A stretch of 64,000 nucleotides of DNA, taken from the NCBI RefSeq assembly GCF_000373905.1, contig NZ_KB892706.1:31873-95872 (forward strand), in the 5' to 3' direction. Of this stretch, positions 1 to 64,000 are shown one piece after another. This stretch comes from Mycobacterium sp. 155. GTDB lineage: Bacteria; Actinomycetota; Actinomycetes; Mycobacteriales; Mycobacteriaceae. Each line of letters begins with the position of its first letter. The first letter of the stretch is position 1. The notes below the pieces were generated by a model. That model was not told the origin of the DNA, ran no database searches, and saw only the letters and a list, made by a program, of their open reading frames with translations. The position numbers and the translations under genes are program-made.

Positions 1-185
1 CATGGGTCCGCATCGGGACAATGATGATGATTGGCGGCAACCAGTTCATCCGCGAGTGTGGACGCATCCGGCCGCTTTGGACGCGAATGGGACTCTTGAC
101 TGATTGCTTGTGGCGCGAAAGGCGTTCGCGATAACGAAAACTGGGTTGCCAGCCCGCCTACACGCGCTTTCCGACTGCGCCAGAT

Positions 186-395
186 TCATCGGCTCGGACC
201 GGTAACGTCGAGTTCGGTGTACATGCCCGCCCAGTAGTGGCCGGCGATGTTGCAGATCAGCTCGTAGCGTCCGGGGGGCAGGGTGATAGCGGTCCAGCCG
301 CTCGCCCCGGCAGCGATGCCGTAAGGGGCGATGTTCATACCTTCACCGACACCGCAGGTGCGAGAAGCTTCACCCAGGCTGCCGGTCTCGTCCAC
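186..395 (-). pseudogene. 5'-truncated cupredoxin copy (C-terminal fragment)
   Basis: This reading frame encodes only the last ~69 residues of the cupredoxin whose full copy lies at 1973..2599. It keeps the Cys, His and Met copper ligands of the C-terminal loop but lacks the N-terminal signal/anchor, the first His ligand and most of the beta-barrel. Its upstream end is joined at about position 399 to an unrelated transposase tail on the opposite strand. The GTG that opens the frame has no convincing ribosome site. It is best read as a remnant left by recombination or IS-mediated deletion. Confidence 0.8.
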
Positions 396-401
396 CTTGC
401 C
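197..401. repeat. 205-bp direct repeat, copy 1 (cupredoxin 3' end)
   Basis: Positions 197-401 match 1984-2188 at a constant offset of 1787 with only about six mismatches. The identity stops sharply at 401, where transposase sequence begins. The few mismatches include non-synonymous ones, so the copies have begun to diverge. Confidence 0.9.
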
Positions 402-509
402 TGGCGGGGCCTGGCCACTCGCTACGACAAGCTGGCCATCGTCTACCGCGCCGCAGCCATTCTCAGAGCAATCACGATCTGGCTGCCCTATCTGTCAGAC
501 ACGCCCTAG
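399..509 (+). mobile_element. C-terminal remnant of an IS5-type transposase
   Basis: From 399 to the stop at 509 the plus strand encodes about 36 residues containing the RGLATRYDKLAIVYRAA motif. I recognise this as the C-terminal end of IS5-family DDE transposases. Nothing of the catalytic core is present, and upstream the frame runs into antisense cupredoxin sequence. The element is a dead fragment marking the point where the truncated cupredoxin was created. The family assignment comes from motif memory. Confidence 0.7.
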
Positions 510-611
510 GGGGGCCGACCTGCTGTGGCACTTATTTGATGTTGTCGACGGCAATACCAATTACCCTCAACCGTCACGGTGTTCGGAACCCGCGCGGCGA
601 AGGGACTGGCG

Positions 612-794
612 ATGGCCGGCAAGTTCGATATCACCAAGGACAAGGCAGGTAAGTTCCGGTTCCGCCTCAAGGCCGGCACCGGGGAGATCATCGCCGTGTC
701 TGAGGCGTACGAAACAATCGCCAGCGCCAAGAACGGCGTCGAGTCGGTGAAGAAGAACGCAGCCGAGGCCGCTCTTGTTGACCTGACCGACTAA
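612..794 (+). CDS. YegP-like DUF1508 protein
   Basis: A 60-residue protein starting MAGKFDITKDKAGKFRFRLKA. This is the repeat unit of the DUF1508/YegP family, small alpha/beta proteins of unsettled function that occur singly or as tandem repeats. The whole single domain is present (GKFRFRLKAGTGEII, then SEAYETIASAKNGVESVKKNA), which matches the usual single-domain length. The start at 612 is chosen over an upstream ATG at 579 because homology begins at MAGKF and GAAGGGA lies about 7 nt upstream. It sits alone between an IS remnant and a methyltransferase read from the other strand, and no role can be inferred from the neighbours. Confidence 0.85.
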   Translation: MAGKFDITKDKAGKFRFRLKAGTGEIIAVSEAYETIASAKNGVESVKKNAAEAALVDLTD

Positions 795-1118
795 GGCGCG
801 CGCCTGCTCAGCGGTGAGACGTGGCAGACCGCGTCGGAGGGCTGCTGAATAACCGACGGGTCAGCGTGGCCGCTAGTAAACATCAGGCGACCGAACCGGC
901 GGACCGGGCGGGGCGGCGGCTTTGTCAGTTAGTGTTGAGGAACCGGGGGCAGATGGGGGTGGACTTTGCCGCGGTGTAGGAGCGAACAAGCGGGCGCAGA
1001 CGCCCACGGATCTGATCACGGTGATCCAGGCAAAGTCGATGGAGGCGTCAGTGCGGAGTCATCACCAGAGGATTGCACGATCTGGTAGAGGGGTTTCGGG
1101 CGGCGACCCAAGACGACC
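795..1118. other. Intergenic stretch without a recognisable gene
   Basis: These 324 bases lie between two convergent genes (YegP-like and methyltransferase). Short frames exist on both strands but none has a family motif or ribosome site. I see no clear terminator, repeat or operator. Given the IS remnant nearby it may be further scar sequence. Confidence 0.5.
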
Positions 1119-1976
1119 TCAGCTCTCGTCCGGCGGTGGGTCGGCGAGTTCCACGTGCCAACCCGATTTGGTCAGCAGAATTGGGCGGGCGGCCTCCACC
1201 GGAACCTCCGAAGGCGCATTTTTGCGATCTTGCCAAATGATGACCACATCCGATGAATCGGGGCCGTGTCCTATTTCGCTGGAATCATAGGGGATATCCG
1301 TTGCGGATACTCGTTGCAGGAGCGGCGAGTGATCGAAGATTTCGCCCCACACCGGATTGTAGGAAATAATGTAGATGGTCCTAGTTTCCTGGCTGAGCGC
1401 GGTTTCTATATTGCTGCGGAGACGCTCGGTGAGATTCTTACCAAACGGGTTGAAAAGATACACGACGAGATCTCCGCTGGGTAAGTTGTGGATATCGAGT
1501 GCATCACCTGTGATGACGGTGATCGGCGTCCGTCCGGGCTGCTCGTGCGCTATAACCGCCGCGTTCTGCTCGGCGATCCGCGCAAGTTCCGGAGATATTT
1601 CGATCCCGACTACAGATCGAAATGCGAATTCACTGGCGACGATTAATGCGCGCCCTTTTCCGCAGCCGATATCGACGAAAGCAGCTCTTTCCGGATTGGG
1701 TATCGCACTCAGTGCAGCCCGTATGATGCTTGGCTGTGAACCACCGTATCCGGTATTCGAGTTCGGATCACCTCCTGGCCCCAACCCCAATACGGTGCCC
1801 TGCAGGTGTCCGCTGGTGTCGACATGATACTGCGTGTCAAATGGATGAACCGGATTGAGCCGCGTGGACTTGCGGTCATAATACCTAAACAGGACTCGAC
1901 GAACCGGCTCGAACCTGGAAGCACGATGAACTACGGGCTGTAGCCGGCGGAAAATCTGATGTCGCCAGGGTGTCAT
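1119..1976 (-). CDS. Class I SAM-dependent methyltransferase
   Basis: A 285-residue protein with a Rossmann-type methyltransferase core. The glycine-rich SAM motif VDIGCGKGRA is at residues 101-110, followed by the acidic residue at the end of beta-2 (VVGIEISPELARIAEQN) and a post-motif LVVYLFNPFG. The first ~70 residues are basic and not part of the core. The substrate cannot be told from sequence. The ATG at 1976 overlaps the stop of the upstream cupredoxin gene (ATGA), so the two are translationally coupled and belong to a SHOCT protein - cupredoxin - methyltransferase operon. That context suggests a role in metal or envelope stress, but this is inference. Confidence 0.85.
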   Translation of the reverse strand: MTPWRHQIFRRLQPVVHRASRFEPVRRVLFRYYDRKSTRLNPVHPFDTQYHVDTSGHLQGTVLGLGPGGDPNSNTGYGGSQPSIIRAALSAIPNPERAAFVDIGCGKGRALIVASEFAFRSVVGIEISPELARIAEQNAAVIAHEQPGRTPITVITGDALDIHNLPSGDLVVYLFNPFGKNLTERLRSNIETALSQETRTIYIISYNPVWGEIFDHSPLLQRVSATDIPYDSSEIGHGPDSSDVVIIWQDRKNAPSEVPVEAARPILLTKSGWHVELADPPPDES

Positions 1977-2599
1977 CGGGGTTGACCGGTGACGTCGAGT
2001 TCGGTGTACATGCCCGCCCAGTAGTGGCCGGCGATGTTGCAGATCAGCTCGTAGCGTCCGGGGGGCAGGGTGATGGTGGTCCAGCCGCTCGCCCCGGCAG
2101 CGATGCCGTAAGGGGCGATGTTCATACCTTCACCGGCACCGCAGGTGCGAGAAGCTTCACCCAGGCTGCCCGTCTCGTCGACCTTGCCGTCGGGACCGCT
2201 GACACGCTGCCCGGGAAGCTGGCCCTGCGGAAGTGGCAGCACGACGACCTCGTGGGTCAGCGCACCTTTGTTGCGTACCCGCAGCGACACCTGTCCCGCC
2301 GGGACTGTGGACGGGTTGACGAAGACCCGCGTCGTTCCCCTGGGGGGCCACGGGTATCCGTTGTTGTTCGCGCCCGGGCCGTAGGGGCCGTTGCCCATCA
2401 TGCCCGGCCCCATCATGCCTCCCATGTCGGTGAGGGTGACGTCAACCACTGTGCCGGACAACGCCGGCGCCGCGCAGGATCGTGAACCGGCGAACGGCCC
2501 AAAGGCGGCCAACGAGGCCGTGCTCGCGATTCCGAGCGCGACGGCGGCAATCGCGATGATCAGCGCCAGCCGCACACGGTGAGAGCCCACCGCGATCAC
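1973..2599 (-). CDS. Membrane-anchored or secreted cupredoxin (blue copper protein)
   Basis: A 208-residue protein with an N-terminal hydrophobic signal/anchor (about residues 9-33), a Met/Gly-rich linker (GGMMGPGMMGN, residues 60-70) that could bind copper, and a C-terminal cupredoxin barrel. All four type-1 copper ligands are visible: His116 (LTHEVV) and the loop Cys187, His192, Met197 (ICNIAGHYWAGM). It is expected to act outside the membrane in copper binding or electron transfer. Its start overlaps the stop of the upstream SHOCT gene by 4 nt and its stop overlaps the methyltransferase start. The 3' 205 bp are duplicated at 197-401. The neighbouring copper genes make copper handling the likely job. 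Confidence 0.9.
   Translation of the reverse strand: MIAVGSHRVRLALIIAIAAVALGIASTASLAAFGPFAGSRSCAAPALSGTVVDVTLTDMGGMMGPGMMGNGPYGPGANNNGYPWPPRGTTRVFVNPSTVPAGQVSLRVRNKGALTHEVVVLPLPQGQLPGQRVSGPDGKVDETGSLGEASRTCGAGEGMNIAPYGIAAGASGWTTITLPPGRYELICNIAGHYWAGMYTELDVTGQPR
1984..2188. repeat. 205-bp direct repeat, copy 2
   Basis: This is the intact-gene copy of the repeat at 197-401, offset 1787 with about six mismatches. The 1.8 kb between the copies holds the YegP-like gene and the methyltransferase. Recombination between the copies would delete both. Confidence 0.9.
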
Positions 2600-2853
2600 C
2601 GGTGATCACGCAGCAGCGCCATGCGCTGCCGATACTCCTCGGCGTCGATCTCGCCACGAGCGAAGCGTTCGTGGAGCAGATCCTCGGCCCGCGTCGGCCC
2701 GGAAACCGGCGGACGGGTGCTGTGGCGTGAATCGCCAACATAGCGAATGGCAAACACGATCGCAGTGATCACGAGCGCCCAGAACGCCACCATCCCAACC
2801 GTCATCAGGATCCAACCGCCCCATCCCCAGCCGTCACCGCCGTACCACATCAT
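2596..2853 (-). CDS. Small SHOCT-domain membrane protein
   Basis: An 85-residue protein with a Trp/Gly-rich N-terminus, one transmembrane segment (about residues 14-38) and a C-terminal SHOCT motif (EDLLHERFARGEIDAEEYRQR, leading to MALL). SHOCT is a short helical oligomerisation motif often at the end of small membrane proteins, and in mycobacteria such proteins often precede metal-handling genes. The ATG at 2853 has GGGAGCGG-like purines upstream. Its stop overlaps the cupredoxin start by 4 nt, so it is the first gene of a three-gene operon. It may help assemble or anchor the cupredoxin. Confidence 0.85.
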   Translation of the reverse strand: MMWYGGDGWGWGGWILMTVGMVAFWALVITAIVFAIRYVGDSRHSTRPPVSGPTRAEDLLHERFARGEIDAEEYRQRMALLRDHR

Positions 2854-2980
2854 CGTCGTCCGCTCCCTTCCTAGAGGCGAAGCCGCACTGCGGCGAACTT
2901 CTCATGCACGAGGTCCGACACCGACGTCGCACCAGCGACCCATAGCAGAGCCTTGCGGCACATCGTGGTCGTCGGCCTCG

Positions 2981-2997
2981 TACTAACTCCAACAGTG
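2981..2997. promoter_or_regulatory. Imperfect BlaI-type operator candidate
   Basis: The sequence TACTA - 7 nt - CAGTG has the same 5-7-5 geometry as the perfect dyads at 8148, 10360 and 12172, with one mismatch in the right half. It lies 128 nt upstream of the SHOCT-cupredoxin operon. This is a weak call, valued mainly for fitting the pattern. Confidence 0.3.
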
Positions 2998-3139
2998 CGC
3001 ACCGATCACGATGAATCGATGAGGATTCTGTAAAGATTCGCTCAAGAAACCGCGCCGCGGGCACAGGCCGCGTCGTTGGCGCCGCGACTGCGTGGCAGAC
3101 AACTGAACGAATAACACCTGCAGCGCGCGCGTCATCAAC

Positions 3140-3157
3140 GTAGTTGCTTAGTACTAC
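3140..3157. promoter_or_regulatory. GTAGTT-N6-TACTAC inverted repeat (operator candidate)
   Basis: Half-sites GTAGTT and TACTAC are separated by 6 nt in the divergent promoter region between the SHOCT operon (minus) and the Met/Gly-rich membrane protein gene at 3239 (plus). The same 18-nt layout with two perfect half-sites occurs at 15769-15786 before another small metal-type membrane protein. Confidence 0.5.
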
Positions 3158-3238
3158 TCTCTATAGGACATCCTGTACGCACGCTGGGAATCGAGGGTAA
3201 ACCACACCTGGCGGACCCAACCGGCGCATCATCACTGC

Positions 3239-3748
3239 ATGGCCGGATCCGCTGAATCTCCCTCCCCGACAGTTGCCACTTCCGAGGAGCGGCCGGCGAC
3301 CACGTCCTCGCGAGCGTCCGAACAGCGCAGTCGCCTGACCGCTGTCCTACTGTGGGTAGGTATCGCCGCAGGCGTTGTGTTCATCGTCGCGGTCCTGTTC
3401 TTCTCTGGGTTCTTCCTCGGCAGGCAAATAGGGTGGCATCGCGGCTACGACGGCAACAGGACGGTCCCATCCGGCACGTGCCCGATGATGGGCACTGGTG
3501 GGCAAATGCCCATGGGCCCCGGCGGGATGATGGGCCCCGGCGGGATGATGGGGCCCGGCGGCGGGATGGGTCCCGGAGGGATGACTCCTGGCGGGATGAC
3601 ACCCGGTGACTCGCCCCCCGGTGGGATGAGTCCCGGGAGGATGACACCCGGTGAGTCGGCCCCCGGTGGGATGACTCCCGGTGGAGCCAGCACCGACCCG
3701 CATCACCCCCCGACCTCGTCGAGCAACCCCAGCACGCCGCGTTCCTAA
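3239..3748 (+). CDS. Membrane-anchored Met/Gly/Pro-repeat protein, probably metal-binding
   Basis: A 169-residue protein with a polar N-terminus (1-34), one transmembrane segment (about 35-62, LWVGIAAGVVFIVAVLFFSGFF), a HRGYDG junction and a C-terminal tail of Met-Gly-Pro repeats (MMGPGG, GGMTPG) with a single Cys. The topology suggests an extracytoplasmic tail. Methionine-rich motifs of this kind bind Cu(I) or Ag(I) in known copper proteins, but no family is recognised here, so that role is inferred from composition and the nearby cupredoxin operon. The start at 3239 is the first ATG before the transmembrane segment. A GTAGTT/TACTAC dyad lies 82 nt upstream. Confidence 0.75.
   Translation: MAGSAESPSPTVATSEERPATTSSRASEQRSRLTAVLLWVGIAAGVVFIVAVLFFSGFFLGRQIGWHRGYDGNRTVPSGTCPMMGTGGQMPMGPGGMMGPGGMMGPGGGMGPGGMTPGGMTPGDSPPGGMSPGRMTPGESAPGGMTPGGASTDPHHPPTSSSNPSTPRS
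3508..3690 (+). repeat. Tandem 15-18-bp repeats coding Met-Gly-Pro units
   Basis: About ten imperfect tandem copies of a unit like ccc-ggc-ggg-atg-atg make up the 3' third of the gene at 3239. All units keep frame. The first three are nearly identical (MMGPGG) and later ones drift to MTPGG and SPPGG. The copy number could change by slippage without breaking the frame. Confidence 0.85.
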
Positions 3749-4237
3749 CCGTCTGAGAAGCCCTCTCGGCGGCCGATTCTGTCTATGGTGATCAACATTG
3801 TCGACGTCGACATCCCGCTCTGCGTGGTACTCGGCTGAGCCCGTTCCATCCCATGCCATTGACTATCGCGAAGGAATGCACGTCCTGAACGAGTGGCAAC
3901 GCAGTCCGGCTGCAACCGAACTCGCCAGCCTTGCCCCCGTCCGCTGCGCCCGCAGTCGCCGAGGGTTGACGCGCGCGCCGGCCTCACAGTCCGCCGCACG
4001 TCCGCCCGGTGACGCAATTTCGCGGTGGAGCGAGTCGAGTGGGTCAGGGGGTCGTCGCGGCCAGCCTCATGCGGCGACTCGGTATTCGACCGTACCGACC
4101 AACCTGCTCGCGTCGCATCGAGCCGGGGTCACCTGGTCTCGACGGATCGGCTTGTGCACTACAGCGCACTTCCACCGCGTCGCCGACGTGGTGGTCGAAT
4201 CCGTTGCCACCATGCGTAGTACGGGCAGAGCTCAGCG
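3749..4237. other. 489-bp gap without a supported gene
   Basis: Open frames cross this stretch on both strands (for example 3798-4241 plus and 3745-4017 minus), but their translations are Arg/Ser-rich and low-complexity with no domain, no ribosome site and no hydrophobic pattern. I see no convincing operator or terminator either. It may be decayed sequence. Confidence 0.5.
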
Positions 4238-4645
4238 GTGACGGCGGCTGCGTGGCTGTTTGGTGTCGGCGGTGCCATCCTCGTCGGCATCGGAGCATTC
4301 TTCATGTTGGCGCGTCCTGCTTTGCTGCCAGAGGACTTGCGCTACCTGGACCGCAGCGCCGTCGAGGTAGCCACGGCTTTGCCGCGCCTCGGCCGATGGC
4401 TGCGGTGTGTGTTCACCGTTCTCGGCGGGTACGCGGCGGCGACCGGGATCCTCACTCTTTACCTGGCCGTCACGAGCGTGCGGCACGGGAATCTGGTCAC
4501 TGTGGCAGTCCTGGCGATTGCGGGCGCGTCATCGATCGGTGTCATGGCGGTGGTAAACCTTTTGTTGCACTCGGCGTTTCGCTGGCCGTTGTCAGCTCTA
4601 GCTGCAGTGTGGGTTGCGGCGACGCTGGTTGCGGTCGCGTCCTGA
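4238..4645 (+). CDS. Four-helix integral membrane protein of unknown function
   Basis: A 135-residue protein with a GTG start and four predicted transmembrane segments at about residues 4-27, 58-80, 86-112 and 115-134. The second and fourth are Ala/Val/Gly-rich. The loop after the first helix carries the acidic stretch LPEDLRYLDRS. No family is recognised and there are no metal-ligand clusters. The hydrophobic periodicity strongly supports translation in this frame. It stands alone between two decayed regions, and the ribosome site is weak (GCAGAG about 9 nt upstream). Confidence 0.7.
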   Translation: MTAAAWLFGVGGAILVGIGAFFMLARPALLPEDLRYLDRSAVEVATALPRLGRWLRCVFTVLGGYAAATGILTLYLAVTSVRHGNLVTVAVLAIAGASSIGVMAVVNLLLHSAFRWPLSALAAVWVAATLVAVAS

Positions 4646-4840
4646 GGCGTGTCCAGCGCGGGCGCGAAGCGGTGTTTGCGCCTGGCTTCCGCGGCGCTCA
4701 AACCACGTCTCAGACCGCGATTCACCCAACCGTTTAGCCATGCCCGGTCGCCAGTGGTGCCAGCAGCACCGTGGAGCAACCGGCGAGCACTCAACGAGGC
4801 GGGGAACGAAATCGTGGAAGCACAATCAGGACTTCAGGCC

Positions 4841-4984
4841 TACGGCGTATGCCCCGACAACGCCGTCATCAAGCTCGGTCCCGGCAACCGCTACCGCATC
4901 GATTACGACTACTGCAAGGGCTGCGGCATCTGTGCCACCGAATGCCCCTGCGGTGCAATCACTATGGAGCCCGAGGAAATCTAA
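4841..4984 (+). pseudogene. Fragment of a 2-oxoacid:ferredoxin oxidoreductase delta-type ferredoxin domain
   Basis: The open frame 4649-4984 is meaningful only from about 4841, where it encodes YGVCPDNAVIKLG followed by a complete 4Fe-4S motif CKGCGICATECPCGAI. In PorD-type ferredoxin subunits the YGVCPDNAV block is the end of a first cluster, whose preceding cysteines would lie just upstream. Here they are replaced by unrelated sequence, so the first cluster cannot form. The fragment is therefore a 3' remnant joined at about 4836-4841 to foreign DNA. Confidence 0.75.
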
Positions 4985-5181
4985 TGTCGCACGGTCAGCC
5001 CCCGGAGTACCGACCACGGTGAGGAAGAACGCTTCGTTCGCGCGCCGGTGAAACCGTGCGATTGGTCCCCGGGAGGAGGAGATGCGGTGATCGCGGGCAG
5101 GGACGTCTCAACGGTAGGTTGCTCCGCGACTAGCCATAACGCCGGCAACACCGCCAGCGCTGCCCACCGACGGACCGACGG

Positions 5182-6054
5182 CTACTGCGTCGGACCACCG
5201 GGACTCTGGTTGGGGATGTCGGTAATCGGCAGATTCGGCGCCGGTTTGGGTGAGGGGGTCGCGGGCAGCGGCGGGATGCGGCCAGCGGGGATGTCGACGA
5301 TGTCGTTAGCGGCTGGCCCGTTAACCCGGCTGCCGTAGCTGCTGCCGGGCGCGCGCGAACCTAGCAGGTGGCTGACGGTCACCATGTGATATCCGTTGGC
5401 GATCAGTACCGGCAAGAACTGATAGACCACATCGACGGTGCTGGAGTACGTATCGTGCAGCAGCACCACCGAGCCGGGCTTGATCTGCGTTTTCAGCATG
5501 TACACGGTGGCGGCGGTGTTGGAATCATTGATCCAGTCGAACGGGATGACGTCCCACAAGATCTCCGCCAACCCCTGCTTGCCTGCCTCGGCGCGGACCG
5601 CATCACTGGAAAGGCCACCCGCCGGGCGATACAACTGCGGCGCCCGGCCGGTCGCCGCAGCGATGACCTCCGACGCTTTACTGAGCTGGCCCGGAATGTC
5701 CTGCACGGGGATCGTGCTCATGTTCGGGTGTTCCCAGGTGTGGTTGCCGATCTCCATCCCCGCATCGGCGATACGCCGGGCTGCGCCCGGATCAGCGGCG
5801 ACCTTGTTGCCGATCAGAAAGAACGTGGCCTTGGCGTTGTCAGCTGTCAAGACCTGCAGCAAGCGGTCGGTGAACGGTGTCGGTCCGTCATCGAAGGTCA
5901 AAGCCACACATTTGACCCGCGCGCAATCGACATTGTCTGGATCGGCGGCCTGTCGTTCACGCCCGGCGAGCACCATCACCGCCGCCACCACAACCAGCAC
6001 CGCGGCAAGCGCACTCACCTGCCACCACAGCCGTAAACCCTTCCGGGACAACAT
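5182..6054 (-). CDS. Polysaccharide deacetylase (NodB-type), membrane-anchored
   Basis: A 290-residue protein with an N-terminal hydrophobic anchor (about residues 10-30) and a NodB-homology domain. The five signature blocks are visible: TFDDGP (catalytic Asp and metal Asp), HTWEHP (metal-binding histidines), RPAGG, the WDVIPFDW segment and LLHDT (catalytic His). These enzymes remove acetyl groups from GlcNAc or MurNAc in peptidoglycan or related polymers, so the protein probably modifies the wall from outside the membrane. The C-terminus is a Pro-rich tail. The start at 6054 is preferred to the ATG at 6084 because GAAGG lies 7 nt before it and the signal begins there. It follows the M56/BlaI operon on the same strand. 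Confidence 0.9.
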   Translation of the reverse strand: MLSRKGLRLWWQVSALAAVLVVVAAVMVLAGRERQAADPDNVDCARVKCVALTFDDGPTPFTDRLLQVLTADNAKATFFLIGNKVAADPGAARRIADAGMEIGNHTWEHPNMSTIPVQDIPGQLSKASEVIAAATGRAPQLYRPAGGLSSDAVRAEAGKQGLAEILWDVIPFDWINDSNTAATVYMLKTQIKPGSVVLLHDTYSSTVDVVYQFLPVLIANGYHMVTVSHLLGSRAPGSSYGSRVNGPAANDIVDIPAGRIPPLPATPSPKPAPNLPITDIPNQSPGGPTQ

Positions 6055-6228
6055 GGTCACACCTTCAGGTCCGACGTCGCACACCGGCGGATCTCACAGA
6101 TGAACCGCCAAGCTGCAGCTACCGATCTACGGTCACGCATAGTAGCTGAGGTCGTCGACGCGCACCCCCGCCCGCCCGGCGCCGGGACGTAATACTCCGG
6201 AGAGACGTCCTGCTGCTCGTGCGCCGTG

Positions 6229-7134
6229 TCAGAACGCGGCGCACGACACCAGCGCAGTCATAGTGAACGCGACGAACGCCAGCATCGAACCCAGCATCGC
6301 CGCACCGCACGCGGCCGTGGCCGAGCCCGCGAGCGGCCCCCGGCCTGTTGAACGTCCGCTCTCCAAGCGGGCCAGCCGCAGTCGGGTGCACTCACCAGTC
6401 ATTCCCAACGCCGCTCTTGGCGCGGGAGCCCCAGCCAGCTCCTCGAGCGCGCGCCGCAGACCACCACACCCGTGCTGGCGCGCGGCCTGCGCGTCGGCGT
6501 CGAGTTCAACCAGCGTGCGAATCAATGACGGTGACTGGCGCATCAACGGTAGCCAGCTCATGCCCGCAGCCGCGGCATGCGCCGCATCGACCAACAGGTG
6601 GTGACCACGGCGCAGATGGGAACGCTCGTGTGCTAGGACCGCATCGACTGCCGCGCGGTCCAGACGCTGGGTCACCCCGCTGGTCAGCACCACCAGTGGC
6701 GGTGCGCCGGCCACGCTGTAAGCCAGCGGTTCCGAGGCCGGCAACCACAACACCCCACCGGCATCGGGCCGGGCGCCCGTCAACAGCCGCGCCAGCTCGA
6801 CATGCCGCCCGTGCAGTCGGTGGCGTTCCCGACCGGACCGCCACAGCACCCAGCCACCCCGTATCACTGCGAACCCAAGCAAGACAGCACTGACGACCGC
6901 AGCCACCGATTCGACGCCTCCGGGTGAAACTTCCCGTGACGCCAACGAACAGCGGCGCACCAGTTCGCCCAGCACAGGCAACGCTATCGAGATGACCGTC
7001 GCACACATCGTCAGTGCCCAAACTGCGACCACCAATGACGCCTCCACACCCCGGGTCACCATGGTACGAAGCAGGCTTGGCGCCACGTTGCCCATTGCGA
7101 GGCCGACTACCGCAGACACAAACATCGCGCTCAT
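6229..7134 (-). CDS. BlaR1-like M56 membrane metalloprotease (copy 1)
   Basis: A 301-residue M56-family protein with N-terminal transmembrane segments and a zinc-protease motif HERSH (in VLAHERSHLRRGHH), followed by a possible third ligand in LVELDADAQA and a C-terminal transmembrane helix. In BlaR1-type systems such a protease inactivates the BlaI repressor by cleavage in response to a signal. The penicillin-binding sensor domain of true BlaR1 is absent, as is usual for mycobacterial Rv1845c-like proteins, so the signal is unknown. The start overlaps the stop of the upstream BlaI gene by 4 nt, showing coupled expression. A second such pair is at 23830-25154. Confidence 0.9.
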   Translation of the reverse strand: MSAMFVSAVVGLAMGNVAPSLLRTMVTRGVEASLVVAVWALTMCATVISIALPVLGELVRRCSLASREVSPGGVESVAAVVSAVLLGFAVIRGGWVLWRSGRERHRLHGRHVELARLLTGARPDAGGVLWLPASEPLAYSVAGAPPLVVLTSGVTQRLDRAAVDAVLAHERSHLRRGHHLLVDAAHAAAAGMSWLPLMRQSPSLIRTLVELDADAQAARQHGCGGLRRALEELAGAPAPRAALGMTGECTRLRLARLESGRSTGRGPLAGSATAACGAAMLGSMLAFVAFTMTALVSCAAF

Positions 7135-7556
7135 CGCCTTCGGCGCCGTTCTTTGAGACCGCGTGACAACGCCTCCAACTCGGCTTCAGTCGCGCCACGG
7201 GCGAAGTGCAGAAGCGCCGCCGTCGGATCCCCACTGTCAGCCAGCAGGTCACGCACCGCGTCGGTGGCCGCCTGGATGCGGCTGCGTGTTGCTAGGTACG
7301 TGTAGGCACGCCCGTCAAGCTGGCGGCTCAACCATCCCTTCTGATAGAGGTTGTCCATGACGGTCATCACAGTTGTATAGGCGGGCTTGCGGTTCGGTTC
7401 GAGTTCGTCCAGAACGTCGCGGACCCGCACCGGTGCGTCAGAACGCCACACCACGTCCATGGTCACGGCTTCCAGCTCGCCGAGGCCCGGCAGCGGGCGT
7501 TGCCGCGCCGCCGGGGTCCGGCGGACACCGCGCGGAGTCTCCCGGCGAGGAGTCAT
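7131..7556 (-). CDS. blaI: BlaI/MecI-family transcriptional repressor (copy 1)
   Basis: A 141-residue winged-helix repressor with the family core LGELEAVTMDVVWRSDAPVRV, then PAYTTVMTVMDNLYQKGWL (recognition helix and wing), and a C-terminal dimerisation helix. BlaI proteins bind promoter dyads as dimers and are released when a partner M56 protease cleaves them. The open frame reaches 7760, but the upstream 68 residues are Arg-rich and overlap the previous gene. The ATG at 7556 matches the family start. It is the second gene of a membrane protein - BlaI - M56 operon, with a dyad at 8148-8166 that would allow autoregulation. Confidence 0.92.
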   Translation of the reverse strand: MTPRRETPRGVRRTPAARQRPLPGLGELEAVTMDVVWRSDAPVRVRDVLDELEPNRKPAYTTVMTVMDNLYQKGWLSRQLDGRAYTYLATRSRIQAATDAVRDLLADSGDPTAALLHFARGATEAELEALSRGLKERRRRR

Positions 7557-7614
7557 CGCAGGAATCCGGGCCGGCCAACGCTCCGACCCAGGGGCGTGCA
7601 CGTTCGTATCGCCG

Positions 7615-8118
7615 TCACTGCGGCCGGATGCCTTCCAGCGCGGATTGCGCCTGCTCGCCCGGCGTCGCGGCCACCTGCGCGCTCGGGATCGGGCATTGGG
7701 TCGGCGTGGACAGCCGTCGCCAGACTGCCCAGCCCAACAACGCCAGCGAGGCCACAGCAATCAGCGGCTGGAGCGGTGCCCACACTGACAGCGCACCGCT
7801 GACCCCCAGTGCGGCGACAACGAGCTTGTTGCACACCGGACAGCCCACCGCTAATAACGATGCAACATTGGCGAACACGCCCGCCCGGGCTGGTGAGAGC
7901 TTCTCGTGAGCCGGGCGCCGCACGTAACTCGCCACGAGCAACCCGGTGAGCGCTGCGGTGATCACCCAGACCGCATAGCTCCACCACGGCACCGGCGTCA
8001 TACGCAGAAAAAACGGATTGGAGATCAGCGCGCTCGGGACGGCTACCACAACCGCTGCGCCCAATGCCGCGAGCACCGCGACGGCCCACTGCAGCAAGGT
8101 CCACCCGCGTATCGTCAT
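7615..8118 (-). CDS. Integral membrane protein with CPVC motif
   Basis: A 167-residue protein with four transmembrane segments (about 10-30, 46-64, 82-104, 112-130). The third holds a Cys-Pro-Val-Cys motif (Cys93, Cys96), typical of thiol chemistry or soft-metal binding inside a membrane. The cytoplasmic tail is Gln/Pro-rich. No family name can be given with confidence. It is the first gene of the operon with BlaI and the M56 protease, and a perfect CTACTA/TAGTAG dyad sits 30 nt upstream of its ATG. That makes it a likely direct target of the repressor and possibly a redox or metal sensor for the protease. Confidence 0.8.
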   Translation of the reverse strand: MTIRGWTLLQWAVAVLAALGAAVVVAVPSALISNPFFLRMTPVPWWSYAVWVITAALTGLLVASYVRRPAHEKLSPARAGVFANVASLLAVGCPVCNKLVVAALGVSGALSVWAPLQPLIAVASLALLGWAVWRRLSTPTQCPIPSAQVAATPGEQAQSALEGIRPQ

Positions 8119-8147
8119 ATCTCAGCCTGTCCTAACCCCGCCGATAT

Positions 8148-8166
8148 CTACTAGGCGCAATAGTAG
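8148..8166. promoter_or_regulatory. BlaI-type operator (CTACTA-N7-TAGTAG)
   Basis: A perfect 6-bp inverted repeat with 7-nt spacer, 30 nt upstream of the membrane protein - BlaI - M56 operon. Its core TACTA-N7-TAGTA has the same geometry as sites at 10360 and 12172. The position is right for autorepression. The link to this BlaI is inferred. Confidence 0.6.
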
Positions 8167-8228
8167 ACGACGTCACCTCGACGTTGATGGCCGCTGACGG
8201 ACGGCTTGAGACAAGCCCAGGTCTGATC

Positions 8229-9101
8229 TCAACTGCGCTCCAATCGCGCTATCTCTTCGTCGATGTCATAGTGCGCCGACGGCCACGACAAATTCATCGA
8301 TTCGAGTGCCGCGATCAGCAATTCCATCACGGTGATGCGGCTATACCACTTGTGATCGCTGGGGACGACATACCAAGGGGCGACCTCGGTTGATGTTTTG
8401 TCTAGCAGTGCCTGGTAAGCGTCCCGGTACGCGGGCCACAGCAAGCGATCGTCGACGTCTCGGGGACTGAATTTCCAGTACTTGTGCGGGTCTTGAAGGC
8501 GGTCGAGCAGCCTCTGCCTTTGCTCGTCCAGGGAAATGAACATTGCCACTTTGACGATGACAGTGCCCTGGTCAGCCACCTGCTCTTCGAATTCGTTGAT
8601 CTCACAGTACCGACCCTGCCACACCTCCTCAGGGACGAGCTTCCGAACTCGAGCCACGAGGACGTCCTCATAATGTGAGCGGTCGAATACCCCGATGTGT
8701 CCAAGGCGCGGCAAGGCCTTGTGGACACGCCATAAGAAGTGATGCTGGCGTTCCTCGCTGGACGGCACCCCGAAGGGCGCATGATCGACGCCTTCGGGGT
8801 TGACCGTGCCAAGCACATGGCGAATGATTCCACCCTTTCCAGCAGCGTCCATGCCCTGCAGTACCAGAAGTACCGCGCGACCATTACCTGCCACCGCATT
8901 GGCGTAGAGCTTCTCCTGCAAGGTATGTAGACGCTTGCCCCTGTCCTGCAGGAGTCCCACCGCGTCGGACTTGCTTCCGACGAACCCCGGAGTAGCGGAA
9001 GTGTCGAGATCGGCCAGCGAAAATATGCCGGGAATCGGGCGCAGCAGACGAACCGGTGAGACGTCCCAGCCCGAAGCGGCCGCCTCAATACGTGCCCCCA
9101 T
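8229..9101 (-). CDS. ppk2: Polyphosphate kinase 2 family protein
   Basis: A 290-residue single-domain PPK2. It has the Walker A GMDAAGKGG, the following GTVNPEGVDH segment, a Walker B-like IGVFDRSHYEDVLV and a lid with basic residues (EQRQRLLDRLQDPHKYWKF). PPK2 enzymes transfer phosphate between polyphosphate and nucleotides, favouring ADP or GDP phosphorylation, or AMP in some classes. Which class this is cannot be decided by eye. The start at 9101 (MGARIEAA) is chosen over 9170 because GAAGGGGG lies about 8 nt before it and the upstream residues are Arg/Ser-rich. It stands alone, but polyphosphate also binds metals, which would fit the island. Confidence 0.92.
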   Translation of the reverse strand: MGARIEAAASGWDVSPVRLLRPIPGIFSLADLDTSATPGFVGSKSDAVGLLQDRGKRLHTLQEKLYANAVAGNGRAVLLVLQGMDAAGKGGIIRHVLGTVNPEGVDHAPFGVPSSEERQHHFLWRVHKALPRLGHIGVFDRSHYEDVLVARVRKLVPEEVWQGRYCEINEFEEQVADQGTVIVKVAMFISLDEQRQRLLDRLQDPHKYWKFSPRDVDDRLLWPAYRDAYQALLDKTSTEVAPWYVVPSDHKWYSRITVMELLIAALESMNLSWPSAHYDIDEEIARLERS

Positions 9102-9275
9102 GTCACGAACCCCCTTCGAGTGCCAACTGCTCCTCCGCCTGCGGGGCATACCATCTCGGGCCGCCGACACAAGTGCGGCCTTCGCCGGAACGATTCGGGC
9201 TCGCGGGCGCGAGTGCGGCGATGAGAGGCGTGGCGCACCGTCCGAAGAGGATCACCATAAGCCTCCCAGAACTGA

Positions 9276-10214
9276 TCAGATCTGCCAGTCTTGTGCACCG
9301 TCGTTCTGGTTGTAGGTGCCCACAGAGTTCTTCACGACGACGGCGTCGCCACTGCCGAAATGATCAAAGAACCACTGGGCGTTGGCCGGACTGAGATTAG
9401 GGCATCCGTGGCTGACGTTGCGCTTGCCTTGGTCGGCAACCGACCACGGCGCGCTATGCACGAAGATGCCGGTGTTACTTATCCGAACGGCGTCTTGCAC
9501 CTTCAGCCTGTACCCCTCGGCAGCGTCTACCGGTACGCCATACGTAGACGAGTCCATGACGATATCGGCGAACTTCTCTAGGACGTAGTAGGTGCCGTTG
9601 GGTGTTTCGTAACCCTTCTTTCCCATAGATACGGGAAATGTCTTCTCTACTGCGCCGTTGCGCGCGATCGTCATCTGGTGGATCTTGTCGTCGATTGTCG
9701 CGATCAGGGAGTCACCCGTGCGGAACGTGGATCTCGTGCCGGCGGCGGCGATCGATACCGTCGTATTCGCGGGCCAGAGGTCGAGAGGGCGCCAGCGCAG
9801 CTGCGTATCGCTCATCCAATAGAACTTGCCTGGCACCGGGGGATCCGACGAGATGTGGACTGCTTGCTCTGCCATGACCCGGTCGGCGATAGGCCGTTGG
9901 AAATTGATGATGATCGGCTTGGCCACACCGACCAGCGAGCCGTTGGCCGGGTTGAACGACGGGGGCAGGAAAGGTGGTGGGCCTACAAAGGGAGCGGAGT
10001 TCTGCCCCGCCGGAGTCTCCACCCCGGTGAACGGATTCTCATTCGACGGTCCCACGATCGCCGATGGCTCGTGAGCTTCAAGTCCATCCGGTCCCGTTAC
10101 GGTTGCTGAGTCGTTCTGCACGAGATCCGGGTCCGCGAACGCCAACGGGCTGCCCACGAGCAAGCCCATCGTGATGATGACAGCGGTCAATGTGACAGAA
10201 CGAGAACGCCGCAC
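9276..10214 (-). CDS. L,D-transpeptidase (YkuD) with Ig-like domain, copy 1
   Basis: A 312-residue exported L,D-transpeptidase. It has a signal sequence (about residues 4-27, ending in an ALAFA-like cleavage region), an immunoglobulin-like domain (about 75-165) and a YkuD catalytic domain with the active-site block NVSHGCPNL, where Cys is the nucleophile. In mycobacteria these enzymes make 3-3 cross-links in peptidoglycan or attach proteins. The GTG at 10214 is chosen because GGAGG lies 9 nt before it. The alternative ATG at 10241 lies before that ribosome site. It is divergent from a second L,D-transpeptidase at 10560, with a TACTG/CAGTA dyad between them. Confidence 0.92.
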
Positions 10215-10359
10215 TGGATCACACCTCCAGGTTCCATACATCCGGTGCGGGCACCTCGCCGTTCAGCTTCAGGCCCAGCCGGGAGCGCAACGCCGACAAG
10301 CGTTACCCGCCATGACGAGCCTCCATTTGCCAGCCTGCACCTCCTCATCTCCCAAAACC

Positions 10360-10376
10360 TACTGACAAGGACAGTA
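10360..10376. promoter_or_regulatory. BlaI-type operator candidate between divergent transpeptidases
   Basis: TACTG - 7 nt - CAGTA is a perfect 5-bp dyad with the same spacing as the BlaI-operon site at 8148. It lies in the 345-bp region between the two divergent L,D-transpeptidase genes. Apart from this I see no other gene or element there. Confidence 0.45.
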
Positions 10377-10559
10377 CGTTGCAAGGAAGTAGCGACTTTG
10401 TCACCGCTGCGGCATCGCTGGAGGGCACGCCGTCCGACCTTCGGTCGCGATCCGCTTGGAACGCCACTTCTACTATGTTGTTTCGTAGGAAGACGTTGAA
10501 CGCACTCGAAGCCACCGCTGCGGCGCGGCTTTCTCCATTCGGAGCTCAAGGGAGCCACA

Positions 10560-11822
10560 TTGCACATACATCGCCGAACATGGGCAACGGTGCTCGGCGT
10601 GATGCTCGTCGGCATTGGACTACTCGGTGCGGTAACCGTGATGTCGCGAGACGTTTGCACCGCAGACTGTCCGGCGGCGCAGACCAAGATCGACAGCGCC
10701 ATCCCCTCGCCCACACCAGCTCCGGCCGCGACCGATACATCACCGCGAGACGGCGCCCAAGAGGTGGATCCGTTGGGACCGGTGACGGTGACCGCGACGG
10801 CGGGTCGGTTGACCACGGTCACGATGGTCAACGAGGCCGGCGTTTCAGTGCCCGGGATCATGACGCCCGACAACACCGTCTGGAAGCCCACTGTCCCGCT
10901 GGGTTATGGTCGGCTCTACACGCTCACGGTAACCGCCGAAGGCACCGATGGTCGACCAGCCACACGCAACTCGTCGTTCTCTACCCTCACTCCTCGGAAT
11001 CAAACGAAGGCTTACCTGACCACCACAGCCGGAACACCGATACGGGAGGGCGGCAGCTACGGCATCGGCATGGTTGTCGTAGCGCATTTCGATGAACCGA
11101 TTGTCGACCGAGCGGCCGCCGAGCGGCGACTGAAGGTGAAAACCTCTCCGCCGGTTCAGGGTTCGTGGTACTGGCTGGATGACCAGAACGCGCACTGGCG
11201 TCCCCAGCGGTACTTCGCGCCAGGCACCGAAGTGACCGCGTCGGCAAACATCTACGGGGCTCCACTCGGGGGAGGATTGTACGGCCAGGAGGACAGCACA
11301 GTCACCTTCACCATCGGTGATGCACACGTTTCGGTCGCCGACGATACGACGAAGCAGGTCAGCGTCTACGAAAACGGCGTGTTGGTCCGCACCATGCCTA
11401 CCTCGATGGGAATGGGCGGCACTGAAACAATTGGTGGACAAACCATTTCGTTTTGGACCCAGCCTGGGGTCTACTCAGTACTGGACAAGGCCAATCCGGT
11501 GATCATGGACTCGTCAACCTATGGCTTGCCAATCAACTCTCGACTGGGATATCGCGAGACCATCAAGTACGCCACCCGGATCAGTACGGACGGCATTTAC
11601 CTGCATCAGCTCGAGAGCACAGTCTGGGCGCAGGGAAACACCAACGTGTCGCACGGCTGCCTGAACCTCAACGCGGAAAACGCCAAATGGTTCTATGAGT
11701 TCTCGCAACCGGGCGACATCGTGGAGGTGCGCAACACCGGCGGCGAACCGTTAGAGATCTGGCAGAACGGCGATTGGAGCGTGCCGTGGGACCGATGGCT
11801 CGCCGGCAGCGCGCTGTCATAA
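10560..11822 (+). CDS. L,D-transpeptidase with tandem Ig-like domains, copy 2
   Basis: A 420-residue protein resembling the LdtMt2/LdtMt5 type. It has an N-terminal membrane anchor or signal (about residues 8-30), a Pro/Ala-rich linker, two Ig-like domains (about 60-150 and 150-255) and a C-terminal YkuD domain with SHGCLNL around the catalytic Cys. The WYWLDDQNAHWRPQRYF block is typical of the second Ig domain. It should form 3-3 peptidoglycan cross-links outside the membrane. The start is the TTG at 10560 with AAGGGAG about 6 nt upstream. It is divergent from another transpeptidase, so the pair may be co-controlled from the shared intergenic region. Confidence 0.93.
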   Translation: MHIHRRTWATVLGVMLVGIGLLGAVTVMSRDVCTADCPAAQTKIDSAIPSPTPAPAATDTSPRDGAQEVDPLGPVTVTATAGRLTTVTMVNEAGVSVPGIMTPDNTVWKPTVPLGYGRLYTLTVTAEGTDGRPATRNSSFSTLTPRNQTKAYLTTTAGTPIREGGSYGIGMVVVAHFDEPIVDRAAAERRLKVKTSPPVQGSWYWLDDQNAHWRPQRYFAPGTEVTASANIYGAPLGGGLYGQEDSTVTFTIGDAHVSVADDTTKQVSVYENGVLVRTMPTSMGMGGTETIGGQTISFWTQPGVYSVLDKANPVIMDSSTYGLPINSRLGYRETIKYATRISTDGIYLHQLESTVWAQGNTNVSHGCLNLNAENAKWFYEFSQPGDIVEVRNTGGEPLEIWQNGDWSVPWDRWLAGSALS

Positions 11823-11869
11823 CAGGCGCGTGAGTTGCAGTGGCGGTGGGGCACTGCGCGTGTTGACAG

Positions 11870-12127
11870 CTAGGTCTTGGCAGCGAACCCTACAAGCAAG
11901 AAACCGCCCAAGATAAGCACGCCGGCCATCGGATACCCGATGAGCAGATCCTGCAGCCCGATGATCCGTAACCGGCCGAGGTGGGTGATCATGTGGATGA
12001 CCGCCATCGCCGCCCCGACAGCCACGAATACCCAGCCTGCAATACGCCGGCGCCGCTCGCGCTGATACTCGATCGTGTACAACGACTTGGTAATCGGCCG
12101 GTCCCGCCCCATTCGTCTTTTGGGCAT
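11870..12127 (-). CDS. Small two-helix membrane protein
   Basis: An 85-residue protein with a basic N-terminus (residues 1-29, many Arg) and two transmembrane segments (about 30-48 and 62-82) linked by a loop with HMITHLGRLRI. No family is recognised. The ATG at 12127 has AGGAG-like purines just upstream. A strong extended dyad (12172-12196) lies 45 nt before the start, pointing to control by one of the BlaI-type repressors. It is divergent from the copper operon at 12419. Confidence 0.7.
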   Translation of the reverse strand: MPKRRMGRDRPITKSLYTIEYQRERRRRIAGWVFVAVGAAMAVIHMITHLGRLRIIGLQDLLIGYPMAGVLILGGFLLVGFAAKT

Positions 12128-12171
12128 CCTGTGCTCCTTCGCATCAATCGACCTTGGATCTACTGGTTAAT

Positions 12172-12196
12172 GTAGTACTAAGCCGGTTAGTACAAC
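12172..12196. promoter_or_regulatory. Extended BlaI-type dyad
   Basis: Arms GTAGTACTAA and TTAGTACAAC flank a 5-nt GCCGG centre, with 9 of 10 positions complementary. The inner core TACTA-N7-TAGTA matches the geometry at 8148 and 10360, while the outer GTAGTA resembles the sites at 3140 and 15769. It lies 45 nt upstream of the two-helix membrane protein gene. Confidence 0.6.
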
Positions 12197-12370
12197 ACGC
12201 GAAGTTCCGCGGTGCGCCGCCGGTCGATGATTCACCCGGCCGTGGCCCCACCGCCCACTCCGAGGGCGTCGGGCTCCATAACCGAGCGCCGGGGACGGTA
12301 TCGCGAGGCAGGACCCGGCGCGTTCGGGATGTGCCTGATGGCCGATAACGGACGCCATCCTTGACAAGGA

Positions 12371-12389
12371 TATACCCCATGGGGGTATA
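12371..12389. promoter_or_regulatory. CsoR copper operator overlapping the promoter
   Basis: TATACCCC - 3 nt - GGGGTATA is a perfect 8-bp dyad of the canonical CsoR type. A TTGACA -35 box (12361-12366) abuts its left side, and the right arm contains a -10-like TATA element at about 17-19 nt spacing. Bound CsoR would thus block RNA polymerase until copper is present. Confidence 0.92.
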
Positions 12390-12418
12390 TTGAGGTCGAG
12401 CTTGAAAGGAGGACGGCT

Positions 12419-12712
12419 TTGGATGCGCCAGCACCCGGTTACGCGGATTCGAAGGACGCCCGCCTGAAACGGCTTCGCCGCATCGAAGGGCAGGTGCGCG
12501 GTTTGGCGCGCATGGTCGAGCAGGATGCCTACTGCATCGACGTTCTCACGCAAGTCTCGGCAGCCACCAAAGCACTTGAGTCAGTGGCATTGTCGCTCCT
12601 CGACGACCATCTGTCCCACTGCGTCCATGAGGCCGTGATGCAAGGCGGTGACGTGGCCGAGCTGAAGATCAGAGAAGCCTCCGCGGCCATCGCCCGCCTG
12701 GTGCATTCCTGA
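12419..12712 (+). CDS. csoR: CsoR-type copper-sensing repressor
   Basis: A 97-residue all-helical DUF156 repressor. It has the RLKRLRRIEGQVRGLARMVE signature and the Cu(I)-binding Cys-His-Cys set: Cys in AYCIDVL, then His and Cys in LSHCVHE. Copper binding releases it from the GC-rich dyad at 12371-12389. The TTG start at 12419 is supported by AAAGGAGG 6 nt upstream and by family length. It heads a csoR - metal chaperone - copA operon, the usual layout for autoregulated copper efflux in actinobacteria. Confidence 0.95.
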   Translation: MDAPAPGYADSKDARLKRLRRIEGQVRGLARMVEQDAYCIDVLTQVSAATKALESVALSLLDDHLSHCVHEAVMQGGDVAELKIREASAAIARLVHS

Positions 12713-12752
12713 CGCCCCTGATCTCCCCAACCCCGCAGAAAGTAGCCACAAC

Positions 12753-13112
12753 ATGACCCAGAAGCCTGGACTCCCCCTGCCGCTGATCGCGTCCGCCCCC
12801 GGATGCGGTTGCTGCGGACCGAAACCATCAACGCCATCCTCATCGACACACGTCAAGGAGACGACCATGAACACCACCCCGGCAACCCACTCCTACGCCG
12901 TGACCGGTTTGACCTGCGGCCACTGCGTCGGCACCGTCAGTGCGGAGCTCTCGGCGCTACCCGGTGTACAGGCGGTCACCGTCGAGTTGGTCGCCGGGGG
13001 CGTCTCCACCGTCACGCTAGCCGCCGACACACCGCCGATGCCTCAGCAGGTCGCCGCTGCCCTCGATGAGGCCGGCGACTACCGCCTGGTCACTGACCCG
13101 CGACCTCGGTAG
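12753..13112 (+). CDS. Heavy-metal-associated (CopZ-like) copper chaperone
   Basis: The frame encodes 119 residues: an N-terminal tail with a CGCC motif (PGCGCCGPK) and an HMA domain with the metal motif GLTCGHC (from about residue 50). HMA proteins carry Cu(I) to P-type ATPases. Two starts are possible. The ATG at 12753 gives the full form, and tails with CGCC occur in actinobacterial relatives as I recall them. The ATG at 12867 has a much better ribosome site (CAAGGAG) and would give an 81-residue HMA-only form. Both may be used. It lies between csoR and copA, fitting copper delivery. Confidence 0.88.
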   Translation: MTQKPGLPLPLIASAPGCGCCGPKPSTPSSSTHVKETTMNTTPATHSYAVTGLTCGHCVGTVSAELSALPGVQAVTVELVAGGVSTVTLAADTPPMPQQVAAALDEAGDYRLVTDPRPR

Positions 13113-13151
13113 ATATTCACCACGCCCAGCCCGGCAACCCAAGGACACACC

Positions 13152-15473
13152 ATGAGCCCCACGAATCCCGCTGCCGTCGAGCAACCCCGCCGCATTGAGT
13201 TGTCGGTCGGCGGGATGACGTGCGCGTCGTGCGCAGCCCGCATCGAGAAGAAGCTGAACAAGCTCGACGGCGTCCAAGCCAGCGTCAACTACGCGACCGA
13301 AAAGGCGCAGGTGACCTACTCAGAGGCAGTGGATCCGGCGGTGCTGATCGCGACCATCGAAGCCACCGGCTACACCGCAGCTGCGCCGCCACCGCTCCAG
13401 GAAGCCGACGACCAGCCCGGCCAAGCTGGCCCAGAGGCCGGCGAGGCAGACTCGCTGCGGAGCCGACTGCTGATCTGCGCGATACTGACGGTGCCAGTGA
13501 TCGCGATGTCGATGATCCCCGCACTACAGTTCAGAAACTGGCAGTGGCTCGCATTAACCTTGGCATCGCCCGTCGTGGTGTGGGGCGCGCTGCCGTTCCA
13601 CCGGGCAGCGTGGACCAACGCCCGCCACCGCGCCGCCACGATGGACACGCTGATCTCGCTGGGCGTCAGCGCTGCTTACCTGTGGTCCTTATGGGCGTTG
13701 TTCATCGGACACGCCGGCATGCCGGGGATGCGGATGCCATTCACCCTGCTTCCGCAATCGGACTCTGGGATCGAGCACATCTACCTCGAAGTCGCCGCAG
13801 CGGTGACCGTGTTCATTCTGGCCGGCCGCTACTTCGAGGCGCGCGCCAAGACACAATCCGGCGCCGCGCTTCGCGCTTTGCTCCATATGGGCGCCAAAGA
13901 TGTGACGGTACTGCGCGAGGGAGCCGAAATCCGCATCCCCACAGCTCAACTCAATGTCGGAGACATCTTCCTAGTGCGCCCGGGTGAGAAGATCGCTACC
14001 GACGGCGTCGTCGTGGAGGGCACCTCGGCGGTTGACGCGTCGATGCTCACCGGCGAATCAGTGCCCGTCGAAGTGCACCCAGGAGATGACGTCACCGGCG
14101 CCACCGTCAACGCCGGCGGCCGATTAGTGGTGCGCGCCAGTCGAATCGGGGCCGACACGCAGCTCGCCCAGATGGCTCGGCTGGTCGAAGAAGCCCAGAA
14201 CGGCAAGGCGTCGGTGCAACGCCTGGCCGACCGGGTGTCGGGGATCTTCGTGCCCATCGTGTTGGCCCTGTCGGCGGCAACTCTGGCCGCCTGGCTGCTC
14301 ACCGGCCATTCAGGAACAGTCGCCTTCACCGCAGCTGTCGCCGTGCTGATCATCGCCTGCCCCTGCGCACTCGGGTTGGCCACTCCCACGGCACTGATGG
14401 TCGGCACCGGGCGCGGCGCCCAACTCGGAATCCTTATCAAGGGCCCACAGATCCTCGAATCCACCCGCCGCGTCGACACCATCGTCTTGGATAAGACCGG
14501 CACTGTCACCACCGGCCGCATGAGTCTGATCGCGGTGCACCCGCGTGAGGGGCAGGACTCCGATGAAGTCCTCGCCTTCGCCGGGGCAGTCGAGAATGCG
14601 TCCCAACACCCGATCGCCGCGGCAATTGCCGCCGCGGCATCGGCTCAGGGCCCCCTACCTCAGGTGCAGGAGTTCTCCAGCCACAATGGCCAGGGCGTCA
14701 GCGGAGTCATCGCCAGCCACGCAGTCATGGTTGGGCGATTGAGTTGGCTCACCGAAGACTGGGCACTGGTTCCCCCAGATGACCTCACCACTGCCGCCGA
14801 ACACGCCCAGTCCCAGGGCCGCACGCCGGTCTGGGTGGCCTGGGACGGCGCGGCGCGCGGCGTGATTGTCGTCGCTGACACGGTGAAGGACACCTCAGCG
14901 CAAGCTATCGAACAATTCCGCGAGCTCGGCCTGCGCCCGATCCTCCTGACAGGCGACAACCGACGTGCTGCGCTCGCAGTGGCAGAACAGGTCGGCATCG
15001 ACCCCGACGACGTCATCTCCGAGGTTCTGCCCGCCGACAAAGTCGCCGCAGTCAAAACCCTTCAATCACAGGGGCGAACGGTGGCCATGGTCGGCGACGG
15101 AGTGAACGACGCCGCCGCCCTGGTGCAAGCCGATCTGGGGCTGGCGATGGGCACAGGCACCGACGTGGCCATCGAGGCATCCGACCTGACGCTGGTCCGC
15201 GGTGATCTGCGCACCGCCGCCGACGCCATTCGACTGTCCCGATCAACCCTGAAAACCATCAAGGGAAACCTATTCTGGGCATTCGCCTACAACGTGGCCG
15301 CACTCCCCCTCGCGGCCCTGGGCCTACTCAATCCGCTGATCGCCGGCGCCGCCATGGCATTCAGCTCGGTCTTCGTGGTCAGCAACAGCCTCCGCCTGAG
15401 GCGGTTCGCCAGCACCGCCACGTCCCCGAAGTCCGCCGTCGGCCCTCACGTTGCGACATCGGCATCTGCCTAG
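13152..15473 (+). CDS. copA: Cu(I)-exporting P1B-type ATPase
   Basis: A 773-residue P1B-1 ATPase. It has an N-terminal HMA domain with GMTCASC (Cys24, Cys27), transmembrane segments, and the ion-path motif CPC ([12 protein letters not shown], about residue 401). It also has the phosphorylation motif DKTGTVT (about 446), the nucleotide-binding HP motif (SQHPIAA) and the hinge [10 protein letters not shown] (about 646). All catalytic residues are present and the length is normal. It pumps Cu(I) out of the cytoplasm. AAGGA lies just upstream of the ATG. As the third gene of the csoR operon it is expected to be induced by copper. Confidence 0.96.
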
Positions 15474-15768
15474 GAGCACTCAGTGATGCTACCCGGTACC
15501 ACAAGCCACTCACCGCCGGAAGAGGGTGGCGAACTGGTACCGGCAGTGCTAGGACTCCGCAGGTCAGCAGCGCCAACGAGTGGGGCAACCATCACGCTGC
15601 ACATGGCCTCCCCTGACCACCCGCGGGCTGCGAGGTCCTTTCCGGACACCGATCCCTGCGCCGACAGACCGCATGGGGCAATTGGTCCCTTGAGGTGGGG
15701 CCTTATGGCGTGCAAAGGCGGACCTAGTGCGGTTGGCCTGTCCACGCCAGCGGAGAAGAGTCATACAC

Positions 15769-15786
15769 GTAGTAACTACGTACTAC
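15769..15786. promoter_or_regulatory. GTAGTA-N6-TACTAC perfect inverted repeat
   Basis: Two perfect 6-bp half-sites spaced by 6 nt, ending 20 nt before the ATG of the DUF2933-like gene. The layout equals the site at 3140-3157. The remaining ~290 bases between copA and this gene hold no supported coding sequence. Confidence 0.6.
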
Positions 15787-15805
15787 CGAAGGCAGGAGAT
15801 TGATC

Positions 15806-16030
15806 ATGAAGATGTTGAAGCGTCAGCACCTCGTGTGGTACGCCCTGGCACTGGGCGCAGTCGCTGTCGGTGCGTTCCTGTTCGGCGTGTCGACGTCAAC
15901 AATCTTGTTGGCACTCGTTGTTCTGGTGTGCCCCTTGATGATGTTCTTCATGATGGGCGGCCATGGGGGCGGCTCTGACCACGGATCCACCGACGAGATG
16001 CAGCACACGGAGTCCACCGGACCGTCCTAG
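15806..16030 (+). CDS. Small DUF2933-type membrane protein
   Basis: A 74-residue protein with a basic start, two hydrophobic segments (about 7-26 and 28-48, the latter ending CPLMMFFMMGGHGGG) and a His/Asp-rich tail with Met and His that could bind metal. The CPLMxFFMM-HGG pattern is that of DUF2933 proteins, often found next to copper-resistance genes. The ATG at 15806 is preferred to the TTG at 15800 because AGGAG sits 7 nt upstream. It begins a run of genes including a methyltransferase and an ABC exporter, and is preceded by an operator-like dyad. Confidence 0.82.
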   Translation: MKMLKRQHLVWYALALGAVAVGAFLFGVSTSTILLALVVLVCPLMMFFMMGGHGGGSDHGSTDEMQHTESTGPS

Positions 16031-16064
16031 CCCAGCATCACCTCACATTCGAGAGGTCGACACG

Positions 16065-16757
16065 ATGGCCGATTCCGCCTACGGCTTGTGGCCGCTGGTC
16101 ATTGTCAATACGCTGCTGTTCGCGGCATTCGGACTGAGCTTCTTTCATCCCCGGACCAACCGCGACTGGCGCGCAATGGGGGCATACACCGCGTTCTTGG
16201 TGGCCTTGTTCACCGAGATGTACGGCATCCCGTTAACCATCTACCTGCTCGGGAGTTGGCTGGGATCGCGCTTTCCACTGCTGCGCGACACCCATGCCGG
16301 CGGGCATCTGTGGAATGACCTCATCGGTTGGACAGGCGATCCGCATCTGAGTCCATTCCATCTGGCCAGTTATGCAGCGATCGGGGGCGGGTTCTGGCTC
16401 ATTGCCGTCGCATGGAGGCATCTGCACGAAGCCGCGCAACACGATCGGCTCGCCACCACTGGGCCATACGCCTGGGTGCGTCATCCGCAATACGATGGCT
16501 TCATACTGGTGATGGTCGGATTCTTGCTTCAGTGGCCCACCATTCCGACCCTTCTGATGTTCCCAGTGCTTGTGTTCATCTACGCGCGCCTGGCCCGCAG
16601 TGAAGAACGCGAAGTGGCACGCCGGTTCGGTACTGAGTGGGCCGAATATGCCGCGCGCACACCAGTGTTCATTCCCCACATCACGACTGCGTCCGGCGCC
16701 GGACCAGGGCGACTGAGCCCTACATCCGATGACATTCACCGCACCCCAAACGGGTAA
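16065..16757 (+). CDS. Isoprenylcysteine carboxyl methyltransferase-like membrane protein
   Basis: A 230-residue integral membrane protein of the ICMT/PEMT-like family. It has several transmembrane segments and the C-terminal SAM-binding signature TTGPYAWVRHPQYDGFI, followed by ARSEEREVARRFGTEWAEYAAR. In bacteria the substrate of these enzymes is mostly unknown, and homologues are often found beside metal-resistance genes. The ATG at 16065 is supported by GAGAGG upstream; the longer frame from 15963 overlaps the previous gene. It lies 34 nt after the DUF2933-like gene and 15 nt before the ABC ATPase, so it is probably part of one operon. Confidence 0.88.
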   Translation: MADSAYGLWPLVIVNTLLFAAFGLSFFHPRTNRDWRAMGAYTAFLVALFTEMYGIPLTIYLLGSWLGSRFPLLRDTHAGGHLWNDLIGWTGDPHLSPFHLASYAAIGGGFWLIAVAWRHLHEAAQHDRLATTGPYAWVRHPQYDGFILVMVGFLLQWPTIPTLLMFPVLVFIYARLARSEEREVARRFGTEWAEYAARTPVFIPHITTASGAGPGRLSPTSDDIHRTPNG

Positions 16758-16772
16758 CCGAGGAGCGCCGCC

Positions 16773-17489
16773 ATGGTTCATGTGAACGACACCGCGGCTG
16801 TCACGACATCGCCTGCCACTGGCGCCGATTCGCCACCAGTGCTGACCGCTGAAGGAATCGAGAAATCCTTTCGCCGCGGCCTGTGGCCAGGACATCGCCG
16901 CCAGGTATTGGGCGGCGTAGATCTGGTATTGCGAGCGGGTGAGGTCGTTGGACTGGTCGGCGAGAACGGCTCCGGCAAATCGACGATCATGAAGATCCTC
17001 GTCGGAGAACTGAGCGCTGATGCGGGCATGGTTACCCACTCGGGGGTCTTGGGTTACTGCCCGCAGCAGCCGGTTGTCTATGAGCGGCTGACATGCGATG
17101 AACACATGGAACTGTTCGCCCGCGCCTACCGTATGACCCATCAGGCCGAGAGGCGGGCACGGCGAGACCTCTACGACGCGTTGGGGTTTGAACGCTACGC
17201 CCGCACGCGAGCCGATCGACTCTCCGGGGGCACGCTGGCAAAACTCAACCTGAGCCTAGCCATGCTGGCGAACCCCCAGGTATTGCTGCTGGATGAGCCC
17301 TACGCCGGCTTTGACTGGGACACCTACCTGAAATTCTGGGACCTGGTGGCAGCGCACCGCGATGGCGGCCGCTCCGTACTGATCATCAGCCACTTCGTTG
17401 CCGACGAGCGGCGCTTTGACCGCATCGTCAAACTGTGCGATGGGCGGCTGTGTGAGGGGCAGTGCGACGCACACGAGCTGCCTCGATGA
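16773..17489 (+). CDS. ABC transporter ATP-binding protein
   Basis: A 238-residue ABC ATPase with a Walker A GENGSGKST, Q-loop region (LGYCPQQPVVYE), signature LSGGTLAKLNL, Walker B LLLDEPYAGFD and H-loop ISHF. The arrangement is that of ABC-2-type exporters. The ATG at 16773 follows GAGGAGCGCC. Its stop overlaps the ATG of the permease gene (ATGA), so the two are co-translated and form one exporter. The substrate is unknown. Position after DUF2933 and methyltransferase genes suggests a role in metal or envelope stress. Confidence 0.93.
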   Translation: MVHVNDTAAVTTSPATGADSPPVLTAEGIEKSFRRGLWPGHRRQVLGGVDLVLRAGEVVGLVGENGSGKSTIMKILVGELSADAGMVTHSGVLGYCPQQPVVYERLTCDEHMELFARAYRMTHQAERRARRDLYDALGFERYARTRADRLSGGTLAKLNLSLAMLANPQVLLLDEPYAGFDWDTYLKFWDLVAAHRDGGRSVLIISHFVADERRFDRIVKLCDGRLCEGQCDAHELPR

Positions 17490-18997
17490 CCACGGCGGTG
17501 CACGAGCAATGGCGCCCCACCTTGCTGTTGACGCGCTGCTTCATCACCGATTACGTGCGCAACCCCGTGAACGTGATCATGCTGGTGGTCGTACCTTCGA
17601 TATTCGTGCTCGTCGCGGCGGGCTCGATCGCTGACGCCATGGAACTGCTGCGGGGACAGCCTGGCCTTACCACCCAGACCGCGACCGCCGGATGGGCAGC
17701 GGGGTTCCTGTCAGGTCTAGGTATGTATTTCCAGATCCGCTCTGCGCGCCGCGCTGACAAACGACTCTTGTTGGCTGGGCTGCCCCCGGCGAGACTGCTG
17801 GCGGCCCGCGCGAGCACCGGACTGCTCATGGCGATTCTCGTGTCCGGGGTTGCGCTGGCCGCGCTCGCCGCTCGTACCGGCATCGACCACCCCGGTCGAG
17901 TCATCATCGGCACCCTGCTGTTCGCTCTGATCTACCTGGCGATCGGTGCGCTTGTCGGAGTTGCGGTGACCAATCCGGTCAACGGAGCGGTCGTAATCCT
18001 GCTGATCTGGATAATCGACGTATTCGTCGGACCCGCCGGTGGTGGCGGAGATTATGTGTACACACGTTGGTTCCCAACGCATTTCGTCACGTTGTGGATG
18101 GTGGACACACCGTCGCACCATGCGGGTGAACTGGGCGATCTCGGCGTCGCCCTGGTGTGGATGGCGGTCGCGGTCTTGGTTGCAGGCGCGGTCGTCGGCG
18201 CCGGGTCGCGCATCGCCCGACCCAGCAGAGGTTCGCCCGGCCAGCTGGGCACAGCGATCCAGTTCGGTGTCGTCGATTTGATCCGCAATCCTGTGCTCTT
18301 GGTATTGCTGGTCATCGTCCCCGCGGCGTTCGTCTTGCTGGCGAAGGCGACCACTCCACAACGTCCACTGGTGGTGTCGGTCAAGGAGCAGGGTGTCATC
18401 TCCGACCAGCTGTTCTGGTTCCCCGACGTCCACGCCGGCGCCATGGCACCGATCGCGATTGGGGCGTTGGCGGCGCTCGTGGGAATGTTTGTGGTAGTCG
18501 ACGCCGCCGGCGGGGATGACCGCCTTCGGTTGGCCGGTTACCGCACCAGCGTCATGGTGACTGCACGTCTTTGTGTCGTCGCTGTTGCGTGCATCGTCAT
18601 CTGCGCAGCCACGTTGCTGGTGACCGCCACGGTTTATCACGCCGAACAATGGGCTGGCTATGCCGCGGCTAACCTGCTGGTAGCAGCCATCTATGCGTTG
18701 ATCGGCGTCATCCTTGGACCCCTGTTGGGCAAGGTCGCCGGGGTGTTTGTAGCCTTCCTCATCCCCTTCCTGGACTTGGGTATCGTCCAAAGTCCGATGC
18801 TGCGCCCGATGCCCCCGGAGTGGGCCAAGCTACTACCCGGCTACGGCGTAACGCGGGTGTTGTTCGATACGGGGCTCACGCCACACTTCGACGAAAGTGG
18901 TTCTCTGCTAATCGGACTAGTCTGGTTGTCAGGTCTCATCGCCGTCGCTGCAGTGGTGCTCACGCGAGTCCGGCCGAAAAGGACAACCACGGCTTGA
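17486..18997 (+). CDS. ABC-2 type exporter permease (duplicated, 12-helix)
   Basis: A 503-residue membrane protein that looks like two ABC-2 permease halves in tandem. Each half begins with a short Arg-containing segment before the first helix (FITDYVRNPVNVIML near residue 18, and FGVVDLIRNPVLLVLL near residue 262), followed by about six transmembrane segments. The internal duplication means one chain could supply both membrane halves of an exporter with the ATPase encoded just upstream. The start at 17486 is set by the 4-nt overlap with the ATPase stop. Confidence 0.9.
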   Translation: MTTAVHEQWRPTLLLTRCFITDYVRNPVNVIMLVVVPSIFVLVAAGSIADAMELLRGQPGLTTQTATAGWAAGFLSGLGMYFQIRSARRADKRLLLAGLPPARLLAARASTGLLMAILVSGVALAALAARTGIDHPGRVIIGTLLFALIYLAIGALVGVAVTNPVNGAVVILLIWIIDVFVGPAGGGGDYVYTRWFPTHFVTLWMVDTPSHHAGELGDLGVALVWMAVAVLVAGAVVGAGSRIARPSRGSPGQLGTAIQFGVVDLIRNPVLLVLLVIVPAAFVLLAKATTPQRPLVVSVKEQGVISDQLFWFPDVHAGAMAPIAIGALAALVGMFVVVDAAGGDDRLRLAGYRTSVMVTARLCVVAVACIVICAATLLVTATVYHAEQWAGYAAANLLVAAIYALIGVILGPLLGKVAGVFVAFLIPFLDLGIVQSPMLRPMPPEWAKLLPGYGVTRVLFDTGLTPHFDESGSLLIGLVWLSGLIAVAAVVLTRVRPKRTTTA

Positions 18998-19118
18998 TCG
19001 CAACGCAGATACGGGGACGCGAGTGTGCATCGAGTGCAGAGAGCCGAACCCGGCTCTGGTTCATCGGTGATTGCGCTTGCGGTTCAAGCGGTGTGCAGGA
19101 AGGAACGGGGAACAGATT

Positions 19119-19406
19119 GTGGAGAAGTACAAATTGGATCTCATCCGCGTTGCTTCAGCGCTGATGGTGTTCGCCGCCATCACCTACACGGTGTGCTACG
19201 TGTGGCATGGCCTGGCCCGCTCTCCATTCACCGACGGCCTTTTCGCGGCCGCCTTCCCTGGGTTCAGCTGGAGTGTGATCGGCTTTGTGACCGGTCTCGG
19301 TTGGAGCTTCGCCTACAGCGCATATGTCGCCGTTGTATTCGTGCCGGTCTACAACCTGTGTTGCCGGGTAGGCACCCAACCTAACCAGCGCCGAATCCGC
19401 CGCTAG
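19119..19406 (+). CDS. DUF5676-like two-helix membrane protein
   Basis: A 95-residue protein with two transmembrane segments (about residues 9-28 and 44-72) and the pattern TYTVCYVWHGL then FSWSVIGFVTGLGWSFAYSAYVAVVFVPVYNL. This resembles the small DUF5676 family found with metal or stress genes. The start is taken at the GTG at 19119 (EKYKLDLIRVAS), with GGGG about 10 nt upstream; the frame is open to 19071. It follows the ABC exporter by about 120 nt on the same strand. Confidence 0.7.
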   Translation: MEKYKLDLIRVASALMVFAAITYTVCYVWHGLARSPFTDGLFAAAFPGFSWSVIGFVTGLGWSFAYSAYVAVVFVPVYNLCCRVGTQPNQRRIRR

Positions 19407-19565
19407 CCGTACTAGGCACTGGCAGGCCGCTTCGCCCGTCGAGCCTTTTAGCACTGGGTTGAATCGGCTTGATCGGTGCTCCGCGTCACTCGTCGAACAA
19501 TCGCATACGGCCGCACGTCAGTTGCCCACGGAGTCCAGCACAGGGCGGCTGAAAGTGTGCGCCTG

Positions 19566-19646
19566 GACCGGTCCCGCGTCGACCAACGACGCGAGGTCAG
19601 ACAGAAGCGCTGCGCTGCCGGAACTACGCACGGCCGCGGACTTCTT
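19566..19646 (-). pseudogene. Decayed fragment of an M56 protease gene
   Basis: In the 658-bp gap between 19407 and 20064 the minus strand encodes SGSAALLSDLASLVDAGPV. This matches the GNAALLSGLRSLVDAAPAE segment of the M56 protein at 23830-24774, and the DNA is also recognisably similar there. The HExxH region and the rest of the gene are missing. The remainder of the gap has no supported gene. Confidence 0.5.
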
Positions 19647-20064
19647 TGAGAAACAGGGGCCACCGCCGCCGCACCAGCAACTGGCCGGCCGATTTCCGAA
19701 CCGTGGGCGTGGCCATCCAATTAGACAGGGCCGCAGAGCATCCGAACGACGATTAGTTCGGCCACCTGATCTCGTCAACGGCGTGCACGTAGGAGGCGCA
19801 CGCCATCGGCGTGATGCCTGGCCCGCACGCCGCGTCAAACAAGGCGCCTCAGTCGTGATGATGGTTCCACTCCTCCGCTGAGGCCCCAAGCCGCTTGCCA
19901 CCCTGAGTGTCCTCATCGAAGCTCAGCAAGAACCACGCCCGCATGTGACTGGCACGCCACAGCGACTTTGGCCGAATGGTGCCACCCATAAGGAGCTTGG
20001 CGCCAACGTGTGACGATGGTGCACTGCCCCAACGACGCTCGCTGAACGAGAATGCACAGTCCAG

Positions 20065-20814
20065 TCACGGTGAGGGCCCTAACCGGTATCCGATGCCGCG
20101 GGCGGTCGTCACGTAGTGCGGCCGGCGGGGGTCCTCACCGAGTTTGCGGCGCAGGTGACCGATATGGACGACGACGACGTCTTTGCAGCCACTCCAGGAT
20201 TCTCCCCAGACGCCCTCCAAGAGTTGGCGGTTGGTGAAAACGGCACCCGGGCGGGAGGACAACATCGCCAAAATCTCAAATTCGATGCGCGTCAAGTTGA
20301 GTGGCTCACTACCGAGAACCGCCTGTCGTGCTGCGATGTCGATGTTCAGCGCTCCGAATTTCCGGGACGGCTCAGTACGGCCCCGGCATTTCCCGTGCAG
20401 ACAGATTCTCTCCCCGCGTTGGAGTTGAGATCGGCGTAGAATCGCACGGATGCGGGCGACCAACTCCCGCGGGCTAAACGGTTCAGTGATGTAGTCATCG
20501 GCATCGACCGATAAGCCGATGACGTCACCGACTGCGGCCACTATCACCACATGGGCATTCGAGAAGCTACGAAGCTTGCGGCATATCTCCGGCCCATCGG
20601 CACGAGGGCGTGCAAAATCAAGCACGATGACATCAGGGTCGTTGTCGTGCGCGGCCTGGAGAGCATCTCGTTGCGCCGAAACCACCTCCACAACGAAGTG
20701 CTGTTGCTTCAGGTAGCCGGCGACCATGCCGGCGAGGAAGCCCTCGTGGTCGACGATCAAGGCACGGATTCTGCCGGCCGCCGGAGTGCCGGTGGCGCCG
20801 ATTTCCGTGGTCAT
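20065..20814 (-). CDS. Orphan OmpR/PhoB-type response regulator with degenerate receiver
   Basis: A 249-residue protein with a receiver domain (about 15-130) and a winged-helix DNA-binding domain (about 145-245, ending HIGHLRRKLGEDPRRPHYVTTARGIGYRL). The phospho-acceptor Asp66 (VIVLDFARP) is present. The conserved Thr/Ser is replaced by Ala93/94, the conserved Lys by Glu111 (YITEPFSPREL), and the acidic pocket is DH rather than DD. Such changes usually abolish or alter phosphorylation control. No sensor kinase gene is nearby. The ATG at 20814 is supported by GGAGGGG about 10 nt upstream; the frame is open to 20931. A dyad lies at 20936-20961. Confidence 0.9.
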   Translation of the reverse strand: MTTEIGATGTPAAGRIRALIVDHEGFLAGMVAGYLKQQHFVVEVVSAQRDALQAAHDNDPDVIVLDFARPRADGPEICRKLRSFSNAHVVIVAAVGDVIGLSVDADDYITEPFSPRELVARIRAILRRSQLQRGERICLHGKCRGRTEPSRKFGALNIDIAARQAVLGSEPLNLTRIEFEILAMLSSRPGAVFTNRQLLEGVWGESWSGCKDVVVVHIGHLRRKLGEDPRRPHYVTTARGIGYRLGPSP

Positions 20815-20935
20815 TGTGTGATTTCCCCTCCTATCCGCTCCGGATAGCCTTGTAGTCATCGGCGGCAAGAGCGCATCGGTGAACGTCACATTGGCTGACA
20901 CTGCCGCGCGCTGAATACACACCCCTGTCATTCAT

Positions 20936-20961
20936 ATACTGTCTACGTACGGAGATAGTAT
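20936..20961. promoter_or_regulatory. Inverted repeat upstream of the response regulator
   Basis: Arms ATACTGTCT and AGATAGTAT, complementary at 8 of 9 positions, flank 8 nt. The site lies 122 nt upstream of the response-regulator start. It shares the TACTG half and a TACGNAGAT half with sites at 22658 and 25218, suggesting one regulator for the three genes or operons. Confidence 0.5.
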
Positions 20962-21129
20962 GTGGTGGTCTCCCGCACACGGTAGCCGCGACATGCGGAT
21001 GCACGGCGTCAGGCGTACCTAGGGTAGGGAATGCCGATCTGCGGCTGCCGCGCGTCGGATCACGTACTCCAACGCCTTGCGCTCTACCGATGCCTAAAAG
21101 CGAAACGCTCGGCAGGGGCCGCTGGTTCG

Positions 21130-22563
21130 TTACTGGATGTATCTGGCGACGTAGGGTGTCATCCCGCTGGTGCGGACCGGGGAGACATGGACATCTGAGC
21201 CGGTGTAGGGAGCTTCGAGCATCTGGCCGTTACCCAGGTAGAGGGCGACGTGCTGGCTGCCGCCGGGGCCGTAGAAGATCGCGTCACCCCGACGCATCTG
21301 CGCTGACGGAATCTGAGTTCCAGCGGTGTACTGCGACCCCGAATAGTGCGGCAGCTTGACGCCGACCCCGGCGAACGCGTACAGGATCAGGCCCGAGCAG
21401 TCGAACCCGATGGTGTTCGCCCCGCTGTCGATGCCCCTGCTCGGACCGTCGGCGTTGCCGCCGCCCCACGAGTAGGGCACGCCCATCTGGGACATAGCCC
21501 GCTTGATCACGTACTCGACGGCCGTCGAGCCGTAGACGAACGGGATCTGGCCGTTGGTGATCCCGGTGTCGGTCGGCTTCAGGATGCCGAGCTTCTGCAG
21601 GAAGCTCTTGCCCAGCTTCTGGGTGGTCTGCATCGAGGTCGAGGCGATCTGCAGCACCGCGTTGATGATCTGGATCGGATCGCCCGAGGCGAAGGCACTC
21701 GGCACCGCGGGCAGGGTCAGATCCCACTCCGAGGCCCTGCCGTAGGGCACCTTGGCATCACCGGGGGCGGCACTGGAACCCGGCGCGGCCGGATCCCAGC
21801 GGTCCCCCGACGAGCCGGTGCTCGGTGCGGCGGACTGCGGCACCGCCGCGGGTGCGCCGGCGGGCGCCGCCCACTGACGGGCGGCGTCGAGCTTGTCCTG
21901 CGCGGTCTTGCGCTCGGCGGCGAGGCGGTCGATCTGGGCCTGCTGATCGCGGAACGTCTTCTGCGCCTCGGTCAACGCCGCGACCGCCGCATTCTGGCTG
22001 GCTTCGGCGCCGACGACGGCCTGGTCGGCCTTCTGCTTGGCCAGCCGGGCCGCCGACTCCTTGTTCACCTGCTCGGTGCGCGCCCGCTGCAGATCGGTCA
22101 TCACCTGCTCGGCGCTGACCGCCAGCGTCTGGCCGGCCGTCGTGCTGGAGATGATCTCGTCGGGATTGGTGGCCATCACCAGAGCGCCCGCCGGACCGTT
22201 GACGTAGGTGGCCGCGGCGAAGGTATCGAACCTCTTCTGCGCCTGGACAATCGCGGTACCGGCGTCCTTGATCGCCTGCTCGCTGGCGTCGACCTGCTGC
22301 TGGGCGGCACTGGCCGCGTCGCGGGCGTCCTGCACCCCGACGATCGCCTTGTTGACGCTTTCCTGCTCGGCCTGAACCTGCGCGCCAACCTCCTGAAGCT
22401 CCTGGCTGGCGTCAGCTACCTCGGCGATCAACGCGGCCAAGCTGTTCGGCCCGGGTCCCGGCTCGGCCTGAGCCAGTTCTGGAACACTGAGCGTCATCGC
22501 GACACTGATCGCCACTATGAGGGCAGGTCGACACCAGGTGAAGCGCAGATCAGTTGTTCCCAC
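21130..22563 (-). CDS. RipA-like NlpC/P60 peptidoglycan endopeptidase
   Basis: A 477-residue secreted protein. It has a signal sequence (about residues 8-34, ending AQAEPGPGP), a long coiled-coil region (about 40-230, rich in Ala/Gln/Lys with DARDAASAAQQQ), a Pro/Ser linker and a C-terminal NlpC/P60 domain (about 345-477). The catalytic Cys (FDCSGLI), His (SQHVALYLG) and an acidic residue (LEAPYTG) match RipA-type enzymes, which cut peptide stems of peptidoglycan during division. The coiled coil may act as an autoinhibitory lid. The GTG at 22563 has GGGAG 8 nt upstream; an ORF start at 22593 is the alternative. Confidence 0.92.
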   Translation of the reverse strand: MGTTDLRFTWCRPALIVAISVAMTLSVPELAQAEPGPGPNSLAALIAEVADASQELQEVGAQVQAEQESVNKAIVGVQDARDAASAAQQQVDASEQAIKDAGTAIVQAQKRFDTFAAATYVNGPAGALVMATNPDEIISSTTAGQTLAVSAEQVMTDLQRARTEQVNKESAARLAKQKADQAVVGAEASQNAAVAALTEAQKTFRDQQAQIDRLAAERKTAQDKLDAARQWAAPAGAPAAVPQSAAPSTGSSGDRWDPAAPGSSAAPGDAKVPYGRASEWDLTLPAVPSAFASGDPIQIINAVLQIASTSMQTTQKLGKSFLQKLGILKPTDTGITNGQIPFVYGSTAVEYVIKRAMSQMGVPYSWGGGNADGPSRGIDSGANTIGFDCSGLILYAFAGVGVKLPHYSGSQYTAGTQIPSAQMRRGDAIFYGPGGSQHVALYLGNGQMLEAPYTGSDVHVSPVRTSGMTPYVARYIQ

Positions 22564-22657
22564 TCGGCCGTCTCCCAACAACTCGGTCCGCACCCTTACG
22601 CGTGTTGCTCCAGATGCGATCGGTAGGCCCTGCCGGCGTCACGTATCTACCGTTACG

Positions 22658-22677
22658 TATCTACGTAGTACGCAGTA
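22658..22677. promoter_or_regulatory. TACTGCG/TACGTAGATA-type operator candidate
   Basis: Read on the minus strand the site is TACTGCGTAC followed by TACGTAGATA, 95 nt upstream of the RipA-like gene. It matches the sites at 25218 and 20936 in the order TACTG, TAC, G-AGAT. A nearby direct repeat of acgtatctac (22641-22650 and 22655-22664) adds structure. The rest of the 22564-22898 gap holds no supported gene. Confidence 0.45.
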
Positions 22678-22898
22678 AGACCGTACTTCCGAGACGAACA
22701 GTACATTCACTTTTGACCCATTGGTACCACCCGTCACAAACTACAAATGTGTAATTCCGCGGCCGGGCTCCTCGGTAATGGATCGACGGTTCACACGAAG
22801 CGGTATGTCGCCGATGTCACCCGCCGCATGGAAGTACTGACGGCAACCCTCGGCCGACGCAGTCGAGCAGGTTCTGGTGGTCCGCTATGGCGTTGCGT

Positions 22899-23549
22899 TC
22901 ACCGCACAGACGTGAACCGGTCAGGCTGCGCCGCAAACTTGCCGGCGCAGTCGAGTGAACAGAACAAGTAGTCACCACCTGCGTAGGTGAGTCGTCCGGC
23001 TGCGGTTGCCGGATTGACCCGCATTCGGCACACCGGATCGACATCACGATCGTTCGCATCGTCACGGACGAGCTTGAACAGTTCGACCGGGATGGTCAGA
23101 TTGTGCAGCGTCATGCAGCCCAATGCCCGCACCTGAACGCCGACCGACGGCGCGGCGTCCGCGACGGCGCGCGTGGCAAGAATTTGTCCACCTCCGGCTT
23201 GCGCGGCAAGTCTGGCCGCGACGTTGACCGTCGTACCGAAGACATCGCCGCCTCGTTCGACCACCGGTCCGTAGTGCAGCCCGGCCCGCAAGTCGGGGAA
23301 TCGCGCATCCCTCTCGCACGCATCAAACAGCCTAAAAATCAACGTAATTGCCGATGATGCATCGACAGAGGTGAACAACACGGCATCGCCGATCGCCTTG
23401 ACAAGCCGATCGCCGACGCCTAGAACCGACTCGGCGTCCGCAATCAACTGCTCAGCAACATCGGCTGCGGCAATGTCTCCATGCGCCTCGGTCAGGGCGG
23501 TGAAGCCAGCCAAATCCGCGAAGGTGACTGCCGCATCGGAGGTGTCCAC
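22899..23549 (-). CDS. Class III nucleotidyl cyclase fused to a YHS metal-binding domain
   Basis: A 216-residue cytoplasmic protein. Residues 5-160 form a class III cyclase domain with all canonical catalytic positions visible: metal Asp12 (FADLAGFT) and Asp55 (GDAVLF), base-selecting Lys51 and Asp102, and transition-state Asn109 and Arg113 (VNVAAR). It should therefore make cAMP or a related nucleotide. Residues 169-214 form a YHS domain (DPVCRMRV then YLFCSLDCAGKFAAQPDRF) with Cys174, Cys197 and Cys201 as likely metal ligands. YHS domains are common in copper ATPases and other metal proteins. The fusion suggests cyclase activity tuned by metal. The GTG at 23549 is used because the cyclase core begins there. 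Confidence 0.88.
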   Translation of the reverse strand: MDTSDAAVTFADLAGFTALTEAHGDIAAADVAEQLIADAESVLGVGDRLVKAIGDAVLFTSVDASSAITLIFRLFDACERDARFPDLRAGLHYGPVVERGGDVFGTTVNVAARLAAQAGGGQILATRAVADAAPSVGVQVRALGCMTLHNLTIPVELFKLVRDDANDRDVDPVCRMRVNPATAAGRLTYAGGDYLFCSLDCAGKFAAQPDRFTSVR

Positions 23550-23829
23550 ACCCCGCAGTATCCGCTACCGATGTGCTGGTAGGGAGGCGCCGCACCCAGG
23601 TCAAAATTGGAAATCCCACCCCGCCGGGGCGTCGCGCGCTACTACGACGACAGAATGGCAAGGTTGCCCCGCGGGGTGGCGACTTCCCACTCCTGGCTCA
23701 TGACCATTGACCGTGTCAGCGCAACGGTGGTTGAAGCTTCGCCGACAGTGCATACGCCGCCGCGGTGTTCGCGCGGGTGCAACCCCGGCTGCCCCGGGAC
23801 GTCCGCATCGCTTGTCGGGAATCATCACG

Positions 23830-24774
23830 CTACGGCCCGCACGTCGGCAGGCCCAACAGGGCTAGGAAAGGACCAGCTAACGGTGCAGCGAGCATGATCG
23901 CCATGGTCGCCGTCAGTGCGGCATTAATGCGAAGTTGGCCCCATAGCGTTGGCCTTGCAATAAGCCGTTCGGCGCGCGCGAGCACTGCGATGTCGGCGGC
24001 CCCCAACGCTTCAGCCGGCGCGGCGTCTACCAATGACCTCAGGCCGGACAGAAGCGCCGCGTTGCCATGATGGCGCACCGCCACGTCATCGGCACACATC
24101 TCAAGCAGCCGAGCCACTTCAGCGGCACCCCCAGTCATCAACGCCAGATTGGGGAAAACCGACGCGAGACTGCGCAGTGCTGCGACAACAGTCAGGTGGC
24201 CCCCTGTCAGATGCGCGCGCTCATGCGCAAGAACCGCACTGAGTTCATCGTGCCCCAACACCGCCAGCGCCGCCGAGGTGACAACAATCGCCGGGGGGCG
24301 TCCCGCGACGCAGTAGGCAGCAGGCTTTGGCGCGTCGATGACGACTACTTCGGGGTCACCAGTAGAGCGACCAACCAGCCGGGCGGCCTCTGCATGGCCG
24401 TAAGCGCGTATTCGCAGCCGGGTCAACGCCTTGGACAAGCGAACGCAGGTGACACCGACCGCCCCTGACACACCCGCTGCAATTGCCAGTGCCAGAGCCT
24501 GCGGCGCTCCGCTGTGATCCCCGATGAAGGTGCCGTGCAGCTGGTTCAGACACGACAGGACCACCAGCTCCGGATGTTTCCAGTGGCGTGCTACTTCGAT
24601 GATGAAGAACACAACGGCCCCGACCCAAGCCACCAATACTGTCGCGATGGCGGTCAACCACACCGCCACCCCCAACCGGGGAGCATCGCCACGTCGGGTG
24701 AATTTGGGCAGAAGTCTCGGGCCTACCGACAACACCGCGACGCTATACAGCAGCAGCCCGGCGGCGGTCAGCAC
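23830..24774 (-). CDS. BlaR1-like M56 membrane metalloprotease (copy 2)
   Basis: A 314-residue M56 protein with transmembrane segments at about 3-22, 36-60 and 92-112, the zinc motif HERAH (VLAHERAHLTGGH), a likely third ligand in LLEMCADDVAVRHHG, and a C-terminal helix near residues 288-309. It has no penicillin-binding domain. Its GTG overlaps the stop of the BlaI gene upstream by 1 nt. Together they form a second repressor-protease pair, divergent in sequence from the one at 6229-7556. A fragment of a third M56 gene is at 19566-19646. Confidence 0.9.
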   Translation of the reverse strand: MLTAAGLLLYSVAVLSVGPRLLPKFTRRGDAPRLGVAVWLTAIATVLVAWVGAVVFFIIEVARHWKHPELVVLSCLNQLHGTFIGDHSGAPQALALAIAAGVSGAVGVTCVRLSKALTRLRIRAYGHAEAARLVGRSTGDPEVVVIDAPKPAAYCVAGRPPAIVVTSAALAVLGHDELSAVLAHERAHLTGGHLTVVAALRSLASVFPNLALMTGGAAEVARLLEMCADDVAVRHHGNAALLSGLRSLVDAAPAEALGAADIAVLARAERLIARPTLWGQLRINAALTATMAIMLAAPLAGPFLALLGLPTCGP

Positions 24775-25154
24775 TACTTCCTCCTCCGGCGGCTCAATCG
24801 CCGCAACTGGGCGCGCAGACTTTCAGCTTCCTCAGGCCCGATCTGTTCGACGAAGTGGCTAAGCACCAACTCAGAACGGCCGCCCCCGTCCAGCGCGTCA
24901 CGCATCAGCCGGGCGCTGTGCTCCTCACGCGACAGCGTGGGCCAATACCTGTATGCCTTGCCCTCGCGCTCGCGCTGCAGCCAACCCTTGCCATGGAGGT
25001 TGTCCATCGTGGACATCACCGTGGTGTACGCAATTCCTCGCTCGGCTGCCAGCTCGTCGAACACTTCACGTACTGTCGTGGATGCCTGCGGGCCACGATT
25101 CCAGATGCGATCCATGATGACCGCTTCCAGTTCTCCGAACCCTCGAATTCGCAC
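24774..25154 (-). CDS. blaI: BlaI/MecI-family transcriptional repressor (copy 2)
   Basis: A 126-residue BlaI repressor starting MRIRGFGELEAVIMDRIWNRG, with the recognition region RGIAYTTVMSTMDNLHGKGWLQRE and a C-terminal dimerisation helix ending in a basic LSRRRRK tail. The GTG at 25154 has GGGAGG about 6 nt upstream. The dyad at 25218-25237, 64 nt upstream, would allow autorepression. It also resembles sites before the response-regulator and RipA-like genes, so this repressor may control a small wall-remodelling regulon. Confidence 0.92.
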   Translation of the reverse strand: MRIRGFGELEAVIMDRIWNRGPQASTTVREVFDELAAERGIAYTTVMSTMDNLHGKGWLQREREGKAYRYWPTLSREEHSARLMRDALDGGGRSELVLSHFVEQIGPEEAESLRAQLRRLSRRRRK

Positions 25155-25217
25155 GGGCAGCCTCCCAATATGTCGGCGCTCAGCCTACCGCAGGCCGTCT
25201 TATACGCGCCGGTTTCG

Positions 25218-25237
25218 TACTGCGTAGCTACGGAGAT
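25218..25237. promoter_or_regulatory. Operator candidate of the second BlaI pair
   Basis: TACTGCGTAG followed by CTACGGAGAT, with the CGTAG/CTACG centre forming a perfect palindrome. It lies between the BlaI-M56 pair (minus) and the membrane protein at 25386 (plus) and shares TACTG and CGNAGAT blocks with sites at 20936 and 22658. Confidence 0.5.
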
Positions 25238-25385
25238 GGCAACGGGAGCTCTTGCTGCGCAAGGGCTGGTTTGCCGGCTGAGGCCGCTGGCGTTCTTCCC
25301 TATTTCGAACCCGTTCAGCGCTGCGCATCCCCTCGCGTATCGTCCGCGTCAGGAACTGCACACACCTCGAAACAGGCAGGGAGCT

Positions 25386-25838
25386 ATGGGCAGCCAGGAC
25401 GGTGATCGTAGAGGCGGCCGGGGCCGACTGTTCTTAATGGCTGTGCTGATCGTGGCGGGTGCAGCCATCGCCGTAGCGACCGGTGGCCTACGGCTCGGTA
25501 GAAGCGGGCACTCCACACTTTCGGCCGAGCAGGTGGCTCAGGAAAGCTGCCAATCCGACGTCCTGAAGCGGTTAGTCGCGCCCGCGACTACACATTTCTC
25601 CGGTGTCCGCGCCGAGACCAGCAGCCTCGAGACCGACGGCAAAGATCTCTTTCCGCTGACCCTCGAAGAGCCCCTCAAGGGCATCGACATCTCACGCATC
25701 ACCGTGCTCAACGTCTCCGGTGTGGTCAACGCCCCCACCGAAGTCGGTTCCACGCTCGAGGACCACTTCGACTGCCGCGCCTACTTCGTCGACGGGAAGC
25801 TGGCTCATACGATGGTGCTCTTCGACCACGACCATTGA
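25386..25838 (+). CDS. Secreted or anchored protein of unknown function
   Basis: A 150-residue protein with an N-terminal transmembrane/signal segment (about residues 15-36) and a soluble domain outside the membrane. Two Cys residues (QESCQSDV and HFDCRAYF) may form a disulphide. The C-terminus ends in FDHDH. No family is recognised. The ATG at 25386 follows CAGGCAGGGAG; a longer frame exists from 24855 but is antisense to the BlaI gene. It is divergent from the BlaI-M56 pair across the operator at 25218, which suggests it may be co-regulated. Confidence 0.7.
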   Translation: MGSQDGDRRGGRGRLFLMAVLIVAGAAIAVATGGLRLGRSGHSTLSAEQVAQESCQSDVLKRLVAPATTHFSGVRAETSSLETDGKDLFPLTLEEPLKGIDISRITVLNVSGVVNAPTEVGSTLEDHFDCRAYFVDGKLAHTMVLFDHDH

Positions 25839-25991
25839 GCACCTCCGCAAGTCCGCGTTGGGCTGAGCCGGGTGAGGCGCAGCGTCCAACCGGTTGAGGC
25901 ACCCCAGGTCCGGGGAGGTCACTACGAGCCGACAAGCGGGACGTCAGCGAGCAGAGCTACTAGTTCAGACCCACTCTTCAAGACTGGAGCC

Positions 25992-26829
25992 TTAGCCGTG
26001 GTCATGATGATGACCGTCGGTCTCCCCGCCAATCACCGCCAACCCAAGCTCATCAGGCACCGCGGCCGAAGGCGGCTGGGGCGCAACGACATCTGGTGGA
26101 ATGGGGTGTCCCTCATGAGGATCGTCCGCGGTGTCGAGTCCCATATCAATCACCGGTAGCCCGGACTCGGCGGGCACCGGTGCAGTCGCGGGTCCTGGCG
26201 ATGTTGGGTTCGGCGGAGCTACGGAGTCGGCGTGATCGGCGTCGTGTTGATGGCCCTCCTCGTGCGCCTCATGTACTGCCGGATGTTCCCCCTCCGCCTC
26301 GGCCACCTCGCCGTGATGATGGTGCTGATGGCCCTGGAGGCTCGAACTCAATCCCACCGCCACCGCGCCGGCCATCACGGTGTTCGCGCCGAGGAAGATC
26401 AGCGCCCTGCCGAAACCTGAGATTTCATCGGTTCGATAACGGCGAGACCACGCCCACCCTGCACCCATACCGACATAGCACTGAAGCAACAAGACCGAGA
26501 TACCAGCGGCCTCCACCCCCTCAGGTTGGCCGGCGTAAGGGCCGAATGGTGGACCAGCGGTGCGGGACACGAGCCACAGCGCGGCAGATCCAGCATTGGC
26601 TGCGACCCCGGCCGCGAGCACCAAAGTCGCCGGCTTCGACCACGCTACCAATGCCCAAACCAGTTGGGACACCGCAATGGATGCAAAAAAATACTCCCGA
26701 CGGCAGCCAATCGCGCCAGTGCATGGGCGCGACCGCGAAGTGAATCACCGCCGCGCCAACGGAGGCGACCGCGGCGCACTGAACCGCCCCGGGATGCCCG
26801 GAGACTCCGGACTCACCGGGGCGGTTCAA
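25992..26829 (-). pseudogene. His-rich membrane protein gene with a frameshift at a T7 run
   Basis: Two frames cover one protein. The frame from 26829 encodes ASVGAAVIHFAVAPMHWRDWLPSGVFF and then leaves the family pattern. The frame 25992-26672 continues with SQLVWALVAWSKPATLVLAAG, more membrane helices and a tail with His clusters (HQHHHH, HEAHEEGHQHDADHADS, HHHDHG) that would bind metal such as zinc, nickel or cadmium. The switch lies at 26685-26691, where the minus strand has seven T; six would restore one frame reading GVFFASIAVSQLVWAL. It is a mutation, a sequencing error or a slippery switch. The downstream part could still start at the GTG at 26672. The gene directly follows cadD, so cadmium or zinc handling is plausible. 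Confidence 0.7.
26780..26828. terminator. Perfect 13-bp inverted repeat after cadD
   Basis: The arms at 26780-26792 (TGAACCGCCCCGG) and 26816-26828 (CCGGGGCGGTTCA) are perfectly complementary around a 23-nt loop that itself contains a CCGGAG/CTCCGG mini-stem. It begins directly after the cadD stop, so on the minus strand it could end or attenuate cadD transcription. There is no T-run after it. It also overlaps the proposed 5' end of the His-rich gene. Confidence 0.6.
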
Positions 26830-27450
26830 TCAGAGACTTAAGGCGTGGCCTTCGATGAGGATGATGAGTCCGATGCTGATCAAGACGACGGGGAGCAGGA
26901 TGTGGCCCCAGCGGGATAGGGCGCGGGCGACGAGGGGATGGCGGGCGACGAAGTATCCGGTGACGCACCAGAGGGCGACCAGCGCGAGGAACACCGCGCT
27001 ATAGGCGAGGAGCCCTCCGGCGCTGGTAGTAGTGAAGACTGGGACGTAGACGCCGATGTTGTCGCCACCGTTGGCAAGGGTGACCGCGGCGACGGCCATC
27101 ACACCGGGACCTGTACTGCTGTGCTCCTCGGCCAGGTCTTTCGCGGGGGTGGTGTTGTCGGCACCGCGGGATCGGTGCTCGCGCCAGACGTTCCACGCTG
27201 CCCGCAGCCCCAGCGCCAAAGGGAGAAGACCCAAGTACGCAGTGGCAGTTTCTGGGAGCAGTCCTGCGCCGAGGGCGCCCACGACGGAAGCGGCGAGGAT
27301 GGCCGCGAAGCCAAGATATTGCCCGATGATGACCCGGACGACGCTTGTGCGGCCCACGGCTTGGCCGAAGAACAGCGCCAAGGTGACGATGTCATCGATG
27401 TTGGTGACGGCGAACAGGCCGACTGCCTGGCCGATGGTCCCGATGTTCAC
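26830..27450 (-). CDS. cadD: CadD-family cadmium resistance transporter
   Basis: A 206-residue membrane protein with six predicted transmembrane segments. It has the two family signatures FAVTNIDDIVTLALFF (residues 13-28) and TLANGGDNIGVYVPVF, whose Asp and Asn residues lie in the membrane. CadD proteins export Cd(II) and sometimes Zn(II). The length is normal. The ATG at 27450 begins the family N-terminus. It is followed by a strong hairpin and the His-rich membrane gene, and preceded by a CDF transporter fragment, so this is a divalent-metal segment of the island. Confidence 0.92.
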   Translation of the reverse strand: MNIGTIGQAVGLFAVTNIDDIVTLALFFGQAVGRTSVVRVIIGQYLGFAAILAASVVGALGAGLLPETATAYLGLLPLALGLRAAWNVWREHRSRGADNTTPAKDLAEEHSSTGPGVMAVAAVTLANGGDNIGVYVPVFTTTSAGGLLAYSAVFLALVALWCVTGYFVARHPLVARALSRWGHILLPVVLISIGLIILIEGHALSL

Positions 27451-27795
27451 CTAGCTCCCCACTATCGGGCACAAAGGGTACGGAACCGACTGCGTAGAGG
27501 AAGGGCGGGGGGATACTACCTGTCGGGTCAGTCGTCGCAGTAGTCGCAGTGGGCCTTGAGCGGCAGCAGTTTTGGTGATAGCCGGGGCGGAGCAGCAGAT
27601 GTCAACCTTCCAGGCGTTGATGCCCTCCCTTGTGGCGATCACGGCGATGACGATGGCCGCGATGGGATCGACCCAGGACCAGCCGAACAGACTGCTGAGG
27701 AGCAGTCCGACCAGCACGACCGCCGACAGATAGGTGCAGAGCAGGATAAGGCGAGAACTAGTGCTACCACTGATACAGGGCGACTTAACTTCCAT
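27451..27795 (-). pseudogene. Fragment of a cation-diffusion transporter
   Basis: The frame holds LILLCTYLSAVVLVGLLLSSLFGWSWVDPIAAIVIAVIATREGINAW (split here from flanking unrelated sequence, coding about 27558-27753). This is the last part of the membrane domain of CDF/cation transporters, including the VDPIAA helix with the metal-site Asp. The N-terminal helices and the cytoplasmic domain are missing, and the first 14 residues look unrelated. It is a truncated relic upstream of cadD. Confidence 0.7.
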
Positions 27796-27830
27796 TTGGG
27801 CATCAACGCGGGCGGCCGCGGCACGTTGGT

Positions 27831-29135
27831 CTAGCGAGCAAGGGGCGGACGCGTTGGTATCATCGCCGTCCGATGAACCCGCGGATGGGTTTCATACATC
27901 CGCACCGCGAGGATCAGACCGGATACCGCGGTGAGGGCGGCGACGGTCCAGATCGCGGCCCGGATTCCGAGGGTATCGGCGACGATACCGGCGAGCAGTG
28001 CGCCGACCGCGAAGCCGCCGTCTCGCCACAGGCGGTAGGTCCCGACCGCCCGGGCACGCCACGCCGGGTGTGCGACGTCTCCGATCGCAGCGAGCAGGGT
28101 CGGGTAAACCAGTGCGGTCCCCGCGCCGAGCATCACCGCGGCAACCGCCCATATCGCGAACGTGTCACCGAGTGCGATCAGGCTCAGAGCGATTGCCTGC
28201 AGCCACATTCCGGAGGCGATGAGCCATTTGCGGCCCCACCGGTCCGAGAGCGCGCCGGTGGCCAACTGGCCGGCCCCCCACACCGCGGGGTACAGCGCGG
28301 CCAGCACGCCGATCTTCCCGACCGACAGCCCGGCGGCGGCGAACAGGATCGGGAACAGGCCCCATGCCAGGCCGTCGTTGAGGTTGTTGACCAGGCCGGC
28401 CTGGCAGGCCGACGACAGCGCAGGCTCACGGAAGCTGGTCTGCACGAACACCTGCCGGTTGGTCAAGTCGCGGTGTAAGTGGTCGTGGCGGCCGTCGGCG
28501 CGGGCCACGTGGGTGGCGGCCTCGAGTCGGGCGTGTCCGCGGGTCTCCCTGACGGCCAGGGTGGACAGTCCCAGGCCGAGGGCGGCGAACGCAACACCGA
28601 GCAGGAACGGCGCCGGGCGCAAGCCATAGGACTCCGCCAGGTAGCCGGTGGCCAGGGCGGTGACCGCGACCGCGCCGTAACCGGCGGCCTCGTTCAGACC
28701 CATCGCCAGGCCGCGCCGTGCCGGGCCGACGAGATCGATCTTCATCACCACGGTGGTGGACCAGGTCAGGCCCTGGCTGATGCCGAGCAGCACATTGGCG
28801 ACGATGACCCACGACCACGACGGCGCCCAGATCAGCAACAGCGGCACCGGAACGGCGACCAGCCAACCCGCCACCAATACCGGCTTGCGCCCGAACCGGT
28901 CGGACAACGTGCCGGCGAAGTAGTTGGTCGCGGCCTTGGCCACCCCGAAGACCAGGATGAACGACAACCCGGCCGTGTAGGCGCGGATACCGAACACCCG
29001 CTCACCCAGCAGCGGTAGGACGGTCCGTTCCTGGCCAAGCATTCCGCCCACCAAGGCGTTGACGACGACCAGGAGGCAGAACTGAGCGAGGTTGGCCCGT
29101 AGCCCGAGGTGGGGTTCGCGGCCCTCGATCTTCAT
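27831..29135 (-). CDS. Major facilitator superfamily transporter
   Basis: A 434-residue protein with 12 predicted transmembrane segments in two halves. The MFS loop motif DRFGRKP (GTLSDRFGRKPVLVAG) follows helix 2, and its counterpart DRWGRKW is in the second half. A His-rich central loop (DGRHDHLHRDLTNRQ) joins the halves and could bind metal. The substrate is unknown. The ATG at 29135 overlaps the stop of the rhodanese gene (ATGA), so the two are coupled. In such pairs the exporter may handle sulfur-, selenium- or metal-related toxic compounds, which is inference. Confidence 0.9.
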   Translation of the reverse strand: MKIEGREPHLGLRANLAQFCLLVVVNALVGGMLGQERTVLPLLGERVFGIRAYTAGLSFILVFGVAKAATNYFAGTLSDRFGRKPVLVAGWLVAVPVPLLLIWAPSWSWVIVANVLLGISQGLTWSTTVVMKIDLVGPARRGLAMGLNEAAGYGAVAVTALATGYLAESYGLRPAPFLLGVAFAALGLGLSTLAVRETRGHARLEAATHVARADGRHDHLHRDLTNRQVFVQTSFREPALSSACQAGLVNNLNDGLAWGLFPILFAAAGLSVGKIGVLAALYPAVWGAGQLATGALSDRWGRKWLIASGMWLQAIALSLIALGDTFAIWAVAAVMLGAGTALVYPTLLAAIGDVAHPAWRARAVGTYRLWRDGGFAVGALLAGIVADTLGIRAAIWTVAALTAVSGLILAVRMYETHPRVHRTAMIPTRPPLAR

Positions 29136-29641
29136 GCGCCGGTTGCCAGTTCGCGGCCGGTGTCCTGCACCCAGTCGGCGGGTCCGCCGTCGAGCACGAT
29201 GACGTCGTGGTGTCCCGCCCGCTCCAGCAGGCTGGCGGCGCCCATCGCGCGCTCACCGTGCCCACACATCACCACTATGGGCTCATCGGGCACGTCGTCG
29301 GCTCGGTTGGCGACGTCGCCGAGTTCGATATGTATCGCTTCGGGCAGATGCCCGGCCAGATACTCGGGGCGTTGGCGGATGTCGAGGACCCGGCGTCCGC
29401 CGAGATGGTCGGCGCGGGTGAGCGCGGTCGACGCGACGTCATGGCCGGCTGCGGTCCACGCGCGCATTCCGCCGTCAAGTTCACCGATGAGGTTGCTGTA
29501 GCCGATTTTCGCGGCCTGCCAAGCGATCTCGTTGACGTCCTGGTCGGGGTCGCGCACGATGATCAGCGACCGGTCGAACGGGGCCAGCTCGAATGGGCGT
29601 TGGCCGCGGAAGGCCCGAGTCTCGCCCTGCTGATCGACCAC
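29132..29641 (-). CDS. Rhodanese-domain protein, possibly 5'-truncated
   Basis: A 169-residue protein. Residues 75-165 form a rhodanese domain with an active-site loop CGHGER (VVMCGHGERAMGA), so persulfide or thiosulfate sulfurtransferase activity is possible. Residues 1-65 look like the end of another rhodanese-like repeat without a catalytic Cys (EIAWQAAKIGYSNLIGELDGG). The frame stays open to about 29719 with plausible sequence but no good start, so this is probably the C-terminal part of a larger protein such as a beta-lactamase-fold/rhodanese fusion. It is translationally coupled to the MFS gene. Confidence 0.75.
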   Translation of the reverse strand: MVDQQGETRAFRGQRPFELAPFDRSLIIVRDPDQDVNEIAWQAAKIGYSNLIGELDGGMRAWTAAGHDVASTALTRADHLGGRRVLDIRQRPEYLAGHLPEAIHIELGDVANRADDVPDEPIVVMCGHGERAMGAASLLERAGHHDVIVLDGGPADWVQDTGRELATGA

Positions 29642-29939
29642 GATGACCCCGCACGCGAATTCCAGTACACCAGCACGGCTGGGACGTTCGTCGAGACCGA
29701 ACCGATCACCGATGTCGGCAGCTGACTAGGCTGGACGGTCGTCAGCATCGCCCGGGACTGGGACGTCGTATTCCCTCGAATCTGATCTGCAAATCATTGT
29801 CCCACAATCGAACTCGTGCTGAACCAGTGTGGCTCCAGCTTTAGGGCGTGGGGACGGTGTCGGGGCCTGCTGCGGCGTGAGTTGATCGGCCAGATCTCGC
29901 CCGATCTCGCCAGGCCGCGGCGTTGTCGGGTTGTGCGCA

Positions 29940-30257
29940 TCACTGCGCCGCCTCGTCGTCGTCGCGGCTCCCATCGCCGTCGAGGCAACGCTGAAGCAAG
30001 CTGATGAGCACGAGCTTGTCCTCGGCGACCGCTTCGGCGGTGACGAGGCGGTCGCCCACCGCGCGATAGCGGGGCTGGGCTGCTGCTGCTGCTGCTGCGA
30101 GCGTCGGATCGACCAACAGGCGGGTGGGTCGGCCCGGCACGCCCGCGAGTGCCGAATCCCAGGAGGGGGCTCGGTAGCGGACCGCCTCCGGTTGTCGGCC
30201 GGCATAGCTCTCGACGAGGACGGGAAGCGCGGGCGGCAGCGCACAGCGATCCATCAT
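29940..30257 (-). CDS. Small hypothetical protein downstream of eccA
   Basis: A 105-residue protein beginning 12 nt after the eccA stop on the same strand. Recognisable features are RPTRLLVDPTLAAAAAAAQPRYRAVGDRLV, with an alanine run coded by six GCT/AGC repeats (30079-30098), and a C-terminal helix EDKLVLISLLQRCLDGDG. No family is known to me. The tight spacing suggests it is the last gene of the T4SS-eccA operon. The 280 bases beyond it hold no supported gene. Confidence 0.55.
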   Translation of the reverse strand: MMDRCALPPALPVLVESYAGRQPEAVRYRAPSWDSALAGVPGRPTRLLVDPTLAAAAAAAQPRYRAVGDRLVTAEAVAEDKLVLISLLQRCLDGDGSRDDDEAAQ

Positions 30258-30268
30258 CTCGAGACCAA

Positions 30269-32029
30269 TCAGGTTGTCGTCAACCCGGCGGCAAGAGCGC
30301 GGGTCATGTCGTCGTCGTTGACTACCAGCGCATGGGGATCGGTCTGGGCCAACTCCTGCAACGCGTGCGGGGTCAATGTGTGTAGGCGGCGGGCGCGTTC
30401 ACGCTTGCAGCCCAGCACGATCTTGCGCACGTAGCGGCCGTTGCCGGCGAAGTCGAGCAGGGTGCCGCCGTCGTGGGGGGTGGCACGCAGCCGTTGCGCC
30501 TCGTCGTGCAGCAGCGGCCAGGCGCTGTCGGCCACCACGATTTTCTCCTTGCCGGCGATGTGGCGGCCGATGGCGACGATCTCGTCAGGGGTGTAGCTGT
30601 CGAAGGTCAAGGTGAAGTGGAACCGACTCGCCAGGCCCGGATTGGCACTCATGAAGCGGCGCATCTCTTTGGGATAGCCGGCCACGATCACCACCAGCTG
30701 GTCGCGGAAGTCCTCCATGTACTTCAGCAAGGTGTTGATCGCGTCCTTGCCGAACGAGTGGCCCTCCTGCTCGGGGACCAGACGGTAGGCCTCGTCAATG
30801 AACAGCACACCGCCCAAGGCGGATTCGCACACCTCCTTCATGCGCTGCGCGGTCTGGGAGACGTAGCCCACGACGAGGTCCTCTTCGGTGACCTCCACGA
30901 CGTCCGGGCGTTCGACCTTGCCCAGGCCATACAAAATCTCGGCGACGATGCGGGCGAAGCTGGTTTTGGCGGTGCCCGGTGGGCCTTCGAGCACCATGTG
31001 GCTTTCGTTGGTGCCGGAGACTTCCTGGCCTTGGGCGGCCAGCAGTTGGTCGATCTGAATCTCGGTGCGCCACACGGCGATCTGCTCTTTGGGGCCCTCC
31101 AGGCCGATCAGCTCGTCGAGGCGGGCCTGGGCGCGGGCCAGCACTTCCTGCTGGTCGGCGGCCAGCTGCGCGGCGTGGCGGTGTTCGCGGCTGGTCTCAG
31201 TGCCGCGGTCCCAGGGGTCGGTGCGGCTCGCGATGGTTTCCGCGTCGGTGATCACCAGGCGGTAGCTCGGGTCATCGAGGGCCTGGCGGGCGGCCTCCAG
31301 CACGACGCCGTTGACCGTGGCGGCGCGAAATGCCGTCGTGGCAGCCTCTTCGTTGCCGAGCTCGCGCAGGCACCACCCCTTTGTCAGGGCCACATCGGCG
31401 CCCACATACGGGTTGGTGGTGGTGATCGCGGCGGCCAGATCCAGGGCCGGCTGCAGTTTCCCCAGGCTGGCCGCCGCCGCCGCGGACAGCGCCTTAGTCG
31501 CCGCGGTGACCTCGTCGAGGACGTAGGTGGCGTCGGCGGGGGGACACACCGCCGTCACAGCCCGCACGTCGGTCCACCGCCGCGTCTGGTGAAACAAGCT
31601 GGCCTGCAGGAACTGCCGCCACTGGGCGGCCTGCGCATCGCAGATCAGCACCGGATCGTCGAGGATCTCGGCGGCCTCGTCCCAGCGTTGTGCGCCGATC
31701 AGCGCGCCGGCGTAGGCCATCGCGATGGACGCCCGCGACCACACCGGATGGGTCATGTACAGGGGTGCGTTGACCACGGCGTGCAGCTCGCCATCGGTGA
31801 ACCCGATGCGCCGTGTCTCGCGGTAGAGGGCGCGGGAGTTGCGGTGAGCCTCGGCCAGGGTGTCCAGGTCGGTGTCCCCGCATGCGATGCGGCCCAGCCA
31901 CGCATCGGACATGGCGGGGTTGGCGTCGGTGACATCGGCGAAACCGGCCAGGGCGGCGGTGGTGTCGCCGGCCTTGTAGCGGTGGATCGCGGCGTCGAAG
32001 GCGCGGCGCTGTTCGGTGGGGGAGGTCAT
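30269..32029 (-). CDS. eccA: ESX type VII AAA+ ATPase EccA
   Basis: A 586-residue cytosolic EccA. It has an N-terminal tetratricopeptide-like helical domain (about 1-290) and a CbxX/CfxQ-type AAA+ domain with Walker A GPPGTAKTS (about residue 351), Walker B VLFIDEAYR (about 411) and an arginine-finger region NPGLASRFHF. EccA acts with EspG on PE/PPE/Esx substrates. Full length for the family. Unlike chromosomal ESX loci, it does not adjoin the other ecc genes: it lies 57 nt downstream of the VirB6-like T4SS gene and is probably transcribed with it. Confidence 0.95.
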   Translation of the reverse strand: MTSPTEQRRAFDAAIHRYKAGDTTAALAGFADVTDANPAMSDAWLGRIACGDTDLDTLAEAHRNSRALYRETRRIGFTDGELHAVVNAPLYMTHPVWSRASIAMAYAGALIGAQRWDEAAEILDDPVLICDAQAAQWRQFLQASLFHQTRRWTDVRAVTAVCPPADATYVLDEVTAATKALSAAAAASLGKLQPALDLAAAITTTNPYVGADVALTKGWCLRELGNEEAATTAFRAATVNGVVLEAARQALDDPSYRLVITDAETIASRTDPWDRGTETSREHRHAAQLAADQQEVLARAQARLDELIGLEGPKEQIAVWRTEIQIDQLLAAQGQEVSGTNESHMVLEGPPGTAKTSFARIVAEILYGLGKVERPDVVEVTEEDLVVGYVSQTAQRMKEVCESALGGVLFIDEAYRLVPEQEGHSFGKDAINTLLKYMEDFRDQLVVIVAGYPKEMRRFMSANPGLASRFHFTLTFDSYTPDEIVAIGRHIAGKEKIVVADSAWPLLHDEAQRLRATPHDGGTLLDFAGNGRYVRKIVLGCKRERARRLHTLTPHALQELAQTDPHALVVNDDDMTRALAAGLTTT

Positions 32030-32086
32030 CGCTGTCCGGGGAGGCGATGGGCTGGCATCGGCAGGTCCAGGGTCGGTGGTGGCGGG

Positions 32087-34111
32087 CTATGGGTTGATGG
32101 GATCGACGGTAGCTGCTGTCGGGCCCTCGTCGTCAGGGGGCGGCGGTGCCGCCTCGTCGTGCGGGGGTTCGGGCGGGGGTGGGATCTCCTCGTCGTAGCC
32201 GGTCGTGGCGGTATCGGTGATCGGAGCAAGCGCCTGCGGAGATTGTCCTGTCGCCGCCAGCCCGGCGCCGGCAGTTCGGCGCTCCACTGCCGCGGCCGGG
32301 TCGACGCCGTCGGCAGTGGGGGCGGTGCGCCGGCGGCCACCTCGCTGCGGGTTGCTCGCCGCGGGGATGCGGTCAGCGCCGCCGGTGAGGGTCGGCGCCA
32401 TCGCCGCCGCCCCCGCGGTGACCACGCCGCCGGGCGAGCCGCCGCCCCCACCCCCATCCGGCGTCGGCGGGGCTGCCGTGGTGCGGGGTGCGGCGGGTGA
32501 CAGGCCAGCGGAGCGCCCCTCGATGTCGGCGGCGGGGGTCTCCCCGGCAGCGGGTACCGGTGCGAAACCGGGCCGTGGCTGGCCGAGCATCTCCCCACCG
32601 GCGGCGGCGGCGGCCTGATCGATGTGTTCCCAGGGCGTCGGGTTCTGCGCGGCCTTCGACCCGGACCGCAGGCCGCGCAGGCCGGACAGGGCTGCCGAGC
32701 CGCCTTTGCCGAGGGCCGCGTGCATGCCCATCCCGACGGCCACATCGGTGGCCCGCCCCATCATCGCGCGCCGGTGCGGGTGGCCGGCGACGTCGTGGTG
32801 GATGTGGCGTAGCAGCGCACACGCCGCGATGCACACCAGGCCCATCATCAGCACATGGGCGAACGGGTTGGTGCCGCCCAGCTGGCCCGGCAGCGGCAGG
32901 GCCACCAGGCGTTCGATCGCCAGACCGATCACCGACACGAACACGATGTAGACCAGGACCTCGATGCCGTGGCGGAAGAACTGCCAGGCGGTGTCGATGG
33001 CGTGGCGCTGCGCCGAGCCGGGGATGCCGCCCAACCACAGTGACGGCAAGAGCTTCGCGGTGGTCCACATCGCTTTGACCGACACCTTCAGCACCGCCCA
33101 GCCCGAGGCCACCATGAATATCCCCAGCAGCAGCGAGCAGCCCACCAGCACCAGCCCGATCCACACGTTGGCGCCGTCGAGGTGCTCGGCATAGCTGACG
33201 GCCGTCCGGTCGCCGCACTGGGTCATCGCCCGGATCGGCCCGTCGGGGGCGCCCTGGCGCACCGCCATCGTCCAGGCTGTGCTGCAGGCTCCGACGCGAT
33301 CAACCACATGCCCAAAGTTCCACAGCTGCAGCGGTTCACGCACCGTGTGAGTCAGGATGCTGGCGGTCAGGGTGTCGACCTGCCCGTCGAAGCCACCCCC
33401 ACTGACGCTGCCGTTGCGGGTGGCCGCCTCGGCCACCGAAAAGCCCACCCGACGGCCGAAAGCCAGGACCCCGTCAGGGCCGTACATTTGTGAGGCCGGA
33501 TCGGAGAACACCGCAATCGACAACGCCGGCAACGTCAGCGCGGTCAGAACCATGGTCCAGCCGCGCCCGACCTCGCCGCGCCGGATGGTGAACACCCCGG
33601 CGAACACCCCGATCGGCACGGCCACCAGCAGCAGACCCAGCCGGGTGGTCACCGTGATGATGCCGTCGGTGATCGCGCGGGCCAACTCGCCGACGACGGT
33701 GAGCCAGTAGGTGGACACTGTCATCCGAAACAGCCACAGCGACAGTGTGACAATCCCGATGAACAGGCCCGCCTCCGCGGTGAGCAGGTTGGCCGCGGTC
33801 GCATTGGCCAGCATCAACGCCAGCGTGTGACCCATCCACTGCATCCACGAACCGGGGTCTAAGCCCAGTTCCGGTGTCGTCTGGGCGATCTGGTCGCGGA
33901 TGCTGGCGATGGCGAAGGTGTAGTCACCCGGGGACACCCCGTAGGTGTCGTGCATGCCCGTCCAGCCCAGCACCATGCTGTTGGTGGCCGCGGCGGCTTG
34001 CGGGGCCGCGCACACCGCCACCGCCGACAGCGACCACAGCTCGGCCAGCACCGTGGCAGGCCGCCCGATACGCGGGTGGGTCAGCAGCCAGTAATGCCAG
34101 CGGGCGATCAC
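32087..34111 (-). CDS. VirB6/TrbL-like T4SS membrane channel protein
   Basis: A 674-residue polytopic membrane protein with a signal/anchor at its start, some seven or eight transmembrane segments up to about residue 440, and a 230-residue Pro/Ala/Gly-rich cytoplasmic tail ending in poly-Pro/Glu-Asp. The pattern of long helices with large loops and a disordered tail fits VirB6/TrbL proteins that form the inner-membrane channel. The GTG at 34111 overlaps the virB4 stop (GTGA); upstream residues in this frame are antisense-like. The assignment rests on topology and position next to virB4. Confidence 0.8.
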   Translation of the reverse strand: MIARWHYWLLTHPRIGRPATVLAELWSLSAVAVCAAPQAAAATNSMVLGWTGMHDTYGVSPGDYTFAIASIRDQIAQTTPELGLDPGSWMQWMGHTLALMLANATAANLLTAEAGLFIGIVTLSLWLFRMTVSTYWLTVVGELARAITDGIITVTTRLGLLLVAVPIGVFAGVFTIRRGEVGRGWTMVLTALTLPALSIAVFSDPASQMYGPDGVLAFGRRVGFSVAEAATRNGSVSGGGFDGQVDTLTASILTHTVREPLQLWNFGHVVDRVGACSTAWTMAVRQGAPDGPIRAMTQCGDRTAVSYAEHLDGANVWIGLVLVGCSLLLGIFMVASGWAVLKVSVKAMWTTAKLLPSLWLGGIPGSAQRHAIDTAWQFFRHGIEVLVYIVFVSVIGLAIERLVALPLPGQLGGTNPFAHVLMMGLVCIAACALLRHIHHDVAGHPHRRAMMGRATDVAVGMGMHAALGKGGSAALSGLRGLRSGSKAAQNPTPWEHIDQAAAAAGGEMLGQPRPGFAPVPAAGETPAADIEGRSAGLSPAAPRTTAAPPTPDGGGGGGSPGGVVTAGAAAMAPTLTGGADRIPAASNPQRGGRRRTAPTADGVDPAAAVERRTAGAGLAATGQSPQALAPITDTATTGYDEEIPPPPEPPHDEAAPPPPDDEGPTAATVDPINP

Positions 34112-36684
34112 CGGCCGGCCGCCTGCTGGTGGCGGCTGCGGTGCGGGTTGGTGTCGAACTTTGCGGCGAGCTCGGCGGTGGGCGCGGCGAACAGCCGCAG
34201 CTTGCCGAACCCGCCGAACTCGTCGAGGAACCACGCCTCGCCTTCCCGGCCGGGGATCACCCGCCCGTAGCGGGTGTCGATCGCGTCGTCGCCGTGATCC
34301 ATCAGCTGCCGCGGGCTGGTGTTGGAGACGTAGTCGGCCAACAGCGCCGGGTGGCGGTCGACATCGCGGCCGCACCAGCGCAGGGTCGCCTCGGCGATCC
34401 CCGCCTGTCTAAAACCCATGCACAACCGCTGGTCGATGAACTCGTCCTCGAGAACCCCGAAGTCCTCCGGCGGATTCTGCGACACCCCCAAAAAGGCTGT
34501 CCACGCCTTGCGGCCCTGCCGGATGATCGTGTTGGCGGTCTTGCGCCCGCCCGGCGAGTGGGTCCAGGCCGCGCACTCCTCGACGATGAGGATGTCGGGC
34601 TGGGTGGGCCGTCTGAAAAAGGTGGCCTGCGCCAGTTCAGCCGCCAGCCCGTAGAGCGCTTGGGCGGCGCGTTGGCTGGGCGTGGTCTGGGTGTGCAGGT
34701 GGGCCTGGTACTCCTCGGTCACGGTGGGCAGCGTCAGACCGCCGAAATTCCAGATCACGCATTGCGCGCTCAGATCCGGGGCCGGCAGGGTCTCGTCGAA
34801 CAACGCTCGCAGCAGCCGCTCGGCGCGCAGCCCCTCCAGGCCGACGAGCAGGTCGTCGTCGACGCCCACCCGGCCATCGCGCAGGGTGCGCAGGTACTCC
34901 AGAAGCTGGTTGGTCGAGCCGATGCCGTTGGCGTGCAGCGAGGCCGGCGCGAGGTGGGCTTTGAGCCGGGACGCCTGCGGGCTCAACGGGCTGAACCCGA
35001 GCTGGGGCAGCAGGTGGTCAACGGTGCGTTCCGACGCCTCTTCCATGGGGAATATCCGCAACCCGTCCAGACTGAATTGCGGACGGGTCGGGTCAATGAC
35101 GATTTTGTCGTCGAACCCCTCGAGGGCGCGGGCGTGTTCCCGGGCCTCGGTGGGGTCGATGATGTGTATTCCGGCTCCGACCGCCAGCCAGCAGCGTTGC
35201 AGGTTCTTGGTGATGTGGGACTTGCCGACCCCGGGTGAGCCTCCGATCACCAAGTTGGCCGGATTGTCGCGGGCTGGGGCGTTGAGCAGGTCGAGTAGCG
35301 CCACGTCCCGAAGCCCCGGGCTGGTGACGATCATGCCCAGCGGAACGCCGGTGTTGTTGCCGACCCGGGCGGCCAGCAGAGGCACGAACTTCGCGAACCG
35401 GGTTGTGGTCGTGGGATTGCGGAACTCACCGAGGGCCGCGGTGGTTTCGGTGCCGGGATTGAACGCCCGCCACAGGGTGGCCTGGCTGCCGCGGTGGCGG
35501 CGCAGCCCGATGTCGTGGCCGCGGAATGTGCGGGTGAGGTGGTCCAGGACGGTGTTGACCGCCTCGATGTCGGCCCCGGCGACGGTCATCACGATCGCCG
35601 GGTTGACGCCACGCTCGGCGGCCCCGCGTTTAAGCTCGGAGGCCAACTCCCTGCCGGAGGCCAGTTTTCGTACCAGCTCGTCGTCGCTGAGCGCGTGACG
35701 ACCCCGCTGACGGGCCTGATCTTTGATGTTGACGATGACGTTGTGAGCCACGTTGACGGCGGCCTGCACGCTCTCAAACGTCAGGTGCATCGCCCAGTCC
35801 ACCGTGGTGATCGGGGTGGTGTGATCGTCGAGGACCTTGAACAGGGTGGCCTCCGGCCAGCGCAATCCGCTGTCGGGGAACTTCTCCACCGCGGCCAGGG
35901 CTTGGTAGGAGTCGGGCACACCGTCGGGCCGATCGCGGTAGGTCCGCAGGAACACCTCCTCGGGGGTGCGGGCGGCCCGCCACCGCCGCCCCCGCAGCTG
36001 GGTGGCGGACTCGTCGAACCACACCGGGGTGAACGCCGAGGCGGGCAGGCGGGCGTCGGGGTCAAAGTGGGTGGTGGGCAGTGGGTGGGGCCATGCTCCG
36101 CGGCTGGCGGTGTAGTTCCAGTGCCACCAAATCTGTTCCACGCTGGCCGGTTTGCAGAACAAGGCCGGCGGCAGGGCCCGCACCATCCGGGCGGCCAGGT
36201 CGCGGTAGTGGGCCAGGGAGGTTTCGCTGTCTTTGTCGCGTCCGACCACGGCGTCCACGCGGCGCCGCCACGACCCGGCGGCGGTGTTGCCGGCCAGGCC
36301 GTAGTCCAACGGCAGACTCAGCCAGTAGATCCGGCGGCGGGCCCCGCAGCGGGCGATCACCGGCTCCCAGGCTCGGCAATGGCTGATCCAGGACCTGGCG
36401 GCGGGCGCGATGGCGCCGGTGTCGTTGTTGTGCAGCAGATCAGGATGGGCGTAGAGCATCCGGCGGGTCAGGTTGCGGGTGGTCACCGGCGCGGTCAGGC
36501 CACTGAGCAGGGCACCGCAGGGAAGGGTGCGCCACAGTTCGGCGTGGACATCGGCCACCATGTCCTGAGATTCCCGGGGCATGAAGATGAACGGCTGGCC
36601 CGACACCAGATACTCGGCGTAGACACCGCTGTCGGTGAACCGCAGATTGCCGATCGCCCCGCGCGGGGCGTCACTGGCAGTCAT
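34108..36684 (-). CDS. virB4: VirB4-like T4SS ATPase
   Basis: An 858-residue protein with an N-terminal domain for membrane association and a C-terminal RecA-like ATPase. Walker A GGSPGVGKSH is at about residue 480 and Walker B LIVEECAAW at about 700, followed by VSQNPPEDFG and an arginine-containing motif. VirB4 powers assembly of the mating channel. The start at 36684 is fixed by GGGGGAGC upstream and by the ATGA overlap with the PrgI-like gene; an ORF start at 36747 lies inside that gene. It is the central motor of this conjugation module. Confidence 0.93.
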   Translation of the reverse strand: MTASDAPRGAIGNLRFTDSGVYAEYLVSGQPFIFMPRESQDMVADVHAELWRTLPCGALLSGLTAPVTTRNLTRRMLYAHPDLLHNNDTGAIAPAARSWISHCRAWEPVIARCGARRRIYWLSLPLDYGLAGNTAAGSWRRRVDAVVGRDKDSETSLAHYRDLAARMVRALPPALFCKPASVEQIWWHWNYTASRGAWPHPLPTTHFDPDARLPASAFTPVWFDESATQLRGRRWRAARTPEEVFLRTYRDRPDGVPDSYQALAAVEKFPDSGLRWPEATLFKVLDDHTTPITTVDWAMHLTFESVQAAVNVAHNVIVNIKDQARQRGRHALSDDELVRKLASGRELASELKRGAAERGVNPAIVMTVAGADIEAVNTVLDHLTRTFRGHDIGLRRHRGSQATLWRAFNPGTETTAALGEFRNPTTTTRFAKFVPLLAARVGNNTGVPLGMIVTSPGLRDVALLDLLNAPARDNPANLVIGGSPGVGKSHITKNLQRCWLAVGAGIHIIDPTEAREHARALEGFDDKIVIDPTRPQFSLDGLRIFPMEEASERTVDHLLPQLGFSPLSPQASRLKAHLAPASLHANGIGSTNQLLEYLRTLRDGRVGVDDDLLVGLEGLRAERLLRALFDETLPAPDLSAQCVIWNFGGLTLPTVTEEYQAHLHTQTTPSQRAAQALYGLAAELAQATFFRRPTQPDILIVEECAAWTHSPGGRKTANTIIRQGRKAWTAFLGVSQNPPEDFGVLEDEFIDQRLCMGFRQAGIAEATLRWCGRDVDRHPALLADYVSNTSPRQLMDHGDDAIDTRYGRVIPGREGEAWFLDEFGGFGKLRLFAAPTAELAAKFDTNPHRSRHQQAAGR

Positions 36685-37037
36685 GCGTCCGCTCCCCCAT
36701 CGTTGTTGTGCGACATCATGACCCGCGGGTGAAGATCGGCCCACCACCAGCGCAGCCGGGTCGGCAGCGACGGGCGCCCGTGCGGCAGCTTGGCCAGCAC
36801 CCCCACCGCGGCCACCGTCAGGACCACCCCGCAGACCAGAATCGCCAGCGCGTGACCGCTCTCGAGGTTGGTGGTGACCAGGGCGGCGGTGATGATGAAC
36901 CCGGCCACCGCCGCGATCGCATCAGGAGCCCGCCATTTGTCCCGAAACGGCAGGGTGAACCCGTCACCGGAATCGCCCAGATAGATCGGCAGGTCGCGCT
37001 GGTCGGAATAGACCTTGGCCGCGCTGTCATCGGCCAT
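36681..37037 (-). CDS. PrgI/VirB3-like small T4SS membrane protein
   Basis: A 118-residue protein with a conserved-looking soluble start (YSDQRDLPIYLGD), two adjacent transmembrane segments (about residues 39-58 and 64-84) and a short cytoplasmic tail. PrgI-like proteins of this size and topology precede VirB4 in Gram-positive conjugation systems. Its stop overlaps the virB4 start by 4 nt. The role is inferred from topology and position. Confidence 0.75.
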   Translation of the reverse strand: MADDSAAKVYSDQRDLPIYLGDSGDGFTLPFRDKWRAPDAIAAVAGFIITAALVTTNLESGHALAILVCGVVLTVAAVGVLAKLPHGRPSLPTRLRWWWADLHPRVMMSHNNDGGADA

Positions 37038-37040
37038 CGC

Positions 37041-37346
37041 CTACTGCCCCCAGGGGCTTTCCACGCGAACCGGATTGGAGATGCCGTGGCTACTGGCCTC
37101 CCGGGTCAGCGCCGACGCCACTCCCACCGACAACAGGATCAGCACCGCCATGATGATGGTGCCGATCTGGGCGGAAATGCCCGCGCCGGCGCCCTCGCGG
37201 CTGTGCGCCCGGATCGCCGAGACGCTGCCGACCGCGAGGGCCACCACCGCCAAAAAGCCGATGCCGCCCAGGATCAGGTCACGCCCGGAGCTGAAGATGC
37301 CGGCCGCGGCCAGCACCTGGGTGTCCGCGAGAACGGTCGCAATCAT
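37041..37346 (-). CDS. Small two-helix T4SS membrane protein
   Basis: A 101-residue protein with two transmembrane segments (about residues 22-46 and 59-80) joined by a short loop with Arg and Gly. It resembles the small pilin-like (VirB2/TrbC type) or TcpD-like proteins found just upstream of PrgI and VirB4 genes. It ends 4 nt before the next gene. No motif identifies it certainly. Confidence 0.7.
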   Translation of the reverse strand: MIATVLADTQVLAAAGIFSSGRDLILGGIGFLAVVALAVGSVSAIRAHSREGAGAGISAQIGTIIMAVLILLSVGVASALTREASSHGISNPVRVESPWGQ

Positions 37347-37364
37347 TGTCTTCCTCTGCTTTCT

Positions 37365-38345
37365 CTAGGGGTTGCGCGGACTCACCGCGGTGGCCTCCGA
37401 CCCGGCGACGTGGGGCATCAAGTCCAGGGCGGAAATCATCCATGTTCCGCCGCTGTTTTCGACCCGCAGCGGGTAGACCATGGTCACCGTCGCAAATTGG
37501 GATGTCTGGGCGAGGACAGTGGCCAGCACATGAATCTCGCTGCCCGGTGCGGGCTGGTCGGGAACGGTCTCCGCGGAGCTGGCGGCGGTGACGATCGCAC
37601 TCTGATATCCGCCGACCCCGACCAGGGGCGTCCCCGCGACGACGTAGCGATCCAGGCCGGTGGTCGACGTCAAATAGGTGCGCACGAACCCAGTGAGCAC
37701 CGCGTAGATCGGGCTGTCGGTGCTCACCGTCTGGCGGTAGCCCAGCTTGATGTCCGCGCCGGGGCCGGGACCGTTGATGCGCGCCGGCATCGCCAGCGCC
37801 CGCGGCTGGTAGTGCCACACCGACACCGGCACCTGATAGAAGGCGCGGGTGGGTTGCGCTGAGGCGTAGGGACGCTCGTTGGCCGCCACCACCGCGGTGT
37901 AGAGATCAGCATCGCCGACCGAGCCGGCGCTGATCACCGACACGACCTGCGGGATGGTGACCACCGCGGCCGGGGTCTGCGGCAGCGTCATCGCCGACCC
38001 GTCGGGGGTGGTGATGAAGCGTTGCAACACCGCCGCGTCGCGGTCCTTGCAGCTGGTGTCGGCCACGGCGGCGGCGCCTTGATCCGCGGCGGGCTGGCCC
38101 TGGCAGGTTGTGGTGGCCGTCAACCACGACACCACGAAGTCGGCGGCGAACGCGCCGACCTGGTCCTGCTCGTTGTGCACCCGTTGCGCGATGGCGGCGA
38201 AGTCGGGGTGCTCAGGGGCCAGGAACACCTTGCAGCCCGCCATCCCGCCCAGCACCGCCAGCCCGGTCAGGACCGCCAGTGCGGCTTTGCGTCCGAGCTG
38301 GCCGCCGTGCTGCAGGCGGGCCGACCACGTCTGTGACAGTTTCAT
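37365..38345 (-). CDS. tcpC: TcpC/VirB8-like conjugation protein
   Basis: A 326-residue protein with one N-terminal transmembrane segment (about 22-42, ending GMAGCKVF) and a large extracytoplasmic part made of two similar domains (about 50-210 and 215-320). The GYRQTVSTDSPIYAVLTGFVRTYLT segment and the final SGGTWMISAL strand are typical of TcpC proteins, which have a VirB8-like NTF2 fold and link channel components. The start at 38345 is the first Met before the anchor; a longer frame runs to 38372. It lies 7 nt after the upstream gene. Confidence 0.85.
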   Translation of the reverse strand: MKLSQTWSARLQHGGQLGRKAALAVLTGLAVLGGMAGCKVFLAPEHPDFAAIAQRVHNEQDQVGAFAADFVVSWLTATTTCQGQPAADQGAAAVADTSCKDRDAAVLQRFITTPDGSAMTLPQTPAAVVTIPQVVSVISAGSVGDADLYTAVVAANERPYASAQPTRAFYQVPVSVWHYQPRALAMPARINGPGPGADIKLGYRQTVSTDSPIYAVLTGFVRTYLTSTTGLDRYVVAGTPLVGVGGYQSAIVTAASSAETVPDQPAPGSEIHVLATVLAQTSQFATVTMVYPLRVENSGGTWMISALDLMPHVAGSEATAVSPRNP

Positions 38346-38352
38346 CCCAGTC

Positions 38353-39450
38353 TCAATTCGGTTGGTGACCAAAGAACTTCAACGCGCTGATCGCGAAGGT
38401 GGCATCGACCGGGTCGGTGCCGGGCGCATCGAGGGTGGCGGGGTCGGTGGCCGTCGCGGTGTCAGACGTCGGGGGCGTTCCGCCCGAGCCGAGCACCGAG
38501 TCGCCGAAGCCGGGTTGATCGCCGCCCGGGTCGGCGGTGCCGGCCGGCGGGGTGGCGGGCGGCCGCGCGGTCTGCAACACGATGACGGTGACTTGGGAGG
38601 CCAGCACCCTTTTCGGCAGCGCCATGATCACCGGTCCGTGCACATTGCCGGTGTCCTGGGTGACGACCGTGCGGTCGCCGTCATTGAAGATGTACTGCAG
38701 CTTGGTTACGACCCGGTGTTGAAGCCAATCATCCTTCCCGCCCGGGGTTTTCGGCACCCATCCCGGTGTCACCGACGCCGCCGAGAGCACGTAACTGTGC
38801 CCGAAGTCGACGTGCAGAACCTGTCCGTCGACCTGGGCGCCCTGCTGGCCGCGAACACACACCCACGCCGAGTCGGTGCTGGCATCGGCCAGCGACTGGG
38901 CCGAGGTCGACCCCGGCGGGCAGTTGGCGGCGGCGGTGTAGGGCACAACCTGATCGGAATCAGGAGCCGGTGGCATCGAGGTCGGCGCGGGAGCCGGTGT
39001 CACCGGCATGACCGCGGACTGCGCCGGTTCGCGGGGCGGCGGCGCGCTACGGCTGTGGTCGGTGAACATGACCACCGCGGCCACGATGGCCGTCAACGCG
39101 ACCACCAGGCCCGTGCCCAGCCACACCGCGACCTTGCGGGCCCCTGCGTTGGGGTCAGCCTCCCCCGCCGCGGTGGCAGCAGGACCGGGCGCGGTGGGGG
39201 TGTCGAGCTCAACCGGCGGTTGCTGTGCGACAACGGGATCGGAGGTATCGACGCCGAGCGGGTCGTCGTCGGCGGGAACAGCGGCGGTCGGCGCCACCGG
39301 GCCCGTGTCAGCGCCGCCGCCACACTCGGCCGGCGGCATGGGCGGGACCGGGCCGAGCAACTCCAGTGGGGAGTCCTCGTCCTTGAGATGACCGTGCGCC
39401 CACCACTCATCAGTGACCGCGCCGTCAGGGTCGGCCACGGTCTTGCTCAC
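38353..39450 (-). CDS. Membrane-anchored protein with a discoidin-like outer domain
   Basis: A 365-residue protein with a Pro/Asp-rich cytoplasmic start, one transmembrane helix (about residues 103-127), a Pro-rich stalk and an outer domain (about 160-300). That domain has VDGQVLHVDFGHSYVLSAA, then LQYIFNDGDRTVVTQDT and VTVIVLQTARPP. The order of these strands resembles an F5/8-type C (discoidin) carbohydrate- or surface-binding fold. I infer it may contact the cell envelope or recipient surface. The GTG at 39450 overlaps the previous stop (GTGA) with GGGAGG 8 nt upstream. Confidence 0.7.
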   Translation of the reverse strand: MSKTVADPDGAVTDEWWAHGHLKDEDSPLELLGPVPPMPPAECGGGADTGPVAPTAAVPADDDPLGVDTSDPVVAQQPPVELDTPTAPGPAATAAGEADPNAGARKVAVWLGTGLVVALTAIVAAVVMFTDHSRSAPPPREPAQSAVMPVTPAPAPTSMPPAPDSDQVVPYTAAANCPPGSTSAQSLADASTDSAWVCVRGQQGAQVDGQVLHVDFGHSYVLSAASVTPGWVPKTPGGKDDWLQHRVVTKLQYIFNDGDRTVVTQDTGNVHGPVIMALPKRVLASQVTVIVLQTARPPATPPAGTADPGGDQPGFGDSVLGSGGTPPTSDTATATDPATLDAPGTDPVDATFAISALKFFGHQPN

Positions 39451-39788
39451 CGCCACGACCTCCCGCCGTCGTCGGTGACCTCGGCATCGATATAGGGCCG
39501 GGATGTGGGGGACCCGGCAGGTCCCACCCACACCGGCACCATCACCCAGCCCGGCGGCGGCGGGCACACCCACGCCGGGGGCGGAGGGACCGCCACCCCG
39601 AACCGCGGCGGGGCCGGCAACGGCGGGCGCTGCGGGCCCGATCGGCGGCGCAGGACCGCGGTTACCATGACTGCGACGGCGACCACAACCAACAGCGGGA
39701 ACAGCTCCACAATCAGCTGTGCGATCGCGCCCAACAGGACAATGACGACCAGCATGCCCATGCCGACGATACCCACCAGAACCTTCAT
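39447..39788 (-). CDS. Small membrane protein with Pro-rich tail
   Basis: A 113-residue protein with one long or two close transmembrane segments (residues 3-46) followed by a cytoplasmic or external tail rich in Pro and Trp (PPPPAWVCPPPPGWVMVPVWVG). No family is recognised. It overlaps the next gene by 4 nt and belongs to the T4SS operon. The ATG at 39788 is preceded by GAGGTGCTGATA-like sequence. Confidence 0.7.
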   Translation of the reverse strand: MKVLVGIVGMGMLVVIVLLGAIAQLIVELFPLLVVVAVAVMVTAVLRRRSGPQRPPLPAPPRFGVAVPPPPAWVCPPPPGWVMVPVWVGPAGSPTSRPYIDAEVTDDGGRSWR

Positions 39789-39910
39789 TATCAGCACCTC
39801 ACAAGCTAGTTCCAACAACGGTCGACGGCCCGAAACCGCCTGCAGATAGCGAAGATAACGTGCGGCGGGGTCGCTGTATAAGCCCTCCCGCCGGCGGGAT
39901 CGAACGCCTG

Positions 39911-40356
39911 ATGCACCACGTCGATGTGCGTCTGCAGCAGCTCGGCTCACCAAGACCGACCTCACCCGGCGGGGTGGGCCGGAAAGCTCCACGCTGCACA
40001 AGATCCGCGACCGGACCGGACAGAACACTCCGCGGGTGAGCACCCAGTTGCGCCTGGACCGCTGCCTGGGCTGGGAACCTGGCTCCTCGGCGGCGGTGCT
40101 GCTCGGTGGCAAACCGCTCACCGTCACCGCACGGGCCGCGATCGGAGAGGCGTTGACCCCCGCTCGGTCCTGGACAGGCTGCTGTCCCAACTGCGCACTG
40201 AAATCGACGCGGCCCGCGCCCGATGTCGGCGCCCTCCTGGCGCGCCTGGACCGCCTCGAAGACCGGCTCGACCACCTCGCCAACGAGTTCGACGTCGACG
40301 AGGACCTGCTGCAGCAGTTCAACAGCGGCGACGCGTCCTCGTCCACGGGAAGCTAG
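39911..40356 (+). pseudogene. Frameshifted HTH (XRE-like) regulator
   Basis: From the ATG at 39911 the frame reads MHHVDVRLQQLG, then loses frame at about 39947. The +1/+2 frame continues with LTKTDLTRRGGPESSTLHKI and RDRTGQNTPRVSTQLRLDR, then CLGWEPGSSAAVLLGGKP, a continuous helix-turn-helix. Inserting one base would join them (LGLTKTDL). A second pair of compensating shifts follows near 40155-40210, where SVLDRLLSQLRTEIDAARA lies in another frame before DVGALLARLDRLEDRLDHL resumes. The gene is divergent from the T4SS operon, a typical place for its regulator, but as written it cannot make an intact protein. Confidence 0.7.
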
Positions 40357-40391
40357 TTCGGCGCGCTCGCCGACAACAACCCAAGCAAGCA

Positions 40392-41060
40392 TCACCGCGT
40401 CCGCTCCCCCGGCGTATTCAGCCGGCGGGCATCCAACAGGCCCGGGCCGGTCAGGTCGTAGCCGCCCAGAATGTCGTCGGCCTGCGCGCCCGTCAACTCG
40501 TGGCGAGCAGGTGTGCGAGGAAACCACAGGCGTGACGCCGCAACCGCCAACCATCCCTCGGCGATACCCAAGACGCCGGCCACCGCGAACACCGCTGCGA
40601 ACTGCACACAAATCCACGGCATCACCGCGACCTGCCCAAACGACGCCCCCGGCTGATAGACCAGCAGAGACAACACCACAATGACCGCACCCAGACCCGC
40701 CGCCGCCCACAGCAGCACAGCGATCGGATAGCCCCGCAGATCACCCGGGATCAGCCGGGTCACCACCGCTTTCAGCACGTAGCCACCAATAAGGCCGAAC
40801 GGGGCCAGCACCACCACGGCGGACATGAGCACAAGCTCGACCTGCGAGGCCGGGGAGCGAGTGGTTCGCAGCCATAACGGCGGCAGCAGGGTGTCGTCGT
40901 GCGGGTCGGGCACCGCCACGGACTGGAGCCGCTGGCGGGCCCGCACTTTGCGGCCCAACTGTTCGGCCCGGCGCCGCTGAATGGTCGACCACCCCTGGTG
41001 GCGGGCGATCCAGGCCCGGCGCAACTCGTCGAACTTGTCGTCGCTGCTGGGATCACGCAT
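40392..41060 (-). CDS. Four-helix membrane protein heading the T4SS operon
   Basis: A 222-residue protein with a basic cytoplasmic start rich in Arg (residues 12-48), four transmembrane segments (about 76-98, 112-132, 140-160, 165-185) and a C-terminal tail with ELTGAQADDILGGYDLTGPGL. No family is recognised. Its ATG at 41060 lies exactly 6 nt after a TAGGCT -10 box, so the mRNA is probably leaderless. The promoter is one of four identical-type elements shared with the coupling ATPase, esx and eccC genes. Confidence 0.75.
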   Translation of the reverse strand: MRDPSSDDKFDELRRAWIARHQGWSTIQRRRAEQLGRKVRARQRLQSVAVPDPHDDTLLPPLWLRTTRSPASQVELVLMSAVVVLAPFGLIGGYVLKAVVTRLIPGDLRGYPIAVLLWAAAGLGAVIVVLSLLVYQPGASFGQVAVMPWICVQFAAVFAVAGVLGIAEGWLAVAASRLWFPRTPARHELTGAQADDILGGYDLTGPGLLDARRLNTPGERTR

Positions 41061-41069
41061 GAATTGAGC

Positions 41070-41106
41070 CTAAAGCTGCCCAGAACCCCCATTAGGCACC
41101 AATTTT
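41070..41106 (-). promoter_or_regulatory. Shared ESX/T4SS promoter element, site A
   Basis: On the minus strand: AAAATTGGTGC, about 23 nt with CTGGGC, then TAGGCT (-10) and 6 nt to the ATG at 41060. The distance from CACC to CTAA on the plus strand is 27 nt, the same as in sites B, C and D. Confidence 0.75.
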
Positions 41107-41352
41107 GCAGTGCTGACAGCGCTGCGTCTGCGCCGGTCTTGTCGCAGCTCAACCTCGATGCCGGCCACCCCAAGCTGTCGATGAAGGCGGGTAGCCGCCG
41201 GTGGGTGGAGCCGCCGGATCAGGCCCGGTCTGCCCGACTTGGCCGAGCCCGCCTGTGCCGCAGCCGTCGAGGTGGAAAAATTGGCGCCAACGGGAGGTTG
41301 CAGAGCGGTCTAGACGTGGATCACCGTCGTCATTGGACAAAGGGAAGGCGCA

Positions 41353-41529
41353 GTGCGGGTTTGGCTCGAGTTTTCGTTCGCGGGAAACCCCCAGGCCAAG
41401 GCCGCTGGTGCGGGCTGGGATACCCGCGCCAAGTCCTGGTATGCACCCCAGGCGGCCATGCCGGGTCTGCAACGATGGACGCCGCTGCCCGAGCTGCTAC
41501 CCGGAGAGGATCGCGGCGCCCCCTACTGA
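41353..41529 (+). CDS. Small DUF5710-domain protein
   Basis: A 58-residue protein read from a GTG at 41353 with AAGGGAAGG about 5 nt upstream. The sequence RVWLEFSFAGNPQAKAAGAG, then WDTRAKSWYAPQAAMPGLQRW, is the DUF5710 pattern (x-V-x-F-A-x-x-x-AKAxGAxWDxxxKxWYAP). It ends in LPELLPGEDRGAPY. DUF5710 domains are found in DNA-processing proteins of plasmids and phages, such as primases and antirestriction factors, or alone as here. The biochemical role is unknown. It lies on the plus strand between the coupling ATPase and the T4SS operon, both minus, within an otherwise empty 500-bp gap. Confidence 0.8.
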   Translation: MRVWLEFSFAGNPQAKAAGAGWDTRAKSWYAPQAAMPGLQRWTPLPELLPGEDRGAPY

Positions 41530-41561
41530 CATCCAGTTAGCATCAGACTGAGACGGTGACA

Positions 41562-42947
41562 CTAATTTTGTGAAACTACAGTCGTCGTCGTCCGAGCGGT
41601 ACGCAGTGCGTCCAAATACGTTCTGAAATCGGACCACTCGATCAATTCCACCATTTGTCCAGGGCCGCCCCGGACGATGAGCCGGGCCTCTCCGCTGTTG
41701 CGGGGCATCAGTTCCTCGGCTTCCAGGGCGTTACCGAACGCGCGACCGGTGGTCTTGTCATCACCGTTGTGGTCGTAGGACTGGTGGCTGCGGGTGGCCT
41801 TGCCCGCCCAAAACGCCGCCGACTCCATCAGATCACGCTCATGGGAGCCATACATGATCAAGCTCGCCGGCGTCACGTCACGGATCGCCCGACCCTGCAG
41901 CGGGCCGTAAATCGCCTCCAGTTGCGAACCCGCCTGGGCGGCATAACAAATAGCGGTCCCCAGGCCGCGAGACTCAGCGAGATACTGGGGTAGTCGCGGC
42001 AGCGGGGTGTTGGTGATCTCGTCCAGGAAGAATCCGAGGCGGTGGAACTCTTCCCATTGGGCGACTTTGGTTCGCTGCCGGTTGATCAGATGATCCATCA
42101 GCGTGATGGCCTGGGCGGCGACTGTTCCGTCGGCGGGGGTCAGCAGATAGATTGTGGCGCTGGGGTCGTCGAGAAAGTCTAGGCTCAGCGGCGGTAGCCC
42201 CCGGTCGCGCTTGGAGGTTCGCAGCCAGGCGGTCAGAACTTTGGTTACCGTCATCTTGACCGAGTCGCGCTGTTTGGCTTCCATGTCGAGCACCCCGTTG
42301 ACGCGCGCCTCGAACAGCGGATCACCGCATGCTGCTGCTGCGTTGGCCCACGACGGTTCGGCGCTGACCTGAAAAGCTCCGCTGCTGTTCTTCGCCGGCT
42401 TTTCCACTTTTTCCGCCCCTTCTAACGCCCAGTTCATGCTGCCGTTGAAGACGGGCGGGCTGGCGGCGTAGAGCAGGCAGGTCAGCGGGGCGAACGCGAG
42501 TTGGTCCCACGGCCCGGGATCGGTGCCAGACCGCAATGCGCTGCCCGACAGGGCCACCGAGGACGTGCTCAACAGTGTCTCGGCCACCGCCATAGCGTCG
42601 TCGAGGGTGCTGATCAGGGCGGTCGGGTCGTAGCGGTGAGGCGCGAAGTCCTTGGGATACCAGGGTGCCGCGATGGGGCGCAGATCAATCAGGGCGGCCG
42701 GGCCCCACCGTCGGGAGGCCACCAGTTGCATCAGGTCGTCCTTGCTGGAGGACACCAACGCCGGCCCCGGCCACAACACAGCGGCCTGAGAAAGCCAGCG
42801 GCGGGTCTTGCCGGTCCCCGGCGGTGCAAACGCGCCGATATGCGGGGCGCTTTCCAGTGGGCGCAGAAGCCCGTCACGGCCACGCACCCATCCCGCGAAA
42901 GGGGTTACCGGAGGCCGAAACCCGTCCTCGTTGAACGAATTGTCCAT
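41562..42947 (-). CDS. VirD4/TraG-type T4SS coupling ATPase
   Basis: A 461-residue ATPase with Walker A PPGTGKT (residues 42-48) and Walker B GFFLDEITN, plus a C-terminal motif AQAGSQLEAIYG typical of TraG/VirD4 coupling proteins. It lacks an obvious N-terminal transmembrane anchor, unlike most VirD4 proteins, so it may dock through a membrane partner. It would bring the DNA-relaxase complex to the channel. Its ATG at 42947 lies 6 nt downstream of a TAGCGT -10 box, predicting a leaderless mRNA from shared promoter site B. Confidence 0.9.
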   Translation of the reverse strand: MDNSFNEDGFRPPVTPFAGWVRGRDGLLRPLESAPHIGAFAPPGTGKTRRWLSQAAVLWPGPALVSSSKDDLMQLVASRRWGPAALIDLRPIAAPWYPKDFAPHRYDPTALISTLDDAMAVAETLLSTSSVALSGSALRSGTDPGPWDQLAFAPLTCLLYAASPPVFNGSMNWALEGAEKVEKPAKNSSGAFQVSAEPSWANAAAACGDPLFEARVNGVLDMEAKQRDSVKMTVTKVLTAWLRTSKRDRGLPPLSLDFLDDPSATIYLLTPADGTVAAQAITLMDHLINRQRTKVAQWEEFHRLGFFLDEITNTPLPRLPQYLAESRGLGTAICYAAQAGSQLEAIYGPLQGRAIRDVTPASLIMYGSHERDLMESAAFWAGKATRSHQSYDHNGDDKTTGRAFGNALEAEELMPRNSGEARLIVRGGPGQMVELIEWSDFRTYLDALRTARTTTTVVSQN

Positions 42948-42956
42948 ACGTCAACG

Positions 42957-42992
42957 CTAAGGGCTACACAGCGGGGCTCTTCGCACCAATTT
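42957..42992 (-). promoter_or_regulatory. Shared ESX/T4SS promoter element, site B
   Basis: On the minus strand: AAATTGGTGCG, 23 nt, then TTAGCGT (-10 TAGCGT) and 6 nt to the ATG of the coupling ATPase. The CACC-CTAA spacing is 27 nt as in the other three sites. Confidence 0.75.
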
Positions 42993-43105
42993 CTCCGGCA
43001 CCGGACGCGACCGACCTCCTATGCGGAGCTCGACGACCGCGGCACGACGCGATGGCCAGTCGCGCCATCACCAAAGGTGGCCGACGACGACAAATCCTCT
43101 CCTGG

Positions 43106-44791
43106 TTAGCCCGTCCACGCCTGCTCCTGCCGAAACGCCACGATCGCGACGTCGAGGGTGCGTTCTGCGGTGCTGATGCGCACCGTGGACCGGGAGGTCT
43201 GCACGAACCGTAGATCAGGATCGGGCCCGCCCGGGTCGGCGTCATCGGCCAGAGTGATCACCGTCGAGGACAACCCGGCCGGCGCGTTGCCCCGACGGTC
43301 GTTGACCACGATCGTCGGCACGAACTCCGGTGCCCGTCCCAGGTCCACGACGGCGACGTTGGGTTGGGACACCGAGTGCCAACGACTGGGCTCATCGGAA
43401 TAGATCGCGATCCGCTCCCCGGCCGCAGCGGCCCGGATAATCAATTGGCGCACATAGAAATCCGAGGTGTTCATCAAGATCCGGGTGACCTGTGCCGGAT
43501 CAGTCAGCGCCCACATCACCAGGTCGTCGCGATGAATCCCCGGGTGGGCGGTCAGATCGTCGTGCAAGGCGGCCCCCACGAGAACCCCGGTCGCCCCGAT
43601 CGGGATCTCCAACTCATCGGGCCGCTCCAAGGTCGCGGTGGGCAGCCGCAGCCGGGGTCGCTGCGTCGGGGCTGCCCACAGCGCCGCGGCCTGCTGATCC
43701 CCCGCTAGCGGATTCAGGTACAGCGTCGGCGGCTGCTGGGCTGGCTGGGGATCATCGGTACGCACCAGCGCCGACACCAGCACCGGTCCCCCGCCCTGCG
43801 GCTGGGTGCACCGCGCTTTGGTGATTGTCGTGACCTGCACCACCGAATCGCTACGCAGCGACCACATCTGGTTTAGCGAGGCCGAGGTGATGTCCTCCGG
43901 GGAGAAATACCAGCTGCTCAGATGCCCCGGGTGGGCGTCCAGGGTGCGCCAGCCCACGTCCACGGCCGGCGCCGACTCGCGCACCGCCGCGCGACGTGCC
44001 GAACTGCCCGCATCCGCGTCGTCGGCCGGGTCCTCTTCGGCGGTGTCGGGCGGGGCGGCCAGGCCGGCGCCGAGCTGGGCCAGCGCCTCGTCGAGTTCCT
44101 CGGCGCTCACGGCGGTAGCCCTCACACCGTGTTGGCGTAGCGCGGTGACGATGCGGTCGGTGGCTGCCGCTGCCGCCGCCCCGATCGAGCGCCGGTAGAC
44201 CAACCCTTCTACGGAGTCGTTCAGGTCTAGGCGCACGATGAGGCGCGTCTGGCGGGCACCGGCGGCGGGGCGATCGGCCAGCAAGGTGCTGTAGAGGGCC
44301 GGGTAGCCGCTGCCGCGACGCACCCGCTGCCCGGACTGCACCACGTCGATGCTGATCCGCAGCCCGCCCGGCTGATCGAGGTTGTCGATGAGAACCTGCA
44401 ATGGCAGCAGGTTTTCGGTGTAGGTGAGCGCCGAACCACGCAGGAACGTCGGGGTGTAGGCGCGCCCGGCCACCTCGACCATGGTGATGGCCTCGTGTGG
44501 TTCAGCGCGCACCCCCACCATGGTCGATCCGCAGGGCACATCGACCGCGACGCCGGCCGCCGCCACCGTGGTGCGACGGGTCCGCCACCGCAGCCGGGCA
44601 GCCACCCATGCGGCGGCGTTGCGGCGGTACACGGTGATCAGCAGCAGCACCAACGCGGCGACACCGATCACCGCGCCCGGCCACCACCCGAACCGGTGCG
44701 GGGGCAGTGCCGCGAATGCGGCCAGGGCGATGACCTCGGCGGCCACCACCGCGGCGGCGGTGGGACGCACTGCCACAGTGCTGGCCTTCAT
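43106..44791 (-). CDS. eccE: ESX membrane component EccE
   Basis: A 561-residue EccE with two N-terminal transmembrane segments (about residues 12-30 and 37-55) and a large soluble part with the EccE-type segment PCGSTMVGVRAEPHEAITMVEV and YTPTF, a central Ala/Asp-rich linker and a C-terminal part. EccE sits at the periphery of the ESX membrane complex. The identification rests on position after mycP and the two-helix layout. Its start overlaps the mycP stop by 4 nt. It is the last gene of the eccB-espI-eccD-mycP-eccE series. Confidence 0.88.
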   Translation of the reverse strand: MKASTVAVRPTAAAVVAAEVIALAAFAALPPHRFGWWPGAVIGVAALVLLLITVYRRNAAAWVAARLRWRTRRTTVAAAGVAVDVPCGSTMVGVRAEPHEAITMVEVAGRAYTPTFLRGSALTYTENLLPLQVLIDNLDQPGGLRISIDVVQSGQRVRRGSGYPALYSTLLADRPAAGARQTRLIVRLDLNDSVEGLVYRRSIGAAAAAATDRIVTALRQHGVRATAVSAEELDEALAQLGAGLAAPPDTAEEDPADDADAGSSARRAAVRESAPAVDVGWRTLDAHPGHLSSWYFSPEDITSASLNQMWSLRSDSVVQVTTITKARCTQPQGGGPVLVSALVRTDDPQPAQQPPTLYLNPLAGDQQAAALWAAPTQRPRLRLPTATLERPDELEIPIGATGVLVGAALHDDLTAHPGIHRDDLVMWALTDPAQVTRILMNTSDFYVRQLIIRAAAAGERIAIYSDEPSRWHSVSQPNVAVVDLGRAPEFVPTIVVNDRRGNAPAGLSSTVITLADDADPGGPDPDLRFVQTSRSTVRISTAERTLDVAIVAFRQEQAWTG

Positions 44792-46446
44792 GACATCCTC
44801 CGTCGGATCGCGGCGACACCGGCCAGCGCGCCGGTCAGCCCGAGCACGGCCAGCGCGCCGATCAGCGCGGTGTTGCGGGGCCGCTGATCCGGGGCCGGCG
44901 CCGGCGGTGGGACATGCAACGGCGTGGAAAGGTGTTCGGCCGGTGTGGCGTCACCGGGGGCCACGTCGTAGGTGAGCGCGGCAACCGGGTCCACCACCCC
45001 GGCGCCGACCTGGTTATCGACCCCATGGGCGGGGTTGTGCGCGGTTTCGGTGAGCCGCCGGATGACCTGATGGGCAGTCAGATTGGGGAATTTCGCGCGC
45101 ACCAACGCCGCCGCACCCGACACGTAGGCGGCGGAGAAGCTGGTGCCCCAGAAGCCATACCCGGTGCCGGGGTCCTTGGCGGGCAGGGCGTTGACCGCAC
45201 TGCCGTTGAGGCTGGACAGTCCCATGACGCGGTAACCGGGAGCGGCCACTCCGACCCACGGCCCGGCGATGCTATCGGGCATCGGTTGTCCGTCGGGGGT
45301 GAGCGCCCCGACGGTCAACACGTAATCGGAGTACCAGGCCGGAGTGACGATGGTGTGGACCCCCGACCAGTCGCGGGCGTCGTTGGGGTCCAACGGGTTC
45401 GACGACGGGTTCTGGGCGCAGTCGGGCTGCAGGGGGTCGCCCTTATTGCCTGCCGCCGCGACGATCACCACATCCTTGTCGACGGCGGCATAGCGGACCG
45501 CCGCACCCAGCGGGTCCTGGTTCACCGGGGCGGCGGCGTTGATGCAGCTGGCCAGCGAGACGTTGATGACGCGCACCCCCGGCAGATCAGCGGCGTGGCG
45601 GATCGCCCGCGCCAGGGTCACGATGTCGCCGGCCTTGCGATGTTCCTCGGCCTCCTGCGGCGTCGGATTGGCCGGGGAGAACTGCGGGGAGGTTTGCCGA
45701 ATCGAGATCAGCGCCGCGTCCGGGGCTACCCCCACGACTCCGTCCGGGGTGCCCGGCGGCAACCCCGCCACCAGCGGCACCCCGCCGCTGGGATCGTCGG
45801 GCCCGCCGGCCTGCGGGGCGTCCGGCGGCGGGGCGTCCGGCGGCGGTGGCCCGGCCGGCGCCGGCGGCGGCGGGGCGGGGGCGGTCACGGTCACCGTGGC
45901 CGCAGGCGGTGGGGGCGGCGGGGGCGGCAGCTGTGCGGGGTTGGCCGGCACTCCCGGCGGCGGGAGTGGGGCACCCACTCCGGCCGGTCTCGGCACCGGA
46001 CGGTCAGCGGGATTCGCGGGGGCCGCGCCGATAATCGAGGCGACGATCGTGCCGTGGCTCTCGCAGTCGACCAGCCCGCCGTTGGCGTCCCCCATCACGT
46101 AGTCGCCGCCGGGAAACAGCGCCGGGAATCGCGCATTGGGCGTCACGCCGGTGTCGATGATCGCCACGGTGACCCCCGCGCCGGTCGAATACTGCCACGC
46201 CTGAGCCAGATTCATCATCACGTTGCCCGGTGCGGGCTGGCTGAGATTCGGGTCGGCGATCACCGCCGGCTGGGCACAGCCATAGTTTTGGCGCATCGGT
46301 TCGCTCGGGCCCGGGGTGTCGTCGGGCGGTAGTGCGGCCGGGTCGATGACCGGCGGGGCGATCGCCCACGCCGCCGGGGGGGCCAGCACATGGGCGGCGA
46401 TCAACGCGCCCGCGCCCGCGCAGGCTGCCGCACGGCGCACCGACAT
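44788..46446 (-). CDS. mycP: Mycosin serine protease MycP
   Basis: A 552-residue subtilisin-type protease with a signal sequence (1-28), catalytic Asp98 (IIDTGV), His131 (ESHGT) and Ser at about 435 (WGTSFSAAYVSG), and a C-terminal transmembrane anchor. Between His131 and the next core strand lies a long Pro/Ala-rich insertion (about residues 140-245), a larger version of the loop known in mycosins. MycP stabilises the ESX membrane complex and processes some substrates. It overlaps eccD by 1 nt (TGATG) and eccE by 4 nt. Confidence 0.95.
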   Translation of the reverse strand: MSVRRAAACAGAGALIAAHVLAPPAAWAIAPPVIDPAALPPDDTPGPSEPMRQNYGCAQPAVIADPNLSQPAPGNVMMNLAQAWQYSTGAGVTVAIIDTGVTPNARFPALFPGGDYVMGDANGGLVDCESHGTIVASIIGAAPANPADRPVPRPAGVGAPLPPPGVPANPAQLPPPPPPPPAATVTVTAPAPPPPAPAGPPPPDAPPPDAPQAGGPDDPSGGVPLVAGLPPGTPDGVVGVAPDAALISIRQTSPQFSPANPTPQEAEEHRKAGDIVTLARAIRHAADLPGVRVINVSLASCINAAAPVNQDPLGAAVRYAAVDKDVVIVAAAGNKGDPLQPDCAQNPSSNPLDPNDARDWSGVHTIVTPAWYSDYVLTVGALTPDGQPMPDSIAGPWVGVAAPGYRVMGLSSLNGSAVNALPAKDPGTGYGFWGTSFSAAYVSGAAALVRAKFPNLTAHQVIRRLTETAHNPAHGVDNQVGAGVVDPVAALTYDVAPGDATPAEHLSTPLHVPPPAPAPDQRPRNTALIGALAVLGLTGALAGVAAIRRRMS

Positions 46447-47963
46447 CAATGGTTCCGCACGTAGTGCAGGTATCCGATCGCCCACGCCGCCAACGGCACC
46501 ACGACGACATACAGGGCGTACTCGAGCCATTCGACGAGCTCGCGCACCGTCTCGGAGAAAATGTGGGCCGGTACGAACGCCCCGGCGGCCAGCGCGCAGA
46601 CCGCTATCGCCACCACCACCGCCGCCGACCACAACGCCGGCGCGATCGCCGCCGGGTTGGCTGACAGTCCGTAATGCAGCGGGATCGCAAACAGTGATAG
46701 GGCCGCCCCGGTGACCAACGTCATCGAGCAGCGGCGGTCCCGGAACGCCCTGGCGCGCAACACCGAACACAACGCACAGACCGCCACCACGGTGACCGCC
46801 GGCCACTGCCGTCCAACGCCGGGATGGATGGCGAACCAGGATGCCGCGACCTGGACGGCGGCGATCCCGGCCAAGATGCCGCGCAGAACCCGATTGGCGC
46901 GCAGCGCCACCTCGGCGACCTGATCGCCGCGCAGCGTGACATCTTCGGGGGCATCAGCCACCGGAGACAGCGTGTCCTCGGGTTGGCCCGGGGCGCGGGC
47001 GAACAGATCCTTGCCGGTGATCGAGCGGAAACTCTGACGCGGCACCCGCGCCAGCCAGCGGGCCACACTCGAACAACTCACCGATGCCACCAGCACCGCG
47101 ACCAGCACCACCACCGCGATGCGCTGGCCGGGCACGTCGAAAAACATCCGCACCGCGGCCGCGCCGAACCCTGCGGTCGCCACCACCGTGACCGCCGCGG
47201 CTGACACCCAATAGCCGCCAGTGACTTTCGCCAACCCCACAGCGCTGACGATGGCGACCAGGCAGGCCAGGAATGCGTGCGGGGCGCCGGGATGGGCGCC
47301 AGCAGGGGCGCACGCGGCGGCCAAGGTCAGCGCTGCCGCCGTCGACGCCGCCAGCGCGCCGATCACGAAACGCTCTGACTGCAGCCGGGTGCACACCCAG
47401 CCAGCCCCGGCCAGCAGGACCGCGGCGGCGCCGAACACCGTGGGAACGACCCATCCCCCGCCGCTGGCCCACCGCATCCGCCACAGAATCAGCGCCGCCA
47501 ACCCCAGCGCCGTCAGCGTCAACATCACCGCCACCCAGCGGGCGTCGCGCGCCGACACCGTCGGGAAGTGCTGGCGGGCCCAGCCGGCCAGTGCCGTCGA
47601 CACGTTCTCGATATTCGGGGTGTAGCGCACCGCGTGATCGGCGGGGACCAGAGCCAGCAGTTCGGCGTCGGTGATGCCCTGGGCGGCCAGCGACATATCC
47701 CCGGCCAGGGCGGTCATCCCCGCGGCACGAACGAACACGTATGTGCCGCCCGGCAATTCGTCGTCGCCGGTACTGCGCAGCTGGCGGTTGATTGCGTCGC
47801 GGGTCGCGTCGGTCAGCGCGTCCAGCGGCACCGCGGCGGGCAACACCATGTCGATCTGGTGGTGATCGCCCACCAGGATCGACACCCGGCATGACGCCGG
47901 CACCGCCGGGGCGGGCGCCGCCGAGGCCGGCGCCGCCGTGGGCATCGACCGCAGGCTGGTCAC
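46446..47963 (-). CDS. eccD: ESX membrane channel component EccD
   Basis: A 505-residue protein with an N-terminal ubiquitin-like domain (about residues 25-105, CRVSILVGDHHQIDMVLPA through LVPADHAVRYTPN) and about eleven transmembrane segments from residue 140 to the end. This is the EccD layout. The GTG at 47963 overlaps the stop of the EspI-like gene (GTGA). The length is normal. EccD forms the inner ring of the ESX membrane pore. Confidence 0.93.
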   Translation of the reverse strand: MTSLRSMPTAAPASAAPAPAVPASCRVSILVGDHHQIDMVLPAAVPLDALTDATRDAINRQLRSTGDDELPGGTYVFVRAAGMTALAGDMSLAAQGITDAELLALVPADHAVRYTPNIENVSTALAGWARQHFPTVSARDARWVAVMLTLTALGLAALILWRMRWASGGGWVVPTVFGAAAVLLAGAGWVCTRLQSERFVIGALAASTAAALTLAAACAPAGAHPGAPHAFLACLVAIVSAVGLAKVTGGYWVSAAAVTVVATAGFGAAAVRMFFDVPGQRIAVVVLVAVLVASVSCSSVARWLARVPRQSFRSITGKDLFARAPGQPEDTLSPVADAPEDVTLRGDQVAEVALRANRVLRGILAGIAAVQVAASWFAIHPGVGRQWPAVTVVAVCALCSVLRARAFRDRRCSMTLVTGAALSLFAIPLHYGLSANPAAIAPALWSAAVVVAIAVCALAAGAFVPAHIFSETVRELVEWLEYALYVVVVPLAAWAIGYLHYVRNH

Positions 47964-49456
47964 CGCCGCTCCCGCGGTCGGTCGGTGGTGGCGGCGAAGT
48001 GTTCGGCGAGGGCCGCGGCGATCTCGAAGATCCGCCTGCGGGTCAGCCGGTTCACCTCGTTGTCGATGTCGACCACCCCGGCCGGGCGCAACTGGGCGTC
48101 GAAGGGCACCTGCACCACCACCTGGCCGCGGGAGGCGAACTGCTCGACCAGGCGGGCGCGGGTGCGGTCGTCGGCGTGGCCGTCGGTATCGTTGAGGACC
48201 AGCACCGTGCGGTGCAGCAGAGCGGTGTAGCCGCTGTTGGCCAGCCATTCCAGCGTCTGCCCGGCCGCCGAGGCCCCGTCCACCCACGGTGAGGACACCA
48301 CGATCAGCGCATCCAGGTCGGCCAGAACCTCCTGGGTCACCGGCGAATCCATCGTCGATCCGCAGTCGATGATCGAGATGGTGAAATGGTTGTCCAGCCG
48401 CGCGGTGGCCTCCCGGTAGATCGGCGGGTCCAACACCCGCCGCCGCGCGGTGGCGGCCTCCCCCGCCAGCACGAACAACCCCACCGAGTTCGACCCCACC
48501 CGGGAGCGCACGTCGCTGAAGCTGTCGAGATGCTGGTCGGCGGCCAGTTCCCAGTACGATCCCGCAGCAGTGGGATCCACCCGGCTGCCCAGCTTGCCGA
48601 AAGCGGTGTCGGCATCGATGGCCACCACCCGGTCTTCCGGGCGCAGCTCGGCGAACACCGACCCCACACAGGCGGCGATCGTGGTCTTTCCGGTGCCGCC
48701 CTTGCCCAGGACGCCGATCTTGTAGCGGCCCCGAAGCACCGACCTGATCTTGGCGTCCAGTTCAGCCTGCCTGCGCTCATCAGGCGAGCGGCCCAGGTTG
48801 ATCAGCCCAAAGGTGATCGCATAGATCGCCTTTCGCCATCCCCGCCCCGGCGGGATCTTGCGGGTCGGCACCAGTTCGCTTTGGCGGATGGCATCGACAT
48901 AGTTGAAATTGCTCGGCGCGGCGCCCCCGCGATAGCCGCTGGTGTCCCACCCCGGGCATGCGTCGTCGTCCCAGCGCTCGGTGACGGGAGCCGGCCGCGG
49001 CGGCGGTGCCGCGGTGTCGCCCTCCGGCCAGAACTCGCTGTCCTGTGCACCGCCGCGCGACAGCGGTGCGGGCTGCTCGCTGCGCGAGGGGTCGCCCGGG
49101 TAGGCCCGACGCGGCGGCGGTTGGGATGGTGCGCCCCACTGCGGCTGCGGCGCAACCGGTTCGCCCCACTGCGGCAGCGGCGCGCCGGCACCCGGACGCG
49201 GTGCGGGCGGCAGCGGGGGCATCACCGTGGTGGAGTCCTCGCTGGGACGGGCGCGGTGGGCTCCAAGCGAGGAGTCGTCGAGCGAATCCTCCTCATGCCA
49301 GCGCTGGCCTTGGTCGGCGTCGACCTCGCCGAAATCCGGGGCCGGATACGGCAGCCCCGGCCCGTCAGTGTCCTGGCCCGGTCGGCCCGGCGCAACCCCA
49401 CCCGGGGGGACAGCAGGGTGCGCCTCGACGTATTCGCTGTTCTGACGGTCAGTCAC
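47960..49456 (-). CDS. EspI-like ESX-associated MinD/ParA-type ATPase
   Basis: A 498-residue protein with a Pro/Asp-rich disordered N-terminal half (1-190) and a C-terminal MinD/ParA-like ATPase. The deviant Walker A is GKGGTGKTT (about residue 253), followed by VVAIDADTAFGKLG and VVVSSPWVDGASAAGQT. The same architecture is seen in EspI (Rv3876) of ESX-1. Its exact job in secretion is unclear, perhaps ATP-level control or positioning. The GTG at 49456 has GAGGA 8 nt upstream. It sits between eccB and eccD. Confidence 0.88.
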   Translation of the reverse strand: MTDRQNSEYVEAHPAVPPGGVAPGRPGQDTDGPGLPYPAPDFGEVDADQGQRWHEEDSLDDSSLGAHRARPSEDSTTVMPPLPPAPRPGAGAPLPQWGEPVAPQPQWGAPSQPPPRRAYPGDPSRSEQPAPLSRGGAQDSEFWPEGDTAAPPPRPAPVTERWDDDACPGWDTSGYRGGAAPSNFNYVDAIRQSELVPTRKIPPGRGWRKAIYAITFGLINLGRSPDERRQAELDAKIRSVLRGRYKIGVLGKGGTGKTTIAACVGSVFAELRPEDRVVAIDADTAFGKLGSRVDPTAAGSYWELAADQHLDSFSDVRSRVGSNSVGLFVLAGEAATARRRVLDPPIYREATARLDNHFTISIIDCGSTMDSPVTQEVLADLDALIVVSSPWVDGASAAGQTLEWLANSGYTALLHRTVLVLNDTDGHADDRTRARLVEQFASRGQVVVQVPFDAQLRPAGVVDIDNEVNRLTRRRIFEIAAALAEHFAATTDRPRERR

Positions 49457-49523
49457 CTATCAATCCTCACGGTGTGGAAGTGGCACCTATCGGCACATGT
49501 TGTCGGGTCCTTGATTTTCCGAA

Positions 49524-51044
49524 TCACGGTGAGCCTCCGGGTGTCTGGGTCACCAACGGCTCGGCGCCGCCCACCGGCGTGAGACTGTCGTGCTGGGTCA
49601 TCGCGTCGGAGCGGCTCAACGCCGGCCCGGCAGCATAGACGCGGATCAGTGGCCACGGGGCCTGACCGGCGCTGGGCGGGGACACCCCCAAGGACTCCAG
49701 GGCGCGCTGGTCGAGATCAATGCCGAAGCGCACACCCTGATCGGAGATCCACCACAGCGACTCTTTGCTCGTCGAGGTCGGTGCGGCGCTGGTGCTCAGC
49801 ACGAGATTGGTGGCGCCCGGGGCGATGGAGACCTGATCGGCCTCCACCGACGTCAGGTCGGGTGTGGCGTCTTTGACCAGATGCACCAGCCGCGAATCGG
49901 CCGTCGCCGGAATCGGTAGTCCCTGTCCGGAGAGCACGCTGACCTCAGCGGCCCGGTCGCTGGCCCCCTTTGACCAGGCCAGGCAGGTCGTGGTGTCGAC
50001 GGTGGTGTCCACCAGGTGCAGCCGCGTCGTCGGATAGAAGGACACCGGCAGGCTGTCCACGGTGGGCACGGGAGCCAGCGCGTCCGGGGACAGCGGCACC
50101 GGGGCCACGTCGCCGAAGGAGTTCGCCGAACGCAGCAGGGTGGCCACAAACGGCGAAATGCGTTGCACACCAGTAGGTAGCAGGACATAGAAGGCGTCCG
50201 CGGCTGGCTGTGTCAGATCATGGACCGTCACCACCGACCCGATCACCACACCGGGCCCCAGATTCCACGGCGAGGGCGCCCCGGCGTTGGGGATGGCCGG
50301 GCTGGTCAACGGATCGGTCGCGGGGATGGCGTCGAACAGCGCGGTGGACAGCGGAATCGGTTGTGGTGCGCTGGAATCAATGCCCAATGCCAGGGCGACC
50401 GACTTGTTGGACAGGTCGATCTCGCTGCGGTGCCCATCCCAGATGACGTAGGTCTTGTCGTTGTGGCGGGCCAGCACCGCGTTGGGCATCTGCAGCGGCG
50501 CGGATCGCTGGCCCAGACTCAGCGCGCCGGCGATGGCCGTTACCACCGGCCGGGCGGGTGCCGAGGCCATCGCGGTGGCTGTCGGGGCGGTGTCGCACAG
50601 CGCCCACTGCGAGGAAGCGCCGGTGCGCACCGGCATCTGGGTCGGAGCTCCGGGGATGCCCACGGTCGGAGCCTGCGGGAACTTCTCCAGCTCGGCGGGC
50701 GTGACGAACGTCGGGTTGGCGTTCTCCCCGGCGATCAGCCGGGCGCTCATCAGGTTCAGCGCCGGATGCAGACGGCCGTCGACGACGACATAGATCGCCC
50801 CGGTGTCACGGTCGGCGAGGATCTTGGACTGCCCCACCTGACCGGACGGTTTGAACCAGGCCATCAAGAACATGATGCCCACCGCCACCACGGTGAGGGT
50901 GAAGCCCAGGATCAGCGCCGCGGCGCGGCGCGACTCCGGGTCGTAGTCCAAGCGAACGCCGTGGTGCGACAGCGCCGCCGCGTTGCGCTTGTTCCAAAAC
51001 CGCGAGGCGCTCACCTGCACCCGCGAGGTGAGATTCAACGCCAT
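49524..51044 (-). CDS. eccB: ESX membrane component EccB
   Basis: A 506-residue protein with a short cytosolic start (TSRVQVSASRFWNKRNAAALSHHGVRLDYDPESRR), one transmembrane helix (about residues 42-66) and a large extracytoplasmic part with repeat-like segments (ADRDTGAIYVVVDGRLHPALNLMSARLI, and later QGVRFGID) and cysteines. This is the typical EccB layout and length. It is the first membrane component in the operon after espG. EccB forms the outer face of the ESX complex. Confidence 0.94.
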   Translation of the reverse strand: MALNLTSRVQVSASRFWNKRNAAALSHHGVRLDYDPESRRAAALILGFTLTVVAVGIMFLMAWFKPSGQVGQSKILADRDTGAIYVVVDGRLHPALNLMSARLIAGENANPTFVTPAELEKFPQAPTVGIPGAPTQMPVRTGASSQWALCDTAPTATAMASAPARPVVTAIAGALSLGQRSAPLQMPNAVLARHNDKTYVIWDGHRSEIDLSNKSVALALGIDSSAPQPIPLSTALFDAIPATDPLTSPAIPNAGAPSPWNLGPGVVIGSVVTVHDLTQPAADAFYVLLPTGVQRISPFVATLLRSANSFGDVAPVPLSPDALAPVPTVDSLPVSFYPTTRLHLVDTTVDTTTCLAWSKGASDRAAEVSVLSGQGLPIPATADSRLVHLVKDATPDLTSVEADQVSIAPGATNLVLSTSAAPTSTSKESLWWISDQGVRFGIDLDQRALESLGVSPPSAGQAPWPLIRVYAAGPALSRSDAMTQHDSLTPVGGAEPLVTQTPGGSP

Positions 51045-51121
51045 AACGCCACCCGCACCCGGCGCTTCCCGGTCAAAATCGGCACCACTTTCAGCCCCCT
51101 AGACATTGCGGAATCCGCAGT

Positions 51122-51985
51122 TCAGGCCGCCGCCGCGGCGGGCGCGGACAGCAGCTCGGTGAGGTCGGCGCGCAAGCCCTCCGCCGTCGTGGGCCAGATG
51201 CTCATCCACCGTTTGCCGTCGGCGGCGGTCGAGACGGTGAAACTGATCCGGCCCAGATCGGTGTCGGCCACGGTCAACACCCGTGCCTGCGGTGACACCT
51301 GGGCGCCGCGATCAAGGACGGCGACCACGGCCATCGCCGAGCGGTCCAGATCGTGAGCGGCGGCCACCGCCTGCACCGTCGAGGGTGGCAACCCCAGGCG
51401 CGACAGCGCCGTGGACACCGCGGGCCGGCCATGCGGGGCGGCGGTGCTCATCGCCGTGGTCACCAGATCGAGCTGCACGTTGGCGCCGTCGATGTCGGCC
51501 GGTGTGCCCTGCCCGAACGCCGGAATCAGCATGTGGCACATCAACTCCGCCTGCCGACGCCCGTCGTCGGCCTCCCCGACCGGACCCACCACCATCTCAT
51601 CGCCGTCGCGGGCGGCCATCGCCATCCAGCGGCGATGCCGGCACACCACCATCACCCGCTCGTCAACGACGCGGGCGTCGGGGTCTGCTGAGGGCGGTGC
51701 CGGGTGGCGCACCGAGAGCACCGCCTCGCGGTCCGGGCGGCCCAGCACCGTCATCCAATCGCGCACCATGTCATCGACACGGCCCGCCCCGTCGATCACC
51801 CCAGCCTGGTGCAGCGCGGCGTATTCCGCCGTCTGCGACAGCGGCCGGGGGCCCTGCGTCGTCTGGACGATCAGCGACTCGTGGATCGACGGGATGAACG
51901 GTTTGAGCCGCAGCGCCGCCGGCATGGACTCCACACCCAGCAGCGCCTGCAGCACCCACACACCGCCGACAGATGTTGTCAGCAC
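51122..51985 (-). CDS. espG: EspG-type cytosolic chaperone of PE/PPE proteins
   Basis: A 287-residue soluble protein with the EspG fold pattern. It starts VLTTSVGGVWVLQALLGVE, has a middle block MAMAARDGDEMVVGPVGE and a C-terminal RISFTVSTAADGKRWMSIWPTTAEG strand pair. EspG binds the tip of its cognate PPE and keeps PE-PPE pairs soluble. The GTG at 51985 has GAGGAG 8 nt upstream; the frame is open to 52012. It lies between the esx pair and eccB, with a strong hairpin (52019-52041) just before it. Confidence 0.9.
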   Translation of the reverse strand: MLTTSVGGVWVLQALLGVESMPAALRLKPFIPSIHESLIVQTTQGPRPLSQTAEYAALHQAGVIDGAGRVDDMVRDWMTVLGRPDREAVLSVRHPAPPSADPDARVVDERVMVVCRHRRWMAMAARDGDEMVVGPVGEADDGRRQAELMCHMLIPAFGQGTPADIDGANVQLDLVTTAMSTAAPHGRPAVSTALSRLGLPPSTVQAVAAAHDLDRSAMAVVAVLDRGAQVSPQARVLTVADTDLGRISFTVSTAADGKRWMSIWPTTAEGLRADLTELLSAPAAAAA

Positions 51986-52018
51986 GCTTCGTGCTCCTCT
52001 CTGTCCGGCCAAGGAAAG

Positions 52019-52041
52019 GGGGGCCGACGTCGTCGGCCCCC
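52019..52041. terminator. Strong GC hairpin between esx and espG
   Basis: An 11-bp perfect stem (GGGGGCCGACG with CGTCGGCCCCC) with a 1-nt symmetrical centre, in practice a 9-bp stem with 5-nt loop. On the minus strand it is followed by CTTTCCTT. It lies 43 nt beyond the esx stop and could attenuate read-through into espG-eccB. Confidence 0.6.
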
Positions 52042-52083
52042 TTCTCCCTCGCGGGCCGTGGCCCGCTTCGGCCGGGGTTCGGG

Positions 52084-52383
52084 TTACCCCTGGAACGAGT
52101 TGTATGCGGAAATGTCTTGGGCCATATAGTCTGACGCGGAGGTGTCGACCGCGTCACCGTGGGACGCGATGACCGTCTTGCCGTCGTTGATGCCCTCGAT
52201 GATCATGTTCTGGGCCTGCTGGTAGCCGACCGAGCCGTGCTCGGTGTTGAAGAAAGCCTGGATACCGGCCAATTCGTGCAACGCTTCCTGGCCGATCTGA
52301 TCGAGCTCCTGGCTGTAGCTCATCATGGCGCTGGTGTAGTCGGCCAGGCCGGCGAAGTTGTACCGCATGTGTCCGTCAGTCAT
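52084..52383 (-). CDS. Esx-family secreted protein (EsxA-like)
   Basis: A 99-residue all-helical protein of WXG100 size. The usual Trp-x-Gly turn is replaced by FFNTEHGSVGY. The C-terminus has the secretion motif Tyr86-x3-Asp90 (YMAQD) and ends YNSFQG. It would form a heterodimer with the Esx protein encoded 39 nt upstream. The ATG at 52383 has AAGGAG just upstream. Both Esx proteins are expressed from promoter site C. Confidence 0.9.
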   Translation of the reverse strand: MTDGHMRYNFAGLADYTSAMMSYSQELDQIGQEALHELAGIQAFFNTEHGSVGYQQAQNMIIEGINDGKTVIASHGDAVDTSASDYMAQDISAYNSFQG

Positions 52384-52422
52384 CAGTTACTCCTTGAGTG
52401 AAAGTCGTTGGTGGGCGCTGGG

Positions 52423-52737
52423 TTAGGAGAACCGCAGCTGGCCGGGGATGGCCGCCAGTGCATGCGCGTTGTCCTCGTCGCGGGCGGTGTAGCCCTGCGT
52501 GTTCTGCCGGATCAGATCGTTGAGCTGCTGAAAACGCGTCTGAATCCGCAGCTGCGCCTCGTGCACCTCCGCGGAGGTCTTGATGTTCATATCGCCGCCG
52601 GCGCCGTTGAGGATCCCCCCGCCCTGCACCTGCTGGGCGTGATCGAGGTAGCGCTGCAGGACGTTTTGGGCCCGACGGCTCAATTCGTCCATGCGCTCGG
52701 CGAACGCGACGAGTTGTGCGGCTCCAACTTCAGCCAT
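52423..52737 (-). CDS. Esx-family secreted protein (EsxB-like)
   Basis: A 104-residue helical-hairpin protein with the turn region GGGILNGAGGDMN in place of WxG and the secretion motif Tyr83-x3-Asp87 (YTARDEDN). The same ARDEDN/AKDEDN stretch is found in the EspC-like protein at 58808. The ATG at 52737 has AAGGAG upstream (GCAAGGAGACCATC). Longer frame to 52809 overlaps the PPE gene and promoter. It is the first gene of the esx operon, with a 5' leader of about 43 nt. Confidence 0.9.
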   Translation of the reverse strand: MAEVGAAQLVAFAERMDELSRRAQNVLQRYLDHAQQVQGGGILNGAGGDMNIKTSAEVHEAQLRIQTRFQQLNDLIRQNTQGYTARDEDNAHALAAIPGQLRFS

Positions 52738-52786
52738 GGTGATGGTCTCCTTGCCTGTCTTGGTCTTTCGAGCGGGTAATTCGAGT

Positions 52787-52822
52787 CTAAAAGCGCCCAG
52801 AGGGAGCATTACGCACCAATTT
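52787..52822 (-). promoter_or_regulatory. Shared ESX/T4SS promoter element, site C
   Basis: On the minus strand: AAATTGGTGCG, 23 nt with CTGGGC, then TTAGACT (-10 TAGACT). The same 27-nt spacing as in sites A, B and D. It overlaps the stop of the PPE gene (52809). The esx ATG lies 44 nt after the -10, so this transcript has a leader with a ribosome site. Confidence 0.75.
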
Positions 52823-54065
52823 CTGCCCTCTGCCCCCTCCCGGCTCGGGCCGTCACTTGCATCGTGCGAGTCGGCATCCGATCCGCACCGCCCTGCTGGT
52901 GCTGCTCGCGGGCCACCGCCGAAGCCGGGGCGCCGTACAGGCCGCCACCCATGCCCGCCGACGGCACCGGGGCGGTCTCGGCCAGGGGCAGCGCCCCCTG
53001 CCAGCCTCCCGGCAGGCTGGGAGCCGACGGGGGGCTGAAGCTGCTGGCGGGGCGTACCAACGACGCTGAGGCGGTCCCGCTGGTGAACACCCCGCTGCCC
53101 AGTCCGCCCAGACCGCCGCCGCCAGCACCGAGCCCCGACGCTGCACCGCCCAGCCCGGACGCCGCCGACCCGCCCGCCGTCATCGCCCCCGGCAGCGCCG
53201 GTGCCATCGCACCGGGCAGATCGGCTCCGCCCATACCGGTGAACATGGAGCTGAACGGGCTGAACAAGCCGGACAGCTGGCTCGGGGCCGAGGTCAACAG
53301 CTGCGGCAACTGGCCGCCCATTGACCCCAGCGACGAGAATTGGCCCAGCATCGAGCCCATCGACCCTATCGCCGACATCGGGGAACTGGCCAACGCCGCC
53401 GCGGGTTTCGCGCCCTGGCCGGTGGCATCCACGGTCTGGGTCATCGACTTCGCGCTGGCCTGCAGGGCCCCTTGGGTTCCGGACTGGGCGGCCGAGGCGG
53501 CCGCTGCCGCCGCGGGTGCGGCGGGATCAGCGGCGCTCGGCGACAGCGGCGGCGGGGTCGCCAGCGCCGCCAGCGCGGCCTCCACCACCGCCTGATAGCT
53601 GGTCATCAGGGACGCGTTCTGAACCCAGTAGCCCTGATAGAGGGCGGCGAGCTGCAGGATTGCCGGGGTGTTGATGCCCATGAAATTGGTGGCCGCCAGC
53701 GCCTGTTGGGTCGCCAGGTTCGTTGTGCAGACCGGGGCGGGGATCATCGACGCCAGCGACGTCTGATGTGCGGTGCCGGCCTCGGTCGCCGCGGCGAACG
53801 CTTCCTGAAGCCAGGTGAACGCCAGCTCGAGAACGGTGGCGTAGTCGGCGGCCGAACCCAGCATCCCAGTGCCGCCCAACCCCTGCCAGCCGCTGGCCGC
53901 GGTCATGCCCGCGTTGCCGAGCAGTGCGGCCATCTCGGCCTGCAGCATGTCGGCCAAACCCTGATGTCCGGTCGCCGCCGTCATCACCGTCGCGGCGTCG
54001 TCGCCGCCGGCCATCAGGGCGTGGTTCAGCTCCGGCGGGCTCGCCGCGGCATCTCCGAAGGGCAT
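52809..54065 (-). CDS. PPE-family protein
   Basis: A 418-residue PPE. It has an N-terminal PPE domain (about 1-175) with SPPELNHALMAGG at residues 9-21 and the turn GWQGLGG, and a long Gly/Ala/Ser-rich C-terminal part (175-418). The C-terminus is basic (ARAGRGQRAEIGA). PPE proteins are secreted by ESX as dimers with PE and bound by EspG. It follows the PE gene by 15 nt in the usual order. Confidence 0.93.
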   Translation of the reverse strand: MPFGDAAASPPELNHALMAGGDDAATVMTAATGHQGLADMLQAEMAALLGNAGMTAASGWQGLGGTGMLGSAADYATVLELAFTWLQEAFAAATEAGTAHQTSLASMIPAPVCTTNLATQQALAATNFMGINTPAILQLAALYQGYWVQNASLMTSYQAVVEAALAALATPPPLSPSAADPAAPAAAAAASAAQSGTQGALQASAKSMTQTVDATGQGAKPAAALASSPMSAIGSMGSMLGQFSSLGSMGGQLPQLLTSAPSQLSGLFSPFSSMFTGMGGADLPGAMAPALPGAMTAGGSAASGLGGAASGLGAGGGGLGGLGSGVFTSGTASASLVRPASSFSPPSAPSLPGGWQGALPLAETAPVPSAGMGGGLYGAPASAVAREQHQQGGADRMPTRTMQVTARAGRGQRAEIGA

Positions 54066-54080
54066 TGCTGGAGAGGGTTT

Positions 54081-54386
54081 CTACAACGACAGTAAGGTCT
54101 GGCTGATGACGTCACTGGCGGTGTAGCTCACACCGTTGACGCCGATCGTGGCCGCAAACAGCGACCGGGCGGCCATCAGGTCGGCCATCATCGCCTGCGT
54201 GGCCGCGCCGCGGGCGTTCAAGGCAGCCGCCAGGGCGACTCCAGCCGGGTCCAAGCTCGGTGGGACCACTGCGCAGGTCAACGGCGCGGCAACTCCGTCG
54301 GCGCCCGCCATTGTCGCCACACCGGCACTCTCGGCCGCCGACGACGTCCCCAGCAAAGGAGCGGACACATTAACCGGGCTTGTCAT
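54081..54386 (-). CDS. PE-family protein
   Basis: A 101-residue PE-type helical hairpin lacking a long C-terminal extension. The C-terminal secretion motif Tyr88-x3-Asp92 (YTASD) is present. The PE residues near the N-terminus are replaced (VVPPSLDPAGVALAAALNARGA region shows the helix pattern). It pairs with the PPE downstream. The ATG at 54386 lies at the end of an inverted repeat whose loop holds the ribosome site AGGGAGG. Confidence 0.85.
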   Translation of the reverse strand: MTSPVNVSAPLLGTSSAAESAGVATMAGADGVAAPLTCAVVPPSLDPAGVALAAALNARGAATQAMMADLMAARSLFAATIGVNGVSYTASDVISQTLLSL

Positions 54387-54409
54387 TATGTTTGCCTCCC
54401 TAACATAAT
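54385..54409 (-). promoter_or_regulatory. RBS hairpin/dyad at the PE start
   Basis: The arms ATTATGTT and AACATAAT (8-bp perfect) flank a 9-nt loop that on the mRNA reads AGGGAGGCA, the Shine-Dalgarno sequence. The AUG of the PE gene overlaps the 3' arm. The AT-rich arms stand out in this GC-rich DNA. It may act as an RNA switch or as a repressor site. Confidence 0.55.
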
Positions 54410-54464
54410 CTTGCCGAACTCAGCCTAGTTTAACCACGGCGTCAGAGTGGTTGCTGCACGAGTT

Positions 54465-57400
54465 TTACGACGGGGGCCGGCGTAGCGCCATGTGCGGCGG
54501 TTCCGACCAGGCCACCAGCACCCCGTCCTGCGCGCTTCGGGTGATCAGCGTGCCTTTGCCGGGCCGCTGGGCCTCGGCATGCACCCCGTTCATGATCTGG
54601 CCGTGGGAACGGCGGCCGTCCAGAGCGATCACCGGCGGCAGCGCACCCACCATGCGGCCCAGCACCCCGTTGCCCTGCGACTGGAACGACCAGCTGCGGA
54701 TGTCGGCGGTGGCGATGATGTGCAGGCCCAGGTCGGCACCCTGTTCGACGAAACCGACCAGCGGGGCCATCGGATGCGCGGCGGTGTGCCAGGAGCTGAT
54801 GTCGTCGGCGATGACGAAGAACTGTCGGCCCGTCCAGAACTGCTTGGTCAGCAGGTCGTGCTGGCTGGTGCCCGGTGGCGGCTGGCGCTCGGTCATCACC
54901 TCGGCCAGCCGCTCGCACACAGTGCGGATGTCCTCCTGCCGGTAGGCGTACTGGGCCAGCCACCGGTCCTCGGGCACCACCCCGATCAGCTTGCGGGTCG
55001 GATCGAACAGCACGATCGTGGCCTCATCGGCGCTGTAGCGCGCCATGATGCCGCGCATCACCGTGCGCAAGAAATTGGTGCGCCCCGATGCGCCCAGGCC
55101 GGTGGCAATCGCGTGCGGGGTGGCCTCGAAGTCGAAGCACGCCGGCTGCAGCGTGGTCTCCAGCAACCCGAACGGCACCAGATGCCGGGGCCAGGACGGA
55201 TCGGCCATGGCCATGACGGCCTCGAAGGTCACCGTCTCCGGCAGACGCAACACCGTGCTGACCTTTTCCACACCGGCCACGTCGCGAACCTCGGCGGCGA
55301 TCCCGTGCACGTCGAGCTGGGGCTCGGGCTGCATCGTCAGCGAGGGAAAGCCCACCATCAGGTGATGGCCCCAGTGGGTGACTCCTCGGCCCGGGACGTC
55401 GGGAACCTCCTTGGCCGGGCGGCGCGACGGATCGGCCGGATCGGGCGCCACCGTCGTCTCGATGGTCTGCACCAGCCGCATTTCCAGGATCTGGCTGGTG
55501 GCATTACGCATCGAGGTCCGCATCCCCGACAACAGGCTGGTGTGGGTGATCACCACCCGCACCCCGTAGTTGCGCGCGTTCATCAATCGAAGGACCGTTT
55601 CCAGCCCGTTGGGGTGGTCCTTGGAGAAGTTCTCCAAACCGTCGATCACCACCACCACGTCCCCGCCGGGGACACCGATGTCAGTCGGGGTGGGACCGAA
55701 CTTGGCCTCCCGCACCGTCTGCATGTCCAGCCCACGGGTCGTGAAGATCCGATCGCGTTCATCCCGGATCGCCTCCACCGTGGCCAGCAGCCGGTTGACA
55801 CCCTCGGTGTCGGAGGTACCCGCGACCGCGGCGACATGAGGCAGTTCGGACAACTGCGCCAGCTGCGGGCCGCTGGCGGCCACACAATAGAACTGCACCC
55901 GCTCCGGGCGATACATCAGCGCACAGGCGGTCACCATCGTCATCGCCGCCGTGGTGGCCCCCCGCTGCGGCGCGCAGATGATCAAAGCGTTGTCGGACAA
56001 CAGATCCAGCGCGTGCACCTCCTGGCGGTGATCACGCGGCCGGTCCACCAACGCCACCGGGAAAGCCAAGCCCGGCGTCTGGCCGTAGTCCACCTGCCAC
56101 GGTTTACCGCGCCACCGGTCGACCAGTTCCACCACGGTGGGAATGTGGCCACGCCAGCGGCCCTGCTTATCGCGCTCGGGCAGCGGCGGAAGCCAAAACG
56201 GCCGCGGCGGACGTTCCGGGCGGGCCCGCAACGACTCGCTGAGCGCGTCGACGATCTTGGGATACTCCTGGCCCGGCGGCAACGCCGGGACCTCCGCGCG
56301 GCCCCCGTCGTCGGGCTGCACCGGTGCGGCCAGCAGCCCGTCGATGTCCTCGGACTCCTCGACGGTGAAGGGTCGCGGCTCAAACCAGGTGCCCGCGCGC
56401 AGCGGCTGCACCGGTCCCTCATCAACGACTTTGGGCACGAACCGCGCCGAGGACAAGAAAAACCGGTACTGGCGGGGCTGGCGCAACGCCACCCTCAGAA
56501 ACGCTGTCCCCTCAGCGCCTTCCTCCGGAACATGGGCCGCCACCGCGGAACCGATCGCCTCGCGAGAGTCCTGCTCACGGCCCAGACGCGCGGCCACCCG
56601 GAAACCGAGCAGCTTGCTGACCTCGCGTAGCCCCTGGGTGTCGACGGTTTGGCCGACCAGCTGCAAGAACACGTGCAGGGAACGCCCCACTCGGGCGATG
56701 CGTTCGAACAGCGCCCGAAACTTCGCCCCCCACAACGGATCCTTGAGCATCTCGTTGTACTCATCGACGATCACCCACAGCACCGGGATCGGCGCCAGGC
56801 TGGGATCGGTCAACCGGCGGTGGTTGTAGGTCGTCACATCAGGGCAGTCGTCGAGTTCGGCGATCAGGGCACCGCGGCGGTCGATCTCGCCGTCGAGGGC
56901 GTCATACATCCGTCCCACCAGATGCCGTTCGTCGGCCAAGTTCGACACCGCGGCGACAACATGCGGGAACTTCACCAGCGTGCCGGCCGCCGACTTCAAT
57001 TTGAAGTCGGAGAACACGATGTTGAGCACCTGCGGCGAGTGAGTCGTGCACGCCGAGGCGACCTCGGTGATGATGCCCTCCGACTTGCCCGCCCCGGTCG
57101 TGCCGACAAACAGGCTGTGCATGCCCATGCCGCGCTGGGAGCCCTCTTTGAGGTCGAACTCGACCACCTCGCCGGTGATCGCGTCGGTGCCGACCGGGAA
57201 CCGCATCCACGCCGGGCCCTGCACCATCCGGGGCGCCCACAACCGGTCAGCATCGAGGTGGCGTGGATCGCCGATGCCGAGCACATCGAGCAGATTGCGT
57301 TGTTCGCTCTGCGTCGTGGCCGCCATCGCGGCGCTCGCCGCGCCCGCCGGGCGGTAACGGGCCAACCCCCGCGCGAAGCGCTCCGCCGCCGGCGCACTCA

Positions 57401-58670
57401 TCTGATCGGCCGTGGCATAGAACGCCTCGTCGAGCTCGTCGGAGCTGTGAGCGGCCCCGGCGAAGGCCACCGCGTCCTGGCGCGGCAACCGCTTGCGTAG
57501 CGTCCCATCACCGGTCAGCCGGTAGGTGCTCGCGGGATCGAATCCCACCCAGTACCGGCTGGCGAACACCTCCGCCGGGCGCGCGGGCACCGCGTCGGCC
57601 AACCGCACGAAACACGTTCCGGCATAGCCGCCGCTGCCGGTCAGACCGGCCCAATCCTCCGGTGTGCCGCAGGCGTCGTCGATGACCACCCGCAGCGGCA
57701 ACACGCCAGCCGCGTCCCCACCATGCAGACCGCTCGACACCGACGGCGGCGTCCACGGCGCCCGCGCGCCATCGGGATCCTCGTCGAGGAAAGTCTCCAG
57801 CTGCGCCGGCGAGCTGAACAGCAAGCGCCGCTCACCGCAGCCGTCACGGCGGGCCGAATACTGCAGATGGGGAAGCCATTTCGCCCACTCCCACCGCTGC
57901 GGTGAGGCCGACACCACAATGATCTGCACATCGGCGGGGCTGTGAAACGCTGTCAGCTGGCAGATCATCGACCAGGCCAGGCGGCGCACACCGTCGATGT
58001 CCCCCACCAGAGAGATCCCGGGGAACCGTTGCAGCCAAATCGCTTTCGGCATGTCGTCGATGTATTCCTGCTCCAGCAGGAACTTACGTAATGCGTGACC
58101 GGTCGCCGGCTCCAGCGACGACGCCTCAGGAATCTTGGGTTTCTCCAGCGTCATCGCGAGCGCCACCTGGCCAACGCCCACCCGAACCACGCCGAAGGCC
58201 TCACTGCCCGGCTGGCGGTCCCACATCCGCGCCGAACCGGGGATGCCCGCCAACTGGTTCGGCTCCCAATGGAAGTGGCGGCGATGCTCCCACTGCTTGC
58301 GGCGCTGGGTGTCGACGTCGGCGCGGATCTCGTCCTGGCGGGCGTGCCAGCGCCTGCGGAAGCCCGTCAGCTCACTCCAGGACATCTTCTGCGCGGCGCC
58401 GCGCCCGCGCATCATCATGCCGACCGCACCAAAGACCGCCATGAAACCGAAGATTCCGACACCGCCGGCCATCGAGCGCATCCCCGTGGCGTACATCGCC
58501 ACGATCACCCCCACAATGCCCACCACGACGGTGATCGGGAAGACGATGGCCCACACACTGCGCGGCGGCGGAACCGGGTAGGCGATCGGGGGTTCCAAGG
58601 CGATCTTGCCGCCGCCAGTCTCCGGCGCGGGGACAGGCTCACCAGGACGCACAAACGGCTGAGTCGTCAC
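54465..58670 (-). CDS. eccC: ESX FtsK/SpoIIIE-type motor ATPase EccC (single chain)
   Basis: A 1401-residue EccC with two N-terminal transmembrane segments (about residues 37-80), a stalk, and three FtsK-type ATPase domains. Domain 1 has an intact Walker A GTTGAGKSE (about residue 515). Domain 2 has CAPQRGATTAAM where the Walker Lys is missing, and domain 3 has GLGASGRTNF with Arg in its place. Domain 3 normally binds the Esx signal. In ESX-1 this protein is split in two; here it is a single chain. The GTG at 58670 lies 6 nt after a TAATGT -10 box, so the mRNA is probably leaderless (site D). Confidence 0.95.
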   Translation of the reverse strand: MTTQPFVRPGEPVPAPETGGGKIALEPPIAYPVPPPRSVWAIVFPITVVVGIVGVIVAMYATGMRSMAGGVGIFGFMAVFGAVGMMMRGRGAAQKMSWSELTGFRRRWHARQDEIRADVDTQRRKQWEHRRHFHWEPNQLAGIPGSARMWDRQPGSEAFGVVRVGVGQVALAMTLEKPKIPEASSLEPATGHALRKFLLEQEYIDDMPKAIWLQRFPGISLVGDIDGVRRLAWSMICQLTAFHSPADVQIIVVSASPQRWEWAKWLPHLQYSARRDGCGERRLLFSSPAQLETFLDEDPDGARAPWTPPSVSSGLHGGDAAGVLPLRVVIDDACGTPEDWAGLTGSGGYAGTCFVRLADAVPARPAEVFASRYWVGFDPASTYRLTGDGTLRKRLPRQDAVAFAGAAHSSDELDEAFYATADQMSAPAAERFARGLARYRPAGAASAAMAATTQSEQRNLLDVLGIGDPRHLDADRLWAPRMVQGPAWMRFPVGTDAITGEVVEFDLKEGSQRGMGMHSLFVGTTGAGKSEGIITEVASACTTHSPQVLNIVFSDFKLKSAAGTLVKFPHVVAAVSNLADERHLVGRMYDALDGEIDRRGALIAELDDCPDVTTYNHRRLTDPSLAPIPVLWVIVDEYNEMLKDPLWGAKFRALFERIARVGRSLHVFLQLVGQTVDTQGLREVSKLLGFRVAARLGREQDSREAIGSAVAAHVPEEGAEGTAFLRVALRQPRQYRFFLSSARFVPKVVDEGPVQPLRAGTWFEPRPFTVEESEDIDGLLAAPVQPDDGGRAEVPALPPGQEYPKIVDALSESLRARPERPPRPFWLPPLPERDKQGRWRGHIPTVVELVDRWRGKPWQVDYGQTPGLAFPVALVDRPRDHRQEVHALDLLSDNALIICAPQRGATTAAMTMVTACALMYRPERVQFYCVAASGPQLAQLSELPHVAAVAGTSDTEGVNRLLATVEAIRDERDRIFTTRGLDMQTVREAKFGPTPTDIGVPGGDVVVVIDGLENFSKDHPNGLETVLRLMNARNYGVRVVITHTSLLSGMRTSMRNATSQILEMRLVQTIETTVAPDPADPSRRPAKEVPDVPGRGVTHWGHHLMVGFPSLTMQPEPQLDVHGIAAEVRDVAGVEKVSTVLRLPETVTFEAVMAMADPSWPRHLVPFGLLETTLQPACFDFEATPHAIATGLGASGRTNFLRTVMRGIMARYSADEATIVLFDPTRKLIGVVPEDRWLAQYAYRQEDIRTVCERLAEVMTERQPPPGTSQHDLLTKQFWTGRQFFVIADDISSWHTAAHPMAPLVGFVEQGADLGLHIIATADIRSWSFQSQGNGVLGRMVGALPPVIALDGRRSHGQIMNGVHAEAQRPGKGTLITRSAQDGVLVAWSEPPHMALRRPPS

Positions 58671-58679
58671 CCAACCACA

Positions 58680-58715
58680 TTAACCCGGCTCAAACGGTCA
58701 AATCCGCGCCAATTC
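58680..58715 (-). promoter_or_regulatory. Shared ESX/T4SS promoter element, site D
   Basis: On the minus strand: GGAATTGGCGCG, 23 nt, TTAATGT (-10 TAATGT), then 6 nt to the GTG of eccC. It is the most diverged of the four copies (AATTGGCG instead of AATTGGTG), but spacing is the same 27 nt. Confidence 0.65.
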
Positions 58716-58807
58716 CGGCGGCCCCGACAACCGCCGCTGACCAGTATCAAGCGGCCTGTCCGGGCAGGACGGGCGCACCGCACGAGGACTGTTCCCGTGC
58801 CGCGTAG

Positions 58808-59632
58808 TCACTGATTGGGGTCGAGGCGTGGCCACCACTTGCCCGGTGCGATCTCCTCATAATTGGACGGCGCCAATTCGCCGGGATAGGACGGCTCCCA
58901 CAGGCGGTTTTGGGTGGAGTCCCACGGCAGCCACACGTTGTTGCCCGGCGAGGCCGGGTCGGGGTCCGCTCGAATCCAGCTGGGGATGCCGTCATCGGTG
59001 TTAGGGCCGAAGCCGTTGGCCGGGCCCAGTTCGCCCGGTGCGGTGATCACCGGCATGCCCTTCGTGCCGGTCCCGTGCACACCGTCGATCGCCGACTCAG
59101 GCACGTGAGCCGGATCAGGTGTGTTCGACACACTCTGCGGCACACCCGGTGACGGTGTCGGCGTCGGGAGGTCGGACGGCGACTGCGGAAACATCGCAGA
59201 CCGCGCTGCCCCAGCACCACCCGTATCGAAGCTAGCCGCCCGAATCGCACCCGCAGCAGCCCCCGACGACGACCCGGGCCCGCCGGCAGCTTCAGCAGGG
59301 GCAGCCCCACCAGACGACGGGGGTGTATCCGCCAACCCTTGCTGCACCGCCGCGATTCGCGTGGCGTTGTCCTCGTCCTTGGCGCGAAAGCCCTCCGCTG
59401 CCGCCTGCGAGGCCGCCTGGATCTTGGGGCCGCGCGGTGCCACCTCCGCAGATGCGGCGGCGATCTTTGCGCTCATCGCTGCCGCAACGCCACCGGCCGC
59501 CGCGTCCGCCGGTGACGCGCCCCCCATCGCGATCGGGGCCTGCCCTGGCATAGCCGCTCGATTCAGCGAGTCCGCCACCGCCGCGCCGGCCTGCTCAAAA
59601 ACCGACGGCGTGATGTGCACCGCGTCAGCCAT
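58808..59632 (-). CDS. EspC-like ESX-associated secreted protein
   Basis: A 274-residue protein whose first ~95 residues form a WXG100/EspC-like helical pair, with FRAKDEDNATRI at residues 82-93 in the place of the YxxxD motif (Phe for Tyr). The rest is Gly/Pro/Ser-rich up to a C-terminal segment with conserved Trp (NNVWLPWDSTQNRLWEPSYPGE). The DEDNA sequence is identical to that in the EsxB-like protein, so the two are likely paralogous substrates. The ATG at 59632 has AAGGAG upstream. It is 25 nt downstream of the large gene at 59658. Confidence 0.8.
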   Translation of the reverse strand: MADAVHITPSVFEQAGAAVADSLNRAAMPGQAPIAMGGASPADAAAGGVAAAMSAKIAAASAEVAPRGPKIQAASQAAAEGFRAKDEDNATRIAAVQQGLADTPPSSGGAAPAEAAGGPGSSSGAAAGAIRAASFDTGGAGAARSAMFPQSPSDLPTPTPSPGVPQSVSNTPDPAHVPESAIDGVHGTGTKGMPVITAPGELGPANGFGPNTDDGIPSWIRADPDPASPGNNVWLPWDSTQNRLWEPSYPGELAPSNYEEIAPGKWWPRLDPNQ

Positions 59633-59657
59633 CAGAACTGCTCCTTCACTCGCGGAA

Positions 59658-62279
59658 TCACCGGCCCGGGTCCGGCCACAACAGGGTCTCATTCATCACA
59701 TGCGCTGCCGTGTAAGCGATCTCGGTATACGGCACATCAGCCTTGCGGGGGCTCCACATCGTCAGCAACTCAGCCGCACGGGCCACGTTGTGATAGGCCC
59801 GCGCCGCCGGGGAGGCGTGCTGTGACTCCACACTGTAACCGGGGCGTTCACTGCCGCTCCGCAGCACAGACGGCCAGAGGCCGCTGATTTCCAGTTCTTC
59901 CCAATGCTTTTCGCTGACCTGCTCGCCGCGGCCGAGCACTTCCACCACCTCGCGGATCACCGGAGGAACCGCAACCTCCTTGACCGCCGACGCCCGCGAC
60001 AACGCGGTGCTGACCGCCGTGACGGTCGCATCCCAGGCCTCCGAACGATCAGGGCTTCCCGTGACCCCCGTCAGCCGCGCATACAAAGCCGGATCAAGGG
60101 TCTCCAAACGGTGCATGTGCCGTTCGTCCAGCGGTGCAGGGTCCGCCTCGGCGGGAATCGGCGACTGGCCAAGGGCGCAATCCATATAGTGCGGGACCCC
60201 CGCATTACGAGCTGGAAGCGACGAACCGCCATGGCCGGTCGACACCGCCAACGCATACAACTCGATGTTCGGGTCGTGCTCCGCGAGCAACTCCGCATAC
60301 GCCAGCATCGTTTGCGCCGGGTTGGCCCACCCAAACCACCGCATCCGAAACTGTGTGCCAAGCCCCGAGTCGCAGAACAACATTCGCGCCGACCGCGGAA
60401 CGAACACCCCCGTCGGAATGAATCCTGCGCCCTCGTTACTCACCACCACCGTCTCCACGCCCGACGGTGTCCTGAACATTCCCACACACCAATCCACAAC
60501 GCCATACACCCGCGATGCGTGGGCCAACTGGAACACCAGCTGGGATGCCGCCGCCAACAGTGGATCCTGCGATGCTGACTTCACACCAGCGGCTGCCCCC
60601 GCAGCCGCACCCACACCCGACGACGCCACACCCGGCGGCAACGCCGCCACCGAAGGGGCCGCGGGCTGAGACGGAGCCGACGAAGACGAAACAATCGGAG
60701 CCGACCCCGCCGCCGGAGACGTCATCGCGGCCGCGGACGCGACACTCTTCACCGGCACATCGGAATTGAACGGTGGCAATGGGCCCACCGGAGCAGAAGG
60801 GACCCCACCGCCCGCCGCAGACACCGGAGCTATGGATGCATTGGGTGCCGACGATGCGAGCGCACCAGGAGCAGAGGTCGGCCAGCCCGCTGCGGCGCTC
60901 ACCGGAGCCGGGCCGGGCGAAAACGCCCCGGTGGGCGCTCCGCTCCCAACACCCGATGGTGGAGGTGATGCAGCGGGCGGCGGCAGCAACGGCGCAGCGC
61001 CGCCGCCAGCCCCCAGACCCGCATTGAACCCGCGCGAAAAATCGCCAGGACCTGCACCAGCTCCCCCGCCGGCGCCCAGGCCCCCCGCACCCCCGCCTGC
61101 CCCCAATCCGGGCGGCGACGTCAATGCACTCGACAGAGGCGTAGCCCCGACCCCAGCCCCCGGCGAGGACACCCCACCCAATCCAGAGCTCAAGCCGGAT
61201 GTGGACGGCATCTTGAAAACACTTGCGCCGCTTGAAGCGCCTCCGAGCGCTGACGCAGGGCTACCGCCCCCTGAGCTGGCCATATTTGTCGGAGGTATGA
61301 ATGCACCCGCGCCCTGTCCGGCACCGAACTGCATCGCTTGATTGGAGTCCGACAGGCCACCTTTTGAGCCGCCGGGAGTGTTTGCCCCGTCCGCGTCGCT
61401 GCTCAGCGGATCGGAGAAGCCGCCGTTTCCGCCGGAGCCTCCCGTCTGGTGGCCCTCACCCAGCGGTTGTCCTGTCTCTGAGTGACCCCCGTTGGATCCG
61501 GCTCCGCCCTTGGTGCCAGTGCCACTTCCCCCGCCTTGATGGTCACCGCTGAGGCCGGGCGAGCCGTTGTGCTGAGGACCTTCTGCCGGGGGACCGAAAT
61601 GTCCGCCCCCTTCTGGCATTCCGTCGCGGCCGGGGCTTCCGGGGCCGCCGCCACCTCCGCCGAAGCCAAGCTGCTGCGCCCCGGATGTGCCGGCTGCGGG
61701 ATTAGCGCCGCTATTGCCCGGTTGTGTACCAGATGTCGGAGGTGTGCCAGCTTCAAATCGTGTCAGCTCTCCTGAAATATGGCCTGCAGCAGCAGCAGCA
61801 GCCGCGGTCGCGGCTGCACGGGCCTTTGCGATGACCTCAGCGATCGCCGCATGCAACGCAGCCGCTACACCGGGGTGATTCATGCGCCGGGCTTGCCCTT
61901 CGAGGCGGCGAATCTCCTCATGGGCCTCGCTGTCGATCTTGTCGAGGTCCTCGCGCAGGCCGTAGATCGTGCGAGCGACCTCGTCGGCTGCGGTCGCCAT
62001 GTTCCCGTAGAGCTCGCCGTGCTGGGACAGCAGCATCGACGATTTGTATGCCGAGTTGATGAAACCATCTACGCCAGAACCCATCTGATCCGATGCAGGG
62101 AGGCTCGTGGCCGTATGCCGGATCGCCGTGGAGTCCTGCACCAGTTCAGTTGCTTTGCGGCGCAGCCCATCAGCGGAATCGGACCACATCGCGGGGTCGG
62201 TACTCGGCCACGCTCCTCCAATGATCATCGCCGAAAAGGTGCGGTGCGGCATGGCCGCCAGGCCGGCGGGAGCTACCAC
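59658..62279 (-). CDS. Large ESX-associated protein (EspK-like, low certainty)
   Basis: An 873-residue protein with an N-terminal helical WXG-like region (about 20-170, including PSTDPAMWSDSADGLRRKA and ADEVARTIYGLREDLDKIDSEAHEE), a 380-residue Gly/Ser/Pro-rich centre and a C-terminal globular domain (about 570-873). The C-terminal domain has RVYGVVDWCVGMFRTPSGVE and PRSARMLFCDSG. Position between EspC- and EspL-like genes and this three-part build recall EspK of ESX-1, but family identity is not certain. The GTG at 62279 overlaps the upstream stop; an ATG at 62228 (MIIGGAWPSTDP) is the alternative start. Confidence 0.75.
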   Translation of the reverse strand: MVAPAGLAAMPHRTFSAMIIGGAWPSTDPAMWSDSADGLRRKATELVQDSTAIRHTATSLPASDQMGSGVDGFINSAYKSSMLLSQHGELYGNMATAADEVARTIYGLREDLDKIDSEAHEEIRRLEGQARRMNHPGVAAALHAAIAEVIAKARAAATAAAAAAAGHISGELTRFEAGTPPTSGTQPGNSGANPAAGTSGAQQLGFGGGGGGPGSPGRDGMPEGGGHFGPPAEGPQHNGSPGLSGDHQGGGSGTGTKGGAGSNGGHSETGQPLGEGHQTGGSGGNGGFSDPLSSDADGANTPGGSKGGLSDSNQAMQFGAGQGAGAFIPPTNMASSGGGSPASALGGASSGASVFKMPSTSGLSSGLGGVSSPGAGVGATPLSSALTSPPGLGAGGGAGGLGAGGGAGAGPGDFSRGFNAGLGAGGGAAPLLPPPAASPPPSGVGSGAPTGAFSPGPAPVSAAAGWPTSAPGALASSAPNASIAPVSAAGGGVPSAPVGPLPPFNSDVPVKSVASAAAMTSPAAGSAPIVSSSSAPSQPAAPSVAALPPGVASSGVGAAAGAAAGVKSASQDPLLAAASQLVFQLAHASRVYGVVDWCVGMFRTPSGVETVVVSNEGAGFIPTGVFVPRSARMLFCDSGLGTQFRMRWFGWANPAQTMLAYAELLAEHDPNIELYALAVSTGHGGSSLPARNAGVPHYMDCALGQSPIPAEADPAPLDERHMHRLETLDPALYARLTGVTGSPDRSEAWDATVTAVSTALSRASAVKEVAVPPVIREVVEVLGRGEQVSEKHWEELEISGLWPSVLRSGSERPGYSVESQHASPAARAYHNVARAAELLTMWSPRKADVPYTEIAYTAAHVMNETLLWPDPGR

Positions 62280-62914
62280 TTGATACCCAAATCCCCGCAG
62301 GCCGTGATCGGACCGTTGTAGGCGGCCATGCTGTCAGTCCAAATCGCATCTTGATAGGGCGGGAGAGGACCGGTCCGCAGGCCAGCCACAAGAATCTGCC
62401 GATCGTCGATGTAGCGCTGCAGCGAATGCCGCAGAAAAGGCTGTACATCCGAATGCGCGTCGAGCGCTTCTTGTGCCCGGTGCGTCCAGTCCTTCGTGTC
62501 CGTCACGAATTGGGGGGTCGCTGCGTCGCGGTCCGGCGTTCCCGCTGCGCCAAGATTCGTGTAGGCGTTGGACACCCGGTCGCTGTCCCCCATTATCGGC
62601 GCGATCGCGGTGCACAGCGCTCTATCGGCCACTGTCGTGTCACCGGCTTGCGATGGCGCCGAGCTCGTGGAGCTTGCGGATGATGCGGATGTTGCCGGCT
62701 GGCGTACAAGCGCGACCACCCCCACCACGAGGGCGGCGGCAGACAGAAGGATAGCTAGCGCGATGCCCAGCCCGGCGAGTAATCCGCCGCGGCGGCGGGG
62801 TCGCTGCTCGGGGGGCGGGGTCCACCACGGGCCTGCGGGGGCGTTGGGCGGGAAGCCGCCCGCAAGGCCCGGAGCCTGGCCCCCCGACTCGCTCTGCCCT
62901 TGGGTCGTCGACAT
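62273..62914 (-). CDS. Anchored lipoprotein-like or membrane protein of the ESX locus
   Basis: A 213-residue protein with a Pro/Gly-rich cytoplasmic start (residues 1-43), one transmembrane segment (about 44-69) and a Ser/Thr linker followed by an outer helical domain (about 95-213) with two Cys (ALCTAIAPIM and ITACGDLGIKW) that may pair. No family is recognised. Its stop overlaps the start of the 873-residue gene, so they are co-expressed. Confidence 0.75.
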   Translation of the reverse strand: MSTTQGQSESGGQAPGLAGGFPPNAPAGPWWTPPPEQRPRRRGGLLAGLGIALAILLSAAALVVGVVALVRQPATSASSASSTSSAPSQAGDTTVADRALCTAIAPIMGDSDRVSNAYTNLGAAGTPDRDAATPQFVTDTKDWTHRAQEALDAHSDVQPFLRHSLQRYIDDRQILVAGLRTGPLPPYQDAIWTDSMAAYNGPITACGDLGIKW

Positions 62915-63015
62915 GGATCCAGCTTAAACGGCTTTGCCGGTGGTGAAATCTCCAAATTCCTGGCGGCTGCCCACCGAACCTCGCCGGCGCGGCAGAAGGG
63001 GCCTGGGTGCAGGGG

Positions 63016-63408
63016 TCATGACCAGTCAAGACCTTGAGTGCGGAACTCCTGCAAGGAGGCCTCCACAGCTTCGTTGCCCGCCTGGAGCAAGGTGTTCAAG
63101 AGCCTCTCTAAACCGAGGTTGTCGAGTTGCTGCGCGATCTGGTCGTGGATGTACAACTCCACAAGCCGCCCATCGCTGCCCAGCGTCAACCGCACTAGCC
63201 CATCGGGGTCCTGGACTTCGGTGCGCAACGCGGCATACCGGGCCAGCAGGTCATCGAGAAGTGAAGCGGCAGCCCCGAGTTCGGCTTGAGAGAACTTGAC
63301 CTTCTCGGCGTCGCCGAGATCGTCAAAGTTGGCCGCCTCGGCACCGAGCGCCCGCGCCGAGTAGACACTCGCAGCGTCATCACGGTCGGCCATCCCCTCC
63401 CCCGTCAT
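63016..63408 (-). CDS. EspL-like YbaB/EbfC-fold protein
   Basis: A 130-residue protein with a YbaB/EbfC-like part (residues 50-125, LLARYAALRTEVQDPDGLVRLTLGSDGRLVELYIHD, the typical strand pattern). EspL (Rv3880c) of ESX-1 has the same fold and lies next to EspK. The ATG at 63408 overlaps the stop of the next gene upstream (ATGA); an internal ATG at 63393 (MADRDD) is also possible. The neighbours support an ESX-accessory role, perhaps in substrate stability. Confidence 0.8.
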   Translation of the reverse strand: MTGEGMADRDDAASVYSARALGAEAANFDDLGDAEKVKFSQAELGAAASLLDDLLARYAALRTEVQDPDGLVRLTLGSDGRLVELYIHDQIAQQLDNLGLERLLNTLLQAGNEAVEASLQEFRTQGLDWS

Positions 63409-64000
63409 GACTCCTCGCTGGGACGAACGGTGGTAATGCGTCTGACCACCGACGCGGCGCGACGTTCCGGAGTGTCAGACGGCGGGTCGGGCTCCCTGGG
63501 CGGCGCGGTCGCCGACACAACGGCCAACCGGTCGGCGCTCACCTTGCCCGTCACCGCCTCAGAGTGCGGAACCTGCGGCACAACAACCTTTTTCGAGCCA
63601 GAATCTGGAGCCTTACCACCACCGGACGATCCAGGGCCACCGCCCATCGCACCCATCGGCATACCCATCGGCATGACCCCCGGCGCGCCTCCGCCTGCGC
63701 CCTGTCCGAGCTGCGTGCCAGCACCGGCGGGAATCGCCGGGGCGGCCGGCGGCGACCCCGTCGAGGGCAAGACGCCAGCCGACAGCGGCCCACCCGCGGC
63801 CGGGGTGGTCTGTCCACCGCCGCCGATGCCGTCACCACCACCGGCCCCGCCGGAATCCACCCCACCACCGGGCGATCCCGCCCCGCCACCGGCGGGATCA
63901 CCGGTGTCCAGACGAGCATCAGCCTTCGGCGCCAGCACACCCGACAGGCCCTGCGTCGCCGCCGAGGCTGCCTGCGTACCGGCCTGCATCAAGGCCTCGG
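63405..64000 (-). CDS. Gly/Pro-rich ESX-associated protein, C-terminal part (runs off window)
   Basis: Only the last ~198 residues are inside the window; the frame is open to base 64000. The visible part is Gly/Pro/Ala-rich (GAGSPGGGVDSGGAGG, GVMPMGMPMGAMGG) and ends in a Ser/Arg-rich tail (AASVVRRITTVRPSEES). Position next to EspL-like suggests a secreted substrate such as an EspB/EspA-type protein, but the diagnostic N-terminus is not in view. It overlaps the EspL-like gene by 4 nt. Confidence 0.75.
   Translation of the reverse strand, partial: EALMQAGTQAASAATQGLSGVLAPKADARLDTGDPAGGGAGSPGGGVDSGGAGGGDGIGGGGQTTPAAGGPLSAGVLPSTGSPPAAPAIPAGAGTQLGQGAGGGAPGVMPMGMPMGAMGGGPGSSGGGKAPDSGSKKVVVPQVPHSEAVTGKVSADRLAVVSATAPPREPDPPSDTPERRAASVVRRITTVRPSEES

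Follow-up and report, generated by a model that had tools for sequence, protein, structure and literature searches.

In chromosomal ESX-1 loci, espM and whiB6 are divergent genes, EspM represses whiB6 and ESX-1 genes are affected by WhiB6 (PMC7002343, PMC6343904), with WhiB6 effects reported in both directions (PMC6343904). A second Wbl protein, WhiB7, acts via region 4 of SigA at promoters with an A/T-rich block just 5' of the -35 position (PMC3905903, PMC10245118). A plasmid 'whiB6' has already been named on pCBMA213_2 (Mycolicibacterium sp. CBMA 213) by its authors, in a paper whose main text does not contain the word 'promoter' (PMC5452490); we found no DNA motif for WhiB6, a known ESX-1 regulator, in the literature searched. 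The locus described here resembles the EspM–WhiB6 module of ESX-1 in M. marinum, M. tuberculosis and M. smegmatis in that a plasmid gene pair matches both families and one promoter element is common to both systems, but it is plasmid-borne, its EspM-like protein has no FHA half and the element also stands at T4SS conjugation genes. The element resembles WhiB7–SigA promoters in its A/T-rich block just 5' of the -35 position; however, in WhiB7 promoters the A/T block is followed by a SigA-like -35 hexamer, whereas none emerges in the plasmid element, which adds a GYGC half.

The window, a stretch of 64,000 nt, belongs to a 147.5-kb plasmid of the 4.61-Mb genome of Mycobacterium sp. 155, on which the element precedes eccC, PE, esx, the coupling-protein gene of the T4SS and one more gene of the T4SS region, all on the minus strand. 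The promoter of the last of these carries the upstream block AAATTGGTGC at 41096..41105 (matrix score 27.5) and, 23 nt 3' of it, the -10 box TAGGCT at 41067..41072, with the ATG 6 nt further on, so that the message starting at 41060 is probably leaderless; the gene (40392..41060, 222 aa) has no Pfam family, and in relatives the element also heads a comparably sized gene at the corresponding position. The TraD/TraG-type coupling protein (41562..42947, 461 aa; PF12696, 4.6e-11) is preceded by AAATTGGTGC at 42983..42992 (score 26.1) and TAGCGT at 42954..42959, then 6 nt and the ATG at 42947. At the esx promoter, AAATTGGTGC at 52813..52822 (score 27.2) and TAGACT at 52784..52789 stand upstream of an ATG at 52737, which implies a 5' leader of ~40 nt; two small Esx-type genes follow (52423-52737 and 52084-52383, together 52084..52737), with weak WXG100/EspC family matches. 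The PE promoter has AACTCGTGC at 54456..54464 (score 20.0) and TAAACT at 54427..54432, with the PE ATG at 54386, and the eccC promoter has AATTGGCGC at 58706..58714 (score 20.2) and TAATGT at 58677..58682, then 6 nt and the GTG at 58670 of eccC (54465..58670, 1401 aa), which served as the query for relatives. One isolated plus-strand copy of AATTGGCGC at 41279..41287 (score 17.6) has a wrong final -10 letter (TAGACG) and no convincing gene downstream, and is probably not a promoter.

Four of these minus-strand sites had been claimed by the first-pass annotation, and all lie where it placed them; the fifth, at the PE gene, was overlooked there and recovered with a matrix trained on other plasmids only. 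Its account of what the four share needs amendment at eccC: three of the four sites match AAATTGGTGC exactly but the eccC site reads GAATTGGCGC, and the plus-strand letters CACC and CTAA hold at the other three while eccC has CGCC and TTAA. The distance is indeed identical at all four, but the gap from GGYGC to TTA is 22 nt, 23 nt being the gap to the TA of TANNNT.

The sites converge on AAATTRGYGC-N23-TANNNT and share no -35 motif. Against a chance expectation of 0.97, the window has 8 copies of AATTGGYGC, a number that none of 100 shuffles reached, and the three occurrences of AAATTGGTGC-N20..26-TTA in the entire 4.61-Mb genome all fall on the window's plasmid. The strongest evidence that the element exceeds chance is its fixed spacing: on the window's plasmid and stretches of five relatives, AAWTDGYGY...TANNNT matched 26 times at a spacing of 23 and at most twice at each other spacing from 15 to 31, and twenty further loci gave 45 matches at 23 nt versus at most 3 elsewhere. 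Spacing, shuffles and control loci together rule out a chance origin. Start codons lie 6–7 nt past the -10 at 47 of 114 sites, so that many messages are probably leaderless. The matrix was built from regex matches (67 sites, 41 after removal of near-identical ones), and its invariant columns therefore mirror the regex; neither the window's plasmid nor any ESX-1 locus was part of its training set, while the M. avium plasmid pP4-4a (L007) both contributed sites and was scanned. The spacer columns show no -35 hexamer, the first six holding at most 0.52 bits each. This absence and the distance rule out the upstream block as a -35 box, bearing out the earlier remark that the TTGGTG block is too far away for one.

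Regex sites, 67 in total, were present in 22 of 25 related loci, and conservation in related plasmids was thus observed, with the element kept at the same operons. The three loci lacking a regex site were L059 and L060, both of which have a Wbl, and L066 (G018), whose EccC is 73% identical, yet which has no Wbl match either; the matrix nevertheless scores a site at 21.6 in L059 (= L135). In 213 kb of control DNA from five ESX-plasmid stretches, no matrix match reached 15 and the regex matched once, in L013. One matrix covers both ESX and T4SS operons, and this, with the same operons carrying the element in relatives, agrees with the proposal that secretion and conjugation genes are switched jointly, as far as sequence can speak to it. 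The suggested comparison with pRAW turned out differently. Plasmids of the pRAW type likewise combine T4SS and T7SS (ESX) genes on one plasmid and have WhiB-family genes, but the C-termini of the pRAW Wbl proteins differ and neither matrix nor regex found the element in the scanned 44 of 114 kb; pRAW was therefore dropped as a test bed, and conservation lies in a different plasmid lineage, of which pCBMA213_2 is a close relative that carries the element. Separately, another element, likewise at fixed spacing, occurs five times on an M. abscessus plasmid.

The plasmid-trained matrix also recognized chromosomal ESX-1. Sixteen ESX-1 loci gave 15 matches at the N23 spacing and at most one at each of 14 other spacings, versus one match at N23 (but two at shift +7) in 16 control loci; L175, counted in the 15, turned out to be plasmid-type, and without it there were 13 matches, compared with a mean of 0.55 and a maximum of 3 for 60 column-permuted matrices. 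Of these 13, eight coincide with the promoter expected for the first operon, L173 and L177 contribute two with an identical sequence inside a gene, and two (L170 and one of L176) point away from the ESX-1 direction. No match at 14 or above was found in L165, L167, L169 or L180 (up to 12.7 in L169 and 12.2 in L180). The chromosomal ESX-1 loci with the element lie beside espM- and whiB6-like genes, and in the ESX-1 locus of the host itself one site scores 17.9. PE35 was located in 9 of the 16 loci and in the host's locus by a search pattern; two unrelated frames that the pattern also caught (a second match in L174, and L175) were left out. In 9 of these 10 loci the -10 of the PE35 promoter site ends between -142 and -146, and the scores are low (5.6–8.1 in 8 of 10). 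PE35 promoters of ESX-1 thus have a weak version of the element close to a start mapped by RACE in M. smegmatis, at -139 (PMC11728522).

The first-pass annotation had proposed one unknown regulator. A single regulator is plausible on sequence, and the WhiB6-/EspM-family pair on the plasmids, with the element in chromosomal ESX-1, narrows it to a WhiB6-like candidate: a plasmid protein encoded outside the window, divergently from an EspM-family gene. WhiB7 was considered first as its family and replaced by WhiB6 after a PDB profile search. As a single sequence, the Wbl of the window's plasmid matched 8d5v (WhiB6) at 9.6e-14 and WhiB7 at 2.2e-7, and the M. poriferae plasmid protein matched WhiB6 at 6.9e-26 and WhiB4 next at 5.9e-5; an eight-protein profile gave 7.5e-35 for WhiB6 versus 3.2e-7, although two of its proteins resemble chromosomal WhiB6 and bias it towards that assignment. 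Among solved Wbl structures, WhiB6 is the best match of the plasmid Wbl. The WhiB6 subclass of Wbl proteins is characterized by binding to SigA region 4 and to an Fe-S cluster, with the Fe-S cysteine pattern C-Xn-C-X2-C-X5-C, and the plasmid Wbls have four cysteines, with C-X2-C in relatives. The copy on the window's plasmid is divergent, having C-X3-C and lacking FAL[RK][QR]L, which is present in the Wbl of the other 37 of 38 loci; the C-terminal segment of 8d5v reads FALGQLRSLA (FAL.QL). Its divergent neighbour, an HTH protein, belongs to the EspM family by NF052403 (2e-73; 247 bits, the full-length cut-off being 550), the match at model positions 129-366 covering the HTH half of EspM. No N-terminal FHA domain was found in this protein, and M. 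smegmatis EspM likewise has none (PMC7002343).

Of the 26 genomes that encode a close EccC, 21 have a WhiB6-like Wbl on the same contig, and in a search of 72,556 plasmid records the Wbl of the window's plasmid found 8, all five close EccC relatives among them. The WhiB6-family profile matches 285 of 396 genomes, meaning that the family is common anyway, and co-occurrence of Wbl and element on plasmids could reflect shared inheritance. The 38 Wbl–EspM intergenic regions themselves contained no good element site (best 12.3, on the window's plasmid, and at most 9.1 in the other 37). Overall, we consider it probable that the element marks promoters controlled by a plasmid-encoded Wbl regulator of the WhiB6 family, most likely an activator, which we infer to bind it.

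It is unlikely, by our estimate, that the block is instead recognized by another factor, namely the EspM-like HTH protein, a second, larger Wbl of 242 aa or host PhoP, EspR, Lsr2 or chromosomal WhiB6. Genes for both the EspM-like protein and the large Wbl are present on the window's plasmid, and a WhiB6-like gene on the host chromosome could act in place of the plasmid copy; EspM of M. marinum represses whiB6 by binding its promoter (PMC7002343) and is discussed at the eccA and espE promoters (PMC11005418). The large Wbl, however, is also found on pRAW and other plasmids that lack the element, which makes it a less likely reader of the block. As for EspM, the short repeats in the Wbl–EspM intergenic regions vary by plasmid (GCTAACGTT on the window's plasmid; AACTTAAG, AACACTAG and ACGCTAGC on others; none with at least three copies in 3 of 11 plasmid regions) while the promoter block changes little, which makes the block less likely to be an EspM operator. 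This objection is weakened for four of the 38 loci (L072, L077, L105, L111) by a block-like AAATTTAGCGC with one extra T, so EspM-type repeats and block are not always clearly distinct.

An A/T run opens the block and the -10 boxes are ordinary, as would befit a constitutive promoter with an A-tract (UP-like) element that spread to these operons by descent with no specific regulator; we regard this as improbable, since conservation extends to the GYGC half, which the search pattern admittedly demanded, and since the same block recurs from one promoter to another and in chromosomal ESX-1 loci while being nearly absent from control DNA. Least probable, by a hair, is an alternative sigma factor reading both blocks across an unusually long spacer: two conserved blocks at a fixed distance do resemble a sigma promoter, but 23 nt is well above the usual 16–19, and TANNNT is the ordinary -10 of the main mycobacterial sigma factor.

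Under the favoured WhiB6 reading, the WhiB6-like protein would dock on region 4 of the main sigma factor in the fashion of WhiB7 and contact the block at about -45 to -36, substituting for the -35 contact, and RNA polymerase would then start immediately past TANNNT. The EspM-like protein would repress the whiB6-like gene via the short repeats in their intergenic region, and relief of this repression would induce the conjugation channel together with the type VII secretion genes.

More tentatively, and with the balance leaning somewhat against it, AAATTRGYGC-N23-TANNNT may be a general WhiB6–SigA promoter class that was already in ESX mobile elements and was retained with chromosomal ESX-1, in which case the ESX-1 virulence regulator and its promoters would descend from a conjugation switch, and plasmid and host WhiB6 in one cell may cross-read promoters. 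A shared element bears on the proposed plasmid route of ESX evolution (PMC4791881), a paper whose main text contains neither 'WhiB' nor 'promoter'. It would place conjugation and type VII secretion under a single switch, and, being common to ESX plasmids and ESX-1, would supply a sharp, testable WhiB6 motif.

All four sites that the first-pass annotation placed before minus-strand starts at 41060, 42947 (coupling protein), 52737 (esx) and 58670 (eccC) are present on the minus strand, each as [A/G]AATTGGYGC, 22 nt, T and a TANNNT -10 box. The constant spacing described there is confirmed (23 nt from block to TA at four of four sites), whereas the claim of a shared block needs amendment, the block being exactly AAATTGGTGC at three sites and GAATTGGCGC at the eccC site. 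The window contains AATTGGYGC eight times where 0.97 would be expected, and none of 100 shuffles reached eight; a scan of the whole 4.61-Mb genome for AAATTGGTGC-N20..26-TTA gave three occurrences, all on the plasmid (contig C2, 147,520 bp, of which the window spans 31873–95872) and none on the chromosome. Scanned across the plasmid with a matrix derived solely from relatives (41 non-redundant sites), so that C2 sites were absent from training, the four sites score 27.5, 27.2, 26.1 and 20.2; the scan adds a PE promoter at 54464 (20.0) and, outside the window, a site scoring 22.1 at C2 99891, ahead of a 50-codon frame and a DUF4226 gene, while two more C2 matches (17.4–17.6) and others scoring lower are all doubtful. 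In 20 runs on simulated sequence, matches of at least 15 averaged 0.15 per run (maximum 2). The window holds a T7SS cluster (EccA, EccB, EccC, EccD, mycosin, EccE, EspG, PE, PPE and Esx-type proteins) and T4SS genes (coupling protein, AAA_10 ATPase and a TcpC-like protein); no matrix match of at least 9 was found for the plasmid's own eccB.

Among the 133 plasmid records of an EccC search, five were close (54.6–63.8% identity), and the conservation in related plasmids proposed as a check was found: in fetched stretches of these five, the upstream regions of hand-picked genes carry the same kind of element before eccC, PE, esx, eccB, coupling-protein or first T4SS genes in at least one relative. 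The expression AAWTDGYGY-N(s)-TANNNT, run on both strands of C2 and the five relatives, matched 26 times at s=23 and no more than twice for any other s between 15 and 31. Twenty further loci from an EccC scan of genome contigs gave 45 matches at s=23 (40 plus, 5 minus strand), three at s=22 and zero at every other s from 15 to 31. In total, 22 of the 25 related loci, some of them near-identical, carry at least one such match (67 sites), and pP4-4a, a complete M. avium plasmid, yields 15 matrix matches of at least 15, part of its sites having been used in training. Conservation did not extend to the 44 kb scanned of pRAW, the plasmid type named for that comparison: this stretch yielded 0 matrix matches of at least 15, as did the rest of 213 kb from five other ESX plasmids (pRAW, M. 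abscessus plasmid 2, M. farcinogenes, M. chubuense and M. paragordonae); the bare expression matched once in a control ESX-plasmid stretch (L013). Separately, three plasmid-type ESX loci with EccC split in two pieces (L155–L157), one of them on a 5.5-Mb single contig (G392), have sites before PE scoring 25.9–27.8 by matrix.

The matrix consensus is AAATTAGTGC, 23 nt, TAGNCT, with no sign of a -35 hexamer in the first six spacer columns, its place given a 17-nt spacer (at most 0.52 bits each). For each of the 114 matrix matches of at least 19 in C2 and the 25 loci, we located the first start codon past the -10 box that opens a frame of 60 codons or more: it lies 6 or 7 nt away in 47 cases and 35–48 nt away in 37, and nine matches have none within 140 nt; because the start codon so often lies 6–7 nt past the -10, many element-headed genes are likely to have leaderless messages. 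If transcription starts 6–7 nt past the -10, the block would lie at about -45 to -36, directly upstream of the -35 position. WhiB7 acts via region 4 of SigA, together with an A/T block that lies upstream of the -35 (PMC3905903, PMC10245118). Since a -35 is absent, we infer control by activation rather than repression; effects in both directions are described for WhiB6 (PMC6343904).

A WhiB-family match (E≤0.001) was found in all ten ESX-plasmid records searched, above the curated cut-off in eight. On C2 the candidate regulator is a small WhiB-like protein (Wbl; 99 aa, 102684–102983, outside the window), whose gene is divergent from that of a 258-aa HTH protein. Alone it matches WhiB6 (PDB 8d5v) at 9.6e-14 and WhiB7 at 2.2e-7; the M. 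poriferae Wbl matches WhiB6 at 6.9e-26, and an eight-protein Wbl profile at 7.5e-35, a value favoured by the resemblance of two members to chromosomal WhiB6. Most family members have GRGR near the C-terminus, a motif that resembles the RGR core of WhiB7's AT-hook; the own copy has no GRGR. The HTH protein, the one to which the family-library test was applied, matches EspM (NF052403, 2e-73) across its HTH half. Of 38 loci surrounding Wbl genes of this kind, which represent 30 distinct Wbl cores, 36 have a frame with the signature of this HTH protein (the exceptions are L087 and L124). EspM and WhiB6 are a known divergent pair beside ESX-1, with EspM repressing whiB6 (PMC7002343).

Close EccC (E=0, >1700 bits) occurs in 26 of 396 genomes of the genus, with a family Wbl on the same contig in 21 of the 26, one of which, G172 (the same genome as G001), has a weaker match (93–110 bits). 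Three draft assemblies (G278, G288, G415) have a plasmid-type Wbl match on a different contig, the sole match in G284 (the same as G010) is chromosomal-type and on another contig, and for G076 the listing gives no contig placement. WhiB6-family matches are common in general (285/396 genomes), some high-scoring without close EccC (G107). In a set of 20 genomes, 19 have a Wbl match; G018 has none, and its locus (L066) also has no regex site. pMSPYR101 (L159–L162) keeps the EspM/WhiB6-like pair and two residual matrix matches of at least 15; the 200 kb fetched (of 212 kb) showed no ESX core genes.

The EspM-like protein is a less likely reader of the block. Four direct repeats (GCTAACGTT/GATAACGTT) lie between the two regulator genes, outside the window (L046:6867–6928, C2 about 102566–102627), and short repeats there, likely EspM-type operators, vary by plasmid (own AACGTTA; others ACTTAAG, AACACTAG or ACGCTAGC) in the manner of phage immunity operators, whereas the block stays largely constant; three of 11 intergenic regions have no short repeat in at least three copies. 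Against setting this protein aside, a block-like AAATTTAGCGC with one extra T occurs in four of 38 Wbl–EspM intergenic regions (L072, L077, L105, L111) and may represent a regulator site in a different register. Autoregulation of the pair via the element is not supported, because none of the 38 regions has a good full site: the highest score is 12.3, ahead of the own EspM-like gene, and the other regions reach at most 9.1. The second, larger Wbl (242 aa; C2 105103–105831, L046:9404–10132, outside the window) has relatives on 20 plasmid records, including pRAW and the M. avium TH135 plasmid, and is a less likely candidate, being common to pRAW-type plasmids that are without the element.

WhiB6 controls chromosomal ESX-1, which should therefore carry the block if its reader is a WhiB6-type protein. 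When sixteen 20-kb stretches flanking chromosomal WhiB6-like genes were scanned with the plasmid-only matrix, matches of at least 14 numbered 15 at the 23-nt spacing and no more than one at any of 14 shifted spacings. In 16 control stretches, most of them drawn from those genomes, there was one match at 23 nt and at most two at any other spacing. Excluding L175, a plasmid-type locus, leaves 13 matches, against a mean of 0.55 (maximum 3) for 60 column-permuted matrices. Eight precede the first ESX-1 operon, between EspM-like and espG/eccA-like genes, as we presume these to be from gene order (L166, L168, L171, L172, L176, L177, L178, L179), and one precedes PE35 (L174); the same in-gene sequence accounts for two more (L173 15841 and L177 5236; 15.6 and 14.9), probably reflecting coding constraint, and two face the opposite way (L170, L176). 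In the window's host, the chromosome encodes a WhiB6-like protein, and a site in the ESX-1 locus scores 17.9. At the best site before PE35 the -10 ends at -142 to -146 in nine of ten loci, the host's own included, and at -191 in L176, with scores of 5.6–8.1 in eight and 13.9 and 14.6 in the other two, and a block that is mostly AAGAAGTGT. In M. smegmatis, a species that the loci compared here may not include, 5' RACE has confirmed a PE35 start site at -139 (PMC11728522).

The literature searched, with subscription journals mostly outside its scope, showed neither a DNA motif for WhiB6 nor an analysis of promoters on these plasmids; plasmid whiB6 is already named in pCBMA213_2 (PMC5452490). The M. 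abscessus plasmid 2 stretch (L009) carries a different element, TTTTGGGGTGT-N22-TANNNT, with a spacer of 22 in five of five copies (9389, 16629, 18295, 28690 and 31009); the genes they precede are PE, esx, the coupling protein, a T4SS-region gene and one more, and the Wbl protein of this plasmid is also divergent. Two fixed-spacing elements at the same kinds of operon would fit co-divergence of regulator and site.
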